In this document: positions 1-64,000 of the stretch, one piece after another
Layout: each line of letters begins with the position of its first letter
Numbering within the stretch: the first letter of the stretch is position 1
DNA from: Pseudomonadota bacterium
Lineage (GTDB): Bacteria; Pseudomonadota; Gammaproteobacteria; Burkholderiales; Methylophilaceae
Direction: 5' to 3'
Length of the DNA: 64,000 nucleotides
NCBI GenBank assembly: GCA_029556915.1
Contig: JAKQIT010000050.1
Location: forward strand, 1 to 64,000
Notes under the pieces: generated by a model
What the model saw: the letters and a program-made list of their open reading frames with translations, nothing else
Told to the model about the DNA's origin: nothing
The model's database searches: none
Translations under genes and position numbers: made by a program

Positions 1-44
1 CCCCTAATTACTCATTCAAAAAAGATTCACGTTGAATAATTATT

Positions 45-116
45 GATGGCTACTTTCAAATAATAACAGGTGGCTCCTTTGAAAAAATTCTAGGTGGCTC
101 TTTTCACTGAAATACT
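45..116. repeat. Three imperfect 24-bp direct repeats
   Basis: Units start exactly at 45, 69 and 93, each opening with a variant of GGTGGCTCCTTTGA followed by AT-rich sequence. The exact 24-bp spacing is seen directly. Such arrays occur at the ends of IS21-family elements and as plasmid or phage iterons; a replication initiator gene lies 600 bp away, so both readings are open. The window edge prevents a decision. Confidence 0.55.
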
Positions 117-166
117 CATTAAGTCTCAGAATCGTTAAATCATTGATGGTTTTTTGAGTAAGTAAG

Positions 167-640
167 CTAAATAACACACACACCATCATGACACTCAACT
201 GTTGGCTCTATAAATGTTGGATACCTATTACAATCGGCATCGTAGGTGAATGCTCGGTCGCCGAGTCGATTATTCAAGTCAAAATCAGCAACCCTATGTT
301 TAAGACTACGTTCTAATGCAGAATTTACGGATGACATGGCACCAAGTACTCCAATAGCTGCTTTCATGCGGCTAGAGGAGGGTTCTCGTAAGTCACACAT
401 GATTTCCTGCAACGTTTCCACAGCGGTTAGTGCAGTGGCGTTCATCTTCTTAGCTATTTCTTCCAGCCCAGATGATGCAATAGCATTTAATTTAGCCTCA
501 AACTCTGGGAGTTTCTGCCAACGGTAGATTGTCATCGTTGAAACTTCCAGCTTTGCCGCTACTTGATAGGCTGGGGTGCCTACAGCTAACAACTGCACTG
601 CATTAAGTTGCCTAGCTTTCAGAGACCTATCATTCTTCAT
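167..640 (-). CDS. Helix-turn-helix protein, phage terminase small subunit-like
   Basis: 157 aa. The N-terminal half (about residues 8-50) reads as a phage-type HTH: a KARQLNAVQLLAVG opening, a short turn, then VSTMTIYRWQKLPEFEAKL, the pattern of phBC6A51-type and terminase small subunit DNA-binding domains. The rest is helical and unrecognised, ending with a Cys/His-containing tail. Start ATG has a GAGGTGG ribosome-binding site. It is the last visible gene of the integrated element and is transcribed in the same direction as rep and int. No large terminase is visible, so a regulatory role in the element is as likely as packaging. Confidence 0.55.
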   Translation of the reverse strand: MKNDRSLKARQLNAVQLLAVGTPAYQVAAKLEVSTMTIYRWQKLPEFEAKLNAIASSGLEEIAKKMNATALTAVETLQEIMCDLREPSSSRMKAAIGVLGAMSSVNSALERSLKHRVADFDLNNRLGDRAFTYDADCNRYPTFIEPTVECHDGVCVI

Positions 641-689
641 ATAACCACCTCACATTATTTAACATTAGCTAACATTCTCGCGGGGAAAC

Positions 690-1628
690 TTATACAACGC
701 TACCAACACAATTCATTTTGAACATCATCAGCATTTCTCGGTGAGACTCCCAAAATAATTCAGGTTGCCACCATGGCACTGTATTTTCTTGAAGTACGGC
801 AAACATCTTTTTGCGTGCGTGCTTGTTCTTCACTGAGCCAACCAATCCTAACTCTTTTATGTGGTTTGCAATTTGGGGATTGTTAAACTCATCTGCAGCT
901 GATTGCAACTGGTTTATATCTACGACTAATACGTTACCGAACGGATTAAATAGGTAATGCTCAACGAGGTCTTGGAATCTAATGTCGTTGCGGTTAATTC
1001 TGGCTTCTATTCGGACAAGTTTGCCTTCGACTTCCTGCTCTTGGGCTTTGTCGTACATGGTGGTTACGTTGGAGGCTCCGCGCCTACCAAGGTACGTAGT
1101 GCCTTTGTAGTTTGTAGTAGCCCTGCGGCTATCGTCTACCATTAGTAGGTTAGATAAATCTTCGCCAACGGCGTCCACGTAGAACTCAGCATGTGACACA
1201 ACGGTTTTGGAATACAGCTCTGGGTATCCGTGATTGAAAAATAAATCCAGCCAACTGAATAGTTCAGAAAATTGTTTGGGGGATAGTTTGCTGGGATTTA
1301 ACTCAAGATTGATAACACCTGTACCAAAACAGAACCCAAGCGTGAATATGCACATTAAACCACCACCATTAAAAAATACATGGTAGCGTTTCAAGTCTTT
1401 GTTTTTTGTATTGATGACGTGGTGCTTAAAGTTATCCACCACCATATTTTTTATGTAATGCATTGCTGAGACAAACTCAGCTTTTTCGAATTCATATTGA
1501 GCTATTTGATTGACTGTTACTGGGTTTAATAAATCACCCTTTAACTTCTTTGGGTAAGGTAAGGCTAAAACTAGTCTATCTAGTCCTACCTCTACATTTA
1601 CATCTCCTACTACCATCTCTACTTTCAT
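690..1628 (-). CDS. Replication initiation protein, Rep_trans / phage Rep type
   Basis: 312 aa. The centre carries the signature of rolling-circle initiators of the Rep_trans/filamentous-phage type: TTYLGRRGASNVTTMYDK at about 178-194, followed by VRIEARI at 205-211, and an upstream HAEFYVDA strand at 146-153. The catalytic tyrosine cannot be assigned with certainty. Start ATG is preceded by AAGGATTAGAG. Such proteins nick the element's origin for replication or transfer of the excised circle. Context (integrase, excisionase-like HTH) fits a small integrative element or a filamentous-phage-related satellite; no coat, secretion or mobilisation genes are visible inside the window. Confidence 0.65.
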   Translation of the reverse strand: MKVEMVVGDVNVEVGLDRLVLALPYPKKLKGDLLNPVTVNQIAQYEFEKAEFVSAMHYIKNMVVDNFKHHVINTKNKDLKRYHVFFNGGGLMCIFTLGFCFGTGVINLELNPSKLSPKQFSELFSWLDLFFNHGYPELYSKTVVSHAEFYVDAVGEDLSNLLMVDDSRRATTNYKGTTYLGRRGASNVTTMYDKAQEQEVEGKLVRIEARINRNDIRFQDLVEHYLFNPFGNVLVVDINQLQSAADEFNNPQIANHIKELGLVGSVKNKHARKKMFAVLQENTVPWWQPELFWESHREMLMMFKMNCVGSVV

Positions 1629-1678
1629 CTCTAATCCTTTGTTGTATTTAGTGTTTTTACTTAGGCTGGGTTAATCAA

Positions 1679-1703
1679 GTGCATGCGTGCGTACACGTGC
1701 GCG
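1679..1703. other. 25-nt alternating purine-pyrimidine tract upstream of rep
   Basis: A perfectly alternating purine/pyrimidine run made only of GT, GC, AT and AC steps lies in the 77-nt gap between the AlpA-like gene and the rep gene. Such tracts can adopt Z-DNA and contain short palindromes. Its place directly in front of the initiator gene makes it a candidate regulatory site or replication origin component; that role is inference only. Confidence 0.35.
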
Positions 1704-1705
1704 AG

Positions 1706-1903
1706 TTAAGTAACCTTAGAGTTTTGTATGAATTCGTCTAGGTCAGACTTCCTGTAACGAACGGCTTTACCTACTCGAAAGTAGGGTAGAACAAATGTTT
1801 TGGTGCTAGCCCAATTTGCTAGTGTTGAAGCAGAAACACCAAGGTATTGGGCTGCCTCTTTGCGTGTTAGCAAAGTTGCATTGGGAATAATATTTGAAAG
1901 CAC
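1706..1903 (-). CDS. AlpA/excisionase-like helix-turn-helix protein
   Basis: 65 aa. Reads as a MerR-like excisionase HTH: LLTRKEAAQYLGVSASTLANW (about 11-31) followed by a wing, FRVGKAVRYRKSDLDEFI (about 42-59). This is the usual form of AlpA, Xis and HTH_17 proteins that bend DNA at att sites or control excision. Start is GTG at 1903, preceded by AAGGAG seven bases upstream. It lies between rep and the integrase module of the same element, so it probably directs excision or activates element genes. Confidence 0.7.
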   Translation of the reverse strand: MLSNIIPNATLLTRKEAAQYLGVSASTLANWASTKTFVLPYFRVGKAVRYRKSDLDEFIQNSKVT

Positions 1904-2026
1904 GAGACTTCTCCTTATTTAAGAAGGTGTTCCTAAAATTGCTTAATGTGGTTATTTATAAAGTCAGTTATTGCTATCTCTCTAAGCAGCATTTGCTTTT
2001 AAAATAGCGCACCATATTTAAATTTT

Positions 2027-2323
2027 TTATGGGATTTCCTTACCTGATAACCAAGCACCGTATCGAGAGACATCAATCAGCACTGAGCGGGTACCTTTGC
2101 GTCTGATGATTGCACCAAATTCTTCAAGACCATTTCCTGCTATGAGACCGCCTTTGGAATTGAATCTATTTTCAGATTTAAATATTTGTGCGCGGATTGT
2201 TGCTGGAGTTAGGCTTGCCATAGGAAAAAACGTTGGCAAATTGTTGATAGTAGATAGTATTGGTAGTGCTTTTTCCACCAAAAATTGATTAGATACCGAT
2301 TGTTTTAGTAGTTCGTTAGTCAT
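2027..2323 (-). CDS. Small DNA-binding-like protein of the integrative element
   Basis: 98 aa from the chosen start. An ATG five codons upstream (2338) is possible, but the GAGG at nine bases before the ATG at 2323 favours the shorter form. The C-terminal part (LIAGNGLEEFGAIIRRKGTRSVLIDVSRYGAWLSG) ends like an excisionase wing ('-VLID..RY..WL'), so DNA binding is plausible, but I do not recognise the family. It sits between two other element genes on the same strand. Confidence 0.5.
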   Translation of the reverse strand: MTNELLKQSVSNQFLVEKALPILSTINNLPTFFPMASLTPATIRAQIFKSENRFNSKGGLIAGNGLEEFGAIIRRKGTRSVLIDVSRYGAWLSGKEIP

Positions 2324-2406
2324 GTAGTTTATCCTCATTTAATGCTGTTAATTCAGCACTTATGAGGACAATAACTCTCTAACCAACCCTCCCCGCAACC
2401 CTAATG

Positions 2407-2429
2407 CCCTCACTGATTTTATGTGAGGG
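2407..2429. repeat. Perfect 7-bp inverted repeat downstream of the int operon
   Basis: CCCTCAC at 2407-2413 and GTGAGGG at 2423-2429 around a 9-nt AT-rich loop. On the minus strand it follows the stop of the gene at 2452 without a T-run, so it is either a weak terminator or an operator in front of the 98-aa protein gene. Confidence 0.45.
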
Positions 2430-2451
2430 TTATGAATGAGGGCGGATGATA

Positions 2452-3285
2452 CTAAGCGTCAATTATTTTAGAATCATCTCGAAGCCTTTGCCATGCAGTG
2501 TCAAATATGCTTTTTGAAGAAAATAATGAGTGTGTTAATAACACATCGCGGCACATTTTTTTTACACCTGACATGCCATTTTTAGCGACAGGTAATTCAG
2601 TGGGAGTATATCCAGAATCTAACAGCCAATTAATAATTGCAGTTTCTTGTTGACTCTGCACGGGGATTTTTTTTAGATTACTCTTGGCATTATTAGCAAG
2701 GGTATTATTTTCAACAATCTTGTCCACTACTACGTCCAAATCAAATTTGGCTACAAATTCTATGAATTCATTTAAACGTATGTATGTATTTTTAAGTGCG
2801 GTAAGCACTGTTGGTTTTTGCACTGGTAAGTAGGTGAGGTTGTCGTAAACAACTACTTCATTATTTAGAATGGCATTTTTAAGAGCATTCCTATGCTTGT
2901 CTGCCACTATTTTCAATACGGTATTACTACAGGGTAGCAGCTTCCACTTTAGAGTATATTCTTCAAAAGCTTTTTCGTGCTGCTCCCAATCTGACAATGT
3001 AATATCTATGAGTTCGCCACCTTTCATTAATGGCAGTAACCCAGATAGCCCACATAAATGATTTAAATACTCCCAATCACTGTCAGTTAGAGGCTCTTGT
3101 GGAGTTGATGCGCATTCAAGCCCTGCATCGTTGTAAGTCTCTGAGGAAATATCTCTTTTTAGAATAGCAGTAATTTTGACAACAGAGGCTTGTTCTGCTG
3201 GGATGATTGCGTCAGCTATTAACCAAGGTATTTCTTCAGTCATAACACTAGTGCTATTTACTGGCAAAGTAATCGTATGTTTCAT
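2452..3285 (-). CDS. Hypothetical protein translationally coupled to the integrase
   Basis: 277 aa. The open frame extends 52 codons further upstream inside the integrase gene, but the ATG at 3285 overlaps the integrase TGA as ATGA and is preceded by GGGGGTGG, so coupling decides the start. The protein has no membrane segment or familiar motif. The last 65 residues (INWLLDSGYTPTELPV, then a KKMCRDVLL helix and FDTAWQRLRDDSKI) look like a compact helical domain, possibly DNA-binding. Its coupling to int suggests a partner in integration or excision; that is inference. Confidence 0.55.
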   Translation of the reverse strand: MKHTITLPVNSTSVMTEEIPWLIADAIIPAEQASVVKITAILKRDISSETYNDAGLECASTPQEPLTDSDWEYLNHLCGLSGLLPLMKGGELIDITLSDWEQHEKAFEEYTLKWKLLPCSNTVLKIVADKHRNALKNAILNNEVVVYDNLTYLPVQKPTVLTALKNTYIRLNEFIEFVAKFDLDVVVDKIVENNTLANNAKSNLKKIPVQSQQETAIINWLLDSGYTPTELPVAKNGMSGVKKMCRDVLLTHSLFSSKSIFDTAWQRLRDDSKIIDA

Positions 3286-4388
3286 GCCACCCCCAACTTT
3301 TGCGCTAGTGCTATACCAATATCTGATGCACGGTCTGGTGCGAGGTGTGCATAGCGAGTGACCATTGCCATGGTGCGGTGACCAAGTATCTTCGATATTT
3401 CCAACGGGGAAACTCCACTCATCATAAGATAGGATGCGCAAGTATGCCGTAAGTCATGCCAGTGAAAATCCGTAATATTCGCTTCACTTAAGGCAGAGAT
3501 AAAAGGCTTCCGTAGATGGAGAAATGCTGATTTCTTTGCTAGATGTGTCGGTGGAAATATCCTGTCATCTGTGAGCTTTCGTAATTTAGAGCGTTCTTGA
3601 AGTAGGATTAAAGCTTCACCTACAAGCGGCATCACTTTAGCATCATCATTTTTAGTTGTGCCAGCATACAGTGTGGCCCTCCCAGCCTTAAGGTCAATTT
3701 GCCCCCAGCGAAGGCTCATTACTTCAGATTGGCGTCCACCTGTAGTGAGTGACAGCAGAACTGCAAGATATAGCTCAGGATTTTTGCGGCACGCTGTAAG
3801 GAAACGTGGCAGTTCATCAGAATCAAGAAAACGGACTCTGCCTTTGCTCTCGGTAAGTTTAGTAACTCGTTCTAGCGGGTTTCTTTCTAGCCAGCCAAGT
3901 TCTTTAACGCCATGCGAGCAAGCGCTTGAGAGTGCAGCTAGAAACCGATTGGTAGTAGCACCACTACGTTTCTTTTCAAGTGCTACTTTAGTTACAGTTC
4001 CATCCACCCCTCGTTTTCGCACAGTTAGATTTTCATCCAACAATTTTTCACGCCCTTGAGCAACAAGTGCTGGAGTTATATCTTTTAGTAATTTTTCACC
4101 ATAGCTTTGTCTCCACCAATCAAGACGAGCCTTCATCTCGTTTGCGGATTTAAGTTTAGTGTGTGCAGGGCTCTTTTCGTACTCGTCTAGTAATTCGCAT
4201 AATGTGTGCATCTTACTAGCACCGAAGTGACGACCAGCTTTAATGTCTGCCTCTGTTTTTTGAGCCCATTCACTTGCATCTGTTTTACGAGTAAAGGTTG
4301 CACTTTCAGGGGGATGGCCTTTAAGTCGTATCTTGACCCGATAGCCTATTTTCCCATCATCGTTTTTACGTTTTTCAATAGTTGCCAT
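3282..4388 (-). CDS. Tyrosine recombinase, site-specific integrase
   Basis: 368 aa, full length for phage-type integrases. An N-terminal Arm/SAM-like region is followed by the catalytic domain with all expected residues: Arg219 (TGGRQSEVMSLRW), Lys246 in TKNDD, His311 and Arg314 in HDLRHT, His337 in LGHRT and the nucleophile Tyr346 in TRYAHL. The gene starts 230 bp from the 3' end of tRNA-Met and reads away from it, the classic arrangement for an element integrated into a tRNA 3' end. It is followed by a gene with a 4-nt ATGA overlap. Catalytic set intact, so it is probably functional. Confidence 0.93.
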   Translation of the reverse strand: MATIEKRKNDDGKIGYRVKIRLKGHPPESATFTRKTDASEWAQKTEADIKAGRHFGASKMHTLCELLDEYEKSPAHTKLKSANEMKARLDWWRQSYGEKLLKDITPALVAQGREKLLDENLTVRKRGVDGTVTKVALEKKRSGATTNRFLAALSSACSHGVKELGWLERNPLERVTKLTESKGRVRFLDSDELPRFLTACRKNPELYLAVLLSLTTGGRQSEVMSLRWGQIDLKAGRATLYAGTTKNDDAKVMPLVGEALILLQERSKLRKLTDDRIFPPTHLAKKSAFLHLRKPFISALSEANITDFHWHDLRHTCASYLMMSGVSPLEISKILGHRTMAMVTRYAHLAPDRASDIGIALAQKLGVA

Positions 4389-4579
4389 TTGTGCTCACAG
4401 AATAAACCAACATACACAGACAAGTTCTAGAGTAATCAATAGCAGACTACAACTAAGAGTTATCTGTAATTGGATATGCCTTAATATTAACTAGAAAATC
4501 AATTGGTGGGTGAAATTTTGTTTGGCGTACTTGGAGGAGCTTTGATATTCTCAAATGTCCCGCCAGTGTCCCATGTGAG

Positions 4580-4613
4580 AAAAATAAAAGGGCCCACATC
4601 TCTGTGAGCCCTG
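4580..4613 (-). terminator. Rho-independent terminator of tRNA-Met
   Basis: On the minus strand an imperfect stem, AGGGCTCACA pairing with TGTGGGCCCT around a short loop, is followed by TTTTATTTTT. It lies a few bases beyond the tRNA 3' end. Confidence 0.75.
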
Positions 4614-4620
4614 TATATAT

Positions 4621-4697
4621 TGGTGGTGAAAGAGGGACTTGAACCCTCGACCCCAGGATTATGAATCCTGTGCTCTAACCAGCTGAGCTACATCACC
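4621..4697 (-). tRNA. tRNA-Met (CAT)
   Basis: 77 nt including an encoded CCA. Cloverleaf is clear: D arm GCTCAGCTGGTTAGAGC, anticodon stem CAGGA/TCCTG with loop TTCATAA (anticodon CAT), T arm GAGGG/CCCTC with TTCAAGT. The body resembles elongator tRNA-Met rather than the initiator. The acceptor stem has a T-T mismatch at 6:67 and a G-T pair at 7:66, on the side facing the integrated element; the 3' end is probably the attachment site. Confidence 0.9.
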
Positions 4698-4760
4698 ATT
4701 TAAACTTAAGCCGCGCATTATAGGGTTTTGGCGGCGCGATGTCAAAATTATTCAGCGCAA

Positions 4761-5846
4761 TTAAACGTTAAATCTAAAGTGCATCACATCGCCATCTTGC
4801 ACAATATATTCTTTGCCTTCTAGGCGCATTTTGCCAGCTTCTTTGCTGCCTTGTTCACCTTTGTTTTTCACGTATTCATCGTATGCAATCACTTCTGCGC
4901 GAATAAAGCCACGCTCAAAATCCGTATGAATCACACCCGCGGCTTGTGGTGCAGTCGCGCCTTTTTTCACTGTCCAAGCGCGTACTTCTTGCACGCCAGC
5001 GGTGAAGTAAGTTTGCAGGCCGAGTAAGTCATATGCAGCGCGAATCACGCGGTTTAAGCCCGGTTCATCTTGGCCAAGCTCACTTAAAAATAGCAATTTA
5101 TCTTCTTCATCCAGCTCTGAAATTTCGCCTTCAATTTTGGCGCAAATAGTCACAACTGGCGCACTTTCAGCTTTGCCCAGTGCCAGCACTTTGTCCAAGT
5201 GTGGGTTGTTTTCAAAGCCTTTTTCGTCCACGTTGGCTAAATACATCACGGGTTTAACGGTAATTAAGCAAAGCGGTTTTAGTAATTGCAATTCTTCAGC
5301 ATCTAAGCCTAGAGTACGCACGGCTTTGGCTTGGTCTAAGCAGGGCACTAATTTTTCTAACACTTTAATCAGCGCAATCGCGTCTTTATCGCCACTTTTG
5401 GCTTTTTTACCTTCTCGCTGCATGGTTTTTTCAACGGTTTCCATATCAGCCAGCGCAAGTTCGGTGTTAATCACTTCAATATCAGAAAGTGGGTCAATTT
5501 TATTGGCAACGTGAATCACATTAGCGTCTTCAAAACAGCGTACCACGTGCGCAATCGCGTCAGTTTCACGAATATTAGCTAAAAACTTATTACCTAGCCC
5601 TTCGCCTTTTGAGGCGCCAGCTACCAAGCCAGCAATGTCAACAAACTCAACAATTGCAGGTTGCACGCGTTGCGGTTTTACAATATCAATCAGCGGCTGC
5701 ATGCGTGGGTCAGGCACTTCTACAATGCCAACGTTGGGCTCAATGGTGCAAAAAGGGTAGTTTTCAGCCGCAATGCCTGCCTTAGTGATGGCGTTAAATA
5801 GCGTTGATTTTCCTACGTTGGGGAGTCCTACAATGCCGCATTTCAT
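4761..5846 (-). CDS. ychF: Redox-regulated/ribosome-associated GTPase YchF
   Basis: 361 aa, close to the usual 363. G1 motif [14 protein letters not shown] at residues 7-20, switch and G3 [10 protein letters not shown], adenine-accepting G4 variant typical of Obg-YchF (NVDE at about 205), and a C-terminal TGS domain starting near 278 with TYFTAG and ending [10 protein letters not shown]...HFRFNV. YchF is a universally conserved P-loop NTPase that prefers ATP and associates with ribosomes. It follows pth on the same strand, the common proteobacterial pair. Confidence 0.96.
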
Positions 5847-5888
5847 ATCATTCCAATCATCTTTTACGCAATTTCTGCGTTTTTTAAG

Positions 5889-6464
5889 TTATTTCTTTGT
5901 ATGCAATTTTAACATTGCGTTGTCAAACTCACCTGCGATTAAAAAGTTGAGCAACTTGGTACTTTCGAATAGGCTATCGTCTATGGCGGTTTGCTCATCT
6001 TTTAGTGGCGGTTTAAGTACAAAATTTACCACTTCGCTCTTATCACCCGGGTGGCCAATGCCTACGCGAAGCCGCCAATAATCCGCCGTGCCAAGCGTGC
6101 TATGAATATCTTTTAAGCCATTATGGCCGCCATGCCCGCCACCAAATTTCAACTTAATGCTGCCAGCGGGTAAATCAAGTTCATCGTGAATTACTAATAT
6201 TTCTGCTGGGCTGATTTTGTAGTAATTGGCTAGCGCTGCAACTGCTTTGCCGCTTAAGTTCATAAATGTGCTGGGTTTGAGTAGCCATTTATCTTGTGTT
6301 GCATTTAGTTTGCCTGTAATACCAAACATTTTTGCATCTAAGGCTAATTTGCTGTTTGTAGCGGCTGCAACGGCATCAATCCACCAAAAACCTGCGTTAT
6401 GGCGTGTGCGCTCATATTTTTCGCCAGGGTTTCCTAACCCTACAAATAGTTTAATTCCGCTCAT
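5889..6464 (-). CDS. pth: Peptidyl-tRNA hydrolase
   Basis: 191 aa. Hydrolyses peptidyl-tRNA released from stalled ribosomes. Shows the family core [19 protein letters not shown] with the catalytic His in RHNAGF, the FMNLSG strand, HDELDLP with the catalytic Asp, and the [10 protein letters not shown] glycine-rich loop. It lies between rplY and ychF on the same strand; a terminator separates it from rplY, so it may have its own promoter. Confidence 0.97.
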
Positions 6465-6481
6465 CTATCACATATTACCAA

Positions 6482-6516
6482 TAAAAAACGCGCACTTCAT
6501 TAATAAAGTGCGCGTT
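6482..6516 (-). terminator. Terminator after rplY
   Basis: ACGCGCACTT pairs with AAGTGCGCGT around an AT loop; on the minus strand the stem is followed by TTTTTTAT. It lies in the 72-bp gap between rplY and pth. Confidence 0.8.
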
Positions 6517-6536
6517 AATATGCTCAAGCTCTAAAA

Positions 6537-7154
6537 TTAAGCAGCTGGTGTTTCAGCACTTGCTTCAGCAGCATCTGCTACGCCACCGCGCGTTTTAGCA
6601 ATAGATGCTACAGCAGCATCATCACCATGGGCTAATTTTACAAACTCAACACCTTTTTGCAATTTGATTTCAGATAAGTGAATTGACTGACCCATTTCAA
6701 GTTTAGCCACATCAACTTCAATAAACTCAGGTAAATCTTTTGCCAAGCAACTTACGTCTGCTTCAGTTAAAACGTGCGCCACAATACCGCCGCCCAATTT
6801 TACACCTGGGGCAATGTCCGCATTGATAAAGTGGAAAGGCACTTTAACGTGGATTTTTTCTGTGGCAGAAACACGTTGAAAATCAATGTGTTGAATTGTA
6901 TTGCGCACTGGGTGCATTTGGAAATCACGTAACAATACATTTTGTTTTTTGCCGTCTAAGTTTAAGCTCAACACTGAAGCGTGAAAAGATTCGTGACGGA
7001 ATTGCATAAATAAATCTTTAGCGTTCACTTCAATGGTGATTGCCTCAGCACCACCACCATACACCACACCAGGCACGCTGCCTGCGCGACGAAGACGGCG
7101 GCTCGCACCCGTACCTTTAGCGTCACGTTTTACTGCATTAATTTCAATCGTCAT
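6537..7154 (-). CDS. rplY: 50S ribosomal protein L25, Ctc form
   Basis: 205 aa, the long two-domain form. Residues 1-95 are the 5S rRNA-binding L25 domain (GTGASRRLRRAGSVPGVVYGG near the N-terminus, FQMHPVRNTIQHIDFQRV at about 79-96) and the remainder is the Ctc beta domain, ending in an Ala-rich tail. Start ATG follows an AGGAG-like site (TTAGGAGTAATAAA on the minus strand). Lies between prs and pth, the usual betaproteobacterial order. Confidence 0.95.
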   Translation of the reverse strand: MTIEINAVKRDAKGTGASRRLRRAGSVPGVVYGGGAEAITIEVNAKDLFMQFRHESFHASVLSLNLDGKKQNVLLRDFQMHPVRNTIQHIDFQRVSATEKIHVKVPFHFINADIAPGVKLGGGIVAHVLTEADVSCLAKDLPEFIEVDVAKLEMGQSIHLSEIKLQKGVEFVKLAHGDDAAVASIAKTRGGVADAAEASAETPAA

Positions 7155-7243
7155 TTTATTACTCCTAAAACTGTTATTTCAAATAACAGGTACTACACTA
7201 AAAACTGCCTTCCGCGACCAGAAAACAGGGTTAAAAATTTTTA

Positions 7244-7348
7244 AAATGGTTAAATAAGTGAATAATCACTAGAAAGCTAGCCGAAGACAGTACGTTTAGT
7301 ACGGCAAGGCGAAGCTGACAACGTGAGTGTTGCTTTATTTAACCATTT
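7244..7348. repeat. 105-bp structured element with 14-bp perfect terminal inverted repeats
   Basis: AAATGGTTAAATAA at 7244-7257 is matched exactly by its complement at 7335-7348, which overlaps the prs stop codon. The interior contains another hairpin, GTACGTTTAGTAC (about 7290-7302), flanked by GCCGAAGAC/AGGCGAAGC. It lacks a proper terminator T-run, though AT-rich sequence follows. It looks like a short non-coding mobile or REP-like unit lying between prs and rplY. Confidence 0.6.
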
Positions 7349-8303
7349 AATCCATAAATAAAGAGGATACAGAATCTTCCCTACTAATTCTACGAATAGT
7401 CTCTGCCAGTAAGCCTGCAGCACTCAGTTGGCGAATTTTTTTGCAATTGGCTGATTCGTCAGCAAATGCGATGGTGTTGGTTACCACCAACTCATCTAAC
7501 TCAGATTGCGCGATGCGTGCTGCTGCGCCACCTGATAATACTGGGTGTGTTGCATAAGCAATCACTTTTTTAGCGCCATGCTGTTTTAAGGCTGCGGCCG
7601 CTTCACATAATGTGTTAGCGGTGTCCACCATGTCATCCATAATGACACAAGTGCGGCCAGCAACGTCGCCAATAATGTTCATGACTTTAGCTACATTCGG
7701 TTTAGGGCGACGCTTATCAATAATCGCTAAGTCGGCATTAAGCTGTTTAGCAGCTGCACGAGCACGTACCACACCACCCACATCAGGCGAAACCACCATT
7801 AAATCTTCATGTTTTTGTTTAAGCAAATCATCTAGCAAAATAGGCGTTGCGTAAATATTATCGACAGGAATATCAAAAAAACCTTGAATTTGGTCTGAGT
7901 GCAAATCCATCGTTAATACACGATTAACGCCTACGCCAGTGAGCATATTAGCCACAACTTTGGCCGTAATCGCTACACGCGCAGAGCGTGGGCGGCGATC
8001 TTGCCGAGAGTAGCCAAAATAAGGGATAGCCGCTGTAATGCGGCCAGCAGATGAGCGACGCAATGCATCTACCATGACCATGACTTCCATTAGGCTGTCA
8101 TTGGTTGGGTGGCTGGTAGATTGCAGCACAAATACATCACGGCCACGCACATTTTCGAGAAGCTCTACTGTGGTTTCACCATCAGAAAATGTGCCTACAT
8201 GCGCGCGACCAAGCTCCATGCCAAGATGCGCCGCTACTTCTTGCGCAAGTGCGGGGTTGGCGGTGCCGGTAAAAACCATCATTTTGTCACTAGACCTAGA
8301 CAT
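7347..8303 (-). CDS. prs: Ribose-phosphate pyrophosphokinase
   Basis: 318 aa. Makes PRPP from ribose 5-phosphate and ATP for purine, pyrimidine, histidine and NAD synthesis. The frame is open a further 44 codons upstream, but that part reads through tRNA-Gln; the ATG at 8303 ([17 protein letters not shown]) is the family start. Visible motifs: [15 protein letters not shown] (ATP/metal region), SPDVGG, and the PRPP loop [16 protein letters not shown]. Downstream of tRNA-Gln and ispE, upstream of rplY. Confidence 0.97.
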
Positions 8304-8392
8304 GGCTGATTCTCTAATTGTGCTTGGCTTTATTGTAAAAAATAAAAGCGCGTAAATCAAAAATCTACACGCTTCTTTGTTTAATTCAAATC

Positions 8393-8469
8393 TGGCTGGG
8401 GAGGAAGGATTCGAACCTTCGCATGCCGGAATCAAAATCCGGTGCCTTAACCAGCTTGGCGACTCCCCA
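8393..8469 (-). tRNA. tRNA-Gln (TTG)
   Basis: 77 nt with encoded CCA. Acceptor TGGGGAG pairs with CTCCCCA, D arm GCCAAGCTGGTTAAGGC, anticodon stem CCGGA/TCCGG with loop TTTTGAT (anticodon TTG), T arm GAAGG/CCTTC. Sits between ispE and prs in their direction of transcription, the standard betaproteobacterial arrangement. Confidence 0.95.
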
Positions 8470-8476
8470 ATATTTT

Positions 8477-9346
8477 CTAATCAGCATATTCTACTAAGGG
8501 GTGCTGATTCAACCCTTTTGCCACAAAACCCCGTACATTGACTGGTTTTTTGCTGCAAATATCATTCGCTAATTTTTCATCTGATACTTCTAAAAACACT
8601 GAAGCACCAGAACCGCTCATACGCGCATCACCAAATTGTTTTAACCATTCTAAGCAATTTAAAACAGGCGGGCATATATCGCAAACTACTTTTTCAAGCT
8701 CGTTAGTAAATTCCGCACTTAAATTTCCAGTGTTGAGATTACACGCCCTTGAAAAGTCCGACATTGTCTTAGGAATCGCGTTTTTTGTCAATTGATTATT
8801 GGCAAATATTTGCGCGGTTGATACATGTGCGTCTGGGGTTAAAACCACATAGTAAGCATCTTTTAGCGTTATTTTTTGTAATTGCTCGCCTATGCCTTCA
8901 GCCCATGCATTATTTCCATAGATAAAAAATGGTACATCCGCTCCCAATTTTACCCCTAATGAAATCAATTCGGCGCGGCTTAAATTGAGCTTCCACAGAC
9001 GATTTAATGCTAACAAAACGGTGGCAGCATCTGAGCTACCACCGCCTAATCCGCCCCCCATCGGAATGCGTTTTTCAACCAACATTTCAGCGCCTTGTAT
9101 ACATAGCGTGTGCTGTTGCAACAATTTGGCAGCACGAATACATAAATCTTGCGCTTCAGGCACACCTGCAATATCGTTTACACGTTTGATTACACCATCA
9201 GAGGTAGGCTTGAGGTAAATCGTGTCGTAAAAGTCGAGTAGCCTAAACACGGTTTGCAATAAGTGGTAGCCATCGGCGCGTTGCCCCGTAATATGCAAAA
9301 ATAGATTGATTTTTGCGGGGGCTAAAAAGGCTTGAAAATCTTGCAT
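8477..9346 (-). CDS. ispE: 4-diphosphocytidyl-2-C-methyl-D-erythritol kinase
   Basis: 289 aa GHMP kinase of the MEP isoprenoid pathway. Starts with the substrate motif [20 protein letters not shown]; the GHMP ATP loop [14 protein letters not shown] lies at about 91-104; the third motif [11 protein letters not shown] is near 243. dxs and ispA of the same pathway lie 3-5 kb away on the same strand. Only 9 bp separates it from the upstream kinase gene, so the two are probably cotranscribed. Confidence 0.97.
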
Positions 9347-9355
9347 ACTGCTATC

Positions 9356-10678
9356 TTATATTGCTTCGAGAGTTTGTACAATTTCATCAAAAAGTGGGCG
9401 TTTTTGCACTTCGTTTTGCCCACATGCTTGTTGCAATTTTGTTAACGCTTTGATTTCTACATTGTTACTAGCTTCACAATAGGCTAATAATTCTTCAAGC
9501 AGGCAAGCAAAGGCACGCACTTCAAGACGTTGTAAATCAAGCGCTGAGGCATTGTTAGGCAAAAAAGAGGCTGCACCAAAATCGCTTAGCAAACATTTGC
9601 CAGCTTGGTTGTATAAAATATTATGCGCATATAAATCGCCATGCGAGATATTTTTTTTGTGCAAATGCTGCATAGCGCGCGCAATGCCCAAAGCAATGGC
9701 ACGTACCGTAGTGATTGAGAACTGTTGATTGTTTTTATACACATCACGCGTGCAGCTTGATAAACTTGGCGGGGCGGCAAGTACGCTGAAACTTGCATCA
9801 ATCAGCGACATCACTAAGCCTTGCGTGCCATTTGGGTGATTTGCAATGACGCCAATAATTTGTGATAGGTGCGTATGGCTGCCAGCGTGCAAGCATGCTG
9901 CCATTTCATTGATTGGTAAGCCATCGCTGGTGACCGCCCCTTTGAAAAGCTTAACGGCTACCGCTTTTTCGCTACGCTCTTGTGTTAAGTTGGCTCGGTA
10001 AATCACACCAGAAGCGCCTTGCCCAAGCGGTTGTTGAATATGTAAATCTTGCCAGTTAATTGTGTGGGCTTCGCTAAAATTGGCTCGTTCAGTTTCAATT
10101 TGATGGCAAAAAGGGTTACCCGCAAATGCTAGCCAAGCTAATTTTGGCATAGTGAATAGCCAATTTGGCAGGCCAGTGAGATGATTAGCAGAAATTCTGA
10201 GCAGTTCTAATTGTGTGCAGTTTGCCAGTTCAGCAGGTAAATCGCTGAGTTGATTGCCCGCCAACATCAATTTTTGCAAATGTTTGCACTGTTCAATTTG
10301 TGCGGGCAACTGCGCTAATTGGTTATCCGTTAAAATGAGCCACTGCAAATTTTTTGGCAAAGATTTTGCGGATAAGGCTTTAATTTTATTTGCCTTAAAG
10401 CCCACCATCGTTAAATTTTCACACTGCCCCAATACTTCTGGTACGTGTTCAAATTGGTTGTCAGAGCAAAATAGCACTTTGAGTTTAGTGAGTTTTGTTA
10501 AATCAGCGGGTAAATCAGTGAGCGCATTGTTAGAGAGATTGAGAATTTCTAAGCTATCCGCCAGCGTGTAAATTTCGGGTGGAAACGACGTGAGGTCGCA
10601 AGATAAATCTAAACGCGTGATGCCAGCAAGTTGGCCTGCGCGTAATTTTTCAAGCGTATGGGTGGCGTTTTGGCACAT
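9356..10678 (-). CDS. Leucine-rich repeat protein with C-terminal protein kinase domain
   Basis: 440 aa, no signal peptide or membrane segment. Residues 18-190 hold about seven bacterial LRRs of the pattern LxxLxLxxNxLxxLPxxL. Residues 213-440 form a eukaryote-like kinase: Gly loop GQGASG (219-224), VAIK-like Lys243, C-helix Glu258, catalytic loop HGDLYAHN (346-353) and DFG (366-368). The HRD Arg is replaced by Gly (HGD), as in non-RD kinases, but the catalytic Asp, Asn and DFG Asp remain, so activity is plausible. The last segment is short, so the C-lobe is reduced. It occupies the spot upstream of ispE often held by lolB in relatives, an expectation from memory. Substrate unknown. Confidence 0.8.
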   Translation of the reverse strand: MCQNATHTLEKLRAGQLAGITRLDLSCDLTSFPPEIYTLADSLEILNLSNNALTDLPADLTKLTKLKVLFCSDNQFEHVPEVLGQCENLTMVGFKANKIKALSAKSLPKNLQWLILTDNQLAQLPAQIEQCKHLQKLMLAGNQLSDLPAELANCTQLELLRISANHLTGLPNWLFTMPKLAWLAFAGNPFCHQIETERANFSEAHTINWQDLHIQQPLGQGASGVIYRANLTQERSEKAVAVKLFKGAVTSDGLPINEMAACLHAGSHTHLSQIIGVIANHPNGTQGLVMSLIDASFSVLAAPPSLSSCTRDVYKNNQQFSITTVRAIALGIARAMQHLHKKNISHGDLYAHNILYNQAGKCLLSDFGAASFLPNNASALDLQRLEVRAFACLLEELLAYCEASNNVEIKALTKLQQACGQNEVQKRPLFDEIVQTLEAI

Positions 10679-10750
10679 AAAAATAGGCTAAATAGTGGGC
10701 AAAAAAGATGCTTAAAATTGATTAAAAATGGGCTAATAAATGGCACAAAT

Positions 10751-10813
10751 CATTTGACCACCTCTGTAAGCCAGTCTGCATGCGGCTTACAGAGGCATAA
10801 AATTCTCTCGACG
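10751..10813 (-). repeat. Dispersed hairpin repeat, copy A
   Basis: Member of the family described under findings, here on the minus strand. Arms CCTCTGTAAGCC and GGCTTACAGAGG pair perfectly over 12 bp, with a C-to-T/G-to-A compensated position relative to the commonest form; loop GCATGCAGACT. Lies between the dodecin gene end and the LRR kinase start. Confidence 0.85.
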
Positions 10814-10900
10814 AAATTTTGCTTAAAAATTAAGCAATAAAAATGCTGCCAAATTTGGACTACATTGGCAGCAAAATATGCTTGAAAATTGGGTTAAAAG

Positions 10901-11107
10901 TTAGTCGTTTTTAAGGATAAAAGTGAGTTTTAACACCACGCGGTATTCTGTGACTTTGCCATCTTTCACTTTTACGCTTTGGTCTTGCACCCAAGCGCCA
11001 GTGATGCCTTGCAAACTTTCTGCCGCTTTGGCGACGCCTGATGAAACCGCATCTTCAAAGCTGGTGTTGCTGGATGAAATAATTTCAATAACTTTTGCAA
11101 CTGACAT
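10901..11107 (-). CDS. Dodecin flavin-binding protein
   Basis: 68 aa from the ATG at 11107, which has GAGGAG seven bases upstream; an in-frame TTG two codons earlier is unlikely. MSVAKVIEIISSSNTSFEDAV and the later GITGAWVQDQSVKVKDGKV with YRVVLKLTF are the strand-helix-strand-strand pattern of dodecins, which form 12-mers storing flavin. The Trp in GAWV stacks on isoalloxazine in the family. Stands alone with a hairpin repeat downstream. Confidence 0.92.
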   Translation of the reverse strand: MSVAKVIEIISSSNTSFEDAVSSGVAKAAESLQGITGAWVQDQSVKVKDGKVTEYRVVLKLTFILKND

Positions 11108-11137
11108 AATCAAGCTCCTCTGTGGTGGGTAGAAGAC

Positions 11138-11203
11138 TTATTTTACGCGTTTATCGTTTTCAATCAATGCATAAGCGGAATGATTATGAATAGACTCAAA
11201 GTT
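11138..11203 (-). pseudogene. Remnant of a duplicated folE2 3' end
   Basis: The 66 bases read, in the same direction as folE2, [21 protein letters not shown] then a stop, matching the last residues of the intact FolE2 (ending KRIK) at 11264. Several silent differences show the copy is not recent. Immediately upstream the reading frame meets TAA, so it is not expressed as a protein. It lies between the dodecin gene and folE2. Confidence 0.8.
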
Positions 11204-11253
11204 TTAGTTACGACGTAACATCGCTACGCGAGTTAGTCTGCACTGAAACTTTG
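11197..11253. repeat. Short inverted-repeat unit between folE2 and its remnant
   Basis: CAAAGTTTTAGT at 11197-11208 and ACTGAAACTTTG at 11242-11253 are complementary at 11 of 12 positions; the interior carries a further small palindrome GTTACGACGTAAC. It separates the real folE2 stop from the duplicated tail and may act as the folE2 terminator or be an inserted hairpin. Confidence 0.5.
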
Positions 11254-11263
11254 GCAATAACTC

Positions 11264-12064
11264 TTATTTAATACGCTTATCATTTTCAATTAAAGCGTAA
11301 GCACTATGATTGTGAATACTTTCAAAGTTTTCACTTTCCACCGTGTAGGCAATAATGCGTTTTTCCGCATTAAGTTGTGCGGCAACATCGCGCACCATGT
11401 CTTCTACAAATTTTGGGTTGTCGTAAGCGCGCTCAGTAACAAATTTTTCGTCTGGGCGTTTGAGCAAGCCGTAAAGCTCGCACGAAGCTTGCTTTTCAAC
11501 GAGGTCAATAATATCTTCAATCCAAATAAAGTCATTAATTACGGCAGTGACGGTGACGTGCGAACGCTGATTGTGCGCGCCATAATCAGAGATTTTTTTG
11601 CTACATGGACAAAGGCTAGTCACAGGCACCAACACTTTAACGGTGATTTCAAATTTGCCGTGCTCAATCGCACCAATAAATGTGACTTCATAATCTAATA
11701 GACTTTTTACGCCAGAAATAGGCGCAGCTTTATTCACAAAATACGGAAAAGTCATTTCTACGTGGCCAGATTCAGCTTCTAAGCGCTTGACCATTTCACG
11801 CAAAATAGTTTCGAATGACTCTATTGAAATCGCGTGTTCATTCATGTTGAGAATTTCAACAAAGCGCGACATATGTGTGCCTTTAAACTGTTGCGGCAAA
11901 TGCACATACATATTAAACATGGCAACTGTGTGCTGCGTGCCGCCCGCACGGTCTTTGACTACAACAGGGTGGCGTATCGCCTTAATACCGACTTTATCAA
12001 TGGCAATATGACGGGTATCGACAGTGTTTTGTACATCTTCAATCGGTGTGTTAGTCTGAGTCAT
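11264..12064 (-). CDS. folE2: GTP cyclohydrolase FolE2 (type IB)
   Basis: 266 aa. Converts GTP to 7,8-dihydroneopterin triphosphate, the first step to folates; a methylotroph also needs pterins for C1 carriers. The metal/active-site segment [20 protein letters not shown] (about 150-170) is diagnostic of FolE2 and distinct from FolE. The start ATG overlaps nothing and the gene is downstream of dxs. folP, a later step of the pathway, is at 46858. Confidence 0.95.
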
Positions 12065-12103
12065 GATTTTATCGTGTAGAAATTCTTTTAATAGTTGAGT
12101 ATA

Positions 12104-13975
12104 TCACTCGGGTATTATCTTTTCAATAGATGCAATAATACCGTTAGCATCAAGACCGCATTCTGCCAACATAGTTTCATGCACGCCGTGCTCTATAAAT
12201 GTATCGGGTAAGCCCAAGCATAAGGTTAGCTTGTTGATTTGCATTGCTTGCATGGCTTCCATCACCGCGGCGCCAGCCCCACCCATGATTGCATTTTCTT
12301 CAATGGTCACGATTAAGTCATGACTTTTAGCCAGTTCATCAATTAAAGCAGTATCGAGCGGTTTGATAAAACGCATATTAGCTACCGTAGCATCCAATTT
12401 TTCAGCCGCCTGCAAAGCAGGGGCAAGCATGGAGCCAAAAGCCAAAATGGCGACTTTTTTGTTTGATTTTTTACTGTGTCTAACAATCAAACCTTTACCA
12501 ATTTGGATGGTATTTAGTGCGCTCTCGATTTTAGCTCCAGTGCCACTACCGCGTGGGTAACGCACCGCGGCTGGGCCATTGTGCCTAAAACCCGTGGTGA
12601 GCATCAATCGGCACTCACTCTCGTCGCTTGGTGCCATAATAAGCATATTGGGGATGCAGCGCAAAAAGCTAATGTCAAAGCTGCCTGCATGTGTGGGACC
12701 ATCTGCCCCAACCAAGCCAGCGCGGTCAATAGCTAATAAAACAGGCAAATTTTGCAAGGCAATATCGTGTATGAGCTGGTCATAAGCGCGCTGCAAAAAG
12801 GTGCTATAAATAGCCACCACAGGTTTTAATCCGTCGCAAGCCATACCAGCGGCAAAAGTGAGCGCGTGTTGTTCGGCAATGCCCACATCAAAGTAACGGT
12901 CAGGGTATTTTTCTGCGAAAGCATTTAAACCAGAGCCGTCGCACATGGCAGGGGTGATGCCAATTAGTCGTTGGTCGGTTTTGGCCATATCTACTAGCCA
13001 ATCACCAAATATTTCCGTATAGGTTTTTTTTGTTTTTGCGGTTATTGCATCGCCATTAAAAGGGTCAAACTTGCCTACACCATGATATTTATTGGGGTTG
13101 TCTTCAGCCGGCTCAAAGCCTTTACCTTTTTGCGTCACAATGTGTAAAAACTGCGCACCTTTGAGTTGCTTAATGTTTTCAAGCGCAGTAACCAGCGCAT
13201 CTACATCATGCCCATCAATCGGCCCAATATAATTAAAACCAAGCTCTTCAAACAAGGTGCCAGGTAATACCATGCCTTTTACGTGTTCTTCGGCGCGCTT
13301 AGCAAATTCTTGCACATGTGGCATGCCAGATAACACTTTTTTGCCAGATTTACGCACAGCACCATAAAAACGACTGGCGAGTAATTTGGCTAAATAACGA
13401 TTTAACCCACCGACATTATTGGAAATACTCATGTCATTGTCATTAAGCACAACAAGCAAATTTGCTGCGATATGACCAGCATTATTCAGTGCCTCAAATG
13501 CCATGCCCGCCGTCATCGCCCCATCGCCAATAATCGCAACGCTGCGCCGCTCTAAACCAGCTTTTTGTGCGGCTAGTGCCATGCCCAACGCAGCGGATAT
13601 AGAGGTGCTGGAATGCCCAGTGCCAAAGGTATCGTATTCGCTTTCAGAACGGCGAGGGAAACCTGCAATCCCTTTAGGCTTGCGTAAGCTTTGCATGGCG
13701 TCACGTCTGCCCGTCAATATTTTATGCGGGTAAGTTTGATGGCCAACATCCCACACTAAGCGGTCATCCGGCGTATTAAAAACATAATGTAGTGCAATAG
13801 TGAGTTCTACAACGCCTAAGTTTGAAGCAAGATGACCACCAGTTTTTGCCACACTTTCAATTATAAATGCACGTAACTCGTTGGCAAGTTGCGGCAATTG
13901 CGCACGATCGAGCGCGCGCAATTGAATGGGCGAATCAATGATTTCAAGAATAGGTTGGTTTAGTAGTGGAGTCAC
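12104..13975 (-). CDS. dxs: 1-deoxy-D-xylulose-5-phosphate synthase
   Basis: 623 aa. Condenses pyruvate and glyceraldehyde 3-phosphate with thiamine diphosphate, the first step of the MEP pathway. Thiamine motif [16 protein letters not shown] then [11 protein letters not shown] at about 145-175, the TPP/Mg region [12 protein letters not shown], and the transketolase C domain. Start codon is GTG at 13975 with only a weak ribosome site. ispA and xseB follow the standard xseB-ispA-dxs order upstream on the same strand. Confidence 0.97.
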
Positions 13976-14022
13976 AAGTTATTTTGACACATTTATTATA
14001 GTGAGGTCGTATATATACCATC

Positions 14023-14910
14023 TTAAAAACGGCGTTGTGTAATATAGTCAGCCAGTTCACGTAAGCGCAAAGCTTGGTCACCAAAAGGTGCAATTGCTGC
14101 AATGGCATTGTTGTAAAGTTGTTGCGCGTGCATTTTTGCAGTAGCTAACCCTAATATTGTGACATAAGTCGGCTTGTTGCTGTTGGCATCTTTGCCTGCG
14201 GTTTTACCAAGTGTTTGGCTATCTGCCTCAACATCCAAAATATCATCCACTACTTGAAAAGCTAAACCAATATTTTGCGCATAAACTTTTAGCGCATTAA
14301 TTTGTGTTACCGACCCGCTAACCGCCCCTAGTAGCACCGCTGCTTGAATCAGCGCCCCAGTTTTAAGGCAGTGCATGGCCTCCAGTTCAGTTTGGTTTAG
14401 GGGCTTACCAACCGATGCTAGGTCAATCGCTTGCCCACCTGCCATCCCCAGTGAACCAGACGCTTGCGCTAAGATTGCAAGCATTTGAAGCTGAAGGCTA
14501 GCGTTTTTGCATAAGTTGGGGTGCGCCAAGCATTCAAATGCTAAACTTTGTAAAGCGTCTCCAACCAAGAGTGCGGTGGCATCGTCATATTGTTTGTGAC
14601 AGCTTGGCTTGCCGCGGCGCAAGTCATCGTCGTCCATACAAGGCATATCATCATGCACTAAAGAATAAGCATGTATAAGCTCTACCGCACTCGCGGCAGC
14701 GTCCGCTACGGCTAACTCAGTATTACATAAATCTGCGGCTGCGTAACATAGCAATGCACGTACGCGCTTGCCACCACCTAGTGCACTGTAGCGCATCGCC
14801 GAGTGTAATTGCTGCGGCGCTAAATCAGCAGCAGGTAGCGTATGGTCCAGCGTTTTTTCAATACGTATTTGGTGGGTTTGTGCCCAATCAGTAAAGATTT
14901 GTGCAGTCAT
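14023..14910 (-). CDS. ispA: Farnesyl diphosphate synthase
   Basis: 295 aa trans-prenyltransferase making geranyl and farnesyl diphosphate. Both Asp-rich motifs are present: LVHDDMPCMDDDDLRRG (about 87-103) and QVVDDILDVE (about 215-224). GGGKRVRALL near the N-terminus binds the diphosphate of IPP. Spaced 2 nt from xseB and 47 nt from dxs, forming the xseB-ispA-dxs operon. Confidence 0.97.
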   Translation of the reverse strand: MTAQIFTDWAQTHQIRIEKTLDHTLPAADLAPQQLHSAMRYSALGGGKRVRALLCYAAADLCNTELAVADAAASAVELIHAYSLVHDDMPCMDDDDLRRGKPSCHKQYDDATALLVGDALQSLAFECLAHPNLCKNASLQLQMLAILAQASGSLGMAGGQAIDLASVGKPLNQTELEAMHCLKTGALIQAAVLLGAVSGSVTQINALKVYAQNIGLAFQVVDDILDVEADSQTLGKTAGKDANSNKPTYVTILGLATAKMHAQQLYNNAIAAIAPFGDQALRLRELADYITQRRF

Positions 14911-14912
14911 AC

Positions 14913-15158
14913 TTAGTCGATTTCGGGTTTAAATGCCGCCAATTGGTTGCGCTCATTTAATATTTGCACTTGTTGCTCAACATCTGCCAATGATTTTTGG
15001 CAAAACGCCAACAGAGCAATGCCACGTTGGTAGGCTGCTAGCGATGTTTCTAAATTCATTTGCCCTGATTCCATTTGTGCAACAATATTTTCAAGCTCGC
15101 TAAAAGCAAGCTCGTAGCTTTTTGGTTGCGCGGGTTCAGGTGTTTTTTTGGTCGGCAT
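14913..15158 (-). CDS. xseB: Exodeoxyribonuclease VII small subunit
   Basis: 81 aa, typical length. YELAFSELENIVAQMESGQMNLETSLAAYQRGIALLAFCQ is the two-helix family core. Partner XseA is not in the window. First gene of the xseB-ispA-dxs operon. Confidence 0.95.
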   Translation of the reverse strand: MPTKKTPEPAQPKSYELAFSELENIVAQMESGQMNLETSLAAYQRGIALLAFCQKSLADVEQQVQILNERNQLAAFKPEID

Positions 15159-15201
15159 GTTGATTGTTGTAGTAATAACAAGCTCGCTATTCTACCAAAT
15201 G

Positions 15202-15864
15202 TTAGGCTAATACCGCTGTTAAAAAGGTGTGGATGTCTTGAATTTCTTCTAAAGACACATTGTGCGCCATATTATATTGATGCCAGCGAACGTCGTAGTG
15301 ATTCGCTTGCAATACCTTGAGTGAAACTTTGCATAGTTCTAAACTAATTACATCATCATAAGTGCCATGCGCCATAAAAATGGGGGCTTTGGCATTAGCA
15401 ATGTGGGCTTCATCTACAAGTTTGCTTTTAATTGGTAAATAGGTGGACAACGCTAACACCCCGGCGAGTTTTTGAGGATGGCGCAAAGCCGTATATAGCG
15501 CGATTGCGCCACCTTGCGAGAATCCTGCCAGCACTATTCTACTTGCTGGAATGCCGCGTGCTAGCTCATTTTCTATGAGTGAATTAATATACTCTTGGCT
15601 TTGTTTAATGCCTTTCTCATCTTCTTGACTACTCCCTGTTAGGCCATATAAATCATACCAAGCGGGCATAATATAGCCGCTATTACGCGTTACTGCCATG
15701 GCAGGCGCATGGGGCAAAATAAAGCGCACATTAGGCAAGTTTAATTTTTGTACTATGGGAGCAAAATCATTACCATCGGCACCTAAACCATGCATTAAAA
15801 TGACACTGGCATTGATATTAGTGGCTATTTGGCTGGTGAGTTCTAATGGTTTTTTATAATGCAT
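15202..15864 (-). CDS. Carboxylesterase/phospholipase, alpha/beta hydrolase
   Basis: 220 aa cytoplasmic alpha/beta hydrolase of the EstB/YpfH/acyl-protein-thioesterase group. VILMHGLGADGNDFAPIV is the oxyanion segment, GFSQGGAIAL holds the nucleophile Ser, HGTYDDVI the Asp and the HNVSLEEI region the His. Natural substrate cannot be told from sequence. Lies 44 bp upstream of xseB on the same strand and is probably independent of it. Confidence 0.88.
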   Translation of the reverse strand: MHYKKPLELTSQIATNINASVILMHGLGADGNDFAPIVQKLNLPNVRFILPHAPAMAVTRNSGYIMPAWYDLYGLTGSSQEDEKGIKQSQEYINSLIENELARGIPASRIVLAGFSQGGAIALYTALRHPQKLAGVLALSTYLPIKSKLVDEAHIANAKAPIFMAHGTYDDVISLELCKVSLKVLQANHYDVRWHQYNMAHNVSLEEIQDIHTFLTAVLA

Positions 15865-15977
15865 AGTTGATGAAATTTTCGGTCAATTTATCTTAGGTTT
15901 GTTAAAGGGTTTGTTGAAGTTCTATTAATGCAAAAGTCTTTACAGTTATTTTGGCATAAAATGGTTTAGAATTAAGT

Positions 15978-16745
15978 ATGCAGATAAAAATATTAGGGTG
16001 TAGTGGCGGCGTTGGCAATGGGTTACGCACCACATCTATATTAGTCGATAATGATGTGCTTATCGATGCTGGCACAGGCGTGGGCGATTTATCAATGGAT
16101 GCCTTGTTAGCTATAGACCATGTTTTTGTTACCCATTCACATCAAGACCATATTGCTTTTATCCCTTTGTTGCTTGATACCGTATTTGGTATTCGCAGTA
16201 AACCCGTAACTGTATATGCCTGCAAAGCCACGTTGAATGCGCTTCGCACGCATATTTTTAACTGGAAAATATGGCCAGATTTCAATGCAATTCCCAACGC
16301 GCAAACGCCGTTTTTACAATATCAAGAAATTAATGTTGGCGAGACAATCACTATTGATGGTCGAAATATCACGCCACTACCCGCAAATCATGTTGTTCCC
16401 ACTTTAGGCTATCAAATTGATAGCGGCGAGGCCAGCTTGGTATTCACTGCGGATACCACCAGTTGTGATGCACTTTGGGTAGAAGTGAATAAAATTAAGA
16501 ACCTGAAGTATTTAATTATTGAAACCGCGTTTAGAAATGATGAAATTGACTTAGCAAAACTTTCAAAGCACCTATGCCCATCGCTACTTGAAGCTGAGCT
16601 TAGGCATTTGGTTTCCCAAAAATTGGAAGTATATATTACGCATCTTAAGCCAGGCGAAGCTGAAGTGATTATGCAAGAAATTGCAAGCATCAAAACACCC
16701 CATAACATTCTAGCTTTACAGCATCAGCAGCAATTTAAACTTTAA
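15978..16745 (+). CDS. MBL-fold hydrolase, class II cAMP phosphodiesterase-like
   Basis: 255 aa. Metal motif THSHQDHIAF (about 52-61), further ligands in PANHVVPTLGY and FTADTTSCDALW, and YITHLKPGE near the C-terminus, the pattern of metallo-beta-lactamase phosphodiesterases such as CpdP and PDE1. It is followed 47 bp later by a gene with a cyclic-nucleotide-binding domain, which supports cyclic nucleotide or related signal turnover. Substrate is inferred, not shown. Confidence 0.75.
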   Translation: MQIKILGCSGGVGNGLRTTSILVDNDVLIDAGTGVGDLSMDALLAIDHVFVTHSHQDHIAFIPLLLDTVFGIRSKPVTVYACKATLNALRTHIFNWKIWPDFNAIPNAQTPFLQYQEINVGETITIDGRNITPLPANHVVPTLGYQIDSGEASLVFTADTTSCDALWVEVNKIKNLKYLIIETAFRNDEIDLAKLSKHLCPSLLEAELRHLVSQKLEVYITHLKPGEAEVIMQEIASIKTPHNILALQHQQQFKL

Positions 16746-16792
16746 TTAGCACTACGGCACCACATTAAAAATAAGAAATTTAAGGATTTAAC

Positions 16793-17869
16793 ATGGCATT
16801 ACCAATCGCAATATTAGATAAACTTGAGCCCATCGTAAATTTATCAGCATCGCGCAAACAAGAGCTTGCAAGCTTGTGCTTTGCAGAAAAAGTCAGCATA
16901 GGTTTAGACCCGCTACGCATGAACGTCACCAAGGCACCACAAGCAATTTACCTACTGCAAGGTGAGCTTAAGTTGCGCTACTTTAATGATAAAAGACAAA
17001 TTATTACCGGTGGTAGCCCTGCGGCAAAGCAATCACTCACCAGTAATTTAAAAATTCAAGATACGGTTGCTGTTACAGATGTTGTTATTTTGCGGGTAGA
17101 TGCAGATTTGCTCGATATTATGCTCACTTGGGATCAGTTCTCTGATAGTGAGCACATGATGCAAAAACAGCAAGAAAAACCAGCCCCTAAACCGCAAAAA
17201 AGTGCCACTAGAACAACGGGTGATTGGATGAAAGACACAGGCGTCTTTAGTGCCTTAAGCTTGCAGCGCGGTGTGTTTAGCCGGTTGCCTACCAGCAATG
17301 TGGAAGAAATGTTTAAACGCATGGTGAATATTGAAGTCACCGCTGGGCAAGTGATTATGCATCAAGGTGATGTAGGCGATTATTACTATCTAATTCAACA
17401 TGGCACGGCTATTGTTAGCCGTAAAGTGGGTGTAGAACCAGTAGTGTTAACTGAATTAGGTGAGGGTGGTGCGTTTGGTGAGGATGCGTTGGCTTCAGAT
17501 AATAAGCGTAATGCTACGGTGACCATGAAAACCGACGGTGTGCTCAAGCGGCTGAAAAAAGAAGACTTTATTGCCTTGCTGAAAGAGCCACTCATTAGCA
17601 AAGTAAGTTTGGAAGAGGCGAAAAAGCAAGTGGAGGCTGGTACGGCTGTAATAGTAGATGTTCGCTTACAAAGTGAATTTGAAGATGACCATATTGAAGG
17701 CGCAATAAATTTGCCTTTAAATGAAATTCGCCAACTTGCCAGCAAGTTAGATAAAAGCAAAACCTATATTACCTATTGCCAAACTGGCCGTCGTAGCTCA
17801 GCGGCGGTGTTTGCACTTGCGCAGAGTGGGTTAACTGCGGTGGTGCTAGGGTGTAGCAGGTGTGAGTAA
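16793..17869 (+). CDS. Cyclic nucleotide-binding domain protein fused to rhodanese
   Basis: 358 aa. An N-terminal degenerate CNB-like segment (about 1-110), a second, better CNB domain (about 165-260: GQVIMHQGDVGDYYYLIQHG, then FGEDALASDNKRNATV), and a rhodanese domain (about 270-358) with active loop YCQTGRRSS. Start ATG follows AAGGATTTAAC. The last residues (VVLGCSRCE) are poor for the family, whereas another frame just after reads GVAGVSNYHKIW, so the extreme C-terminus may be frameshifted near 17850. Likely partner of the upstream phosphodiesterase. Confidence 0.8.
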   Translation: MALPIAILDKLEPIVNLSASRKQELASLCFAEKVSIGLDPLRMNVTKAPQAIYLLQGELKLRYFNDKRQIITGGSPAAKQSLTSNLKIQDTVAVTDVVILRVDADLLDIMLTWDQFSDSEHMMQKQQEKPAPKPQKSATRTTGDWMKDTGVFSALSLQRGVFSRLPTSNVEEMFKRMVNIEVTAGQVIMHQGDVGDYYYLIQHGTAIVSRKVGVEPVVLTELGEGGAFGEDALASDNKRNATVTMKTDGVLKRLKKEDFIALLKEPLISKVSLEEAKKQVEAGTAVIVDVRLQSEFEDDHIEGAINLPLNEIRQLASKLDKSKTYITYCQTGRRSSAAVFALAQSGLTAVVLGCSRCE

Positions 17870-17895
17870 TTATCATAAAATATGGAGTAGACAGT

Positions 17896-19857
17896 TTGCA
17901 TAATACAAAATATAAAGTAATACAGACTAGTTTAATCGTTGGGCTGATATTAGTAAGTTTTAACTTTATTGAGTATGGCTTGCCTTGGGCTTTATTTGTG
18001 CTTGCAATATTTGGGTATCTTGAAATTGTAAGACGCCAGACTTGGCATCATTATTCACTTTCAACATTGATGGTTACTTTTCTCGTATGGTTGTTTGTAG
18101 TAACTCAGTGTAGTGAAATTTTGAGTAAAAGCCTACTAATGATGGCGGTATTTGTTGGATTGCCATTGACCTACTTAGTTGCTACAAATATACAAGGTTA
18201 TTCAATAATATGGAAAACTGTAAGCAAAGTGTTGTTTTTTTTAGGTGTGATATTTGGCTTATGGGCCATTTGGCAAGTTTACTCTCATTCAGGCAGAGGA
18301 CATGCAGTTGGTCCTTTATTAGATCGAAACGCTTTTGCTGCGCTAATTAATTTGCTCTGGTTTCCGAGCACTTATCTGTTTTTAGCGAAAGGCTCAAATA
18401 ATAAAGAATGGGTACGTGTAGTATTTGGAGTCGGAATTTTTGTAATGAGCGCGGCGCTTTTTGCTACTACATCACGTGGGGGTATTGCTATTTGGGTAGT
18501 ATTTTTACCAATCTTGTTATGGTCGGCATACCAGCATACAAAATCCAAAAATTTGATAGGGGCATTAATCTTTATATGCATTCTCGCTTATTTATTTAGT
18601 GCTAGTTTCTTGAATGCGACAATTGCAGACCGTACGTTTGATTTAGCACAAGACACCTCTACAGGCTCAAGATTGATGATGTGGGAGTCCACACTTAATA
18701 TGGCTCTGGCACATCCTATTTTAGGTACAGGCTGGGGAACTTGGGAGAATTTTTACCCTGCTTATCGTTCGCTCAGCGAGACTGCCTCTGCAGGATATTA
18801 TGCTCATAATGATTATCTTCAGTTTGCGTCGGAAGGTGGTTTCATTGCTTTTGTTATTTTGTTAGCCATGTTGTTTAGAATACTAATTCTACTAAAACAA
18901 CTCTTGAAAGACGTAATTAGTGATGAAAATTTTGAAAGCATCACCCTGCTATTGGGTGTGCTTGCTGTGTTTATTCATGCTGGATTAAATTTTATATTTA
19001 CTTTTGCATTTATGAATATAGTTTTAGGTTTGTACCTAGCAAGGGCAGTTACATTGTCAGATAAACTCTCAGAAAAGAAAGTTTCTATTTTAAATCGAAT
19101 AAGGCCTTCCGTACGAAAGTTGTTGTTGGGGTTTATAACGTTGATAGTGGTTGGACCATATTTGCTACATCAAATCGCCGTTCTAACCTTATACGATAAT
19201 CAATATGGTATGAGGATAATAAATGTTATTGCTCCGAGAGTGACTCCATATCATGTAGCAAATATGATTCTTGCAATCCGACCAAAAGAGTACTTTTCTC
19301 AAGATTATTTATTACATATATCGGAATATTATCTATCGAAAGAGTCCGATATAGAGTTGGCTGAGGATAGCAAGAAGAAAATTCTGGCAGAGACCATTTT
19401 GCAGTTTGATCAGTTTCGTAGCCAAAATGCATATCAGCCAAGCTTAGGTGTGCGAGAAGTTAATCTATTATTGCAGAATCACAGCTTATGGGGTACTAAA
19501 GAGGCTTATGTTAAATCTCGTCAAGTTTTGACAGAAAACCTAAAGATGAACCCCTTTCATGTGAAGAGCATAATTTTACTTGCTCGCCTAACGGCCATTG
19601 AGGGAAAAAAAGAGCCAGCTATAGAGTTGCTAAAATACTACGGGCAACATGTAATTACGCGTCGTGATCAACAGCTAATTATGGTTGAAACTCTAAGGCA
19701 GGTAGCCGCTCCTAAAATCATAGTCGAACTGGATGAAATTGAGCAACAATTAGAAGCTTTACGAACTGACTCTGAAGTCGGGGCAGTAAACATTATTGAA
19801 AACAGTCTATATGACAACATAGACATGAAGTTAATGAAAATATCACAAGGTATCTAA
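17896..19857 (+). CDS. O-antigen ligase/polymerase family membrane protein with C-terminal repeats
   Basis: 653 aa. About ten hydrophobic segments in the first 410 residues. The Wzy_C core shows SRGGIAIWVVFLP and GTGWGTWENFYPAYRS with AHNDYLQFASEGG in the periplasmic loop, the pattern of WaaL/Wzy/PglL enzymes that move or polymerise lipid-linked glycan. The last 200 residues are TPR-like helices. Start is TTG with GGAG eight bases upstream. It converges on another ligase-type gene with a 17-bp gap; a role in surface glycan or protein glycosylation is inferred. Confidence 0.75.
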   Translation: MHNTKYKVIQTSLIVGLILVSFNFIEYGLPWALFVLAIFGYLEIVRRQTWHHYSLSTLMVTFLVWLFVVTQCSEILSKSLLMMAVFVGLPLTYLVATNIQGYSIIWKTVSKVLFFLGVIFGLWAIWQVYSHSGRGHAVGPLLDRNAFAALINLLWFPSTYLFLAKGSNNKEWVRVVFGVGIFVMSAALFATTSRGGIAIWVVFLPILLWSAYQHTKSKNLIGALIFICILAYLFSASFLNATIADRTFDLAQDTSTGSRLMMWESTLNMALAHPILGTGWGTWENFYPAYRSLSETASAGYYAHNDYLQFASEGGFIAFVILLAMLFRILILLKQLLKDVISDENFESITLLLGVLAVFIHAGLNFIFTFAFMNIVLGLYLARAVTLSDKLSEKKVSILNRIRPSVRKLLLGFITLIVVGPYLLHQIAVLTLYDNQYGMRIINVIAPRVTPYHVANMILAIRPKEYFSQDYLLHISEYYLSKESDIELAEDSKKKILAETILQFDQFRSQNAYQPSLGVREVNLLLQNHSLWGTKEAYVKSRQVLTENLKMNPFHVKSIILLARLTAIEGKKEPAIELLKYYGQHVITRRDQQLIMVETLRQVAAPKIIVELDEIEQQLEALRTDSEVGAVNIIENSLYDNIDMKLMKISQGI

Positions 19858-19874
19858 TATGCACAGTGGGCTAG

Positions 19875-21656
19875 CTATCTTTGAGGAAGCAAAGCAATTT
19901 GTTTTTCAACATCTTGTAGCAGGTCGCGAAATTCATCCAAGTCCTCACTCGGTACATAACTTGTTATAACTTCCTGTTTTTCTGGAAATGCCAGTAACGC
20001 CCGTTTCAGAGCCAAAGCGGCAGCATCATAGTTACCATTTATCAAAAGTAAGATAGCTTGTTTGTATGCAGTGATATTGTTAGGTGCAAAGTTTAAGGCA
20101 GATTTATTAAGCCAAAGTTTTGCCTCAATATTTTTGCTATTAATTAAATTGAGATCAGTAGTAATCGCTAAAGTAAACTCGGCATAAGGGGCTAGAAGCG
20201 TGTGATTGTGGATCCAAGTGAGCGTCTTGGTATATTCGTTTACTTCACTAGGGTTGATTTTGGTTTGCATGGTTTTGATTAACCAATATTCTATCTTGTA
20301 GTATGCAACAAACATGGTCGTAAGATTCATTGCACCTACTAGCACTACACCAACAAAAGTCATTCGTAGAGTTTGGTAACCTCTATTTTCAAATGTGATG
20401 GTTTTAATGTTTTCGTCTGCTGCACCAAATAAGAATGCAGTGATTCCTAAAAAAAAGCTAAACCAAAGTGGGTATTCCAACATGCTGTGAATCCCAATTA
20501 CTGAGAGTAATGCAATACACCACCATTTTTCAATATCTGGTGCACACATACTAAATTTTTTTAGCCAAATAATTAATCCAGCTAACAGAAGCATTGGGGC
20601 AAGCAACCCCATCTCTACAGCTAAATGTAGAAAAATATTATGTGCATGCTCATAAACTTTATTAACTTGAACTGTCACAGAAGAGTCAAGTAGCAAGTAA
20701 GACTGCCAGCGTAGCTGGCCGGTGCCAATGCCTAGCCAAGGGGACTGTGTAAAAATATAGAAGCTGTCCAGCCAAATTTGCATACGAAGTGTTGGTGATT
20801 TTTCAGAAGCCTGTTTGATAATTTCTTCGGTAGGTAAGTCAATAAGATAATCCGGCAGTACGAGGTGTAACATAATCTGAATTGCCGCGAATAATGGTAG
20901 TAGCCAAATGCAGGTAGCACGTAGTTTTTTAGCATGTTCAGATGAAGGGGCAAACATTTTTAATGAGGCTGCTAATATAGTTATTGCGACCAAATAAAAC
21001 CAAGAGCTTCTTGAGCCAGAAAATGCTAACAATGTGGTAAATAGCACGAGTAGTCCACCAAAGTGAAAGCGGCCGATTTTATCTTTTGCAAAAAGATAAA
21101 ATAGACTTCCAATAGTTAAACTTATGTAATCTGCAAAATGATTAGATTGTGCCATGGCACCATAAGAATCCGTAGCTGGTAAATATGGTATGTTTATTCC
21201 GCAATTTACGGCAATTTGTAGTGAGACAATTCCAACGTTAGCGATTCCACCGAGAATAAAGAACCATGAAATAGTTGTCGCGATTTTTTCCCAGCCTAAA
21301 GTTCTTTTAAGATGACTTCCAAGTATCGTCAGTAAAAAAGCCCATAAAAAGTACGATAGCACTAATTGCGCGTATTGAGACGAGTGCAGCATTCCCAACG
21401 CCCACTGAGCGCAAATAATGCCCGCGAGTCCAACAAAAATAAAAGAAATTTTAGGAATATGGATTATTTTAAAATTGCGATTTCCCAAAAAAGCCAACAT
21501 GCTTATCAGCCCCAGAGCACCAGCTAACCACTCTTGATAAAAAGTTGTTATGGGCATGCTGTGAGTCATCAATATAAATGGCATAAAGCACATCAAGCCT
21601 ATTGACCATAGGCTTATGTAGTTTAATGTTAAACTAGATATAGGTGATTTATCCAT
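19875..21656 (-). CDS. PglL-type O-oligosaccharyltransferase/Wzy family protein
   Basis: 593 aa from the ATG at 21656; a GTG 18 codons upstream lies inside the pilin terminator and is unlikely. About twelve membrane segments, then a periplasmic helical C-terminal region as in Wzy_C_2. Core features: ATDSYGAMAQSNHFADY, FSGSRSSWFYL, GIGTGQLRWQSY and EHAHNIFLHLAVEMG, which fit PglL/PilO-type enzymes. It lies directly downstream of the major pilin gene, so pilin glycosylation is the best guess. Confidence 0.75.
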   Translation of the reverse strand: MDKSPISSLTLNYISLWSIGLMCFMPFILMTHSMPITTFYQEWLAGALGLISMLAFLGNRNFKIIHIPKISFIFVGLAGIICAQWALGMLHSSQYAQLVLSYFLWAFLLTILGSHLKRTLGWEKIATTISWFFILGGIANVGIVSLQIAVNCGINIPYLPATDSYGAMAQSNHFADYISLTIGSLFYLFAKDKIGRFHFGGLLVLFTTLLAFSGSRSSWFYLVAITILAASLKMFAPSSEHAKKLRATCIWLLPLFAAIQIMLHLVLPDYLIDLPTEEIIKQASEKSPTLRMQIWLDSFYIFTQSPWLGIGTGQLRWQSYLLLDSSVTVQVNKVYEHAHNIFLHLAVEMGLLAPMLLLAGLIIWLKKFSMCAPDIEKWWCIALLSVIGIHSMLEYPLWFSFFLGITAFLFGAADENIKTITFENRGYQTLRMTFVGVVLVGAMNLTTMFVAYYKIEYWLIKTMQTKINPSEVNEYTKTLTWIHNHTLLAPYAEFTLAITTDLNLINSKNIEAKLWLNKSALNFAPNNITAYKQAILLLINGNYDAAALALKRALLAFPEKQEVITSYVPSEDLDEFRDLLQDVEKQIALLPQR

Positions 21657-21697
21657 AATTGAGATATAAGAGTTTATCGTTAGCGGACATAGTCTAA

Positions 21698-21728
21698 ACA
21701 AAAAACCCACCTGTTGGTGGGTTTTTTT
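21698..21728 (-). terminator. Terminator after the pilin gene
   Basis: AAAACCCACC and GGTGGGTTTT flank a TGTT loop, with T-runs on both strands. It is in position to end pilin transcription before the ligase gene. Confidence 0.85.
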
Positions 21729-21763
21729 AACTACTGTCTAGAAAGACTAGCTGTATTTACTAA

Positions 21764-22195
21764 TTAAGAACATGTTTTTGGTTTATATTTAGCTTCCCAT
21801 GCTGTACCGCCTGTTGCACAGGTCCAAGCGCCGTCGGCACTACGGTTCAATGCCAATGTTCTACCTTGCAATTTAGCATTCACTGCCGCGTTTTTCAGCG
21901 TACACAAAACTTGGGTAATACCAGTAGTGCTAACTGTACAGTATGTAGCCATAGAGGTTGTCATACCAATAAACCCTGCTGAGGTAGCAGTAGTGGCTTG
22001 CGGTGTAATGCCTTCAGCAGCAGCAGACTCAAAAGCTGTCTTAGTTGATGCAATTTCTGATAATGCACCAGCTGCTTGCGCTTTAATGGTGTAATCTTGG
22101 TACTGTGGGATCGCTACAGCAGCTAAAATACCGATAATAGCCACAACAATCATCAACTCAATTAATGTAAAACCTTTTTGAACTTGTTTCATCAT
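21764..22195 (-). CDS. pilA: Type IV major pilin
   Basis: 143 aa. Start chosen at the ATG at 22195 because AAGGA lies seven bases upstream. Short leader MMKQVQKG, then [20 protein letters not shown] with Glu at mature position 5, cut by PilD at Gly/Phe. Four Cys (TYC, VLC, WTC, KTC) allow the usual disulfides of the C-terminal D-region. A sigma54 promoter and a distal inverted repeat lie upstream, a strong terminator downstream, and an oligosaccharyltransferase gene follows. Confidence 0.93.
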
Positions 22196-22305
22196 TTTAA
22201 AATCCTTTAAATAAAAATTTAGTAAAAAATACACTGATAAATAAAACTACGCTTTAGAACATTTTTTGTTACTTTAAGCGACGTTACCAGCGCTTGCAAA
22301 GGTAT

Positions 22306-22323
22306 TAGCAATGGGTGTGCCAA
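22306..22323 (-). promoter_or_regulatory. Sigma54 (-24/-12) promoter of pilA
   Basis: Minus strand TTGGCACACCCATTGCTA matches TGGCAC-N5-TTGC with exactly ten bases between GG and GC. Predicted start of transcription is near 22295, leaving a leader of about 100 nt before pilA. pilA is RpoN-dependent in many proteobacteria. Confidence 0.85.
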
Positions 22324-22493
22324 CTTTAAATTTTTTAGTTACATTTATGTTTAAATGTTGTTAACATAATGATTTAAATAAATAATTATTTTTATATCAA
22401 GTTTGTTGCTAGCTTGGTTTTTAGTGTGCCAGCGTTGGTAATTGAGGGTGCAGATACAAATTTTTGGCAGTTAAGCAGAGTTTTAGAAAAAGG

Positions 22494-22522
22494 CTGACAA
22501 ATTTGGTCACTTGTTTTGTCAG
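22494..22522. promoter_or_regulatory. Inverted repeat, candidate PilR enhancer site
   Basis: CTGACAAA at 22494-22501 and TTTGTCAG at 22515-22522 form a perfect 8-bp inverted repeat about 170-200 bp upstream of the sigma54 -24 element, the usual place for an enhancer. The TGTC core agrees with described PilR half-sites. pilS/pilR are not in the window. The rest of the 380-bp gap upstream of pilA is AT-rich without a gene. Confidence 0.5.
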
Positions 22523-22575
22523 TAGTTTTTTGAGGTGATTTTTTGGTATGAGGTACTGTATATTTTAAGCAGGGT

Positions 22576-24033
22576 CTAGTTAGCCATTTTGTTGATAATG
22601 CCTGTCGTACTGCGGCCAGCCACTAAATCAATCAGCGCAATTTCACCACCCCAAGAAAGCACTTCTTTGCCGCCCACCACTTGGTTTGCGGTGTAGTCAC
22701 TGCCTTTGGCGATAATGTTGGGCTGGATGGCGCTGATTAAATTGAGTGGCGTGTCTTCATCAAAAAGTATGACTGCATCTACACTTTCTAATGCGGCTAG
22801 CACGCGCGCGCGGTCATTTTCATTCACCACAGGCCGCGCTGGGCCTTTTAAAGCACTGACTGAGCGGTCTGTGTTAAGGCCTAAAATGAGTTTATCACCA
22901 CGCTTTTTAGCGGCCTCTAAATAAGTCACATGCCCGGCGTGCAGTAAATCAAAGCAGCCGTTGGTAAAGACGATTTTTTGCTTTTGTTGCTTCCATGTAC
23001 TCACTTTTTGTATCAGTTCTGGCAAATCGCATATTTTATGTGCTTGTTCGCTACCTTCTTGCGTGGCGAGCGCGTTTAGCAAATCATGCCTGCTAATCGG
23101 CACCGTACCAACTTTACCCACCACTACCGCAGCAGCAATGTTTGCGAGTTGCAAAGCTTCCAGCGGTGTTAAGTTATGCATCATGCCAGCCGCTAAAGTC
23201 GCAATCACGGTATCGCCCGCGCCTGAAACATCAAACACGTGCTTGGCAATGGCGGGTAAGTGGTGCGACGCACTATCTAATAAGGTAATGCCTTCTTCAC
23301 CGCGGGTGACAGCTAAAAATTGCAAATTTAAGCTGTTTTTTAGCGCAGAGGCTTTGCTGATTAAATCAGGGTTGTTTGGGCTCACATCGCAAGCCTCTGC
23401 GGTCTCTTTTTTATTGGGGGTGAGGGCAGTAGCTCCTGCATATTTTGTGTAATCACGACCTTTCGGGTCCACCAAAACGGGGACATTTTTTGCTTTGCAA
23501 TCCGCAATAATTTGCTGGCAAATAGGCTCACTCAATAAGCCTTTTGCATAGTCAGAAAGGATGACAATCTTTGGCGCACCGCTGAGAGCCGCATGGATAC
23601 TGGCTTGCAGGGCAGCTGCTTCGGCCTCGGTGAAATTCTGGCTGTTTTCTTGGTCTAAACGCATCATCTGCTGGTGACCGCCCAAGATGCGCGTTTTGGT
23701 GATGGTAGGGCGCTGGTTGGATTGCATCACTGCGCTAGTTTCAATGCCAATATTCGTCATCAAATGACGCAAAATATCGGCTTCATTATCTTTGCCCACA
23801 CAGCCAATAATATGCGTTTTAATGCCAAGCAAGGCCAAGTTTGCTGCCACGTTGGCTGCACCACCGGCGCGGTCTTGCTGCGACTTTAACAACACAATGG
23901 GCACGGGTGCTTCGGGGGAAATGCGGCTAACTTCACCCATTAAATAGCGGTCTAGCATCACATCGCCAATTACCAGTGCGTGTTGATTAGTTGAGCCAAA
24001 TTGTTTAACGGTGTTGAGTAGTTTTTGCTGCAT
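22576..24033 (-). CDS. hldE: Bifunctional heptose 7-phosphate kinase / heptose 1-phosphate adenylyltransferase
   Basis: 485 aa. Residues 1-320 are a ribokinase-fold kinase (GGAANVAANLALLG; DVSGAGDTVIATLAAG with the catalytic Asp), residues 345-485 a nucleotidyltransferase (FTNGCFDLLHAGHVTYLEAA). Makes ADP-D,D-heptose for the LPS inner core. Lies 15 bp after gmhA as the last gene of hldD-gmhA-hldE. Confidence 0.97.
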   Translation of the reverse strand: MQQKLLNTVKQFGSTNQHALVIGDVMLDRYLMGEVSRISPEAPVPIVLLKSQQDRAGGAANVAANLALLGIKTHIIGCVGKDNEADILRHLMTNIGIETSAVMQSNQRPTITKTRILGGHQQMMRLDQENSQNFTEAEAAALQASIHAALSGAPKIVILSDYAKGLLSEPICQQIIADCKAKNVPVLVDPKGRDYTKYAGATALTPNKKETAEACDVSPNNPDLISKASALKNSLNLQFLAVTRGEEGITLLDSASHHLPAIAKHVFDVSGAGDTVIATLAAGMMHNLTPLEALQLANIAAAVVVGKVGTVPISRHDLLNALATQEGSEQAHKICDLPELIQKVSTWKQQKQKIVFTNGCFDLLHAGHVTYLEAAKKRGDKLILGLNTDRSVSALKGPARPVVNENDRARVLAALESVDAVILFDEDTPLNLISAIQPNIIAKGSDYTANQVVGGKEVLSWGGEIALIDLVAGRSTTGIINKMAN

Positions 24034-24048
24034 TTATGGTTGTTTTAA

Positions 24049-24612
24049 TTAGTCAGATTCTAAAATTTCACACAAGCAATGGCCGACAAAAATATGCGCC
24101 TCTTGAATGCGTGCTGTGACGCTGGCAGGCATTACCAAGTTGGTTTTACATAGCGCAGTGAGTTTGCCACCGGTGCCGCCCGTCAGGCCAATGGTGGTTG
24201 CGCCAATCGCGTTGGCGGCTTCAATAGCGCGCACTACGTTAGCACTGTTGCCCGAAGTGGTAATGCCAATCACCAAATCTTCTGGTCTGCATAGCGCTTC
24301 TACTTGGCGGGCAAAAATATAGTCGTAGCCATAATCATTTCCCACAGAAGTGAGTATTGATGTATCAGTGGTCAACGCAATGGCGGGCAAGCCTTTGCGC
24401 TCTTTTTTAAAGCGGCCAACAATTTCCGCCGCAATGTGTTGGCTATCTGCCGCGCTGCCGCCGTTGCCGCAAATGAGAATTTTGCCGCCGCCTTTTAAGC
24501 AGTTTTGCATGGCAATGCCGACATCGCTAATTTGCGGAAACAGCGGCTCAAGCGCATTAAACATCGTCATGTGCGCTGCGTGTTCACCACGTAAGTACTC
24601 CACGTATTTCAT
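24049..24612 (-). CDS. gmhA: Sedoheptulose 7-phosphate isomerase
   Basis: 187 aa SIS-domain enzyme, first step of ADP-heptose synthesis. [21 protein letters not shown] and [11 protein letters not shown] are the family's phosphosugar loops. The ATG at 24612 overlaps the hldD stop as TGATG, so translation is coupled; upstream TTG codons are disfavoured. Confidence 0.96.
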
Positions 24613-25607
24613 CAACAATACCTATCTTCTTGCATCAAATAATTTTGCACATAATCTTTTACGCCATCTTCTAAACTGGTAAACGGTGTGACATAGCCCG
24701 CCGCTTTTAGTTTAGTCATGGTGGCTTGGGTAAAATATTGGTATTTGCCCTGCAAATCTTCTGGCATATCCGCATAAGTAATATGCGGCTCACGCGCCAT
24801 GCTGGTCATCACATTGGTGGCTAAATCTTTAAAGCTGCGGGCTTGGCCAGTGCCAATATTGTAAATGCCATTAGTGCTGGCTTGGTTTGGTTTTTTCGGG
24901 CTGGTGGCAGCCGTCACAAAATGTACTACTACGCTTGCGGCATCTTTTACATAGACAAAATCGCGCATCTGCATGCCATCTTCAACCCCAGCTTTAGTGC
25001 CTTTAAAAAGCTTCATGGTGCCGGTTTGGCTAAATTGGTTAAAGGTGTGAAAAGCCACGCTCGCCATGCGTTCTTTATGGTATTCATTGGGGCCGTACAC
25101 GTTAAAAAACTTAAAGCCCGCCCAGCTTGGCGGTGTGTTTTCGGGTGTTTGGCGCAGTACCCATTGGTCAAAAAAATGTTTGGAATATCCGTAACCGTTG
25201 AGTGGCCGCAAATTGTCAATGCTGGCATCATCATAGCCCAAATTGCCATCACCATACGTGGCGGCCGAGCTGGCGTAAAAAAACGGCACGCCATTTTGCG
25301 CGCACCAGTTCCACAAGTTTTGCGAGTAATGAATATTATCTGCCACCAGCTTGTTAAAATCACGCTCGGTAGTGGCGCTAATCGCACCCATGTGGATAAT
25401 GGCTTTAATGTCATTTCTGCCTTGCAGCCAAGCCATCAGTTGGTCTTTATCTAAATATTGCGCATATTGGCGCTTGACCAAATTTTGCCATTGCTCGGGG
25501 TGTTGAATACTATCGACGATGACCAAATCATCGCGCCCGAGTTTGTGGTTTAAATGCCAAGCGATGATAGAGCCTATCATGCCCGCGCCGCCTGTTATCA
25601 CAATCAT
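24612..25607 (-). CDS. hldD: ADP-L-glycero-D-manno-heptose 6-epimerase
   Basis: 331 aa extended SDR. Opens with [20 protein letters not shown] (NADP-binding), has the YGYSKHFFD catalytic Tyr/Lys and [11 protein letters not shown]. Last step of ADP-L,D-heptose supply for the LPS core. First gene of the three-gene heptose operon. Confidence 0.97.
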
Positions 25608-25702
25608 AAGCGTATTCGTTTGCTAAAAATAACAGTATAACGCTTAATGCTAAACGCACCAAAATTTGCACAGAAAAACCTGATTTTTTACCAGCAAAAA
25701 TG

Positions 25703-25763
25703 CTCCGAGCGTTTTTTTGCCTCTGGAAGCCGCTTAAAATAAGGCTTCCAGAGGAGATGTGGT
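25703..25763 (+). repeat. Dispersed hairpin repeat, copy B
   Basis: Arms CCTCTGGAAGCC and GGCTTCCAGAGG pair perfectly over 12 bp (compensated C-to-G change), but the 11-nt loop is replaced by an AT-rich one. Left flank CTCCGAGCG is conserved. Between hldD and the GyrI-domain gene. Confidence 0.75.
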
Positions 25764-25788
25764 AATTAGTGGTTAAAATCAGATGTCA

Positions 25789-26394
25789 TTACATGGGTTG
25801 GCGAATTATCGTTTTCCAATTTTGTGGGGCACTGCGTCTGATGTCACTCAAATAAATTTCATGGTGCTTTCCTCTTTTTCTACTTGTTTTATCTATAAAG
25901 TCATGTAATCGCTCAATTGTTGGGCCTTCATCTGAAAATGGCCCGATATGTAATATTTGAGCACATAAGCCCTCATTGAATTCTTCTAAGCGTAACTTTT
26001 CAAATGGCAAAAATATTTTTTTCTTTTTAAGTGTTTCTATAGCAATACTGATAACTTCGTCTGAAACAAATTCGGGTTGCATTATCATCATCGTCCATTT
26101 CCAATTAGTTTTATTGGCATTAACGAAATCGGACATGTCATCAGCCCACCAAAGTCCTTCAAGTGGCATAACGGCGTAGTCTATTTCTAGGGCACTTTTT
26201 TTAACCATAAATTTGGCAGTGTATGATGCTGAAAACAAAGTCTCTACCGCTTGAGCATATTCTTTTGACTTGTTAGGGTTACCCTTGCCATCCATCATTA
26301 AAAATCGAAAAGTAGGCAATTCAACTTGAGTAGCCGCTTTTGAAGAGGCTTGATAATAATGTTTAAAATCTTTTTTGAGGTTGATTTTTTTCAT
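25789..26394 (-). CDS. GyrI-like small-molecule-binding domain protein
   Basis: 201 aa single-domain protein. LKKDFKHYYQASSKAATQVELPTFRFLMMDGKGNP at the start and LEGLWWADD, then CAQILHIGPFSDEGPTIERLHDFI near 145-168 fit stand-alone GyrI/SOUL-like proteins related to the ligand domain of BmrR and Rob. It is 20 bp downstream of an AraC regulator with its own GyrI domain, so the two may sense or bind the same compounds. Confidence 0.8.
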   Translation of the reverse strand: MKKINLKKDFKHYYQASSKAATQVELPTFRFLMMDGKGNPNKSKEYAQAVETLFSASYTAKFMVKKSALEIDYAVMPLEGLWWADDMSDFVNANKTNWKWTMMIMQPEFVSDEVISIAIETLKKKKIFLPFEKLRLEEFNEGLCAQILHIGPFSDEGPTIERLHDFIDKTSRKRGKHHEIYLSDIRRSAPQNWKTIIRQPM

Positions 26395-26414
26395 TTGGTG
26401 TTTTTATCACCTTA

Positions 26415-27266
26415 TTATTTTAGAGGTAAATGAATTTCTGTTAACAAATCAGCTGGCGCAGTGTCCATTGGGCTGTTGAGATACTCTTCAAAGGGTGGGG
26501 CTTCACGTAACTCTCGGCCAGATTGCGGCAGCCAAGTGCCAAAAAACCAATCGTACGCTGCATGTAAGCCTGCGTATGGGCCTTTATAAATGAGGGTTGC
26601 ATATTCGCCGCCCGCAATGGTGATGCGCTCAAACGGAGGCTCTACTTTAAACGCTTGATTGACGGTAAAGCATGCACATGAACGCAAATCCGCTTCTGCC
26701 ACCGTGCCAGGGTCATCATAATAAACACCCATCATGCGCGTGCCAGCACCTAGTAATTGGCGTGCGCCTAGCCAACTGCCAAGCTGCCCAAATGCTTGGC
26801 CAATTTGTAAATAAGAGCCTTGATGCTTGAGGCTAATCACTTCAATGTTTTGTATGGTTTTAAAGGTCACATTAAACATTGCAATACTCCTTTGTTGGTG
26901 TTCAGATAGAAATTCTGCGTGGCTGCCATGGCTGCGGTAGCGCGCGGGCGTGATGCCATAAACTGCATTAAATGTACGGGTGAAAGATTGAACGTTTTTG
27001 TAACCCGCTTGTTTAGAAATTTGCGTAATAGGTAATGATGTCAGCGCAAGTGCGCCCGCGGCGCGGTGTAGGCGTAAACGCTGCACCGTAGCAAATATGG
27101 TCTCACCTTTTGCAGCGCGGTAAATACGGTGAAAGTGATACGGAGATAAATAGGCGATTTCTGCGATTTTGATTAAATCTAATGCATCATCTAGATGCGC
27201 GTAAATATAGCTGGTCACGCGGTTTAAGCGCTCTTCGTAATGCATCCATTCAGCGGGTCTTTGCAT
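26415..27266 (-). CDS. AraC-family regulator with C-terminal GyrI-like domain
   Basis: 283 aa. Two HTH motifs in residues 10-112 (LIKIAEIAYLSPYHFHRIYRA; ITQISKQAGYKNVQSFTRTFNAVYGITPARYR), then a GyrI-type effector domain (about 128-283). This is the domain order of Rob. Transcribed with the GyrI gene below. The RND pump operon starts nearby on the same strand and is a natural target, but no operator is identified. Confidence 0.88.
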   Translation of the reverse strand: MQRPAEWMHYEERLNRVTSYIYAHLDDALDLIKIAEIAYLSPYHFHRIYRAAKGETIFATVQRLRLHRAAGALALTSLPITQISKQAGYKNVQSFTRTFNAVYGITPARYRSHGSHAEFLSEHQQRSIAMFNVTFKTIQNIEVISLKHQGSYLQIGQAFGQLGSWLGARQLLGAGTRMMGVYYDDPGTVAEADLRSCACFTVNQAFKVEPPFERITIAGGEYATLIYKGPYAGLHAAYDWFFGTWLPQSGRELREAPPFEEYLNSPMDTAPADLLTEIHLPLK

Positions 27267-27366
27267 GATTTACCTGTTATAGCCTAACTTTAAGGCGCTA
27301 CAATAACATAAGTTTATTTAACAAATCTTGCTTTAAAAATGGAGTGTATTTTTGGTCGAAAAATAA

Positions 27367-27434
27367 CCCGAGCGAAAATTATGCCTCTGCAAGCCGCATG
27401 CAGACTGGCTTGCAGAGGAGGTGAAAAGAAGTTG
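27367..27434 (+). repeat. Dispersed hairpin repeat, copy C
   Basis: Perfect 12-bp arms CCTCTGCAAGCC / GGCTTGCAGAGG with loop GCATGCAGACT, flanks CCCGAGCG and GGTGAAAAGAAGTTG. Between the RND permease stop and the AraC gene start. Confidence 0.9.
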
Positions 27435-27477
27435 GGGAATTTTAGGCTAAAAATAGCACTTTTTAAATGTACATTTT

Positions 27478-30400
27478 TTATGCTGGCAAATGCTTGCTGG
27501 CGGGCATAAATTTGCGAAAAAAGCTTTGTACATCGTCCACCAAGGTATAAGCCACAGGTATCACCAATAAGCTCAATAGGGTAGAAGTGAGCAAACCGCC
27601 AATCACTGAAACCGCCATTGGGCTGCGGAATGAGCCATCGCCTGCACCCAGTGCTAAGGCCACGGGTAACATGCCTGCGGTCATGGCGATAGTGGTCATG
27701 ATAATGGGGCGGGCGCGCTTGTGGCAGGCGTCTAAAATGGCTTCAAGGCGGGATAAACCGTGATCACGCCGCGCAACGATGGCGTATTCCACCAGTAAAA
27801 TAGAGTTTTTGGTGGCGATGCCCATCAGCATTACCAAGCCTATCATGGAGGGCATTGAGAGCGCCTTGCCGCCCACCAACAGCCCCAAAAATGCGCCACC
27901 GAGCGAGAGTGGCAGGGCGACCAAAATGGTGATAGGTTGCAAAAAGTCTTTGAATAGCAGCACCAGCACAAAGTAAATGCAAATTACGCCAGTGAGCATG
28001 GCAATGCCAAAGCTGGCAAAGAGTTCCCCCATCATCTCGGCGTCACCCAACTCGGTTTGTATCACACCAGCAGGCAAATGCTGGATGCTGGGGAGTTTTT
28101 TAACAGCTTCAACCGCGTCACCCATCGGCAAGCCGGAAAGCTCGATATTAAATTGCACATTACGTGAGCGGTCGTAACGTGAAATCACCGCCGGGCCGCT
28201 GGAGATTTCAAGCTTGGCGACTTGCTCAAGCGGTACTGGGCCGCGCGTACCAGTTACCGCGAGTTTGCCGAGCGTGTTGAGGTCTTGCCGAGCGGCGGTA
28301 TTGAGTTTGACCAAAATGGGCACTTGGCGTTGTTCAAGGTTTAGCTTGGGTAAGTTTTGGTCATAATCGCCCACCGTGGCAATGCGCAAGGTTTCGCCAA
28401 TCGCGGCACTGGTCACGCCAAAATCAGCCGCTGCGGCAAAGTCTGGTTTCACGGTTACCTCTGGGCGCACTAAAGCGGCGGATGAGGCGATGTTGCCTAA
28501 GCCCGAAATCGTCCGTAAATCTTTTTCTACTGCGCTGGCAGCAGATTGTAATGCGCTGGCATCTTCACTGGTGAGCACCAGCACGTATTTTTCGCCCGAA
28601 CCTTCTAGTCCCACGCCTAGCCGCACGCCAGCGATGACTTGCAATTTTTTGCGCATTTCATCTTCAATCACTTGCTTTTTGGGGCGTGAGCCGCGTGGGT
28701 CTAGCTGAATAGTGAGCGTAGCTTTGCGAACATCGGCACTCGCACCACCTGCAAAGGGGTCAGTGCCAGCGGCACCACCGCCTACTGTGGTATAGACGCT
28801 ATTCACATGCTTAATATCTTTTAAAATCAGGCGCGCTTGCTCGCTCACTGCCGTGGTTTGGGCGAGCGTTGAGCCAGGTGCTAGCTCAATACGCACTTGC
28901 GTTTGCGAATTATCATCGGCAGGCACAAAGCCTTTTGGCAGTAATGGAATGAGCGAAATTGAGCCAACAAAAAAGCCAATCGCTGCGATGGAGGTGAGTA
29001 GCCGATGCTGCACACACCAGCGCGCTAAGCGCATATAAGTGCGCATTACAAAGCCATCTTGGCTGTCTTCATGTGTGCTTGGCCGCATGATATAAGCCGC
29101 CATCATGGGCGTGAGCAGCCGCGCCACCAGCAGGGAGGCAAAAATAGCAATGGCAGCAGTCCAGCCAAATTGCTTAAAGAACTTGCCGGGAATGCCATCC
29201 ATAAACGCAGTGGGCAAAAATACGGCAATCAGCGTAAATGTGGTGGCTACCACCGCCAAGCCGATTTCTTCAGTGGCTTCCATCGCGGCTTCAAAAGGGG
29301 TTTTTCCCATGCGTGAATGGCGCACGATGTTTTCGACTTCCACAATCGCGTCATCTACCAGCACGCCAACCACGAGAGAAAGCGCGAGTAGGGTAACGAT
29401 GTTGATAGAAAAACCTAAATATTTCATGCCGATAAAGGTAGGAATCACCGATAAAGGCAGTGCCACGGCAGAGACAAAAGTGGCGCGAAAATCTCGCAAG
29501 AACAACCACACCACCAACACCGCCAATAATGCCCCTTCATAAAGCATCATCATGGAGGCATCAAACTCTTCTTGCACAGGTTTGACAAAATTGAATGCTT
29601 CGGTAATTTCAATGTCTGGGTGGGCAAGCTTAATCGCATCCAGCACTTTATAAACATCTGCACCCACCTCAAGCTCGCTGGCACCTTTGCTGCGACTCAC
29701 TTCAAAGCCAATTACACTTTTGCCATTTAAAAATGCGGCAGATTTAGGCTCGGCAATGGTGTCTATCACATTGGCGACTTGGTTAAGGCGCACTTTGCTG
29801 CCGTTACTCAAGGCAATCTCCATCTGCGCTAACTCATCGGCAGACTTCATATTGGCCAGTGTGCGGATGGGTTGGTCACTACCACTGAGTTTGGTTGCGC
29901 CCCCGGCCACTTCAAGCTGGCTTTGGCCTAAGTTGCGTGAAATATCGGCGGCAGTGGCATTGAGTGATTGCAATTTAGCGGTATCTAATTCAACCCAAAT
30001 TTGCCGAGTAACGCCACCTACGCGCGCCACGTTGCCTACGCCTTTGACACCAAGCAATTTTTTGGTCAGCGCATCATCCACAAACCAAGATAGCGCTTCT
30101 GCATCCATACGGCTGGAGTGGATAGTAAACGCCAGAATCGGCGCACCTGTCGCAATATTGAGTTTGCTCACAATTGGGTCGCGCAGGTCGGTAGGCAAAT
30201 CGGCGCGCACTTCAGAAACGGCAGAACGGACATCGTCCACCGCCTCTTGTACGGGCTTTTCTAGCCTAAACTCAGCGGTAATCGTAACGTTGCCATCTTG
30301 AATAGTGGTGTAAACATGGCGTAATCCTTGCAGTTTGGCCACAGCATTTTCAATTTTGCGTGCCACTTGCGTTTCAAGTTGCGGTGGGGAAGCTCCCGGT

Positions 30401-30552
30401 AGTGATGCACTCACGGTAACTGTGGGCAAATCAAGATCAGGAAAGTTTTGCACTTTCATGCTGTTAAAGCCCATGCTACCCGCAAGGCAAAGCAGTATGA
30501 ATAAAATCAGTGCGGGGACTGGATTTTTAATGGACCAGCTGGAAATGTTCAT
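27478..30552 (-). CDS. RND efflux pump inner-membrane permease
   Basis: 1024 aa, 12-TM RND organisation with two large periplasmic loops. N-terminal NISSWSIKNPVPALILFILL, and the proton-relay Asp pair in TM4 (VVGVLVDDAIVEVENI), typical of the drug-exporting HAE1 class rather than metal pumps. Repeat half seen in LLVEYAIVARRD of TM10. Its start overlaps the adaptor stop by 4 nt. Substrate not predictable. Confidence 0.93.
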   Translation of the reverse strand: MNISSWSIKNPVPALILFILLCLAGSMGFNSMKVQNFPDLDLPTVTVSASLPGASPPQLETQVARKIENAVAKLQGLRHVYTTIQDGNVTITAEFRLEKPVQEAVDDVRSAVSEVRADLPTDLRDPIVSKLNIATGAPILAFTIHSSRMDAEALSWFVDDALTKKLLGVKGVGNVARVGGVTRQIWVELDTAKLQSLNATAADISRNLGQSQLEVAGGATKLSGSDQPIRTLANMKSADELAQMEIALSNGSKVRLNQVANVIDTIAEPKSAAFLNGKSVIGFEVSRSKGASELEVGADVYKVLDAIKLAHPDIEITEAFNFVKPVQEEFDASMMMLYEGALLAVLVVWLFLRDFRATFVSAVALPLSVIPTFIGMKYLGFSINIVTLLALSLVVGVLVDDAIVEVENIVRHSRMGKTPFEAAMEATEEIGLAVVATTFTLIAVFLPTAFMDGIPGKFFKQFGWTAAIAIFASLLVARLLTPMMAAYIMRPSTHEDSQDGFVMRTYMRLARWCVQHRLLTSIAAIGFFVGSISLIPLLPKGFVPADDNSQTQVRIELAPGSTLAQTTAVSEQARLILKDIKHVNSVYTTVGGGAAGTDPFAGGASADVRKATLTIQLDPRGSRPKKQVIEDEMRKKLQVIAGVRLGVGLEGSGEKYVLVLTSEDASALQSAASAVEKDLRTISGLGNIASSAALVRPEVTVKPDFAAAADFGVTSAAIGETLRIATVGDYDQNLPKLNLEQRQVPILVKLNTAARQDLNTLGKLAVTGTRGPVPLEQVAKLEISSGPAVISRYDRSRNVQFNIELSGLPMGDAVEAVKKLPSIQHLPAGVIQTELGDAEMMGELFASFGIAMLTGVICIYFVLVLLFKDFLQPITILVALPLSLGGAFLGLLVGGKALSMPSMIGLVMLMGIATKNSILLVEYAIVARRDHGLSRLEAILDACHKRARPIIMTTIAMTAGMLPVALALGAGDGSFRSPMAVSVIGGLLTSTLLSLLVIPVAYTLVDDVQSFFRKFMPASKHLPA

Positions 30553-31634
30553 TTATTAACAACCCTAACGCTATCGCCATCAGCCAAAAACGCGCCACCA
30601 CTTTCTACAAAGTTGGCATCAGGAGTTGCTAGGTCAATGATTTCAACGAAGCCATCTTTGCGCTGCCCTAGTTGCACTTTAATTTGCTTGATTTTATTTG
30701 CTTCAACTTGCATGACATAAGCAAAGCCATCGCGCATCACAATCGCAGAGTTTGGCAAGGTTAAACTATCGCTCTCGCCGATTACAAACTCACCCCGCGC
30801 AAACATACCGATTTTTGCACTGCTTACCGGAATGTCCACATACACCAGTGCGTTGCGAGTTTTGCTATCTACGCTAGGGGCTATGGTACGCACTTTACCT
30901 GCAGTACTAGTGCCATCAGGTAGCGTAATATGCGTTTGCATACCTGATTTAATTTGTGAAATATCCGCTGAGGTTAGCTCTGCCCGCCATTCAATGCGGC
31001 CTTTACGAATCAGGCGAAATAGCTCTTGCCCAGCATTATAAACCGTGCCAACGGTAGCAGGATTTTGCGAAATAATGCCATCATCTGGTGCCAATACGCT
31101 GGCTTGTTTCAGTTTAATGGTTTGTGCTTTCAAGCTCGCTTGTGCTGCTTCCAAGCGGGCTTTTGCACTGGCCTCAGCCGTTATATATTGCTCAATCTGT
31201 TGTTTGCTCAATGCACCAGAATCTTGGATACTACGCGCACGATTGGCATTGCTGGATGCTTCAACTAAGGCAACATTGGCTTCTGCTACATTGGCCTGCA
31301 TTTGCGCAATATCCGCCTTAATGGTGGCCGTTGCAAAGCGTGCTAACACTTGACCACGCTTAACATGGTCGCCAATATTGGCGAGTACTTCACGCAATAA
31401 TAAGCCATTGGTTTCTGTGCTGATGCTACTTTCTTGCCAAGCAGCTACATTACCATTAGCACTGATGACGTTGTTAAGCCTTGTGCGTTGTGGTTTAACA
31501 GTGTTGACTGTGAGACTGGCTTTAACAGTCGTAGTATTTGTTGTTGAAGCTGTATCGGATTTTTCTTGCTTTTGGCAGCCGCTTGCGAGTAGGCTGGCGG
31601 CTACGATAAGACCAAAAAAAATGTTTTGTTTCAT
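30549..31634 (-). CDS. RND periplasmic adaptor (membrane fusion protein)
   Basis: 361 aa lipoprotein: signal with lipobox LASGC (Cys at about 20). A barrel-sandwich/lipoyl half (ETNGLLLREVLANIGDHVKRGQVLARF), an alpha-hairpin rich in Ala/Gln (about 110-175), second lipoyl half LAPDDGIISQNPATVGTVYNAGQ, then beta-barrel. Overlaps both neighbours by 4 nt, so the three pump genes are one operon. Confidence 0.93.
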   Translation of the reverse strand: MKQNIFFGLIVAASLLASGCQKQEKSDTASTTNTTTVKASLTVNTVKPQRTRLNNVISANGNVAAWQESSISTETNGLLLREVLANIGDHVKRGQVLARFATATIKADIAQMQANVAEANVALVEASSNANRARSIQDSGALSKQQIEQYITAEASAKARLEAAQASLKAQTIKLKQASVLAPDDGIISQNPATVGTVYNAGQELFRLIRKGRIEWRAELTSADISQIKSGMQTHITLPDGTSTAGKVRTIAPSVDSKTRNALVYVDIPVSSAKIGMFARGEFVIGESDSLTLPNSAIVMRDGFAYVMQVEANKIKQIKVQLGQRKDGFVEIIDLATPDANFVESGGAFLADGDSVRVVNK

Positions 31635-33124
31635 GGTTTAGTTCCAATATCAGAAAGTGCTGTTTTATCCCAGCCGCCACCCGCCGCACGGTATAAACTC
31701 ACCCAAGATTGCATGCGTAGCTTTTGATTATTAATGGCATTAGTTTGCGCAGCAATCAATATGCGGCGTTGTTCTTCTAACTCAATTAAATTAGCAAAGC
31801 CAGCGTTCACTTTTGTTTGTGTGGCATTAAATGCCGCTTGGTAACCATTGATTGCTGTCTCAATGTCTGGCCGCCGCAAATCGGTGCTGTGCAAGTTCAC
31901 CAATGCTTGCTCAACTTCTTTTACCGCAATACGCACTTTGCTGCGGTAAATCGCTGCACTTTCTACATATTTTGCCTCACTTTTAGCTAGAGATGCTTCT
32001 TTTACGCCAGGGTGATAAATAGGGAAAGTAATAGAAATAGGACCTAGCGACCAAGTTTTGCCGTCCGTGGTGCCAAAACCACCGCCAGATAGCCACATCC
32101 AGCCAATTGAGCCATTAAGTGATACCTTAGGTAAACTGCTTGCGTAAGTTGTTTGAATGTCTGCCGCCGCAGTGACCAAATCAGCTTCAGCCGCGTAAAT
32201 GTCAGGTCGTTGGGCAATGACGCTAGCAGGCATTTCATTTAACGCAAATAATGATCCATTTGGATTAGGTGTGAAAGGCTGCGTTTGCAATCTTTCGCGC
32301 AAGGTTGGCTCATTAACATTTGTTAAAGCGACTAATACTTTCACTTCAGCGTTGCACTGAGCAAGTTGTGCTTTGAGCTGTTGTTGTGCGTCCGCCAAGC
32401 TAGCTTTTGCTAAGTGGCTATTGGCAGGAACAGAAAAACCTGCCCCCACGGCAATCTCGGTTAAGCGGAGCGATTCTGCGCGAGAAATCGCATCTGCTTC
32501 TAGCACTTTGGCCTGCAAAGTGCAAAAGCGTTGGTTGAAGTAACTATTGGCGACTTCAGCCGCCACCGCCACGCGCGCCTCGTGCCAGCCTGCTTTGGCA
32601 GCTTTTTCTTGGGCTTGGCTAGCAGTGTAAGCACGCCGATTTGCGCCAAAAATATCGAGTTCCCAGCTCGCTTGTGCGCCAACTTGGGCTGTGTTAATAG
32701 GCTCACCGCCGCTTGACTGGCCGCCTTGACCAGGTTGGCCAATATCAATGCTAGTGGCGGGTTGTTGCACACTGCGCGATGCTGAAGCCGTGCCATCCAC
32801 CATAGGCAGTAACGCAGCATTTGCTTGTGTGCGTGCGGCGCGCGCTTGCGCGATGCGTGATTGGGCAGAAGCTAAGGTGGCGGATTCATTTTGCGCGGCT
32901 TCAATTAGCTCAAGCAATACCGCATCATCAAACTGCTGCCAAAATTGCGCTAAATGTGCATGGTTGCCACCATGTGGCAAACTTGCTTGCCAGTTTTGGG
33001 CGATTTTTGTACGGTTAACCGTATTTTGCGGGTCGTGTTTTTCGCTGAGTTTTTGCATGGCCGAGCAGCCAGTAAGGGCAACAAACAACAGAGTTATCAA
33101 TAAATGGTAATTTTTCTTAGACAT
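31631..33124 (-). CDS. Outer-membrane efflux factor, NodT family
   Basis: 497 aa TolC-like lipoprotein with lipobox LTGC (Cys about 19). Two OEP repeats; NodT-type features WWQFDD-like AQFWQQFDDAVLLELI, ASWELDIFGANRR and RPDIYAAEADLVTAAADI. First gene of the OMF-MFP-RND operon, an order less common than MFP first. Confidence 0.92.
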   Translation of the reverse strand: MSKKNYHLLITLLFVALTGCSAMQKLSEKHDPQNTVNRTKIAQNWQASLPHGGNHAHLAQFWQQFDDAVLLELIEAAQNESATLASAQSRIAQARAARTQANAALLPMVDGTASASRSVQQPATSIDIGQPGQGGQSSGGEPINTAQVGAQASWELDIFGANRRAYTASQAQEKAAKAGWHEARVAVAAEVANSYFNQRFCTLQAKVLEADAISRAESLRLTEIAVGAGFSVPANSHLAKASLADAQQQLKAQLAQCNAEVKVLVALTNVNEPTLRERLQTQPFTPNPNGSLFALNEMPASVIAQRPDIYAAEADLVTAAADIQTTYASSLPKVSLNGSIGWMWLSGGGFGTTDGKTWSLGPISITFPIYHPGVKEASLAKSEAKYVESAAIYRSKVRIAVKEVEQALVNLHSTDLRRPDIETAINGYQAAFNATQTKVNAGFANLIELEEQRRILIAAQTNAINNQKLRMQSWVSLYRAAGGGWDKTALSDIGTKP

Positions 33125-33264
33125 GGACGCTGGTTATACGGTGCAAAATTTGCTTAAATTTAGGTGCAAACTTTAACATAAACAAGATACATAAATCTTG
33201 CCTAACATTACCTTTTAGTGCTTTTTTACACTTGTTAAGATATGAGATATTGATATAAAAATCT

Positions 33265-33335
33265 CCCGAGAGGTTTTTACCTCCTCTGCAAGCCGCATGC
33301 AGACTGGCTTAGCGGGGAGGTGAAAAGATTTGCTG
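33265..33335 (+). repeat. Dispersed hairpin repeat, copy D
   Basis: Left arm and loop identical to copy C, right arm altered to GGCTTAGCGGGG so pairing is broken; flanks CCCGAGAGG and AGGTGAAAAGAT kept. Between the membrane protein gene and the pump operon. Confidence 0.85.
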
Positions 33336-33341
33336 TAATTT

Positions 33342-34223
33342 TTAGGTGTTTTCAGCGTGTTTAATGGCTGATTGTTTCCGTGTGGTCGTTAACAGTCCGG
33401 CAATGAAAAAACTGACGATAATGATGAGTTGGTCAGTGATAAAACCGTATTCGCCAATTAATGAAGAAACTTCTTTTCCTTTAATGTATGCAGAGAAGTG
33501 TTGCATTCCATGCGCCAGCAAAAGTGACCCAAACAAAAAAAGCGAGCCTATGTAAACAAGCTGGCGCGACCAAACTCTAGTCCATTTGCTGAGCACCCAA
33601 ACCGAAAAGGCGACTAACAGTGTATGGCAAAGTAAATGAGGCAGACTCATAATCATAATCCACCATTTGTCCGCAATCTGCCAAGCTTGAAGTTTGAGCA
33701 TAATGGTCATATTCATTTGCTCGTTGAAATTACTGGGTAGCAGTTTCCTTGCTAGTATCACACTCCAAACTGAAAACGCCAACACACAAGATGCCAAGCC
33801 AGAAGCTAGCAAAAACTGCGTAAAGCCGTTGGTTTGTGGGGGTTTTTCATCAAAAAAATAGCGCGCCAAATACGCCAGCACGAAGTATATCAAAGTGAAA
33901 ATATACTGCGCATTAAAAATCATGATTGCTAAAGATGCATTTTCATAAGCATAGTACATGCGTGCTGATACGAGTAGCAAAGTGATAACGCTCGTGATTA
34001 GCCCGTAAATAGCAATAGCGAAAAAGCAATATTGCACCCATGTTTTTCTCAGCCATGCACCCAAAATGGCCAGTCCTAAAATACCGGTAAAAGCGATAGA
34101 AGCCACTTGTTTAAAAAGCGTATCTTTCGTTCCAAAGTCTCTCAGCAGATACGCCAACAACGTCAACGAAATAACGGTGAAGATGAACGATTGGTATCTG
34201 TGGTTTTTGATAAGATTTTTCAT
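33342..34223 (-). CDS. Polytopic membrane protein of unknown function
   Basis: 293 aa with about eight hydrophobic helices and short loops; basic N-terminus (MKNLIKNHRYQ) and a charged tail KQSAIKHAENT. No catalytic motif recognised. A longer periplasmic or cytoplasmic loop around 170-190 holds KLLPSNFNEQMN. Bracketed by same-orientation hairpin repeats D and E on either side. Confidence 0.6.
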   Translation of the reverse strand: MKNLIKNHRYQSFIFTVISLTLLAYLLRDFGTKDTLFKQVASIAFTGILGLAILGAWLRKTWVQYCFFAIAIYGLITSVITLLLVSARMYYAYENASLAIMIFNAQYIFTLIYFVLAYLARYFFDEKPPQTNGFTQFLLASGLASCVLAFSVWSVILARKLLPSNFNEQMNMTIMLKLQAWQIADKWWIMIMSLPHLLCHTLLVAFSVWVLSKWTRVWSRQLVYIGSLFLFGSLLLAHGMQHFSAYIKGKEVSSLIGEYGFITDQLIIIVSFFIAGLLTTTRKQSAIKHAENT

Positions 34224-34322
34224 GATGGAGCGGTATCGTTCATGAGTGAATTATGACGTTATTATGCATGAGTTTTTGCTCAAAGAGCAGATGGGAAACT
34301 TTATCGTTCTGGAGTTTAAAAT

Positions 34323-34393
34323 CCCCGAGAGAATTTTATGCCTCTGCAAGCCGCATGCAGACTGGCTTGCAGAGGGGGTGTCATGATGTTGTG
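34323..34393 (+). repeat. Dispersed hairpin repeat, copy E
   Basis: Perfect 12-bp arms and standard loop, flanks CCCCGAGAGAATTTTATG and TGTCATGATGTTGTG. Lies 13 bp beyond the hemH stop, upstream of the membrane protein gene. Confidence 0.9.
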
Positions 34394-34405
34394 TAAAATA
34401 GGGTG

Positions 34406-35518
34406 TTAAACACCTAAATTTTTAGCTAGATTTTTTGTGGTTTCGTTAGATTTTTTTGCCGCTTCCGCATCCCACTCAGTTGTTACCCAGCCTTGCAGAT
34501 TTTCTAGCGCAATGTCGGTCATGGCATGTATCCAAGCATCACTTTCATTCAGTGCGGGAATGTAATTGTATTCACCTCCGCCATTGCTAGTAAAAAGATG
34601 TTTACCCTCCATGGCAATTTCTTCTAGTGTTTCTAGACAGTCGCAGCTAAAACCTGGGCAAATCACATCAATACGGTTGGTTTTGGCTTTGCCAAGTTCT
34701 TCAAGCATGCTGGCGAGATAGGGTTTTAGCCATTCTTGTTTGCCAAAGCGCGATTGAAACGCAACTAAATAATCGGTTTTGTTTAAATTTAAACTTTCAG
34801 CTAAAAGCCGCGCGGTTTTATGGCATTCACAATGGTATGGGTCGCCGTTAAGTAGGTGCGCTTTTGGCACGCCATGAAAGCTCATCACCAATTTTTCGCC
34901 ATCACCAAAGTTGGGCTTGTTGTGTATGCGCCAGTGTTCTTGCACGCTTTTTGCCAGCGCTAAAATATAGGCAGGGTGATCATGATAGTGATTAATGGTG
35001 CGAATAGCAGGCACGTTACGCGTTTTGAGGAGTATGCGCCAAACTGCATCCAGTGCGCTGGCGGTGCTGCTGGCGGCATATTGCGGGTAAAGTGGAAACA
35101 CTAAAATGCGGTCGCAATGCTGTGCTTTGAGCGATGCAATTGCGCTGGCCATACTTGGGTTGCCGTAACTCATTCCGAGCGCAACCACATGCGGAGATTT
35201 AATTTTTTGACCTAAAAATCCACGCAAGAGTTGCGTTTGTTTTTGCGCGTGCACTAATAAGGGTGAGCCTTCTTTAGTCCACACTTGGGCATATTTTTCG
35301 GCTGATTTTTTGGGACGCACGATTAAAATGATGCCATTAAGAATTAACCACCAAATAATGCGCGGGATTTCCACAATGCGCGGATCGCTTAAAAATTGGC
35401 GTAAATAAGGTCGCAAAGCTGTTGCTGTGGGGGCGTCAGGCGTGCCTAAATTAGCTAATAAAATACCAACTTTAAGTTGGTCGCCGTGTTCAAATTTGGG
35501 TTCAATATTGAAAGTCAT
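34406..35518 (-). CDS. hemH: Ferrochelatase
   Basis: 370 aa, the usual betaproteobacterial length. Inserts iron into protoporphyrin IX. VGILLANLGTPDAPTA at the N-terminus, the catalytic His in LVMSFHGVPKAHL (about 201-213), and CPGFSCDCLETLEEIAMEGK near 287-306 with Cys residues. Situated 21 bp downstream of hrcA on the same strand. Confidence 0.96.
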   Translation of the reverse strand: MTFNIEPKFEHGDQLKVGILLANLGTPDAPTATALRPYLRQFLSDPRIVEIPRIIWWLILNGIILIVRPKKSAEKYAQVWTKEGSPLLVHAQKQTQLLRGFLGQKIKSPHVVALGMSYGNPSMASAIASLKAQHCDRILVFPLYPQYAASSTASALDAVWRILLKTRNVPAIRTINHYHDHPAYILALAKSVQEHWRIHNKPNFGDGEKLVMSFHGVPKAHLLNGDPYHCECHKTARLLAESLNLNKTDYLVAFQSRFGKQEWLKPYLASMLEELGKAKTNRIDVICPGFSCDCLETLEEIAMEGKHLFTSNGGGEYNYIPALNESDAWIHAMTDIALENLQGWVTTEWDAEAAKKSNETTKNLAKNLGV

Positions 35519-35539
35519 GGTTGTTTTTACTTTAAAAAT

Positions 35540-36550
35540 TTAACTATTTGACAAAGCACTTGAGAGTAGCTTTGCCGTGACATCCACAATTGGAATTACA
35601 CGCTCATACGCCATGCGCGTGGGGCCAATCACACCGAGGGTGCCAACCACTTGGCCGTCAGCTTCATAAGGTGCGGTCACCATACTGCATTCATCTAATG
35701 GTAAATAGCCGCTTTCACCGCCTATAAATATTTGGATACCTTCAGCGCGTTGGCTGTTTTCTAGTAATTGCATGAGTGAAGTACGGCGTTCAAAAATATC
35801 AAATAGTTTGCGCAAACTTGCTACATTGGTTGAGAGTTCGTCCACATGCAATAAGTTGCGTTCGCCCGCAATGACAACATTTTCACTGTCATCGGTTTTA
35901 TTGTTGGCTTCAAGTGCGGCTGACATCAACTTATTCATGTCAGTTTGCATTTGCTTAAGTTCATCATGCAGCTTTTGGCGGACTTCATCAAAAGTTTGCC
36001 CTGCAAAATTAGCGTTAAAATAATTGCCCGCTTGTGTGAGTTCTGCGGCTGAAAATGTTTTTTCAGTGAAGATAATGCGGTTCTGTACATTATTATCACT
36101 GGTTACAATAATTACCAAAATGCGCTTTTCACCTAGTGCCAAAAACTCTAAATGTTTAAAAGCAATGCGTTTGCGCTTGGGCGTTACCACTACACCAGCA
36201 AACTGTGTCAGTTGAGAGAGCATGTCAGCCGCATTGCTGATGAGCTCTCGCTGGTTAGGTGAAGATAAGCCACTTTTAAGTTGGCAGAGCGCTTTGTCTT
36301 CAAGCGGTTGTACGGTAAGCAATGAATCGACAAATAATCTGTACCCTTTGCTTGTGGGCACTCGGCCTGCGGAGGTATGCGGACTGGCAATAAAGCCCAT
36401 TTGTTCTAGGTCGCTCATGATGTTACGGATAGTGGCAGGGCTGACTTCTAAACCACTGTGCTGTAGTAAGGTGCGCGAACCAATCGGCTGACCATCACTA
36501 ATGTAATGCTCAACCAAGGTTTTGAGTAAAATTTGCGCCCGTTTGTCCAT
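35540..36550 (-). CDS. hrcA: Heat-inducible transcription repressor HrcA
   Basis: 336 aa. N-terminal winged helix (VEHYISDGQPIGSRTLLQHSGLEVSPATIRNIMSDLEQMG), GAF-like middle, and the C-terminal GVIGPTRMAYERVIPIVD signature. Represses groE/dnaK operons through CIRCE. I saw no CIRCE inverted repeat (TTAGCACTC-N9-GAGTGCTAA) in the window, so autoregulation is not evident here. Confidence 0.96.
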   Translation of the reverse strand: MDKRAQILLKTLVEHYISDGQPIGSRTLLQHSGLEVSPATIRNIMSDLEQMGFIASPHTSAGRVPTSKGYRLFVDSLLTVQPLEDKALCQLKSGLSSPNQRELISNAADMLSQLTQFAGVVVTPKRKRIAFKHLEFLALGEKRILVIIVTSDNNVQNRIIFTEKTFSAAELTQAGNYFNANFAGQTFDEVRQKLHDELKQMQTDMNKLMSAALEANNKTDDSENVVIAGERNLLHVDELSTNVASLRKLFDIFERRTSLMQLLENSQRAEGIQIFIGGESGYLPLDECSMVTAPYEADGQVVGTLGVIGPTRMAYERVIPIVDVTAKLLSSALSNS

Positions 36551-36614
36551 TAAATGTCTTCCACCCGTGAATTATGGGTGAGTTAAGGCTTTTAGGCAAT
36601 GCTATAGACGCAAG

Positions 36615-38504
36615 TTATGGATTTGCGGGCTTGGTTTCTTTTTTCTTAAAAAATTTGCTTAAATCTTGTACCAGTTGCAGCATAGCGGGCTGCTTTATAG
36701 CCAAAATGGCTTTTCGTTCTTCAGGGTTTAGCGTGCTGTCATCCCCCTTGCTTGCTTTAACTAGCGCAAAACTTTTACCATTTACGGGTTGCATGATTTT
36801 CACTTCATCATCCACATATGTGACCTTGTCCCAATCCGAAATATAAGTATAAGACCGTTTTTCACCTGCTAATAAATTATAGCCAATGGCGTAGTCACTA
36901 CTTGGGTTAGTTACCCCAAGTAAAGGCATAATAGTAGGAATAATATCCATGTGGCTAGTCATCTGGTTACTCACTAGAGGCTTCATTTGCGGCGTATAAA
37001 TAACCAGCGGGGTCATTACCTGTTGGTCAACAAAGGTGGAGTTATGCCCCCAAAAGCCATGCTCCATAAACTCTTCACCGTGGTCACCAATCAGTATCAC
37101 GATGGTGTTGTCTAGCAGTTGATGTGTTTTCATGTATTCAAAAATACGCCCAAACTGCATATCTAGATGATGCACCGAGTTTAAGTAACGATTTTTAATG
37201 GGCACAATGTCAGCACGCAATTGTTCTTTACTGAGGGTGGCATAATTCAAGTCATCACGATAGGGTTTAGCAATCACACTCTCAGGAGGGAAGTAATAAC
37301 GTGCGTGTGGTGACTCAAAAAACATAAAGGTGAAGAAAGGTTTGCTTTGGTCTCTTTTATCAATGAATTCAAGCAACTTGGTGACGTTATCACGATCACT
37401 TTCCCAACCAGATTGCGGTGTGTCAGTTTCATGTAATAGCTCTGCAGGCACTTGGGCGAAAATGGTTTTATCAAACTCAGGGTATGAAAACTTAGCACTG
37501 GTGTACATGCTCATTTGGTAATTTTGTTTTTGTAGCACATCAATCAATACGGCGCCACGTCTTGTCTCCAAGAACGAAAACCAATAGTTTCCTGGCAAGC
37601 CCATGAACATGCCGAAAACACCCATACGCGTGCCGTTGCCTGTGCTGTAGTTACGTGTAAAGCGCGCAGCATTTTTAGAAAAATCCCAGCTATTGGGCAT
37701 GATTTTGTCATCTAGCATATCTGCGCGTAATGACTCAGAAGTTAACCAAATAATGTTGTATGGCTTGGCAGGCGGTGTGATTTGCAGTGCATTGAGCGGG
37801 TAAATCAGTTTGCCGGCAACTTTGAGTTTAGTGTCTCGATGGGTATTAAAGCCCAGTGCTTTAAAAAAACTGCGAGCAGATACAGTTTGGTAAAACGGAA
37901 CTGTTTCAGCCACCATATTCAGTTGATTGGTGGTGTAGTTATCAAGCGCAAAACCCATGTGGATAAGCACTGTGGCAATGACACTGATGACAGGTAAGCG
38001 CTTAAACGATAGCTTTGAGGCAATTTTAAGTTGACCAACACGGTGGGCAATCCATAAAAGAAAGGCTTGTAGAAGCAAAAATCCGACGGCGATAATTGCA
38101 TAGCCAATATCTGAGGCCGTGCTGCCTCCTAGCGACTCAATACCGCCTGGGGTCATGACCAAGTTTAGAATAAAGCCATTAAAAAACATGCCATATAGTG
38201 AAAATATTTTAGCATTGGCATATAGCAATAGTGAAGTGATGCCAGTGCTAAGCACCGCACTTATGTAAGTTGGACGGGCGTTGTACGGATTACCAAAGCG
38301 TACAAATAAGGCAGTGATTGCAATAGAAGGGGTAAGGTAAAATAAGCCATACAGCAAAAATGCACAAACTAAAAAGCCAAATGTGAGCCAGCCTTGCTCT
38401 AAAGCGCTGCTAAATGAAATGGAGTCTGAAACTATCCAGAGAATGCTAAGATAAGTGAGCGTAAAAAAGACTGTTAACGGTTTTTTATATTTAATATTGA
38501 GCAT
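36615..38504 (-). CDS. YejM/PbgA-like inner-membrane protein with sulfatase-fold domain
   Basis: 629 aa. Five to six membrane helices (about 10-200) followed by a periplasmic alkaline-phosphatase/sulfatase-type domain: NIIWLTSESLRADML (about 248-262), TRNYSTGNGTRMGVFGMFMG, and ILIGDHGEEFMEHGFWGHN with the metal-binding DH and H. This matches DUF3413/YejM proteins, which regulate LPS synthesis, and related phosphoethanolamine transferases. The usual nucleophile position has Thr/Ser in GTRMGV. Separated by 64 bp from hrcA. Confidence 0.8.
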   Translation of the reverse strand: MLNIKYKKPLTVFFTLTYLSILWIVSDSISFSSALEQGWLTFGFLVCAFLLYGLFYLTPSIAITALFVRFGNPYNARPTYISAVLSTGITSLLLYANAKIFSLYGMFFNGFILNLVMTPGGIESLGGSTASDIGYAIIAVGFLLLQAFLLWIAHRVGQLKIASKLSFKRLPVISVIATVLIHMGFALDNYTTNQLNMVAETVPFYQTVSARSFFKALGFNTHRDTKLKVAGKLIYPLNALQITPPAKPYNIIWLTSESLRADMLDDKIMPNSWDFSKNAARFTRNYSTGNGTRMGVFGMFMGLPGNYWFSFLETRRGAVLIDVLQKQNYQMSMYTSAKFSYPEFDKTIFAQVPAELLHETDTPQSGWESDRDNVTKLLEFIDKRDQSKPFFTFMFFESPHARYYFPPESVIAKPYRDDLNYATLSKEQLRADIVPIKNRYLNSVHHLDMQFGRIFEYMKTHQLLDNTIVILIGDHGEEFMEHGFWGHNSTFVDQQVMTPLVIYTPQMKPLVSNQMTSHMDIIPTIMPLLGVTNPSSDYAIGYNLLAGEKRSYTYISDWDKVTYVDDEVKIMQPVNGKSFALVKASKGDDSTLNPEERKAILAIKQPAMLQLVQDLSKFFKKKETKPANP

Positions 38505-38831
38505 TGAGGATACTTTAAGTTTAGAACGTCAGCTCAATATGGCAAAAATCATACCAATCGCTTTATTCGCATCAAATGTGATTGTTCACTAGCGGTATGT
38601 TTTTATAACCAATTGAAATAATAGAAAATTATCACGGGGCTTATCTATAGTTTACAGATACTTTTTTAGAGGCGCTTTAGAAATTATGCGCAAATTTTGC
38701 AGAAGATGGATAAGAGTGCTGCAATTTTTTGTAAATGGCCAAAATAATTATTGAAATGGTGCTCATAAGCGCTTAATCATAAAACTTGTGTCTTATGTAT
38801 AATTCGTTTTATTGCTGATTAGGTAAACGTC
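38505..38831. other. Intergenic region between divergent YejM-like gene and nadK
   Basis: 327 bp of AT-rich sequence with no gene. It must hold promoters for both directions. A TATAAT at 38798-38803 is placed to serve nadK, 30 nt before the start, but lacks a good -35. No repeat copy occurs here. Confidence 0.5.
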
Positions 38832-39695
38832 GTGAAAAAACAATTTAAACATATTGTGCTTGTTGGAAAGTATCAAGATAAGCAATTGCGTGACCAAGTG
38901 GTTTGTTTGGCTGATTTTTTGCGTACAAAACATATGCATGTCACGCTAGAAACAAATACTGCACTTTGCGCAGAGATTACAGATTACCCTATTGTAGAAC
39001 TGTCAGAAATAACAAGCCAAGTTGATTTAGTTATCGTTTTGGGTGGTGACGGTACGATGTTAGGGGTGGCACGCACGCTGCTTGAACAACAAATCCCACT
39101 GCTAGGTGTTAATCGAGGTCGCATAGGGTTTTTAACTGATATTAGTGCAGAAGATATGCTTGAAGTGGTAGGCAGTGTTCTAAAAGGCGCTTATTTGTTG
39201 GAGCAACGGCTTATGCTGCAAGCAAACGTGACGCGACAATCTGCAAGCATTTTTACTGGCTTGGCGCTAAATGATGTGGTGATTAGCAAGGGCGAGGCTG
39301 CGCGTTTAATTGATTTGGAAGTAACAATTAACGGTCAGTTTGTACACCGGCAGCGTTCAGATGGCCTCATTATCGCCACCCCAACTGGCACAACTGCCTA
39401 TGCGCTATCCGCAGGCGGGCCAATTTTACACCCCACGCTTGAGGCGATTACGCTGGTGCCAATTTGCCCGCATACGTTAAGCAATCGTCCTATCACTATC
39501 CACAGTACTAGTGAAGTCTGCGTGGCATTAGTTGATAAAGAAAAATCCCATATTCATTTAGATGGGCAATCAAACGTCGAACTGCAGCAGGGTGACCATA
39601 TTGCCATCAAACGCGCTGAAAAAACTTTGCCACTTTTGCACCCCACAGGTCATTGCCACTTTGATATGTTGCGCAAAAAATTAAATTGGGGTTAA
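38832..39695 (+). CDS. nadK: NAD kinase
   Basis: 287 aa, start GTG with AGGTAA nine bases upstream. IVLGGDGTMLGVARTL (GGDG motif, about 69-84), VNRGRIGFLTDI and SDGLIIATPTGTTAYALSAGGPI are diagnostic. Makes NADP. Divergent from the hrcA side and followed by recN, the usual hrcA/nadK/recN neighbourhood with the YejM-like gene added. Confidence 0.97.
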   Translation: MKKQFKHIVLVGKYQDKQLRDQVVCLADFLRTKHMHVTLETNTALCAEITDYPIVELSEITSQVDLVIVLGGDGTMLGVARTLLEQQIPLLGVNRGRIGFLTDISAEDMLEVVGSVLKGAYLLEQRLMLQANVTRQSASIFTGLALNDVVISKGEAARLIDLEVTINGQFVHRQRSDGLIIATPTGTTAYALSAGGPILHPTLEAITLVPICPHTLSNRPITIHSTSEVCVALVDKEKSHIHLDGQSNVELQQGDHIAIKRAEKTLPLLHPTGHCHFDMLRKKLNWG

Positions 39696-39700
39696 GTTGT

Positions 39701-39955
39701 ATGGGGCAGCCCGTCGCGCAATCAAATATGAGCACTGTTGTGTTTATGCTGCTATCAGCAATGTTAACGGCATTCTTTGCATGTTTGTTTTATGATGCCT
39801 ATTGGCAATGGCTGCCTTTTTATGCGGTATCTGGTGTTGAGCCAGTGTTTTGGGTGATTTATGCAGACCCTTTTGGATTATTGATTATTCCTACCCTCTT
39901 TTTTTTAATTACGACGTTGTATTATCATCAATTGATTTACAAGCAGCGCTCATAA
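39701..39955 (+). CDS. Small membrane protein of unknown function
   Basis: 84 aa from the ATG at 39701, which has GGGG nine bases upstream; a TTG overlapping nadK is less likely. Two hydrophobic helices (about 13-33 and 55-75) joined by an aromatic loop WQWLPFYAVSGVEPVFWVIY. Lies between nadK and recN with 3-bp spacing to recN, so it belongs to the operon. Confidence 0.6.
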   Translation: MGQPVAQSNMSTVVFMLLSAMLTAFFACLFYDAYWQWLPFYAVSGVEPVFWVIYADPFGLLIIPTLFFLITTLYYHQLIYKQRS

Positions 39956-39958
39956 CCT

Positions 39959-41611
39959 ATGCTACAAACATTATCCATACGTGATTTCGTCATTGTTGAT
40001 CAGCTTGAATTAAACTTTGAGCGCGGCTACACCGTGCTCACAGGGGAAACAGGTGCGGGAAAATCCATCCTGATTGATGCGCTATCACTTGCGCTGGGTG
40101 CGCGTAACGAAGGTGATGTGGTGCGCCATGGCTGTGATAAAGCTGAGATGAGCGCCAATTTTACTTTAAACGATAATCATGAAGCGCAAAAATGGTTGAG
40201 TGAAAATGAAATGCAGGCAGATGACAACGAGCTGGTTTTGCGCCGCGTGATTTATGCGGATGGCCGAAGCCGTGCTTTTATCAACGGCACGGCGGCAACC
40301 ATTGCACAACTTAAAGAGTTAGGTGAATTTTTAGTTGATATTTACAGCCAAAACGCCCATCACTCTTTGTTAAAACTGGCTACGCAGCGCGCGGTATTAG
40401 ATGATTTTGGCGGTTTAAGTCCTTTGGCCCAAGACGTATCAAGCCACTATAAAAATTGGGCAAAATTAAACGAAATGCGTTTGGAAATGACGCGTAATGC
40501 TAGCAAATATGCCGATGAATTAGCTGAATTGCGTGATAAAACGCGAGAATTAGCACAATTAGATTTTGACCAAGACGAGTGGGAATCTTTGCAGCAAGAG
40601 CACAGTCGCTTATCGCATGGCGCGAGTTTGCTAAGTGGCTGTGAGGCGAGCCGTGAAATATTGTCTGAAGGAGATATTTCGGCTTTGCGCCAACTTGGTG
40701 TTGTTCAAGCTAAGTTGCAAACGCTGCGAGATTTTGATGCCAGTTTAGATGAGCCACTTGCCTTAATAGACTCCGCCATGATTGGCTTAGAAGAAGCAGA
40801 CCGCTTTATTAATCGCTATCTGCAAAAAAGTGAGCTAGACCCCGCAAGGCTGGCAGAAGTTGAGAGCCGTATTCAGGCAGTCCACAGTGCTGCTCGAAAA
40901 TATAGAGTTTCTGTGGAAATGTTGCCTGCAACATTGATGCATTGGCAAGCGCGCATGGCGGAGCTAGACGGGGTTGGGGAAGACGGCGAACTGGAAAAAA
41001 ATGAGGCCGCTGCCTTAGCGCAATATATGGCTCAAGCGCAAAAATTAAGTGCAGGGCGCTTAAAAGCGGCCAAAAGTTTAAGCACCAAAATTACCCAAGA
41101 AATGCAGCGGCTGTCACTTGCAGGTGGACAATTTGAGGTATTACTGACACCACATGAAAAATCAGCAAGTGGGCTGGAGCAAGTGGAGTTTTTAGTGGCT
41201 GGGCATGCTGGTGTTGCGCTTAAACCGCTCAATAAAGCGGCTTCAGGTGGTGAATTATCTCGCATCAGTTTGGCCATTCGTGTGGTTACCGCCCAGCAAG
41301 GCGGAGTGCCAACGATGATTTTTGATGAAGTCGATGTGGGTATTGGCGGAGGTGTGGCTGAAATCGTGGGCCAACTACTCAAGCAGCTTGGATTTGCCCG
41401 CCAAGTGCTGGTGATTACGCACTTGCCGCAAGTCGCCGCATTGGGCAAACAACATTTACGCGTGAGTAAAACCCAAACCAATGGGCAAACGCTTAGCCAT
41501 ATAGAGCCACTTGATGATGCACACCGCATTGAAGAAATTGCCCGCATGTTAGGCGGCATCGCTATCACCGACACCACGCGGCAACACGCAAAAGAAATGC
41601 TCACACTTTAA
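39959..41611 (+). CDS. recN: DNA repair protein RecN
   Basis: 550 aa SMC-like ATPase. Walker A TGETGAGKSILIDALSLALG (about 29-48), coiled-coil arms in the middle, signature KAASGGELSRISLAI and Walker B TMIFDEVDVGIGG near the C-terminus. Acts in double-strand break repair. Last gene of nadK-(small membrane)-recN. Confidence 0.96.
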   Translation: MLQTLSIRDFVIVDQLELNFERGYTVLTGETGAGKSILIDALSLALGARNEGDVVRHGCDKAEMSANFTLNDNHEAQKWLSENEMQADDNELVLRRVIYADGRSRAFINGTAATIAQLKELGEFLVDIYSQNAHHSLLKLATQRAVLDDFGGLSPLAQDVSSHYKNWAKLNEMRLEMTRNASKYADELAELRDKTRELAQLDFDQDEWESLQQEHSRLSHGASLLSGCEASREILSEGDISALRQLGVVQAKLQTLRDFDASLDEPLALIDSAMIGLEEADRFINRYLQKSELDPARLAEVESRIQAVHSAARKYRVSVEMLPATLMHWQARMAELDGVGEDGELEKNEAAALAQYMAQAQKLSAGRLKAAKSLSTKITQEMQRLSLAGGQFEVLLTPHEKSASGLEQVEFLVAGHAGVALKPLNKAASGGELSRISLAIRVVTAQQGGVPTMIFDEVDVGIGGGVAEIVGQLLKQLGFARQVLVITHLPQVAALGKQHLRVSKTQTNGQTLSHIEPLDDAHRIEEIARMLGGIAITDTTRQHAKEMLTL

Positions 41612-41648
41612 AAATAAACTGTTTTTAAAACCTAGAGTTTAAGCAAAA

Positions 41649-41713
41649 ATCATTTTACCTGCCCGCTAAGCCAGTCTGCATGCGGCTGGCAGAGGAGTGA
41701 AATTTTCTCGGGC
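41649..41713 (-). repeat. Dispersed hairpin repeat, copy F
   Basis: Minus orientation. Arms CCTCTGCCAGCC and GGCTTAGCGGGC are imperfectly paired as in copy D; loop GCATGCAGACT and CCCGAGAAAA flank kept. Between the converging recN and PilZ genes. Confidence 0.85.
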
Positions 41714-41760
41714 TGGTTTTTATGTTTTTGCAATGCACTTTTTTGCGCATTTAGTAACAT

Positions 41761-42174
41761 TTATTGCGTATCGTGTCTGCCTAATCTGGCGATGCTGTCT
41801 AGCACGTTGTGGTTTTTTTCTTTGTTGCCGCGCATCAGGCAAACAATAGCTGTTTGCAGGCTGGGTTCTATTTCAGTGTAGTGCAAGCCAAGAATAAATC
41901 CGTCTTCACCATGTCTAAAAACACTGTGTTTAAGTTCAGCATTTTCTTCAAAAGACAGTGCACCTTTGGCAATGGGGATGTTGATGTCCATTTTGCACAA
42001 AATATCAGTAGGAAAATTGATGTGGGAGCGTAAGGCTATGCCACCTGCGCTGATGTCAACGGCGGAGAATTCAAAAGAGCCATAGTCAAAAAACTGAATT
42101 TTGACGTTTTGACGAAATGGAAATCGTTCAAAAACACGGCGTTCCACACCCGAGGTTTTTTTTGTATGCGGCAT
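41761..42174 (-). CDS. PilZ domain protein
   Basis: 137 aa, essentially one PilZ domain. RRVFERFPF at 12-20 supplies the arginine motif and VDISAGGIALRS at 39-50 the [D/N]xSxxG motif, so cyclic-di-GMP binding is expected. It lies 116 bp downstream of a diguanylate cyclase on the same strand, a natural signalling pair. Confidence 0.88.
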   Translation of the reverse strand: MPHTKKTSGVERRVFERFPFRQNVKIQFFDYGSFEFSAVDISAGGIALRSHINFPTDILCKMDINIPIAKGALSFEENAELKHSVFRHGEDGFILGLHYTEIEPSLQTAIVCLMRGNKEKNHNVLDSIARLGRHDTQ

Positions 42175-42290
42175 TTTTTATTGTTATTTGTGAATTAGTT
42201 ACGCAAATAGTACGTGACATTTTACAAATAAGTCAATGAGATATTTTCCTGATGTTTAATTTTTATTTCGGCTGCCGCTATGGGCTGTTG

Positions 42291-43466
42291 TTAATTGACA
42301 GGGTGCGTTTCCACACGGTTGCGCCCTAAGCTTTTAGCGGCATAAAGTGCTAAATCCGCTGCAATATACAGCGCATCTAAAGTGCCGCTTTGGTCTTGAG
42401 ATAAAGTGGTGACGCCAAAGCTTGCTGTCATATAGATGAGATGTCCATTTTGGATTTTAATTGGATTTTTTAGCAAGCTCATACGCAATTTTTCGGCCAC
42501 GTTGAGCGCTTCGTCAAGTGTGGTAGAGGGCAATAAGAAAATAAATTCCTCGCCGCCTATGCGCGCAACTACGTCTGTTCCACGCAAGCCGTTGCTCAGC
42601 GTTTCAGCAGATAGCCTAATCACTTCATCTCCAGCAGGGTGGCCATAATTGTCATTGACGCGTTTAAATAAATCTAAATCAGTCATAATCACTGATGTGC
42701 TGCTGCCTTCACGTTTTGCTCTTAGTAGCTCAATATTGGCTAATCGGTCAAATTCTCGCCGATTGTATAATCCGGTTAAGGCGTCGTGCTGCGATAGAAT
42801 TTCTAGCTGAAGTTTTTGCTGCTGTAGTTCGTCGTTGCTCGCTTGCAGTTGCTGTTGTAATAATGTCATCAAGGTATGTTTGCGCCATAGCATAATGGTG
42901 AGCACTAACCCTAATAAAGCTGCTGCAAAGCTCTGTGCTTGGTTGAGTTTTAATAATAATGGGTTGTGTTGCGTTAACTTGAGTAAATAGTAAAACAGCG
43001 CATAAGCACTTGAAAAAAGCACGATAGCGTGTATAGGGCGAACCAACATCAGCGTACCCGTGAAAACGCAGCAAAGCGAAAAAATCGTCACAGATGCTGT
43101 ACCCCATTGGTCGATAGCTGAGCGCACTGCACCAAAAAGTAAAAAACTCGCAATAATCAACAAAACAGTATGGGTTTTACAAGCAACAAAGCGCAGATGC
43201 CAAATAAAGCCAGTGACCAGCAATAACCAAGCGGCCATGCCAAGATTAAGCCAACTGACAAAGTTAGCGCCTGCAAAGGGCGCAGGGGCTAGTGGACCAA
43301 TTTGGTTCCAATTAATGTATGCGCCAATCAATAGCAGTATGATGACGCTGGTCAGCACCCAGAGTTGACGTTGGCTAGTGTCAAGCAAAGCGGCTTGCAC
43401 CACTTTGTTGTGCTCAGCATGCATGGCTTTTAGCCGTTGCTTGATGTGTTGAAACTGTGTTTTCAT
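42291..43466 (-). CDS. Membrane-anchored diguanylate cyclase
   Basis: 391 aa from the ATG at 43466; an in-frame TTG nine codons upstream is unlikely. About six membrane helices in residues 35-205, a short coiled coil rich in Gln, then a GGDEF domain. Active-site loop is GGEEF, with RGTD exactly five residues before it as an inhibitory I-site, and metal Asp in MTDLDLFKRVND. Should make cyclic-di-GMP with feedback control. Paired with the PilZ gene. Confidence 0.9.
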   Translation of the reverse strand: MKTQFQHIKQRLKAMHAEHNKVVQAALLDTSQRQLWVLTSVIILLLIGAYINWNQIGPLAPAPFAGANFVSWLNLGMAAWLLLVTGFIWHLRFVACKTHTVLLIIASFLLFGAVRSAIDQWGTASVTIFSLCCVFTGTLMLVRPIHAIVLFSSAYALFYYLLKLTQHNPLLLKLNQAQSFAAALLGLVLTIMLWRKHTLMTLLQQQLQASNDELQQQKLQLEILSQHDALTGLYNRREFDRLANIELLRAKREGSSTSVIMTDLDLFKRVNDNYGHPAGDEVIRLSAETLSNGLRGTDVVARIGGEEFIFLLPSTTLDEALNVAEKLRMSLLKNPIKIQNGHLIYMTASFGVTTLSQDQSGTLDALYIAADLALYAAKSLGRNRVETHPVN

Positions 43467-43695
43467 AGGCTGAAAAAATGCAGTAAATAGCAATCGTGAA
43501 GGCTAATCTGTTGCGATGGATAATCAGTTGGGCGTTAACCATGTGAGTATCCATATCATAATTAAGGATACTGCATCTAGGATACTACAGAGAGTTATCG
43601 CTTTCAAATCAATTTTTAGATGCCATGTTAAGTTTAAAAGGCAACACTAAAAATGTGATAAAAAACACTAAAAAATGGTGACTATTTTTAGCAAC

Positions 43696-43760
43696 TTCAT
43701 TTGGGCATCTCTGCAAGCCAGTCTGGATGCGGCTTCCAGAGATATGATTTTCGCTCGGGC
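43696..43760 (-). repeat. Dispersed hairpin repeat, copy G
   Basis: Minus orientation. Arms TCTCTGGAAGCC and GGCTTGCAGAGA pair with one mismatch; both outer bases changed together (T-A instead of C-G). Loop GCATCCAGACT as in copies I and J. Between yhbY and the GGDEF gene. Confidence 0.85.
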
Positions 43761-43766
43761 GTTTTT

Positions 43767-44090
43767 TTACAGTTTGGGGATATGAATTTTTGCAGATTCT
43801 TTGACTGTGTTGCTTGCGCGATAAAACACTAGCTGTTTGCCGATATGATGCACAGCGATAGCGTTAGTTTTAGCGGTGATTTCATCATAGATGGCTTTGC
43901 GGGCAACGCGGTCATCACCTGCCACTTGCACCTTAATCAACTCATGTGCGTTTAAGTTAAGCTCAATCTCTTTGAGTACGTTTTCGGTCAGGCCGTTATT
44001 GCCTAACATCACGACTGGGTTTAAGCTGTGCGCTAAGCCACGTAAATGGGTGATTTGCTTCGTTGTAAGTTTGGCAATGCTAAGTTTCAT
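43767..44090 (-). CDS. yhbY: YhbY-family (CRM domain) RNA-binding protein
   Basis: 107 aa from the ATG at 44090. LTTKQITHLRGLAHSLNPVVMLGNNGLTENVLKEIELNLNAHELIKVQV is the CRM fold with its basic GxxG-like loop. Associates with pre-50S ribosomal particles in relatives. Divergent from rlmE, the standard arrangement. Confidence 0.94.
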   Translation of the reverse strand: MKLSIAKLTTKQITHLRGLAHSLNPVVMLGNNGLTENVLKEIELNLNAHELIKVQVAGDDRVARKAIYDEITAKTNAIAVHHIGKQLVFYRASNTVKESAKIHIPKL

Positions 44091-44167
44091 GGGCGATTTA
44101 TACTTTATAATGTCGTTAATTGGCGTGCATTTTAACATGAAGCCTGCTTTAATCTAAACGAATCCCG

Positions 44168-44785
44168 ATGAAACCAAGTAAAACCAGTAAAGCATGGATG
44201 CAAGAGCATCTTAATGACCCGTATGTTAAGCAGGCACAAAAAGACGGATACCGTGCGCGCGCCGCATACAAGCTGACTGAAATTGACGATAAAGATAAAC
44301 TCATCAAGCCTGGTATGGCGATTGTGGATTTGGGTTCAACGCCTGGTAGTTGGTCGCAAGTGGCGGTGCAACGCTTAAAAGGTCAAGGCAGAATTATTGC
44401 ACTCGATATTTTGGATATGCATCCCATTGCTGGTGTGGAATTTATCTGCGGTGACTTTCGTGAAGCGCAAGTGCTCAAACAGCTTGAAAATAGTTTAAAT
44501 GGTAAGCAAGTTGACCTTGTAATTGCTGATATGGCCCCCAATATCAGTGGTGTGAAAGAAGTTGACCAAGCAGGTGCTGCTTATTTAACTGAGCTGGCGC
44601 TTGAATTTAGCCGGGATTGGTTGAAACCTAATGGCAATTTTTTGGTCAAGGTATTCATGGGTGCAGGTTTTGATGCCATTTTGCACGATATGCGGCAAAT
44701 GTTTGAAAAAGTGGTGACGCGCAAGCCCAAAGCTTCGCGCGACAGAAGCACCGAAGTATATTTGCTTGGCTTGAACAAGCGATGA
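44168..44785 (+). CDS. rlmE: 23S rRNA 2'-O-ribose U2552 methyltransferase
   Basis: 205 aa. SAM motif VDLGSTPGSWSQVAVQRL (about 49-66) and the K-D-K-E set: Lys in GYRARAAYKL, Asp in VIADMAPNISG, Lys in NFLVKVFMG and Glu in RSTEVYLL. Followed by ftsH as in most proteobacteria. Confidence 0.97.
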   Translation: MKPSKTSKAWMQEHLNDPYVKQAQKDGYRARAAYKLTEIDDKDKLIKPGMAIVDLGSTPGSWSQVAVQRLKGQGRIIALDILDMHPIAGVEFICGDFREAQVLKQLENSLNGKQVDLVIADMAPNISGVKEVDQAGAAYLTELALEFSRDWLKPNGNFLVKVFMGAGFDAILHDMRQMFEKVVTRKPKASRDRSTEVYLLGLNKR

Positions 44786-44903
44786 CGCTGTAAAAGCGTT
44801 TAACGATTAATTGATGGAATATTTAGCTTGTAGCATTCAAAACTAAGTAAAATTGCCGTAAAATCATGCTCATATTGCGCCTTTCGTTAAGGAAAAAAAC
44901 ATT

Positions 44904-46808
44904 TTGAACAATAATACATTTAGAACCATCGCTATTTGGCTGGCCATCATCATGGTGTTGGGGACTATTTTTCAGCTCACAGGTCCCAAAACTGGTGCGG
45001 ATACGCAAGTGGTGTATTCACAATTTATGCTGGATGTGAAGAACGGCAAGGTGGACTCTGTCTATATGGATGGTCGTACCTTAATAGTAAAACCACGCGA
45101 CAGCAAAAATACTTATGTGACGGTTGCCCCGCTTACTGACTTTTGGCTAGTGTCCGACATGCTGAAGTACGGCGTGAAAGTAGATGTAAAACCTGAAGAG
45201 CGCCCATCATTACTCAAAGAATTATTCTGGACATTGCTTCCTTTCTTGTTGCTGATTGGCTTTTGGGTATTTTTCATGAAGCAAATGCAAGGTGGCGGTA
45301 AAGGCGGCGGGCCATTTTCATTTGGTAAAAGTAAAGCGCGTCAGCTAGACGAAAGCAATAATTCAACAACTTTTGCGGATGTTGCGGGTTGCGATGAAGC
45401 CAAAGAAGAAGTCACCGAAATTGTGGATTTCTTAAAAGACCCAACCAAATTTCAAAAATTGGGTGGTCGCATTCCGCGTGGCGTACTGATGGTTGGCCCA
45501 CCAGGCACGGGTAAAACCTTGCTTGCCCGCGCCATTGCCGGCGAGGCAAAAGTGCCATTTTTTACCATTTCAGGTTCGGATTTTGTAGAAATGTTTGTGG
45601 GCGTTGGCGCTTCACGTGTCCGTGATATGTTTGAAACGGCTAAGAAAAACTCGCCATGCATTATTTTTATTGATGAGATTGATGCGGTAGGTCGTAGCCG
45701 TGGGTCAGGGACAGGCGGTGGTAATGACGAGCGCGAACAAACCTTGAACCAATTATTGGTGGAGATGGATGGCTTTGAGGCTAACTCTGGCGTGATTGTG
45801 ATTGCTGCAACAAACCGTGCGGATGTGTTAGATAAAGCCTTGCTTCGCCCAGGCCGTTTTGACCGTCAGGTAATGGTGGGCTTGCCTGATATTAAAGGCC
45901 GCGAGCAAATTTTGTTAGTGCACATGCGTAAAGTGCCGATTGATGTGGATGTGAAAGCAGACATCATTGCACGTGGTACCCCTGGTTTTAGCGGTGCGGA
46001 CTTAGCCAACTTGGTTAATGAGGCCGCACTGTTTGCAGCACGTCGCAACAAACGTACGGTAGATATGCAAGACTTTGAAGATGCTAAAGATAAAATCTTT
46101 ATGGGTCCAGAGCGTAAGTCTATGGTGATGCGTGAAGAAGAGCGCCGCAATACGGCGTATCACGAAAGCGGCCATGCTGTTGTTGCTAAGCTTTTGCCAA
46201 AAGCTGACCCTGTGCATAAAGTCACCATTATGCCGCGTGGTTGGGCGTTGGGCTTAACTTGGCAGCTGCCAGAGTTTGACCGCATTAGCAACTACAAAGA
46301 CAAAATGCTAGAAGAAATCTCGATTTTGTTTGGTGGACGGATTGCTGAAGAAATCTTTATGCATCAAATGAGTACAGGCGCATCGAATGACTTTGAGCGT
46401 GCAACGAAATTAGCACGTGCGATGGTGACTAAATACGGCATGAGTGATGCGCTTGGCACCATGGTATATGCTGGCGATGAGCAAGATTCGTTTTTTGGTA
46501 GCATGAGCTCTAAAACCATTTCAGAGGCTACGCAGCAAAAAGTGGATGCTGAAATTCGCCGTATTTTAGACGAACAGTATGCGATTGCGCGTAAATTATT
46601 GGAGGATAACCGTGACAAAGTGGAGGCCATGACAGCTGCTTTGATGGAATATGAGACCATAGACGCAGATCAAATTAACGATGTGATGGCAGGTGTGCCG
46701 GTGCGACCACCAAAACCTACACAAAGTAAAGCAAGTAACCCGCCTAAAGATAGCGGCTCTACTGGACTAGGCGCAAGTCCTACGCCCCAGCCTTCAGCCA
46801 AAACGTAG
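44904..46808 (+). CDS. ftsH: ATP-dependent zinc metalloprotease FtsH
   Basis: 634 aa. Start is TTG with AAGGA ten bases upstream. Two membrane helices (about 7-25 and 108-128), AAA domain with GPPGTGKT (about 201) and [30 protein letters not shown], zinc site HESGH (about 421) and the third ligand Asp downstream. Degrades unassembled membrane proteins and, in relatives, LpxC. C-terminal tail is Pro/Ser-rich. Follows rlmE. Confidence 0.97.
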
Positions 46809-46815
46809 CGGTTCA

Positions 46816-46844
46816 TGTAGGGGCAGTCACAGGCTGCTCCTACA
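46816..46844 (+). terminator. Hairpin between ftsH and folP
   Basis: TGTAGGGGCAG and CTGCTCCTACA pair at 10 of 11 positions around a 7-nt loop, seven bases after the ftsH stop. No T-run follows, so attenuation or mRNA end protection is more likely than full termination. Confidence 0.55.
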
Positions 46845-46857
46845 TTAAAGCAAAAAC

Positions 46858-47682
46858 ATGCTTTTTTCCTGCGGAAAATTTCAACTTAACCTCAACCGCC
46901 CTCATGTCATGGGCATTGTCAACATCACTCCAGACTCATTCTCTGATGGCGGGCAGTTTTCACAAGCTGATTTGGCAGTTGCACATGCTATAACACTTGC
47001 AGAAGAGGGCGCAGACATATTAGATATTGGTGGTGAGTCAACACGCCCTAATGCCACGCCAGTGAGTTTGCAAGAAGAGTTAGACCGGGTGATTCCTGTC
47101 ATTGAAACCTTGGTTGGCGCAGTCAATATTCCACTTTCGATTGATACTTATAAACCACAAGTTATGCAGGCAGCAATTGATGCCGGTGCGAGTATTGTTA
47201 ATGATGTCCGTGCGTTGCAAGAAGATGGCGCGCTGCAAGTGGTGGCAAAGTCAAATGCAGGGGTATGTTTAATGCACATGCAAGGGTCGCCGCAAACTAT
47301 GCAAATTGACCCGCAATACACCGATGTTGTGAAAGAGGTGCAACAGTTTTTAGCCACTCGCTTACAAGACTGTCTGGACGCAGGAATAGCAGCAGAGCGA
47401 ATCATGCTAGACCCAGGCTTTGGTTTTGGCAAAACCCGCGCGCATAACATTATGCTCATTCGCGAGTTAGCGCAATTTACTGCGCTTAAGCAGCCTTTAT
47501 TGGTTGGCCTTTCACGTAAATCGGTACTGGGACAAATGACAGGCAATGACGTTGATGCTAGACTTTACGCCAGTATCGCAGCTTCAGTGATTGCAACCAT
47601 GAAAGGTGCAAGTATAGTACGTGTGCATGACGTAAAAGCAACTGTAGAAGCGTTAAAAGTGGTGGGGGCTATTCATGGTTGA
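46858..47682 (+). CDS. folP: Dihydropteroate synthase
   Basis: 274 aa TIM barrel joining pABA to dihydropterin pyrophosphate. GIVNITPDSFSDGGQF (about 18-33), DIGGESTRPNATPVS, SIDTYKP and DPGFGFGKT loops are all present. Part of the conserved ftsH-folP-glmM row and of the same pathway as folE2 at 11264. Confidence 0.97.
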   Translation: MLFSCGKFQLNLNRPHVMGIVNITPDSFSDGGQFSQADLAVAHAITLAEEGADILDIGGESTRPNATPVSLQEELDRVIPVIETLVGAVNIPLSIDTYKPQVMQAAIDAGASIVNDVRALQEDGALQVVAKSNAGVCLMHMQGSPQTMQIDPQYTDVVKEVQQFLATRLQDCLDAGIAAERIMLDPGFGFGKTRAHNIMLIRELAQFTALKQPLLVGLSRKSVLGQMTGNDVDARLYASIAASVIATMKGASIVRVHDVKATVEALKVVGAIHG

Positions 47683-47929
47683 AAAGGTCACGCTGACAGA
47701 AGAAGCGATTACCCAATTAAGGCAAGGCCGCATGATTGAAGCGATTAAAATTACGCGCACTTATAGTAATTTGGGCTTAAAAGATGCGATGCAACAAGTG
47801 GATGCTTATCTAAAGGCACATCCAGAAATTGTGATACAAAAAGCACAATTGCCACAAGAGTTTCGGCTATGGTTACTTATCATCGTCATTGGTGTGGGTA
47901 TTCTTTTTTGGCTTTATTTAAATCAATAA
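47675..47929 (+). CDS. Small membrane-anchored L7/L12 C-terminal-like protein
   Basis: 84 aa overlapping folP by 8 nt, so translation is coupled. Residues 8-48 (ITQLRQGRMIEAIKITRTYSNLGLKDAMQQVDAYL) resemble the ribosomal L7/L12 C-terminal fold, followed by one membrane helix (about 62-80). Proteins of this kind are annotated as L7/L12-like and have no assigned function. Lies between folP and glmM where most proteobacteria have no gene. Confidence 0.65.
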   Translation: MVEKVTLTEEAITQLRQGRMIEAIKITRTYSNLGLKDAMQQVDAYLKAHPEIVIQKAQLPQEFRLWLLIIVIGVGILFWLYLNQ

Positions 47930-47940
47930 TATAAAACGTT

Positions 47941-49311
47941 ATGACTAAAAAATATTTCGGTACAGATGGCATTCGTGGCAAGGTTGGAGAGCAGCCCATT
48001 ACGCCAGAATTTGTGATGCGTTTAGGTTACGCAGCGGGTAAAGTGCTCACAAGTTTGCAGGGTAATTTAGCCAAAGGCGCGCATCCTGCGGTGCTGATTG
48101 GTAAAGACACACGCATTTCAGGATACATGCTGGAGGCCGCACTCGAAGCTGGCTTATCAGCGGCGGGCGTGGATGTGCTACTCACAGGCCCGATGCCTAC
48201 ACCCGCAGTGGCTTATCTAACGCGTGCTTTGCGGGCGCAAGCTGGGATTGTGATTTCTGCCTCACACAACCCTTATTATGATAACGGCATTAAGTTTTTT
48301 TCAGCCGATGGCGCGAAATTGCCTGACGACATTGAACATGCGATAGAAGCTGAGATCGAAAAACCGATGCAAGTGATGGAGTCAGCCAAGCTCGGCAAAG
48401 CGCGCCGCATTGACGATGCGGCAGGTCGCTATATTGAGTTTTGTAAAAGTACATTCCCCAATCATTTAGATTTGCGTGGCTTAAAAATTGTGCTGGATTG
48501 TGCGCATGGTGCGACTTACCATGTGGCGCCCGACGTGTTTCATGAGTTAGGTGCCGAGATTATCGCCATTGGCAACAAGCCTGATGGCTTGAATATTAAC
48601 GAGCAGGTCGGCTCAACGCATCCACAAGCTCTGCAAAAAGCAGTGGTAGAGCACAAGGCTGACTTAGGTATTGCGTTTGATGGCGATGGTGACCGCGTGT
48701 TGATGGTGGATGCTAACGGTGACTTACTCGATGGCGACCAGTTGCTCTATATTATTGCGCTGGGATTATATGCTAAAGGCAAGCTCAAAGGTGGCGTGGC
48801 AGGCACGCTAATGACCAATTTGGCTTTAGAGCATGCGCTGCAAAAACATCAAATTCCGTTCGGGCGTGCCAACGTGGGCGACCGCTACGTGTTAGAGATG
48901 CTCAATACTAAAAACTGGAAACTGGGTGGTGAAAATTCAGGACATATTTTAACGCTAGATAAACACACCAGTGGTGACGCGATTATTGCCGCACTGCAAG
49001 TGTTGCAAGCGCTCAAAGAAAGTGGCAAAACGCTCACGCAAATGCGCGATAGTCTAGTGCTTTATCCGCAAGTGCTGATTAACGTCACCTATCAATCTAA
49101 AGCAAACCAAGCGAAATTAAACCTAGATTTACCACAAATTCAAAATGCGGTAAAAAAAGCTGAAACCGAACTGAATGGCACGGGGCGTGTGCTACTGCGA
49201 GCTTCAGGTACTGAGCCAAAAATCCGCGTGATGGTAGAAGGGCAAAATAAAAACCAAGTACAAAAATTAGCTGAAGATATTGCTGAGGTTGTGCGTTTGG
49301 CAGCAACTTAA
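47941..49311 (+). CDS. glmM: Phosphoglucosamine mutase
   Basis: 456 aa (family about 445). Interconverts glucosamine 6- and 1-phosphate for peptidoglycan and [16 protein letters not shown] at the start, phosphoserine loop [15 protein letters not shown] (about 99-113), metal loop [11 protein letters not shown], sugar loop GGENSGH and phosphate loop [12 protein letters not shown]. Confidence 0.97.
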
Positions 49312-49345
49312 TATTAAGCTTAAAAACACCATCTTCCTTAGAGCA

Positions 49346-49400
49346 TGGCTGGAAGCCGCATGGATACTGGCTTGCAGGGCGGTAAAAATCTCTCGGGGGT
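49346..49400 (+). repeat. Dispersed hairpin repeat, copy H (degenerate/chimeric)
   Basis: Core GGAAGCC, loop GCATGGATACT, GGCTTGCAG reads in the plus orientation, but the right side carries AAATCTCTCGGGGG, which is the left flank in inverted form. It therefore looks rearranged. Between the converging glmM and pit genes. Confidence 0.65.
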
Positions 49401-49419
49401 ATTTTAAGGGGCAAATGTA

Positions 49420-49451
49420 AAAAAATAGGCGCATTTTGCGCCTATTTTTTT
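49420..49451. terminator. Bidirectional terminator between glmM and pit
   Basis: AAAAAATAGGCGCA and TGCGCCTATTTTTT flank a TTT-type loop, giving T-runs on both strands between convergent genes. Confidence 0.9.
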
Positions 49452-49482
49452 AACTAAACTAGCATGGATTAGTGCGCGTATT

Positions 49483-50487
49483 TTATAAAAAAGTTTTACC
49501 AATATGGTAGGCAATCGCTGCTACTAGGCCTGCGCAAGGAATGGTTAAAACCCAAGCCCACACAATACGCGAAGCTAAGCCCCAACGCACGGCAGAAGCG
49601 CGACGTGACAACCCTACACCGACAATCGCACCAGTGATGGTATGCGTTGTTGACACTGGAACGCCTAGCGAAGTGGCTAAAAATAGGGCGATAGAGCCAG
49701 AAGTTTGCGCCGCAAACCCGCCTGTAGGGCGCACTTTTGTGATGCCCATGCCCATGGTGCGCACAATGCGCCAACCACCAAACAAAGTACCTAAACCCAT
49801 GGCGGCCTGACATGAAATGACCACCCAAGTTGGCACGTCAAAATCACCTTTTAAATAGCCATTGGCAAACAATAACACGGTGATAATACCCATGGTTTTT
49901 TGCGCGTCATTGGCGCCATGCCCCAAGCTGAAAAGCGATGACGAAATAAACTGCATTTTATTAAAGCGGCTTTCGGTTTTGTAAGGGGCTGTTTTTTCAA
50001 ATAGCCACAAAATTAACACCGAAATCGCCAGTGCCAGTAGCATGCCAAACAATGGTGAGAGCACAATGCCCAGCGCTGTACTCAGCAGCTTGCTGCCCAA
50101 AATAATTCCGCCCGTGCCCGCATGTGCCACGCCTGCGCCTAGCAAACCACCAATCAGTGCGTGTGATGATGAAGATGGAATACCAAACCACCAAGTAATG
50201 ATGTTCCAAGCGATAGCACCGCTGAGCGCACCAAAAATCACCGCATTGTTGACAATATTGGGGTCAATAATGCCTTTACCTACGGTATCTGCCACATGCA
50301 AACCAAAAAACAAAAAGGCGATAAAGTTGAAAAATGCCGCCCAAATTACCGCAGCCTGCGGCGTGAGTAAGCGCGTTGAAACCATGAGCGCGATAGAGTT
50401 AGCCGCATCATGAAAGCCGTTCATAAAGTCAAAAATGAGGGCAACAAAAACCAATAGCCCAATGACGATGGTAGCGTGTTCTATCAT
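49483..50487 (-). CDS. pit: Low-affinity inorganic phosphate transporter, PiT family
   Basis: 334 aa. About ten helices and the two PiT signature repeats: DFMNGFHDAANSIALMVSTR (about 20-39) and GHGANDAQKTMGII (about 193-206), plus GVPVSTTHTITGAIVG. Co-transports phosphate with cations. Nine bases after the DUF47 gene, together under a Pho box. Also a likely arsenate entry route. Confidence 0.95.
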   Translation of the reverse strand: MIEHATIVIGLLVFVALIFDFMNGFHDAANSIALMVSTRLLTPQAAVIWAAFFNFIAFLFFGLHVADTVGKGIIDPNIVNNAVIFGALSGAIAWNIITWWFGIPSSSSHALIGGLLGAGVAHAGTGGIILGSKLLSTALGIVLSPLFGMLLALAISVLILWLFEKTAPYKTESRFNKMQFISSSLFSLGHGANDAQKTMGIITVLLFANGYLKGDFDVPTWVVISCQAAMGLGTLFGGWRIVRTMGMGITKVRPTGGFAAQTSGSIALFLATSLGVPVSTTHTITGAIVGVGLSRRASAVRWGLASRIVWAWVLTIPCAGLVAAIAYHIGKTFL

Positions 50488-50496
50488 CGTTAATCC

Positions 50497-51156
50497 TTAA
50501 ATGCGCTCTAATACAACGCCGTGAATAACATCTGAAACGTCTTGGCAGCTATCAATGGACTCTTCAAATAAATCATACAGTTCTTTTGAGCGAATAATCG
50601 TGCGTGCGTCAGATTCTTCGGTAAATAAACGGTGCATGCCTGCACGCATTACATGATCGCCTTCACCTTCAATTTTGTTGATTTCTTCGCAAGTGCGCAT
50701 GATTTGCTCGGCATTTTTCATGTCAGAAAGCATGTGTACCGCGCTTTGTACTTTTTCTGAAGCACGCAATAAAATTTGCGCAAGCGCTACCATTTCAGGG
50801 GTGAAACTGGTATGACCATAGATTTTTGCACTTTGTGGAATATCTTCCATATAGTCAATAATATCGTCTAAGGCCATGGCTAGCTCGCGAATTTCGCGGC
50901 GATCAAACGGGGTAATAAAAGTTTTGTGCAGGGAGAGTAAAATTTCTTTAGTGTAAGTGTCTGCTTCAGATTCAATTTTACGAATTTCGGCAAAATGCTC
51001 TTCAAATTTATCCGCATCCCCACGTACAGTCGCCATCAATGCCAGCACTTTTGAACCACGCACTGCGCAATCCGCTAAGTTATTGAATAAATTAAAATAA
51101 TTGTCGCTTCTAGGCGTGATAGCCGCCATTATTTTTGCAAAAGTTCCATTTGCCAT
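50497..51156 (-). CDS. DUF47 (PhoU-like) protein paired with Pit
   Basis: 219 aa all-helical protein of the DUF47/Pit-accessory family, related to PhoU. ITPRSDNYFNLFNNLADCAVRG and ITPFDRREIRELAMALDDIIDYMED carry the conserved metal-cluster Asp/Glu helices. Start ATG follows GGGAGATAACACG. Encoded just upstream of pit, as usual, and probably modulates its activity. Confidence 0.93.
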   Translation of the reverse strand: MANGTFAKIMAAITPRSDNYFNLFNNLADCAVRGSKVLALMATVRGDADKFEEHFAEIRKIESEADTYTKEILLSLHKTFITPFDRREIRELAMALDDIIDYMEDIPQSAKIYGHTSFTPEMVALAQILLRASEKVQSAVHMLSDMKNAEQIMRTCEEINKIEGEGDHVMRAGMHRLFTEESDARTIIRSKELYDLFEESIDSCQDVSDVIHGVVLERI

Positions 51157-51276
51157 CGTGTTATCTCCCGTATAAATTTTAGTATTTTGAATTGCGTATA
51201 GTTTAACTTGCGCAAGCTAATTCTGCGAGGGCTAATCTAACTATTTGTTAATAAGTGCGTATCACTTTTTAACTTT

Positions 51277-51316
51277 GTGACTATTTAATGACAAAATTAT
51301 GACAGTAATATGACAA
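51277..51316 (-). promoter_or_regulatory. Pho box upstream of DUF47-pit
   Basis: On the minus strand TTGTCAT, CTGTCAT, TTGTCAT and a weaker TAGTCAC follow one another at exact 11-bp steps, matching tandem PhoB half-sites. They end about 120 bp before the DUF47 start and point toward it. This 270-bp gap also separates the divergent arsenite pump gene. Confidence 0.85.
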
Positions 51317-51426
51317 AAAGCTAAATAGCATTCTTACTCGCTTTTTAAGGCCAGTTGTTGTCACAAAAATACCATTTTTGTACGCTATAATTCCTCCACT
51401 ATTTTGTATTTATTTGATTACAACAC

Positions 51427-52482
51427 ATGAAATATTCTGATTCTCAACCCAACATGCCTGCAAAAATTGGCACATTCGAGAAAAACTTAACTTGGTGGGT
51501 GTTAGCTTGTATTGCAGTGGGTATTGCCCTTGGCAAGGGCTTGCCAAGTTTGTTTCAAGCCATTGCAAGCATAAAAGTTGCTGAAGTGAACTTGCCTGTT
51601 GCGGTGCTGATTTGGCTGATGATTATACCTATGCTACTTAAAGTAGACTTTAGTGCCATGAAAGAAGTGTTAGCGCACAGCAAGGGCATTGGCGTGACGC
51701 TTTTTATAAACTGGTTTGTTAAACCATTTTCGATGGCATTATTAGCTTGGATATTTATTCGCCATTTATTTGCTGATATGTTGCCTGTAGAACAACTGGA
51801 TAGCTATGTGGCAGGGCTGATTTTACTTGCGGCAGCACCTTGCACGGCTATGGTGTTTGTGTGGAGTAACTTGTGCGGGGGCGATGCAAAGTTTACGCTT
51901 TCACAAGTGGCGATTAACGATGCGATTATGCTGGTTGCTTTTGCGCCGATTGTGGCTTTGTTACTAGGCTTATCTAGCATTGTTGTGCCCTGGAATACCT
52001 TATTTATTTCTGTTGTGCTGTTTATTGTCGTGCCCGTGGTGGTTAGCCAGTGGTTGCGCAGAATGCTGCTTGCAAGCAGTCCGCAAGCCTTAGATAACAC
52101 GCTTAAACGTTTGCATCCTATTTCATTAAGCGCTTTGTTAGCAACGCTGGTGCTGCTGTTTGGATTTCAAGGGCAGCAAATTTTAGATCAACCCTTGATT
52201 ATTGGCTTACTGGCTGTGCCGATTATTATTCAAACTTATTTTAATGCTATGTTGGCGTATAGGCTGAATAAAAAATTTAAAGTGGCGCATTGCGTGGCTG
52301 GGCCTTCAGCGTTAATTGGCGCGTCTAACTTTTTTGAACTGGCGGTAGCTACAGCCATTGCCCTGTTTGGCTTTAACTCAGGTGCGGCTTTAGCCACAGT
52401 AGTGGGCGTGCTTATTGAAGTGCCTGTGATGTTATCAGTCGTGGCGATTGTTAACAAAAGCCGCAACTGGTATGAAGCTTAA
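51427..52482 (+). CDS. arsB: ACR3-type arsenite efflux permease
   Basis: 351 aa with ten helices. The transport Cys is in LAAAPCTAMVFVWSNLCGGD (about 135-154), and the family motif GPSALIGASNFFELAVATAIALFG is near 298-321. Exports arsenite. Followed 21 bp later by an arsenate reductase. No arsR is visible, so regulation is unknown; its position next to the Pho box of pit may matter. Confidence 0.93.
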   Translation: MKYSDSQPNMPAKIGTFEKNLTWWVLACIAVGIALGKGLPSLFQAIASIKVAEVNLPVAVLIWLMIIPMLLKVDFSAMKEVLAHSKGIGVTLFINWFVKPFSMALLAWIFIRHLFADMLPVEQLDSYVAGLILLAAAPCTAMVFVWSNLCGGDAKFTLSQVAINDAIMLVAFAPIVALLLGLSSIVVPWNTLFISVVLFIVVPVVVSQWLRRMLLASSPQALDNTLKRLHPISLSALLATLVLLFGFQGQQILDQPLIIGLLAVPIIIQTYFNAMLAYRLNKKFKVAHCVAGPSALIGASNFFELAVATAIALFGFNSGAALATVVGVLIEVPVMLSVVAIVNKSRNWYEA

Positions 52483-52503
52483 CATATTGATTAGGAATAA
52501 AAA

Positions 52504-52914
52504 ATGACGGTTACTATTTACCATAATCCTGCCTGCGGGACATCTCGTAACACGCTGGCGATGATACGTGCCAGCGGGGTTGAGCCGACCGTGATTGAAT
52601 ATTTAAAAACGCCGCCTACGCGCGAGCAACTGCAAGAGATTATCAAGAAAACGGATGGAAACATTCGCGCGCTTATCCGCGAAAAAGGCACGCCGTATGC
52701 TGAGCTTGGGCTGGATGATATGAATTTGTCTGAAAATGCCTTGCTCGACGCTATGCTAAAGCATCCTATTTTAATCAATCGCCCGATTGTGATCACTAAA
52801 AAAGGGGTAAAACTGTGCCGCCCGTCGGAAGTGGTGTTAGAAATTTTAGACAATCCCAATATCGGTACTTTTACCAAAGAAGATGGTGAAGTTGTACAGG
52901 CGCAAAAAAGCTAA
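52504..52914 (+). CDS. arsC: Glutaredoxin-coupled arsenate reductase
   Basis: 136 aa. IYHNPACGTSRNTLAMIRASG gives the catalytic Cys at 12 and the arsenate loop; the RPIVITKKGVKLCRPSE stretch has the Arg set of E. coli plasmid-type ArsC. Reduces arsenate to arsenite for the ACR3 pump upstream. Confidence 0.95.
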   Translation: MTVTIYHNPACGTSRNTLAMIRASGVEPTVIEYLKTPPTREQLQEIIKKTDGNIRALIREKGTPYAELGLDDMNLSENALLDAMLKHPILINRPIVITKKGVKLCRPSEVVLEILDNPNIGTFTKEDGEVVQAQKS

Positions 52915-52970
52915 TTTCTGCTACTTTAAAAAAAGTAAGAAAAACAGCTTATTTTTATCCGTTAATTATC

Positions 52971-53040
52971 GCCGAGAAAAAATAATGCCTCTAAGAGCCG
53001 CATCCAGACTGGCATACAGAGGTGTCAAAATGATGTTGTG
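52971..53040 (+). repeat. Dispersed hairpin repeat, copy I
   Basis: CGCCGAGAAAAAATAATG flank, loop GCATCCAGACT, right flank GGTGTCAAAATGATGTTGTG. Arms CCTCTAAGAGCC and GGCATACAGAGG pair only at the outer five and inner three bases. Closest relative is copy J, 600 bp away on the other side of the prepilin gene. Confidence 0.85.
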
Positions 53041-53177
53041 ATTTTTTATCTCAGTGTTAGCCAATATCTAGCATATTATTTTGAAGGTCAAAAATCGCTA
53101 AAAAGTAGCAAAAATCATTAAAGCTTTTGCTTAACCAGCCGATAAATAGTTATCACTTTTTGGTATGGCAGGGTTTA

Positions 53178-53486
53178 ATGATGTTTAAACAATTGGGTAT
53201 TTCAAGCGTTGAATTGCTGTTGAGTTTAACGATAATTTCGTCAATGTCGGCTTATACTTTGACGATGTCAGAAGAGGTTGAAAAAAGCATTCAGGTTTAT
53301 CAGCATGAAACCAATGTGAAAGAAATGCTGAAAAAAATTAAAGGCCTTAAGTCAGAAAAAGTAAACGCCGCAACAACGGCTAGTGAAGATTTAGCACAAG
53401 AAAATTTAGCGCAACCTTTAGAAACTGCTTTAGAGCAAATGAATGAATCGGTTGAACAAACGCAAGAAATCATCAACCATTCTTAA
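53178..53486 (+). CDS. Orphan type IV prepilin-like protein
   Basis: 102 aa. Start set at the ATG at 53178, five bases after AGGG. MMFKQLG is a short basic leader; ISSVELLLSLTIISSMSAYTL follows with Glu at +5, so it should be cut by PilD. After residue 30 the protein is hydrophilic, Gln/Glu-rich and probably coiled coil, with no Cys and no globular D-region, unlike pilins. No other pilus gene is near. Bracketed by repeats I and J. Function unknown. Confidence 0.65.
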   Translation: MMFKQLGISSVELLLSLTIISSMSAYTLTMSEEVEKSIQVYQHETNVKEMLKKIKGLKSEKVNAATTASEDLAQENLAQPLETALEQMNESVEQTQEIINHS

Positions 53487-53569
53487 CCTGACAGCGCAGC
53501 CATTTTTCCAAGCACGTTAATCACACCGTTAAAACTGCGCATTGCAGATATTTTTATCGAATTATAATC

Positions 53570-53695
53570 GCCGAGAAAAAATCATGCCTCTGAGAGCCGC
53601 ATCCAGACTGGCTTTCGCGTGTGAATAATCCGCTTCAGCGGATATATTTCACGGTGATGCCAAGTAATGGTACAGAGGTGGTGAAATGACTTGTT
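53570..53695 (+). repeat. Dispersed hairpin repeat, copy J with internal insertion
   Basis: Left 40 bases nearly identical to copy I, then the right arm is interrupted after GGC by 58 bases before TACAGAGGTGGTGAAATGA resumes. Between the prepilin gene and prfB. Confidence 0.85.
53613..53670. repeat. 58-bp hairpin-bearing insertion inside repeat J
   Basis: Compared with copy I, this block is extra. It carries its own hairpin, ATCCGCTTCAGCGGAT, within outer arms GTGAA and TTCAC. It looks like a second small structured unit that entered the first. Confidence 0.6.
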
Positions 53696-53779
53696 GCTAA
53701 AACCTTTCAAAAAGCGCAATTTTTACCCGTTTTAAATCTGCTGTACAATACGCGTTTTTTATATGCTAGCGTAACTATC

Positions 53780-54884
53780 ATGGAAGCCGAACAACTCAAT
53801 ATTATCAACAATCGCCTTGCAGATTTAAGCGAGCGTCACCTTGCCCTTCGGGGGTATCTTTGACTTTGAAAATAAGTCACATAAATTAGAAGAAGTAAAT
53901 GGTCTGTTAGAAGACCCTAATGTTTGGAACGATGCCGAAAAAGCGCAAAAACTTGGTAAAGAAAAACGTAGCTTAGAGTTAGTCGTCCATAACTTACAAA
54001 ATTTAGAAACCGGTATTAAAGACGCGCAAGAGTTATTTGATATGGCGCGTGAAGAAAATGATGACGACACCTTACATAGTATTGCCGAGGATTCGCTAGC
54101 ACTTGAAACGCAAATTGCCGAGATGGAGTTTCAGCGCATGTTTTCGGGCGAACTCGATAATGCGAATTGCTTTGTGGAGTTTCAATCCGGCAGTGGCGGC
54201 ACGGAGGCGCAAGATTGGGCGGCCATGTTGCTACGCATGTATTTACGCTATTGTGAGCGCAAAGGCTTTAAGGTGGAAGTGCTGGAAGAGTCTGACGGCG
54301 ATGTGGCAGGCATTAAGGGCGCATCACTTAAGGTGAGTGGCGATTACGCTTACGGCACCTTGCGCACCGAGAACGGCGTGCATCGTCTAGTGCGTAAATC
54401 GCCTTTTGACAGTAACGCGAAACGCCACACCAGCTTTGCCAGTGTGCAGATTTTCCCAGAAGTGGATGATTCGATTCAAATTGAAATCAACCCGGCTGAT
54501 TTACGGATTGATACTTATCGTGCCAGCGGCGCGGGCGGGCAGCATATTAACAAGACCGATTCCGCCGTGCGTATTACGCATATTCCCACTGGTGTGGTGG
54601 TGCAGTGCCAAAATGACCGTAGCCAACATCGCAATAAAGATGAAGCGATGAATATGCTCAAAGGCGCGCTGTATAATTTAGAGTTAAATAAACGTAATGC
54701 AGAAAAACAGGCGTTGGAAGATGCTAAAACGGACATTGGTTGGGGGCATCAAATTCGCAGTTACGTGCTGGACCAAGGCCGCATTAAAGACTTGCGCACT
54801 GGGGTGGAAATTGGCAATACGCAGGGCGTTTTAGATGGAGATTTAGACCCGTTTATTATGGAAAGCTTGAAACAGGGCGTTTAA
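53780..54884 (+). CDS. prfB: Peptide chain release factor 2, with programmed +1 frameshift
   Basis: 367 aa after frameshifting. Reading starts at the ATG at 53780, meets in-frame TGA at codon 28 (53861-53863), slips +1 on CTT and continues from 53862. The downstream part has the SPF codon-recognition motif in [11 protein letters not shown] and the GGQ catalytic motif in [15 protein letters not shown]. Recognises UGA and UAA. A repeat copy lies 85 bp upstream. Confidence 0.97.
53850..53864 (+). promoter_or_regulatory. prfB autoregulatory frameshift site
   Basis: GGGGGTAT, a Shine-Dalgarno-like run, is three bases before CTT TGA C. This is the conserved RF2 frameshift window: low RF2 lets the ribosome pause at UGA and slip +1. 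Confidence 0.95.
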
Positions 54885-55723
54885 TTTGTTGTTTCGCCGG
54901 TTGGCACGCCAATTATCGCTTTCGCTTTTTCTACATCCACCCGTAAAAACGCGGCAATTTCTTTGTAATCATCAGGGAGTGCGGCATCATCCCAGCCATT
55001 GGCTGAGTGGCGCGCAAGGTTGATGGCTAATCGCACATTGGTGGCGTGATGGTCGTTTGAATTTTCATCATCCATCAATTTAGAGAGCAATGGCGGTAAC
55101 TGAAAATTTTCAACTAGCGCTTTTTGTAAATCAGAAATCTTAAATCCTAATACCCGTTCTTGCGCAACCTTACTGCGTAGCGTTTTATCTGCCTGCTGCA
55201 AATGCGCAATATTTAGCATTTTATTGGGTGCAAAGCACCACAACAGCATTTCAGCTAAATCATGCAGCAACGTGCCAATATGCACTTCATCTGAGCGTAA
55301 ATCTTTATGATAAGCCGCCCAATCAGTTGCGTAATAGGTGGCGCGGTGGGTGCGTTTCACAATTTTGAGTAACTGGCCTAACGCGGGTAGCTTATCTTTG
55401 AGTTGATCTTCTATTACTAAATTGGTTGGTAGGTTTCGGTAAAACGCATTAGTGCCCATCATCAAAATGGCTTGTTCCACTTGAATCAAATCTTGCTGTT
55501 GATGTTTGCTAGGGTGTTGTTTTGCATAACTTAGCACGCGAAACACCATAAAAGGGTCGTGTAGCACGATAGGCGTGATATTGCGCACTGTGAGCTTGTT
55601 TTCATCTTCTTTAAGATTTTGCAACTCACGCGCGGTGAGCTTTAACACGGGGATTGGCTTGTTACTTAAAAAGTCAATCCACGCTTTAATCGCATTGTTT
55701 ACAGTATTTTCGCTGGTAGTCAT
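54881..55723 (-). CDS. HDOD domain protein
   Basis: 280 aa from the ATG at 55723, which follows AGGAGC. Residues 20-200 fit [20 protein letters not shown], ...[30 protein letters not shown] and [21 protein letters not shown] proteins are catalytically silent relatives of HD-GYP and act in signalling. Ends 4 bp inside the converging prfB end. Confidence 0.88.
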
Positions 55724-55879
55724 TGAACATGCTCCTATTATCGTTTTAGCATACACTAACATTGTTCAATTTAAAGCTTGGAATAAAGGCATAAAATCGC
55801 CCTAAATAAAAATGGTTGAAAGTGTTAAAATGCTGGTTTTGATGCAAAATTTGCGATTAACTTGAGATGTGAGCACCGT

Positions 55880-57397
55880 ATGACCGATGAAAATTTGCCG
55901 ATTGTTGATGAAAACCACGTAATCGCCGAGCGCCGCGAGAAGCTAAAAGCCATTCGTGAAATGGCTAAAGCCAGCAATGGCGCGGCTTTTCCTAACGATT
56001 TTAAGCCTCAACATAAATCAGCAGATTTACAAGCGCAATATGGTGCGTTAGATAAAGAAACCTTAGACCCTCAAGCGATTTCTGCCACTGTGGCAGGCCG
56101 CATGATGTTGAAACGCGTGATGGGCAAGGCCAGCTTTGCGACGATTCAAGATGCCACAGGCCGTATTCAGCTCTATATCGCGCGCGATGAAATTGGCGAA
56201 GAGTTGTATGAGGCCTTTAAACATTGGGATTTGGGCGATATTCTGGGCGCTAGCGGCCGCTTGATGAAAACCAAAACCGGCGAACTTTCGTTGCATGTGA
56301 GTGAAATTAAGCTGCTCACTAAATCGCTACGCCCGTTACCTGAGAAATTCCACGGCTTGCAAGACCAAGAAGTGAAATATCGCCAACGTTATGTTGATTT
56401 AATCACTTCTGAAGAAACCCGTGCGACTTTTATTGCGCGTAGCAAAGTGGTTTCGGCGATTCGCAACTACATGACCCAGAACGAATTTTTAGAAGTTGAA
56501 ACACCGATGTTGCACCCGATTCCCGGTGGTGCATCAGCCAAACCATTTATTACGCACCACAATGCGCTGGATATGCAAATGTTTATGCGTATCGCCCCAG
56601 AGTTATATCTGAAGCGTCTCGTGGTGGGCGGTTTTGAGCGAGTGTTTGAAATTAACCGTAACTTCCGCAATGAAGGCTTGAGCGTGCGCCATAACCCAGA
56701 ATTTACTATGATGGAGTTTTATGCGGCTTATACCGATTATCAATGGTTAATGGATTTTACTGAAAATTGCATCCGAACTGCTGCGATAGCTGCACGCAGC
56801 ACAGCGGTGTTGGAATATGCGGGTAAACCCGTAGATTTGAGTAAACCATTTCAACGCTTAACGATTGTGGGTGCAATTCAAAAATATGCGCCGCAATACA
56901 CACTTGAGCAACTCAATGACGCAGCATTTTTGCGCACAGAGCTATACAAACGCGGCATCAAAGTGTTCGACCATGCTGGCTTGGGTTCGCTACAACTCAG
57001 CTTGTTTGAAGAAACTGCAGAAAGCCAACTGTGGGAGCCAACCTATATTATTGACTATCCCGTTGAAGTGTCTCCATTGGCGCGTGCAAGTGACAAAAAC
57101 CCTGAAATTACCGAGCGTTTTGAACTATTTATCACCGGCCGTGAAATGGCCAACGGTTTTAGCGAGTTAAACGATGCGGAAGACCAAGCGACGCGCTTTC
57201 ACGCGCAAATGAAAGCCAAAGAAGCGGGCGACCAAGAGGCAATGTATTACGACGCAGATTTTATCCGCGCGCTAGAATACGGCATGCCGCCAACAGGCGG
57301 TTGCGGCATTGGCATTGACCGTTTGGTGATGCTTATTACGGATAGCCCGAGTATTCGTGATGTGATTTTGTTTCCGCATATGCGGGCGGAAAGCTAA
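55880..57397 (+). CDS. lysS: Lysyl-tRNA synthetase, class II
   Basis: 505 aa from the ATG at 55880 (GAG six to eight bases upstream); six upstream codons starting with TTG are excluded. N-terminal OB-fold (about 65-150), motif 2 [30 protein letters not shown] and motif 3 [19 protein letters not shown]. prfB-lysS adjacency is common, with the HDOD gene inserted here. Confidence 0.97.
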
Positions 57398-57540
57398 CGA
57401 AGCACGGAATAAGTGTCTGCGCAGGCGAACTGCTGTGTTGCGCGGTACTCGAAATCCTCATGTACTTTGTGTACACTCCGGTTTCTGTGTTCCGTGCGCC
57501 TTGCAACTCCTCCTGCTCGCCAACTTCTTTCATGCTTCGT
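57397..57540. repeat. Long structured region after lysS with several inverted repeats
   Basis: ACGAAGCA at 57397 pairs with TGCTTCGT at 57533; GGCGAACTGCTGTGTTGC at 57424 pairs partly with 57503-57521; GCACGGAA at 57402 pairs with TTCCGTGC at 57490; and ATGTACTTTGTGTAC gives a small central hairpin. The pairings cross, so they are alternative folds. No protein-coding sense. Looks like a non-coding repeat unit. Confidence 0.55.
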
Positions 57541-57552
57541 TGCGTAAAGTTT

Positions 57553-57577
57553 AGCCCGAAATTTCGGGCTTTTTTAT
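57553..57577 (+). terminator. Terminator after lysS
   Basis: AGCCCGAAA and TTTCGGGCT form the stem, followed by TTTTTATT. Confidence 0.88.
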
Positions 57578-57601
57578 TGCCTAAAATTTAAGCAAAAAAC
57601 G

Positions 57602-57671
57602 TCCGAGAGATTTTTGTGCCTCTGCAAGCCGCATGCAGACTGGCTTACAGAGGAGGTGAAATGATGTTGTG
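57602..57671 (+). repeat. Dispersed hairpin repeat, copy K
   Basis: Arms CCTCTGCAAGCC and GGCTTACAGAGG (one C-A mismatch), standard loop, flanks TCCGAGAGATTTTTGTG and AGGTGAAATGATGTTGTG. Between the lysS terminator and the pst promoter region. Confidence 0.9.
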
Positions 57672-57713
57672 CATTTTAGCCTGATTTTTTTATTCAAATT
57701 TTGTTGTTCATTT

Positions 57714-57747
57714 AAAGCCATGCAAAATTGCATGGCTTTTTTATTTT
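57714..57747 (+). terminator. Strong hairpin terminator upstream of the pst Pho box
   Basis: AAAGCCATGCAA and TTGCATGGCTTT followed by TTTATTTTT. It insulates the pst promoter from upstream transcription. The 450-bp lysS-pstS gap thus holds a structured repeat, two terminators, repeat K and the Pho box, but no gene. Confidence 0.88.
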
Positions 57748-57748
57748 T

Positions 57749-57788
57749 CTGTCACAAAACTGTCATCAACATTTCACCAAGTTGTCAC
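57749..57788 (+). promoter_or_regulatory. Pho box of the pst operon
   Basis: CTGTCACAAAACTGTCAT at 57749-57766 is an almost exact PhoB box; a weak third half-site ATTTCAC at 57771 and TTGTCAC at 57782 continue at exact 11-bp steps. About 60 bp before the pstS start. Confidence 0.92.
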
Positions 57789-57850
57789 ATTTGATTTCTA
57801 CAATGCACAGCATGAAATTAAAAAGTTTAAACCTTAAAGGAGAAGCAAAC

Positions 57851-58834
57851 ATGTTGAAAGAAAGTTTAGGCATTGCAGTGTTAGTGGCAGCAGCATTTAG
57901 TAGTGGTTATGCGAATGCGGCAGAAAAAATCATCAAAATTGATGGCTCAAGTACGGTTTACCCAATCACTGAAGCGGTGGCTGAAGAGTTCCAAAAAGCG
58001 CAAAAAGTAAAAGTGACGGTAGGTGAGTCTGGTACTGGTGGCGGTTTTAAGAAGTTTTGCCGTGGTGAAATTGATATTTCTGATGCCTCACGTCCGATTA
58101 GTCAAAAAGAAATCGATGCATGTAAAGAGTCAGGCATTCAATATATAGAGTTGCCTGTAGCTTACGATGCGCTCACAGTGGTGGTGAATAGTAAAAACGA
58201 TTGGGTGAAATCATTAAGTGTGGAAGAGTTGAAAAAAATGTGGGAGCCAAAATCTGGCGTTAAAAACTGGAAACAAGTGAACGCCGCTTACCCAGATAAA
58301 GCGTTGACTTTGTATGGCCCAGGCACAGCTTCAGGCACGTTTGATTATTTTACAGAAGCGATTAACGGAAAATCAAAAGCCAGCCGTACCGATTACACGC
58401 CATCTGAAGATGACAACGTATTGGTACAAGGTGTGTCAGGTAACGTAGGTGGTTTAGGTTACTTTGGTATGGCTTATTATGAAGAAAATAAAGATAAATT
58501 GCGTGCGATTCCTATTTCAGCAAAAGCGGGTGCACCAGCAGTGATGCCTTCAGTAGAAGCAGTTAAAAATGGTACATATCAACCATTATCACGCCCGATT
58601 TTTATTTATGTGAACGCGACTGCAGCAGCCTTTAAACCTGAAGTTAAAGCGTTTGTAAACTTCTACTTAGACAATGCGCCAAAATTGGTTGAAGAAGTGA
58701 AGTATGTGCCTTTACCAGCAGAAGATTATGCAGCTGTGAAAGAGCACTTTAAGGCAATGAAGCCAGGGTCAGGGTTTGGTGGTAAAAATGAAGTAGGTAT
58801 TAAAATTAAAGATTTGATTGGTCGCATTAAGTAA
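57851..58834 (+). CDS. pstS: Phosphate ABC transporter substrate-binding protein
   Basis: 327 aa from the ATG at 57851 (AAAGGAG upstream); the longer open frame starts inside the Pho box and is rejected. Signal peptide [23 protein letters not shown], then [19 protein letters not shown], phosphate-binding loops [25 protein letters not shown] and [15 protein letters not shown]. Periplasmic high-affinity phosphate binding. Confidence 0.97.
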
Positions 58835-58839
58835 TGATA

Positions 58840-58876
58840 AAAACACCTTCTCTCTGCATGGGAGAGGGTGTTTTGC
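58840..58876 (+). terminator. Attenuating hairpin between pstS and pstC
   Basis: AAAACACCTTCTCTC pairs with GAGAGGGTGTTTT. Partial termination here would give the usual excess of PstS over the membrane subunits. Confidence 0.8.
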
Positions 58877-58926
58877 TTTAAAAATGAGCACTATATTTAC
58901 GCAATAAACTTTTCATAAAGTCAACG

Positions 58927-59868
58927 ATGAACACTATGACAGCAATCTATGCACCAGCGCTAAACATCAGTCCACGCTTAGCTAAAAACGTAAGACGAAA
59001 TGTTAAAGAACGTGTGATTGAATTTATTTTAATGTTGGCAGCACTTTCTGCCACGTTTACTACTTTTGCGATTGTGGCAATCTTAGTTTACGAGTCACTT
59101 GGTTTTTTCAAAACTGTCTCACTCGTAGAGTTTTTTACAGGCACCGAGTGGACTCCGCTTTTCGAAGATGCGCATTACGGCATTATGCCGTTAATAGCGG
59201 GTACCTTAACAACCTCAGCCGTGGCACTTTTAGTGGCAGTGCCGATTGGCACGATTGCGGCCATTTATTTATCAGAGTTTGCATCGCACAAAGTGCGCGA
59301 AATTGTTAAGCCGATTTTAGAGTTGCTGGTAGGCGTACCAACTGTGGTGTTTGGTTTTTTTGCATTGTTATTTGTTACGCCACTTTTACAAAAAATTTAC
59401 CCAGATTTACCGGGCTTTAATATGCTCAGCGCAGGCATTGTGATGGGCGTGATGATTATTCCTTATATCGCTTCCGTAGCAGAAGATGCGATGCGCGCGG
59501 TACCTATGAGCATGCGAGAGGGCTCGTATGCGATGGGTGCAACACGTTTTCAAACAGCCTTGCGCGTGGTAACGCCAGCCGCTATTTCTGGCATCGTCGC
59601 TGCGTATATTTTGGCTATTTCACGCGCAGTGGGCGAAACAATGGTAGTTGCGGTGGCCGCCGGCCAACAACCTAATTTAACCTTTAACCCTGTTGATAGT
59701 GCAGCAACAATTACTGCTTATATTGTACAAGTAGCCATGGGTGACTTGCCGCATGGCAGTGTTGGGTATCAAAGCATTTTTGCTGCTGGTTTGGTGCTGT
59801 TTGCGATGACGTTAATTTTTAACATAATTGGTCACATTGTGCGCAAAAAATATCGGGAGCAATACTAA
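58927..59868 (+). CDS. pstC: Phosphate ABC transporter permease PstC
   Basis: 313 aa with six helices. EWTPLFEDAHYGIMPLIAGTL, then the ABC-permease EAA loop EDAMRAVPMSMREGSYAMGATRFQT (about 180-204) and SRAVGETMVVAVAAG. Its stop codon overlaps the pstA start by one base. Confidence 0.95.
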   Translation: MNTMTAIYAPALNISPRLAKNVRRNVKERVIEFILMLAALSATFTTFAIVAILVYESLGFFKTVSLVEFFTGTEWTPLFEDAHYGIMPLIAGTLTTSAVALLVAVPIGTIAAIYLSEFASHKVREIVKPILELLVGVPTVVFGFFALLFVTPLLQKIYPDLPGFNMLSAGIVMGVMIIPYIASVAEDAMRAVPMSMREGSYAMGATRFQTALRVVTPAAISGIVAAYILAISRAVGETMVVAVAAGQQPNLTFNPVDSAATITAYIVQVAMGDLPHGSVGYQSIFAAGLVLFAMTLIFNIIGHIVRKKYREQY

Positions 59869-60815
59869 TGGCGAACACACAAATGCAAGCCTCTGTGCTG
59901 ACAAACTTAACTGAAGTGCGCGCCATGATTAAGCGCCACAAGCGCAATGACATTATTTTTGCGGTCATTGGTTTAATCGCATTGATGATTGGTTTACTAA
60001 CTTTACTCACGTTGTTTATTGACTTAGTTAGAAATGGTTATCCACGCTTTAACGCTGAATTTTTTATGAATTTTCCGTCTCGTCGTGCAGGTAGCGCAGG
60101 GTTGTTGTCGGCCTGGGTGGGCTCAATTTTAGTATTGTTGGTTACTTTTATTACGGCAGTGCCTATGGGCATTGGCGCGGGCTTGTATCTTGAAGAATAT
60201 GCGGCTAAAAACTGGTTTTCAGATTTAATTGAAATCAATGTTTCAAACTTAGCGGGTGTGCCATCTATTATCTACGGCTTATTAGCCTTAGGTTTATTTG
60301 TGTATGGCCTAGATTTAGGCCAAAGCATTCTCACTGCTGGCTTAACATTAGGTTTGCTCATTTTGCCGATTGTGATTGTTTCAACGCGTGAAAGTATCCG
60401 TGCGATTCCTGTGGCAATTCGCGAGGCCGCTTACGCCGTAGGCGCCACCAAATGGCAAGTAGTAAAAGACCACGTGGTGAAATATTCGCAAGGCGGTATT
60501 TTAACGGGGGTGATTATTGGCATGTCTCGTGCGATAGGCGAAACTGCACCAATTATCACCATTGGGGCACTCACGTTTATTGCGTTTTTACCGCCTTCAC
60601 CCGTAACCGAGGTTGCGCCGTATATTAACTTTGAATGGTTGAGTTCTGGCTTTACAGTGTTACCTATTCAAATGTTTAATTGGCTGTCACGGCCTGATCA
60701 TGCATTCCACATCAATGCGGCTGCTACTGGTGCCATTATCATTGTGGTGACATTGTTGATGAATGGCACGGCAATTTGGCTACGTTACAGAATTCGTAAA
60801 AATATTAAATGGTAA
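59868..60815 (+). CDS. pstA: Phosphate ABC transporter permease PstA
   Basis: 315 aa with six helices. [28 protein letters not shown] loop [26 protein letters not shown] and [16 protein letters not shown]. Partner of PstC; overlaps pstB. Confidence 0.95.
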
Positions 60816-61600
60816 ACAATATGGACAACTCAACAAACGTACTTAAAGCAGAATCACGCAATTTAGACTTTTTTTATAGCAACGGGCATCGTGCGCTAAA
60901 AAGCATCAATATGCCATTGTATGAAAAAAAGATTACCGCGCTCATCGGCCCATCAGGCTGTGGTAAATCAACTTTCTTGCGTTGTTTTAATCGTATGCAC
61001 GATTTATATCCAGGTAATAAATATCAGGGTCAAATCGTGATGCACCCAGATAACACTAATATTTTAGATGCTGGTGTTGACCCTATTGAGGTGCGCATGC
61101 GTATTAGCATGGTGTTTCAAAAGCCTAACCCATTTCCAAAATCTATTTACGAAAACGTAGCTTACGGCCTGCGTGTGCGTGGCGAAAAAAACAAGCGTAC
61201 ATTAGATGATAAAGTAGAAGAGGCGCTCAAAGGTGCAGCGTTGTGGAATGAAGTAAAAGACCGCCAACAAGATTTAGCGTTTAATTTATCAGGCGGCCAA
61301 CAGCAGCGTTTATGTATTGCCCGTGCTTTGGCAACAGACCCAGAAATTATGTTGTTTGATGAGCCAACTTCAGCATTAGACCCTATCGCGACGGCAAATA
61401 TTGAAGAGTTGATGAGTGAGCTAAAAAGCAAGCTCACTATTTTAGTGGTAACACATAATATGCAACAAGCCGCGCGTGTTTCTGATTATACGGCGTATAT
61501 GTATTTGGGAGAGTTGATGGAGTATGGCGAAACCAATAACATTTTTACGCGCCCAACGCGCAAAGAAACAGAAGACTATATTACAGGCAAATTTGGTTAA
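60809..61600 (+). CDS. pstB: Phosphate ABC transporter ATPase PstB
   Basis: 263 aa; an ATG four codons later (60821) is an equally good start. Walker [11 protein letters not shown]-loop VFQKPNPFP, signature [16 protein letters not shown] and Walker [13 protein letters not shown]. Overlaps pstA by 7 nt. Confidence 0.97.
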
Positions 61601-61681
61601 TATAGTCATTATAAACAAATATATACATTTATTTCTGTAAATACTGAAATAAGTAAAATTAATTTCTGCTGAGGATTTACT

Positions 61682-62365
61682 ATGAGTTCAGAACATATTT
61701 TTAAACAATACGATGCCGAGCTAGAGAGCGTGCGCGCTAAAGTGCTTGAAATGGGTGGTTTGGTGGAAAGCCAAATTGCTGATGCTATGCGAGCGTTGGT
61801 GGACTCTAATCCAACATTGGCCCAAGTAGTGGTTAAAAAAGATCACCAAGTCAACGCGCTTGAAGTGCAAATTGATGAGGATTGCAGTACGATTATTGCC
61901 CGCCGCCAACCTGCCGCAGGCGATTTGCGCATGATTTTGATGATGATTAAAACCATTACTGATTTAGAGCGTATCGGGGATGAAGCCGCAAAAATTGCTC
62001 GCTTTGCTATTAGTATTCATGAGGCAAATCGCGCTTGGTCAACCAAGTTTTCTGATGTAAAAGCCATGGCGCAGGTGACACAAACGATGTTGCGCATGGC
62101 GCTAGATGCATTTGCGCGCTCTGATGAAACCAAAGTGCAAGAAATTGCGCAGATGGATGAAAAAGTCGATGAGCAATATCAGGCATCTATTCGCCAAATG
62201 ATTACTTTTATGTTGGAAGATCCACGTACCATTTCAATGACACTTGAAGTGCTGTTTGTGGCCAAAGCCATTGAACGTATTGGCGACCATGCAAAAAATA
62301 TTTCAGAGTATGTGGTGTATATGGTTAAAGGTAAAGATGTAAGACACACCGCAGCCACAGATTAG
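61682..62365 (+). CDS. phoU: Phosphate signalling protein PhoU
   Basis: 227 aa, two PhoU repeats. FKQYDAELESVRAKVLEMGGLVESQI in the first and KTITDLERIGDEAAKIARFA, then KAIERIGDHAKNISEYVVY carry the metal-binding ExxxD helices. Links Pst transport state to PhoR/PhoB; these two regulators are not in the window. Start ATG after GAGG. Confidence 0.96.
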   Translation: MSSEHIFKQYDAELESVRAKVLEMGGLVESQIADAMRALVDSNPTLAQVVVKKDHQVNALEVQIDEDCSTIIARRQPAAGDLRMILMMIKTITDLERIGDEAAKIARFAISIHEANRAWSTKFSDVKAMAQVTQTMLRMALDAFARSDETKVQEIAQMDEKVDEQYQASIRQMITFMLEDPRTISMTLEVLFVAKAIERIGDHAKNISEYVVYMVKGKDVRHTAATD

Positions 62366-62380
62366 CCAACTTTCAAATTA

Positions 62381-62409
62381 AAAAAACCGTCTCTTGGACG
62401 GTTTTTTTA
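62381..62409 (+). terminator. Terminator of the pst-phoU operon
   Basis: AAAAAACCGTC and GACGGTTTTTTT with loop TCTTG, 15 bases after the phoU stop. Confidence 0.9.
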
Positions 62410-62450
62410 TATCTAATATTAGTAAGGTATCTGATTTAATTTTTAGTTCT

Positions 62451-62490
62451 TTGTCATCTTTTTGTCACACAAACGCTTCAAAATTGTCAT
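62451..62490 (+). promoter_or_regulatory. Pho box of the porin gene
   Basis: TTGTCAT at 62451, TTGTCAC at 62462 and TTGTCAT at 62484 lie on an exact 11-bp grid with one degenerate position at 62473, the same layout as at pstS. The porin start is 42 bp downstream. Confidence 0.85.
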
Positions 62491-62531
62491 GTTGAAAATT
62501 TAATTAACGGTTTTATTAAGGGAGTAAAAAA

Positions 62532-64000
62532 ATGAATACTAAATTACGTCATATTGTAGTGAGTGCATTGGCGAGTGCATCATTGCTGGCTTTTACCGTC
62601 AATGCTATGGCAGATACCACAGATGATATTGTGAATGCGTTGGTTGCCAAAGGTGTGTTAACAGAAGAGGAAGGCGCGTTGTTGATGAAAGGCCGTACCG
62701 GTGAGAAAGAGGCGGCTGAAAAGAAAAAAGAATCATCAGTATCCGCTAAATATAAAGATGGCTTAAGTTTTGAAAGCGGTGATGGAAAATTTAAAGCGTC
62801 CATCAATGGTCGCGTGCATGCTGATTATCGCTTTTTTGACCATAATGATAGTGACAGTAATTCGACCTTGCCACCAGCAAGCATTACTAACTCAATAGCT
62901 AACACCAATAGTGTGGCAGATACATTTGATATGCGTCGCGCACGCTTGGGCTTTAAAGCAGCTTGGAAAGATTATTATGAAGCGGAAGTAGTAGCTGATC
63001 TTGGCAACACAACCACTTTAGATGTAGGTTATTTAAATGTCGCTTGGTGGAAACCAGTGCAATTCCGTTTTGGTCAATTCAAAATGCCAATGAATTTAGA
63101 AGAGCTCACTAGCTCAAATAATATTGATTTTATGGAGCGTTCTTATGTGAATGCGCTAGCACCTGCCAAAGAGATTGGTGTGATGGTACACGGTACACCA
63201 TTCAAAGGTGTAACTTATGCGCTAGCGGCTTCAAATGGTAATGCTAAAAATGCAGAAACTGATATTCGTGAAGATGGTAAAGATGTTATTGGTCGCGTCA
63301 CAGCAAACTTTGCCGAAATGATGGATAACAAGGAAATGGTATTGCATGCCGGTGCATCATTCTCACAAGGTGATTTACCGCAAGGTACTGTAGGAGCGAA
63401 TGGCCGTACTGAAGCGCGTGGCGCAACTTTTTATACTTCACCAGTGTTAGGCAATGCAGCATTTAGCAATATTGATAGAAGTCGTCTTGGCTTAGAAGGT
63501 GCGGTTGCTTATGGTCCATTTAAAGTGCAAGCTGAGTGGATGCAACTTAACAATGACTTTAAAACATTGGTGCGTAGCTATGATTTAGACACTGAAAACT
63601 GGTATGCAGAGGCTTTATGGACAATTACAGGTGAAGCTTACGCTGATGCCTATAAAGGCGGTGTATTTGGCGGCTTAAAACCTAAAACTGATTTTGACCC
63701 AGCAATTTTCAAAGGCGGTTTATGGGAAGTGGGCGCACGTTATAGTGAGTTTGATGCTTCAGATTACAATGCTGTTGGTATTGCCCAAGGCACTGTAGAT
63801 GCAGGCATTACTACTAAAGCCAAAGGCTTTGCAAAAGCTGAAGCATGGACATTGGGCTTAAAATTCTTACCAACTTCAAATATGCGCTTTATGCTTAACT
63901 ATGTGGACACCGATTTTAGTGATGTGATTGGTGGGGCAACAGGTGGCGTGGTGGTTAACCAAAAACGCATCGACGATGAAAAAGCCGTTGTGATGCGTGC
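62532..64000 (+). CDS. OprP/OprO-like phosphate-selective porin, 3' end outside window
   Basis: At least 489 codons, still open at the window edge. Signal peptide MNTKLRHIVVSALASASLLAFTVNAMA, then a short N-terminal helical, charged segment (TTDDIVNALVAKGVLTEEEG), then beta strands with FDMRRARLGFKAAWKDYYEAEVVAD and VGYLNVAWWKPVQFRFGQFKMPMNLEE, the OprO/OprP pattern. GGAG ten bases before ATG. With a Pho box upstream it is likely the outer-membrane phosphate channel feeding PstS. Confidence 0.9.
   Translation, partial: MNTKLRHIVVSALASASLLAFTVNAMADTTDDIVNALVAKGVLTEEEGALLMKGRTGEKEAAEKKKESSVSAKYKDGLSFESGDGKFKASINGRVHADYRFFDHNDSDSNSTLPPASITNSIANTNSVADTFDMRRARLGFKAAWKDYYEAEVVADLGNTTTLDVGYLNVAWWKPVQFRFGQFKMPMNLEELTSSNNIDFMERSYVNALAPAKEIGVMVHGTPFKGVTYALAASNGNAKNAETDIREDGKDVIGRVTANFAEMMDNKEMVLHAGASFSQGDLPQGTVGANGRTEARGATFYTSPVLGNAAFSNIDRSRLGLEGAVAYGPFKVQAEWMQLNNDFKTLVRSYDLDTENWYAEALWTITGEAYADAYKGGVFGGLKPKTDFDPAIFKGGLWEVGARYSEFDASDYNAVGIAQGTVDAGITTKAKGFAKAEAWTLGLKFLPTSNMRFMLNYVDTDFSDVIGGATGGVVVNQKRIDDEKAVVMR

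Follow-up and report, generated by a model that had tools for sequence, protein, structure and literature searches.

A bacterium that very probably belongs to the genus Methylotenera carries a family of dispersed hairpin repeats, each about 75 bp long, that mark the 3' ends of transcription units in either orientation and are rare between divergent genes. Extrapolation from 69 units in 464 kb gives a genome total of about 490 copies. We regard the family as new: it was matched to no known one in Rfam or in a search of plasmids and phages, and is set apart from ERIC by description. The reading that we favour, with confidence somewhat short of even, is that these are short, non-autonomous palindromic interspersed repeats resembling ERIC and REP elements, abundant in a few related Methylotenera, which would spread by the capture route proposed below and be tolerated at 3' ends.

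Structure of the repeat unit

The unit consists of CCGAG, an AT tract, a 12-bp hairpin and then a tail resembling AAATGATGTTGTG (AAATGATGTTG-like). The outer frame is asymmetric, with CCGAG and the AT tract on one side of the hairpin and the tail on the other, and the 11-nt loop occurs in both orientations. The initial annotation had described a common layout of loop and flanks; by matrix score, 14 of 69 units carry the loop the other way round with respect to their flanks. A stricter count by flank boxes, over 69 core matches that include chance ones, gave 42 in the common orientation (flip), 10 inverted (flop) and 17 without a class. The two forms partly cluster by flank (0.83 vs 0.69; 0 of 200 shuffles).

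Compensatory changes in the stem, from which selection on the structure had been argued, are real, modest within this genome and clearer with a second species. Among 37 copies from the host genome there were 15 double-change cells against 9.0 after shuffling (7 of 500 shuffles as high) and a covariation score of 0.102 against 0.074 (5 of 500 as high), with three base pairs showing a double change against 2.9. When 49 copies from the second species (G035) were added, which mixes two dialects, the double-change cells rose to 79 against 43.9 (0 of 500), and pair 22/52 covaries within G035 alone (38 against 24.4; 0 of 1000). Selection on the structure is supported only in part: the cross-dialect changes and pair 22/52 speak for it, but the predicted consensus fold retains only five inner pairs, none of them with a double change, and pair 26/48 is unpaired in 23 of the 37 host copies and in 42 of 85 copies from the two species combined.

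Repeats in the 64-kb window

A weight matrix built from 37 copies was applied at a threshold of 18 bits to the whole stretch of 64,000 nucleotides that was analysed (the window). All eleven intergenic units claimed at the outset were recovered, along with a twelfth that falls within the coding frame of hldE (Table 1). Scores exceed 30 bits in 10 of the 12, the weak ones being the hldE copy and the unit at 25701. One unit, at 53568, has a longer form that carries a 58-bp module; similar modules occupy this point in four units on contig C14 and in some of genomes G003 and G027. The arm CCTCTGCAAGCC occurs 26 times with at most two mismatches, against 4.8 expected and 10 in the largest shuffle. 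The gap that holds the unit at 49320 also contains a separate T-tailed hairpin.

Table 1. Repeat units and associated features in the window
Feature	Position	Strand	Score (bits)	Remarks
Unit, intergenic	10735..10814	-	100.7	Core in common orientation (flip)
hldE	22576..24033	-		Bifunctional heptose-7-phosphate kinase / adenylyltransferase; host of coding copy
Twelfth match, inside hldE	23553..23632	-	24.2	Residues FTEAEAAALQASIHAALSGAPKIVILS; core 20/20; loop flop
Unit, intergenic	25701..25780	+	20.9	Divergent loop GCTTAAAATAA
Unit, intergenic	27365..27444	+	105.6
Unit, intergenic	33264..33343	+	56.3	Right-arm variant TTAGCGGGGAGG
Unit, intergenic	34322..34401	+	108.1
Unit, convergent gap	41635..41714	-	91.4	Downstream of recN
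Unit, intergenic	43682..43761	-	94.8
Unit, convergent gap	49320..49399	-	83.1	Loop inverted relative to flanks (flop)
Unit, intergenic	52969..53048	+	82.2
Unit, long form	53568..53694 (end approximate)	+		Usual left half and hairpin, 58-bp module, right arm CAGAGG and right flank
58-bp module, within right arm of long-form unit	53615..53672	+		Between GGCTT and CAGAGG; terminates in GGTGATGCCAAGTAATGGTA
Unit, intergenic	57600..57679	+	107.5	Exact right flank GGTGAAATGATGTTGTG

Abundance and position relative to genes

Further copies are plentiful outside the window. The matrix found 69 units in the 464 kb sampled of the host genome (G000), and the core AGCCGCATnnAnACTGGCTT occurs genome-wide at 262 places with at most one mismatch; the reversed pattern occurs at none, and 400 kb of random Markov sequence gave no matrix match down to 12 bits. 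Density is alike in two species, with 69 units in 464 kb of G000 and 49 in 327 kb of G035, or about one per 6.7-7 kb. Units are single, without doublets: the closest neighbours are 599 bp apart in the window and 1615 bp apart in C14. They are not spread significantly more evenly than at random (CV 0.85 vs 0.94, with 25% of nulls as low).

The claim that all copies lie outside genes was nearly right, as 63 of the 69 do, but six fall inside predicted genes, including the copy in hldE. A unit is held by 28 of 45 convergent gaps in G000, by 30 of 321 co-directional gaps and by 4 of 45 divergent ones; an independent count in G035 gave 19 of 34, 23 of 226 and 3 of 32, respectively. For convergent gaps of at least 80 bp in G000 the figure is 27 of 31, and of 191 3' ends that resemble those of transcription units, 78 have one. 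In co-directional gaps the units show no preferred orientation (15 in the same direction, 16 in the opposite one). Of the original interpretation, a REP/MITE-like family of dispersed hairpins is supported, placed at the 3' ends of genes in either orientation.

Evidence for insertion at intergenic sites

Judged by gap distributions, the intergenic copies appear to add length at the sites they fill. The median convergent gap, among gaps below 600 bp, is 126 bp in G000 and 139.5 bp in G035 against 53 bp in G068, a relative with 2 units in 728 kb and 8 model matches genome-wide. The excess of 73-87 bp (Mann-Whitney p 0.008 and 0.027) is about one unit, so these copies look inserted; divergent gaps do not differ in length between G000 and G068 (p 0.89). 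Against this argument, G068 is the sole near relative in the comparison and may have undergone clean loss. Orthologous intergenic sites are few, with seven ends and three element pairs with G068, at which lengths differ by -598, +44 and +122.

Target-site duplications, sought as a mark of transposition, were not found: the mean longest flank match is 5.21 against 5.20 for shuffles (63 of 69 units). Terminal inverted repeats were likewise not found: CCGAG... at one outer flank does not pair with ...TTGTG at the other, and inverted flank matches equal those of shuffles; the palindrome is internal.

Copies within genes

In-frame copies occur in HldE, PabB, MutL, GluQ and a ZIP transporter, the last compared with one orthologue. 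The hldE copy shows no insertion, with 0 gaps over a 44-residue stretch against 19 orthologues. In G000 the pabB frame reads through the whole unit, and G068, G034 and G035 have versions related to it; the length is within two residues of 25 of 29 orthologues, the other four being 3-6 residues longer, with no inserted block, and orthologues that lack the unit still show partial similarity there, in residues and in DNA (residual homology). The absence of gaps in hldE and the near-constant length of pabB argue that these copies are not simple insertions. GluQ, by contrast, has a clear inserted block, with 12 extra residues found only in G000 among 22 loci; in MutL, whose linker varies in length across the genus, the copy may be of either kind. 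None of the 49 units in the 327 kb of G035 lies in a predicted gene. The 25-nt core also lies on native-looking coding DNA in low-copy genomes, for example in a histidine-kinase-like gene (G024, G068), in mutL (G069) and in a PrmC-like gene (G030), the first and last of these names being assigned by eye.

The mutL and pabB copies sit at matching positions in G000 and G035 and, in core comparisons, lean to their own species' dialect, by more than simple inheritance explains. MutL cores are clearly nearer to own-species units (19 vs 15 of 21, and 21 vs 17). For PabB the lean is less clear, at 20 vs 17 in G000 and, in G035, at 19 vs 18 for the best match and 16.7 vs 12.9 on average.

Distribution and dialects across the genus

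By model matches, five of the 52 genomes of the genus carry the family in abundance: G000, G034 and G035 with at least 90 each (90 is the number of candidates scored per genome, hence a lower bound), G001 with 65 and G009 with 62. In a pabB tree that is midpoint-rooted, retains the unit region in the alignment and has G001 on a long branch, the four of these five that the tree includes share one side of a branch with G068 (support 97/91). The two sampled carriers, G000 and G035, have different sequence dialects: the loop TTTATTTATAA or its inverse is present in 30 of 49 G035 copies and absent among the G000 loops listed. Another loop type, AATATCCATGC, is common to G001, G024 and several more relatives. 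A search of plasmids and phages with one unit as query gave no match; Rfam gave none at gathering score in the window except two tRNAs, and around one unit all scores fell below gathering.

RAYT genes and movement of the repeat

Movement of REP elements by a RAYT was the leading candidate at the outset, and a RAYT gene was indeed found. It is the only one in the genome (NF047646, E 2e-58, at G000:C14:239711-240148); its reading frame ends in a unit (240148-240227), and there is another unit some 1.8 kb upstream. RAYTs above the cut-off are present in three of the five high-copy genomes (G000, G034, G009) against 19 of the 47 others. A role as mover is nevertheless not supported, because G035 (94% complete) has at least 90 units and no RAYT match, and 11 of the 22 genomes with a RAYT have no unit match; eight have 1-8 and three at least 62. 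G001 has the RAYT only as a 37-position fragment below the cut-off, yet holds 65 units, and G020 has 10 RAYT-like matches and one unit match. Another inverted pair, GTAGGGCG ... CGCCCTAC, stands just upstream of the host RAYT, the layout expected of its own REPIN, although the exact 13-mer tested from that pair occurs once in the genome. The units are single rather than REP doublets. Movement by a RAYT is highly improbable, and the search of Y1/RAYT families yielded no moving enzyme. In REP and REPIN sequences a conserved guide tetranucleotide, GTAG for example, sits at the foot of the stem; the unit consensus has no GTAG there and a conserved CCGAG about 11 nt outside it.

Origin and possible role of the repeats

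In the reading that we favour, a hairpin-forming single-stranded copy would be captured at replication gaps or breaks by some enzyme, sometimes replacing target DNA instead of adding to it. Replacement would account for the lack of target-site duplications and for coding copies that keep length and frame, while template switching between the two arms could flip the loop and repair the stem, and copy turnover could homogenise the dialect. Against this reading stand the hldE and pabB copies, the lack of both a Y1/RAYT mover and target-site duplications, and the own-dialect lean of mutL and pabB. Units would be tolerated, and perhaps used, at mRNA 3' ends; a function, if any, would most likely be that of a 3'-end hairpin, and a protein-binding site, named among the first candidates, may be another. 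That selection keeps the unit as an element that ends, protects or processes transcripts, so that most convergent pairs have one, is unlikely, even though occupancy of convergent gaps and 3' ends, the stem-keeping changes across dialects and pair 22/52 would fit, and some relatives (L226, L213, L155) have the core hairpin with an A tract on one side and a T tract on the other, like an intrinsic terminator. The same map would also arise if 3' spaces merely tolerated units. The consensus has no T tract directly after the stem on either strand, and canonical terminators are equally common at 3' ends with the unit (22 of 78 with its own hairpin masked, 28 of 78 unmasked) and without it (34 of 113; p 0.87). 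The absence of orientation bias, the frequent unpairing of 26/48, the copies inside genes and the conservation of flanks and arms beyond pairing needs also speak against such an element.

A DNA signal driven in place, like a DNA uptake sequence, would spread as alleles because a cell-surface or recombination protein prefers DNA with the motif; it would accumulate at permissive sites (3' ends, protein linkers) and in genes without indels, its dialect changing with the receptor. The hldE and pabB copies on native protein sequence, the own-dialect lean, the cores on coding DNA of low-copy genomes and the shared density of about one per 6.7 kb all favour this idea, and excerpts of PMC3630211 describe in real uptake sequences dialects, permissive sites, association with terminators and, in Simonsiella, dyads (1294 occurrences as overlapping pairs in dyad symmetry). 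It is unlikely all the same, as convergent gaps lengthened by roughly one unit, none of the 49 G035 units lies in a predicted gene, spacing is not significantly even, and unit words are near expectation outside units (CTGCAAGCC 13 vs 9.4, TGCAAGCC 46 vs 44.3, CTCTGGAA 7 vs 4.8, CCCGAGAG 0 vs 1.4). Uptake sequences are 10-12-mers with about 940 to nearly 6000 copies in the same excerpts, and literature searches on natural transformation in Methylotenera (by title) and on a DNA uptake sequence in Methylophilaceae gave no support. The broader proposal of a self-spreading, genome-wide signal, sculpted in place in genes and 3' ends and re-written per species by biased uptake or copy homogenisation, is rather unlikely. 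Birth from a gene fragment, with pabB as the best candidate source, and later spread like that of Rickettsia palindromic elements is very unlikely: the in-frame pabB unit, its related versions and the residual homology would suit it, and Rickettsia elements too are found in frame inside genes (PMC2229807, in part), but hldE, mutL and the other coding matches require separate explanations and the AATATCCATGC loop type is not seen in pabB.

Relation to known systems and significance

Like ERIC (IRU), the unit is an imperfect palindrome, intergenic, without its own transposase and in frame inside some genes. ERIC, compared by description only, is 127 bp long against about 75 bp here, and part of PMC2229807 gives it TA ends, inverted repeats of 7 bp at its termini and a target-site duplication; the last two have no counterpart in the flank comparisons with shuffles. 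REP/REPIN systems share the extragenic hairpins, the hundreds of copies and, in the copy that ends the single RAYT frame, a link to RAYT; they differ in that presence here does not track that of RAYT across 52 genomes, units are single and the RAYT has another inverted pair. Rickettsia palindromic elements are also both intergenic and in frame in conserved protein genes, but are longer (105-146 bp in the same part of PMC2229807) and belong to another host group, and only GluQ among four coding sites here has a clear inserted block. DNA uptake sequences (DUS/USS) have species dialects, permissive intragenic sites and 3'-end hairpins in common with the family, and differ from a 75-bp unit in about 490 copies whose component words show no clear enrichment outside units.

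It has long been asked how short repeats, ERIC among them, spread with no known enzyme, and an unmatched family with species-variable sequence and copies in working genes is a good test case for it. The combination of the same density, different dialects and own-dialect mutL and pabB copies means that sequences of closely related strains could separate insertion, concerted evolution and in-place drive. Should the signal reading be true, this genus of freshwater methylotrophs would possess an uptake- or recombination-type signal that had gone unnoticed, hairpin-sized and of a kind without description for Methylophilaceae in the literature searched.

Anatomy and abundance of the repeat unit

The unit consists of CCGAG and an AT tract, two arms (CCTCTGCAAGCC and GGCTTGCAGAGG) enclosing an 11-nt loop, and then GGTGAAATGATGTTGTG. 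Sequence checks and the consensus of copies bear out the anatomy and coordinates proposed in the initial annotation, and a weight matrix built from 37 copies recovered all eleven of its intergenic units in the window. The accompanying claim that every copy lies outside genes holds for those eleven but not for a twelfth matrix match, which falls inside hldE.

The family extends genome-wide: the hairpin core occurs with at most one mismatch at 262 places, while the reversed pattern occurs at none. Across 464 kb of the source genome, G000 (the window together with 400 kb from contig C14), 69 units score at least 18 bits; at this density the full 3.28 Mb would hold about 490. A 400-kb Markov sequence gave no match down to 12 bits. 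Relative to its flanks the loop is inverted in 14 of the 69 units by matrix score. The common ("flip") and inverted ("flop") forms are partly grouped by flank similarity, nearest neighbours being alike at a frequency of 0.83 versus 0.69 after shuffling (0/200 shuffles), so some inverted units derive from one another. Loop inversion itself could arise by template switching between the two arms.

Long-form units carry a module of 57-58 bp between GGCTT and CAGAGG (CAGRG), typically TTCGCATTCGACTTAGTGC...GGTGATGCCAAGTACTGGTA. It occupies the same place in the stem in these units, and its middle hairpin is variable. Five such units lie in the 464 kb of G000, one in the window and four in C14, and units of two further genomes, G003 (L155) and G027 (L434), contain a similar module. 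Because GGCGATGCCAAGCACTGGTA-type modules are also seen in hairpins of a different context, the module may be part of a second repeat family.

Positions of the nested module and of other features discussed in the text
Feature	Sequence	Position	Strand
Nested module	window	53615-53672	
Nested module	G000:C14	near 155.0 kb	
Nested module	G000:C14	near 237.9 kb	
Nested module	G000:C14	near 280.5 kb	
Nested module	G000:C14	near 323.8 kb	
GGCGATGCCAAGCACTGGTA-type module, other hairpin context	L206 (G009)	near 1.6 kb	minus
GGCGATGCCAAGCACTGGTA-type module, other hairpin context	L289 (G068)	near 6878	
RAYT with terminal unit (L156)	G000:C14	239711-240227	
ORF matching leucine-rich-repeat and protein-kinase-like models	window	9356-10678	minus
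Second gluQ-like gene	G000:C161	959-1831	

Distribution across the genus and wider searches

The genus of G000 is very probably Methylotenera (Betaproteobacteria, Methylophilaceae). A covariance model found matches in 15 of 52 Methylotenera genomes. There are at least 90 (the number of candidates scored) in each of G000, G034 and G035, 65 in G001 and 62 in G009; G024 has 14, G068 8, G003 6 and G007 4, and the others with matches have no more than 2. A pabB tree built from 30 genomes, G009, G024 and G003 not among them, places G000, G068, G034, G035 and G001 on one side of a branch with support of 97/91. This grouping is a clade under midpoint rooting, with G001 on a long branch and the unit region left unmasked.

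The bare core, at up to three mismatches, is more widespread (22 of 52 genomes), and in some outlying species it takes the form of hairpins between A and T tracts. At L226 (G012), L213 (G027) and L227 (G018), apparently one orthologous locus in outlying Methylotenera, the core stem lies between A-rich and T-rich tracts and resembles a bidirectional intrinsic terminator. L117 was rejected as a unit on inspection of its sequence. A core-pattern scan of wider genome contigs returned at least 70 stretches, where tens are expected by chance for 17 fixed bases; three among those listed come from Methylotenera sp. P-RSF-NP-04. A paired-arm screen retained 6 of the 70 genome-contig stretches listed and 2 of 31 viral ones, and the unit flanks were present in none.

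Position relative to genes and terminators

Gene starts, gaps and coding status were taken from a custom hexamer gene finder rather than from curated annotation. On this basis, units occupy 28 of 45 convergent, 30 of 321 co-directional and 4 of 45 divergent gaps in G000, and 19 of 34, 23 of 226 and 3 of 32, respectively, in 327 kb of the second high-copy species, G035. Within the co-directional gaps of G000, 15 units share the direction of the genes and 16 have the opposite one. A unit is found at 78 of 191 transcription-unit-like 3' ends in G000, and canonical terminators, scored with the unit's own hairpin masked, are similarly frequent at ends with it (22/78) and without it (34/113; p 0.87). 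The unit thus marks 3' ends without visibly replacing terminators, and its reading as a plain terminator is unsupported in G000. Even spacing of units was tested and was not significant. The window also holds an ORF matching leucine-rich-repeat and protein-kinase-like models (effector-type and kinase), all below curated cut-offs.

Covariation in the stem

The initial annotation took paired compensatory changes as an argument that the structure is selected or maintained. In an alignment of 37 regularly spaced flip units, drawn from 42 flips with 10 flops and 17 others set aside, paired cells reach 86.0% versus 84.6% in shuffled alignments (24/500 as high), double-change cells number 15 versus 9.0 (7/500), and the covariation score is 0.102 versus 0.074 (5/500); pairs with double changes number 3 versus 2.9. 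Pair 26/48 is unpaired in 23 of the 37 copies and is free in G035 too, and none of the 5 inner pairs in the predicted G000 consensus fold shows double changes. When 36 of these units (the module-interrupted one omitted) were aligned with 49 from G035, double-change cells rose to 79 versus 43.9 (0/500), the difference between the two species' versions of the unit, or dialects, contributing part. Pair 22/52 covaries within G035 alone (38 versus 24.4, 0/1000), and pair 20/54 does so weakly in each of G000 and G035 (p 0.017 each). On this pattern a number of stem positions are maintained, whether through selection or through copying from one arm to the other. The compensatory changes are real, modest in G000 and better across two species, but they are not proof of RNA selection; template switching could give rise to them too.

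Proposed insertion of the intergenic copies

The G000 relative G068 (median protein identity about 80-83% in samples) is almost without the family, with 2 units in 728 kb. Among gaps shorter than 600 bp, convergent ones have a median length of 126 bp in G000, 139.5 bp in G035 and 53 bp in G068 (p 0.008 for G000 and 0.027 for G035, each against G068), and divergent gaps do not differ between G000 and G068 (p 0.89). Unless there was clean loss in G068, the longer gaps of the carriers imply that intergenic units lengthened their sites by about the size of a unit. No target-site duplications were detectable in the flanks of the 63 units (of 69) that score above 45 bits, and a search for terminal inverted repeats found none. 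Orthologous intergenic sites were too few for comparison: 48 adjacent pairs between G000 and G068, three with units; 27 pairs between G000 and G035, one shared and one confined to G000; and seven comparable 3' ends, three shared. The intergenic copies are best read as insertions of a non-autonomous unit.

One candidate mover in the initial annotation, a REP-associated tyrosine transposase (RAYT), is unlikely on its presence pattern across the 52 genomes. RAYT matches above cut-off occur in 3 of the 5 high-copy genomes versus 19 of the 47 others, unit matches are absent from 11 of the 22 RAYT genomes, and high-copy G035 has no RAYT match. In the single RAYT of G000 the reading frame runs out in a unit, which thus codes for the final residues of the protein, and a separate inverted pair, GTAGGGCG...CGCCCTAC, lies just upstream. 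For REPINs the source used is PMC3116915; by the summary in PMC2229807, ERIC and Rickettsia elements are nearest to the unit in form.

Copies within genes and the origin of the pattern

Six of the 69 G000 units lie within predicted genes (hldE, mutL, a ZIP transporter, pabB, gluQ and the 3' end of another gene); none of 49 G035 units does. GluQ has 12 extra residues, found in G000 alone among 22 loci. A second gluQ-like gene (67% identity) lies on G000 contig C161, possibly from another Methylotenera given an assembly contamination estimate of 5.65%. HldE has no gaps across a 44-residue stretch against 19 orthologues, and PabB is within 2 residues of the length of 25 of 29 orthologues, the other four being 3-6 longer and the orthologues partly similar across the unit site. 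Neither shows an inserted block, and simple insertion explains neither. The MutL linker varies in length genus-wide, with an ALQ-type segment there in many of 30 loci. MutL cores are nearer to units of their own species (best identity 19/21 versus 15 in G000, 21 versus 17 in G035), and PabB leans less to its own dialect (20 versus 17 in G000; in G035, 19 versus 18 at best and 16.7 versus 12.9 on average).

In low-copy genomes the core also falls on native-looking coding sequence: mutL in G069 and, by names assigned by eye, a histidine-kinase-like gene in G024 and G068, a PrmC-like gene in G030 and a Gfo/Idh-like C terminus in G075. A three-mismatch core search gave 32 matches in the 30 loci listed, 11 in predicted genes and 21 outside. 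Some of the three-mismatch ones look like chance, such as a phosphoglucomutase-like site (by eye) in L421, L443 and L447. Counted over 135,163 residues in G000 and 92,302 in G035, the peptide footprint L[QRE][AT][NS][IRLM] shows no excess in either, so coding copies are rare.

The main rival to insertion is that the unit pattern arises in place, from a driven DNA signal like an uptake sequence. The coding copies, at least two of them without an inserted block, keep this explanation alive, and it stays the main rival because the uptake sequences of Neisseriaceae, as described in PMC3630211, likewise have dialects, sites at permissive places inside genes, and dyad symmetry. Against a classical uptake word, the unit's component words are in no clear excess by word counts. 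For the intergenic copies insertion is still the preferred reading, and the hldE and pabB copies are the chief unexplained observation.

Titles and abstract openings, in a coverage that takes in few subscription journals, gave no account of such a family in Methylotenera or Methylophilaceae. The repeats form a real and sizeable ERIC/REP-like palindromic family, undescribed in the literature covered, and its unusual features are its dialects, loop flips, nested module and in-frame coding copies.
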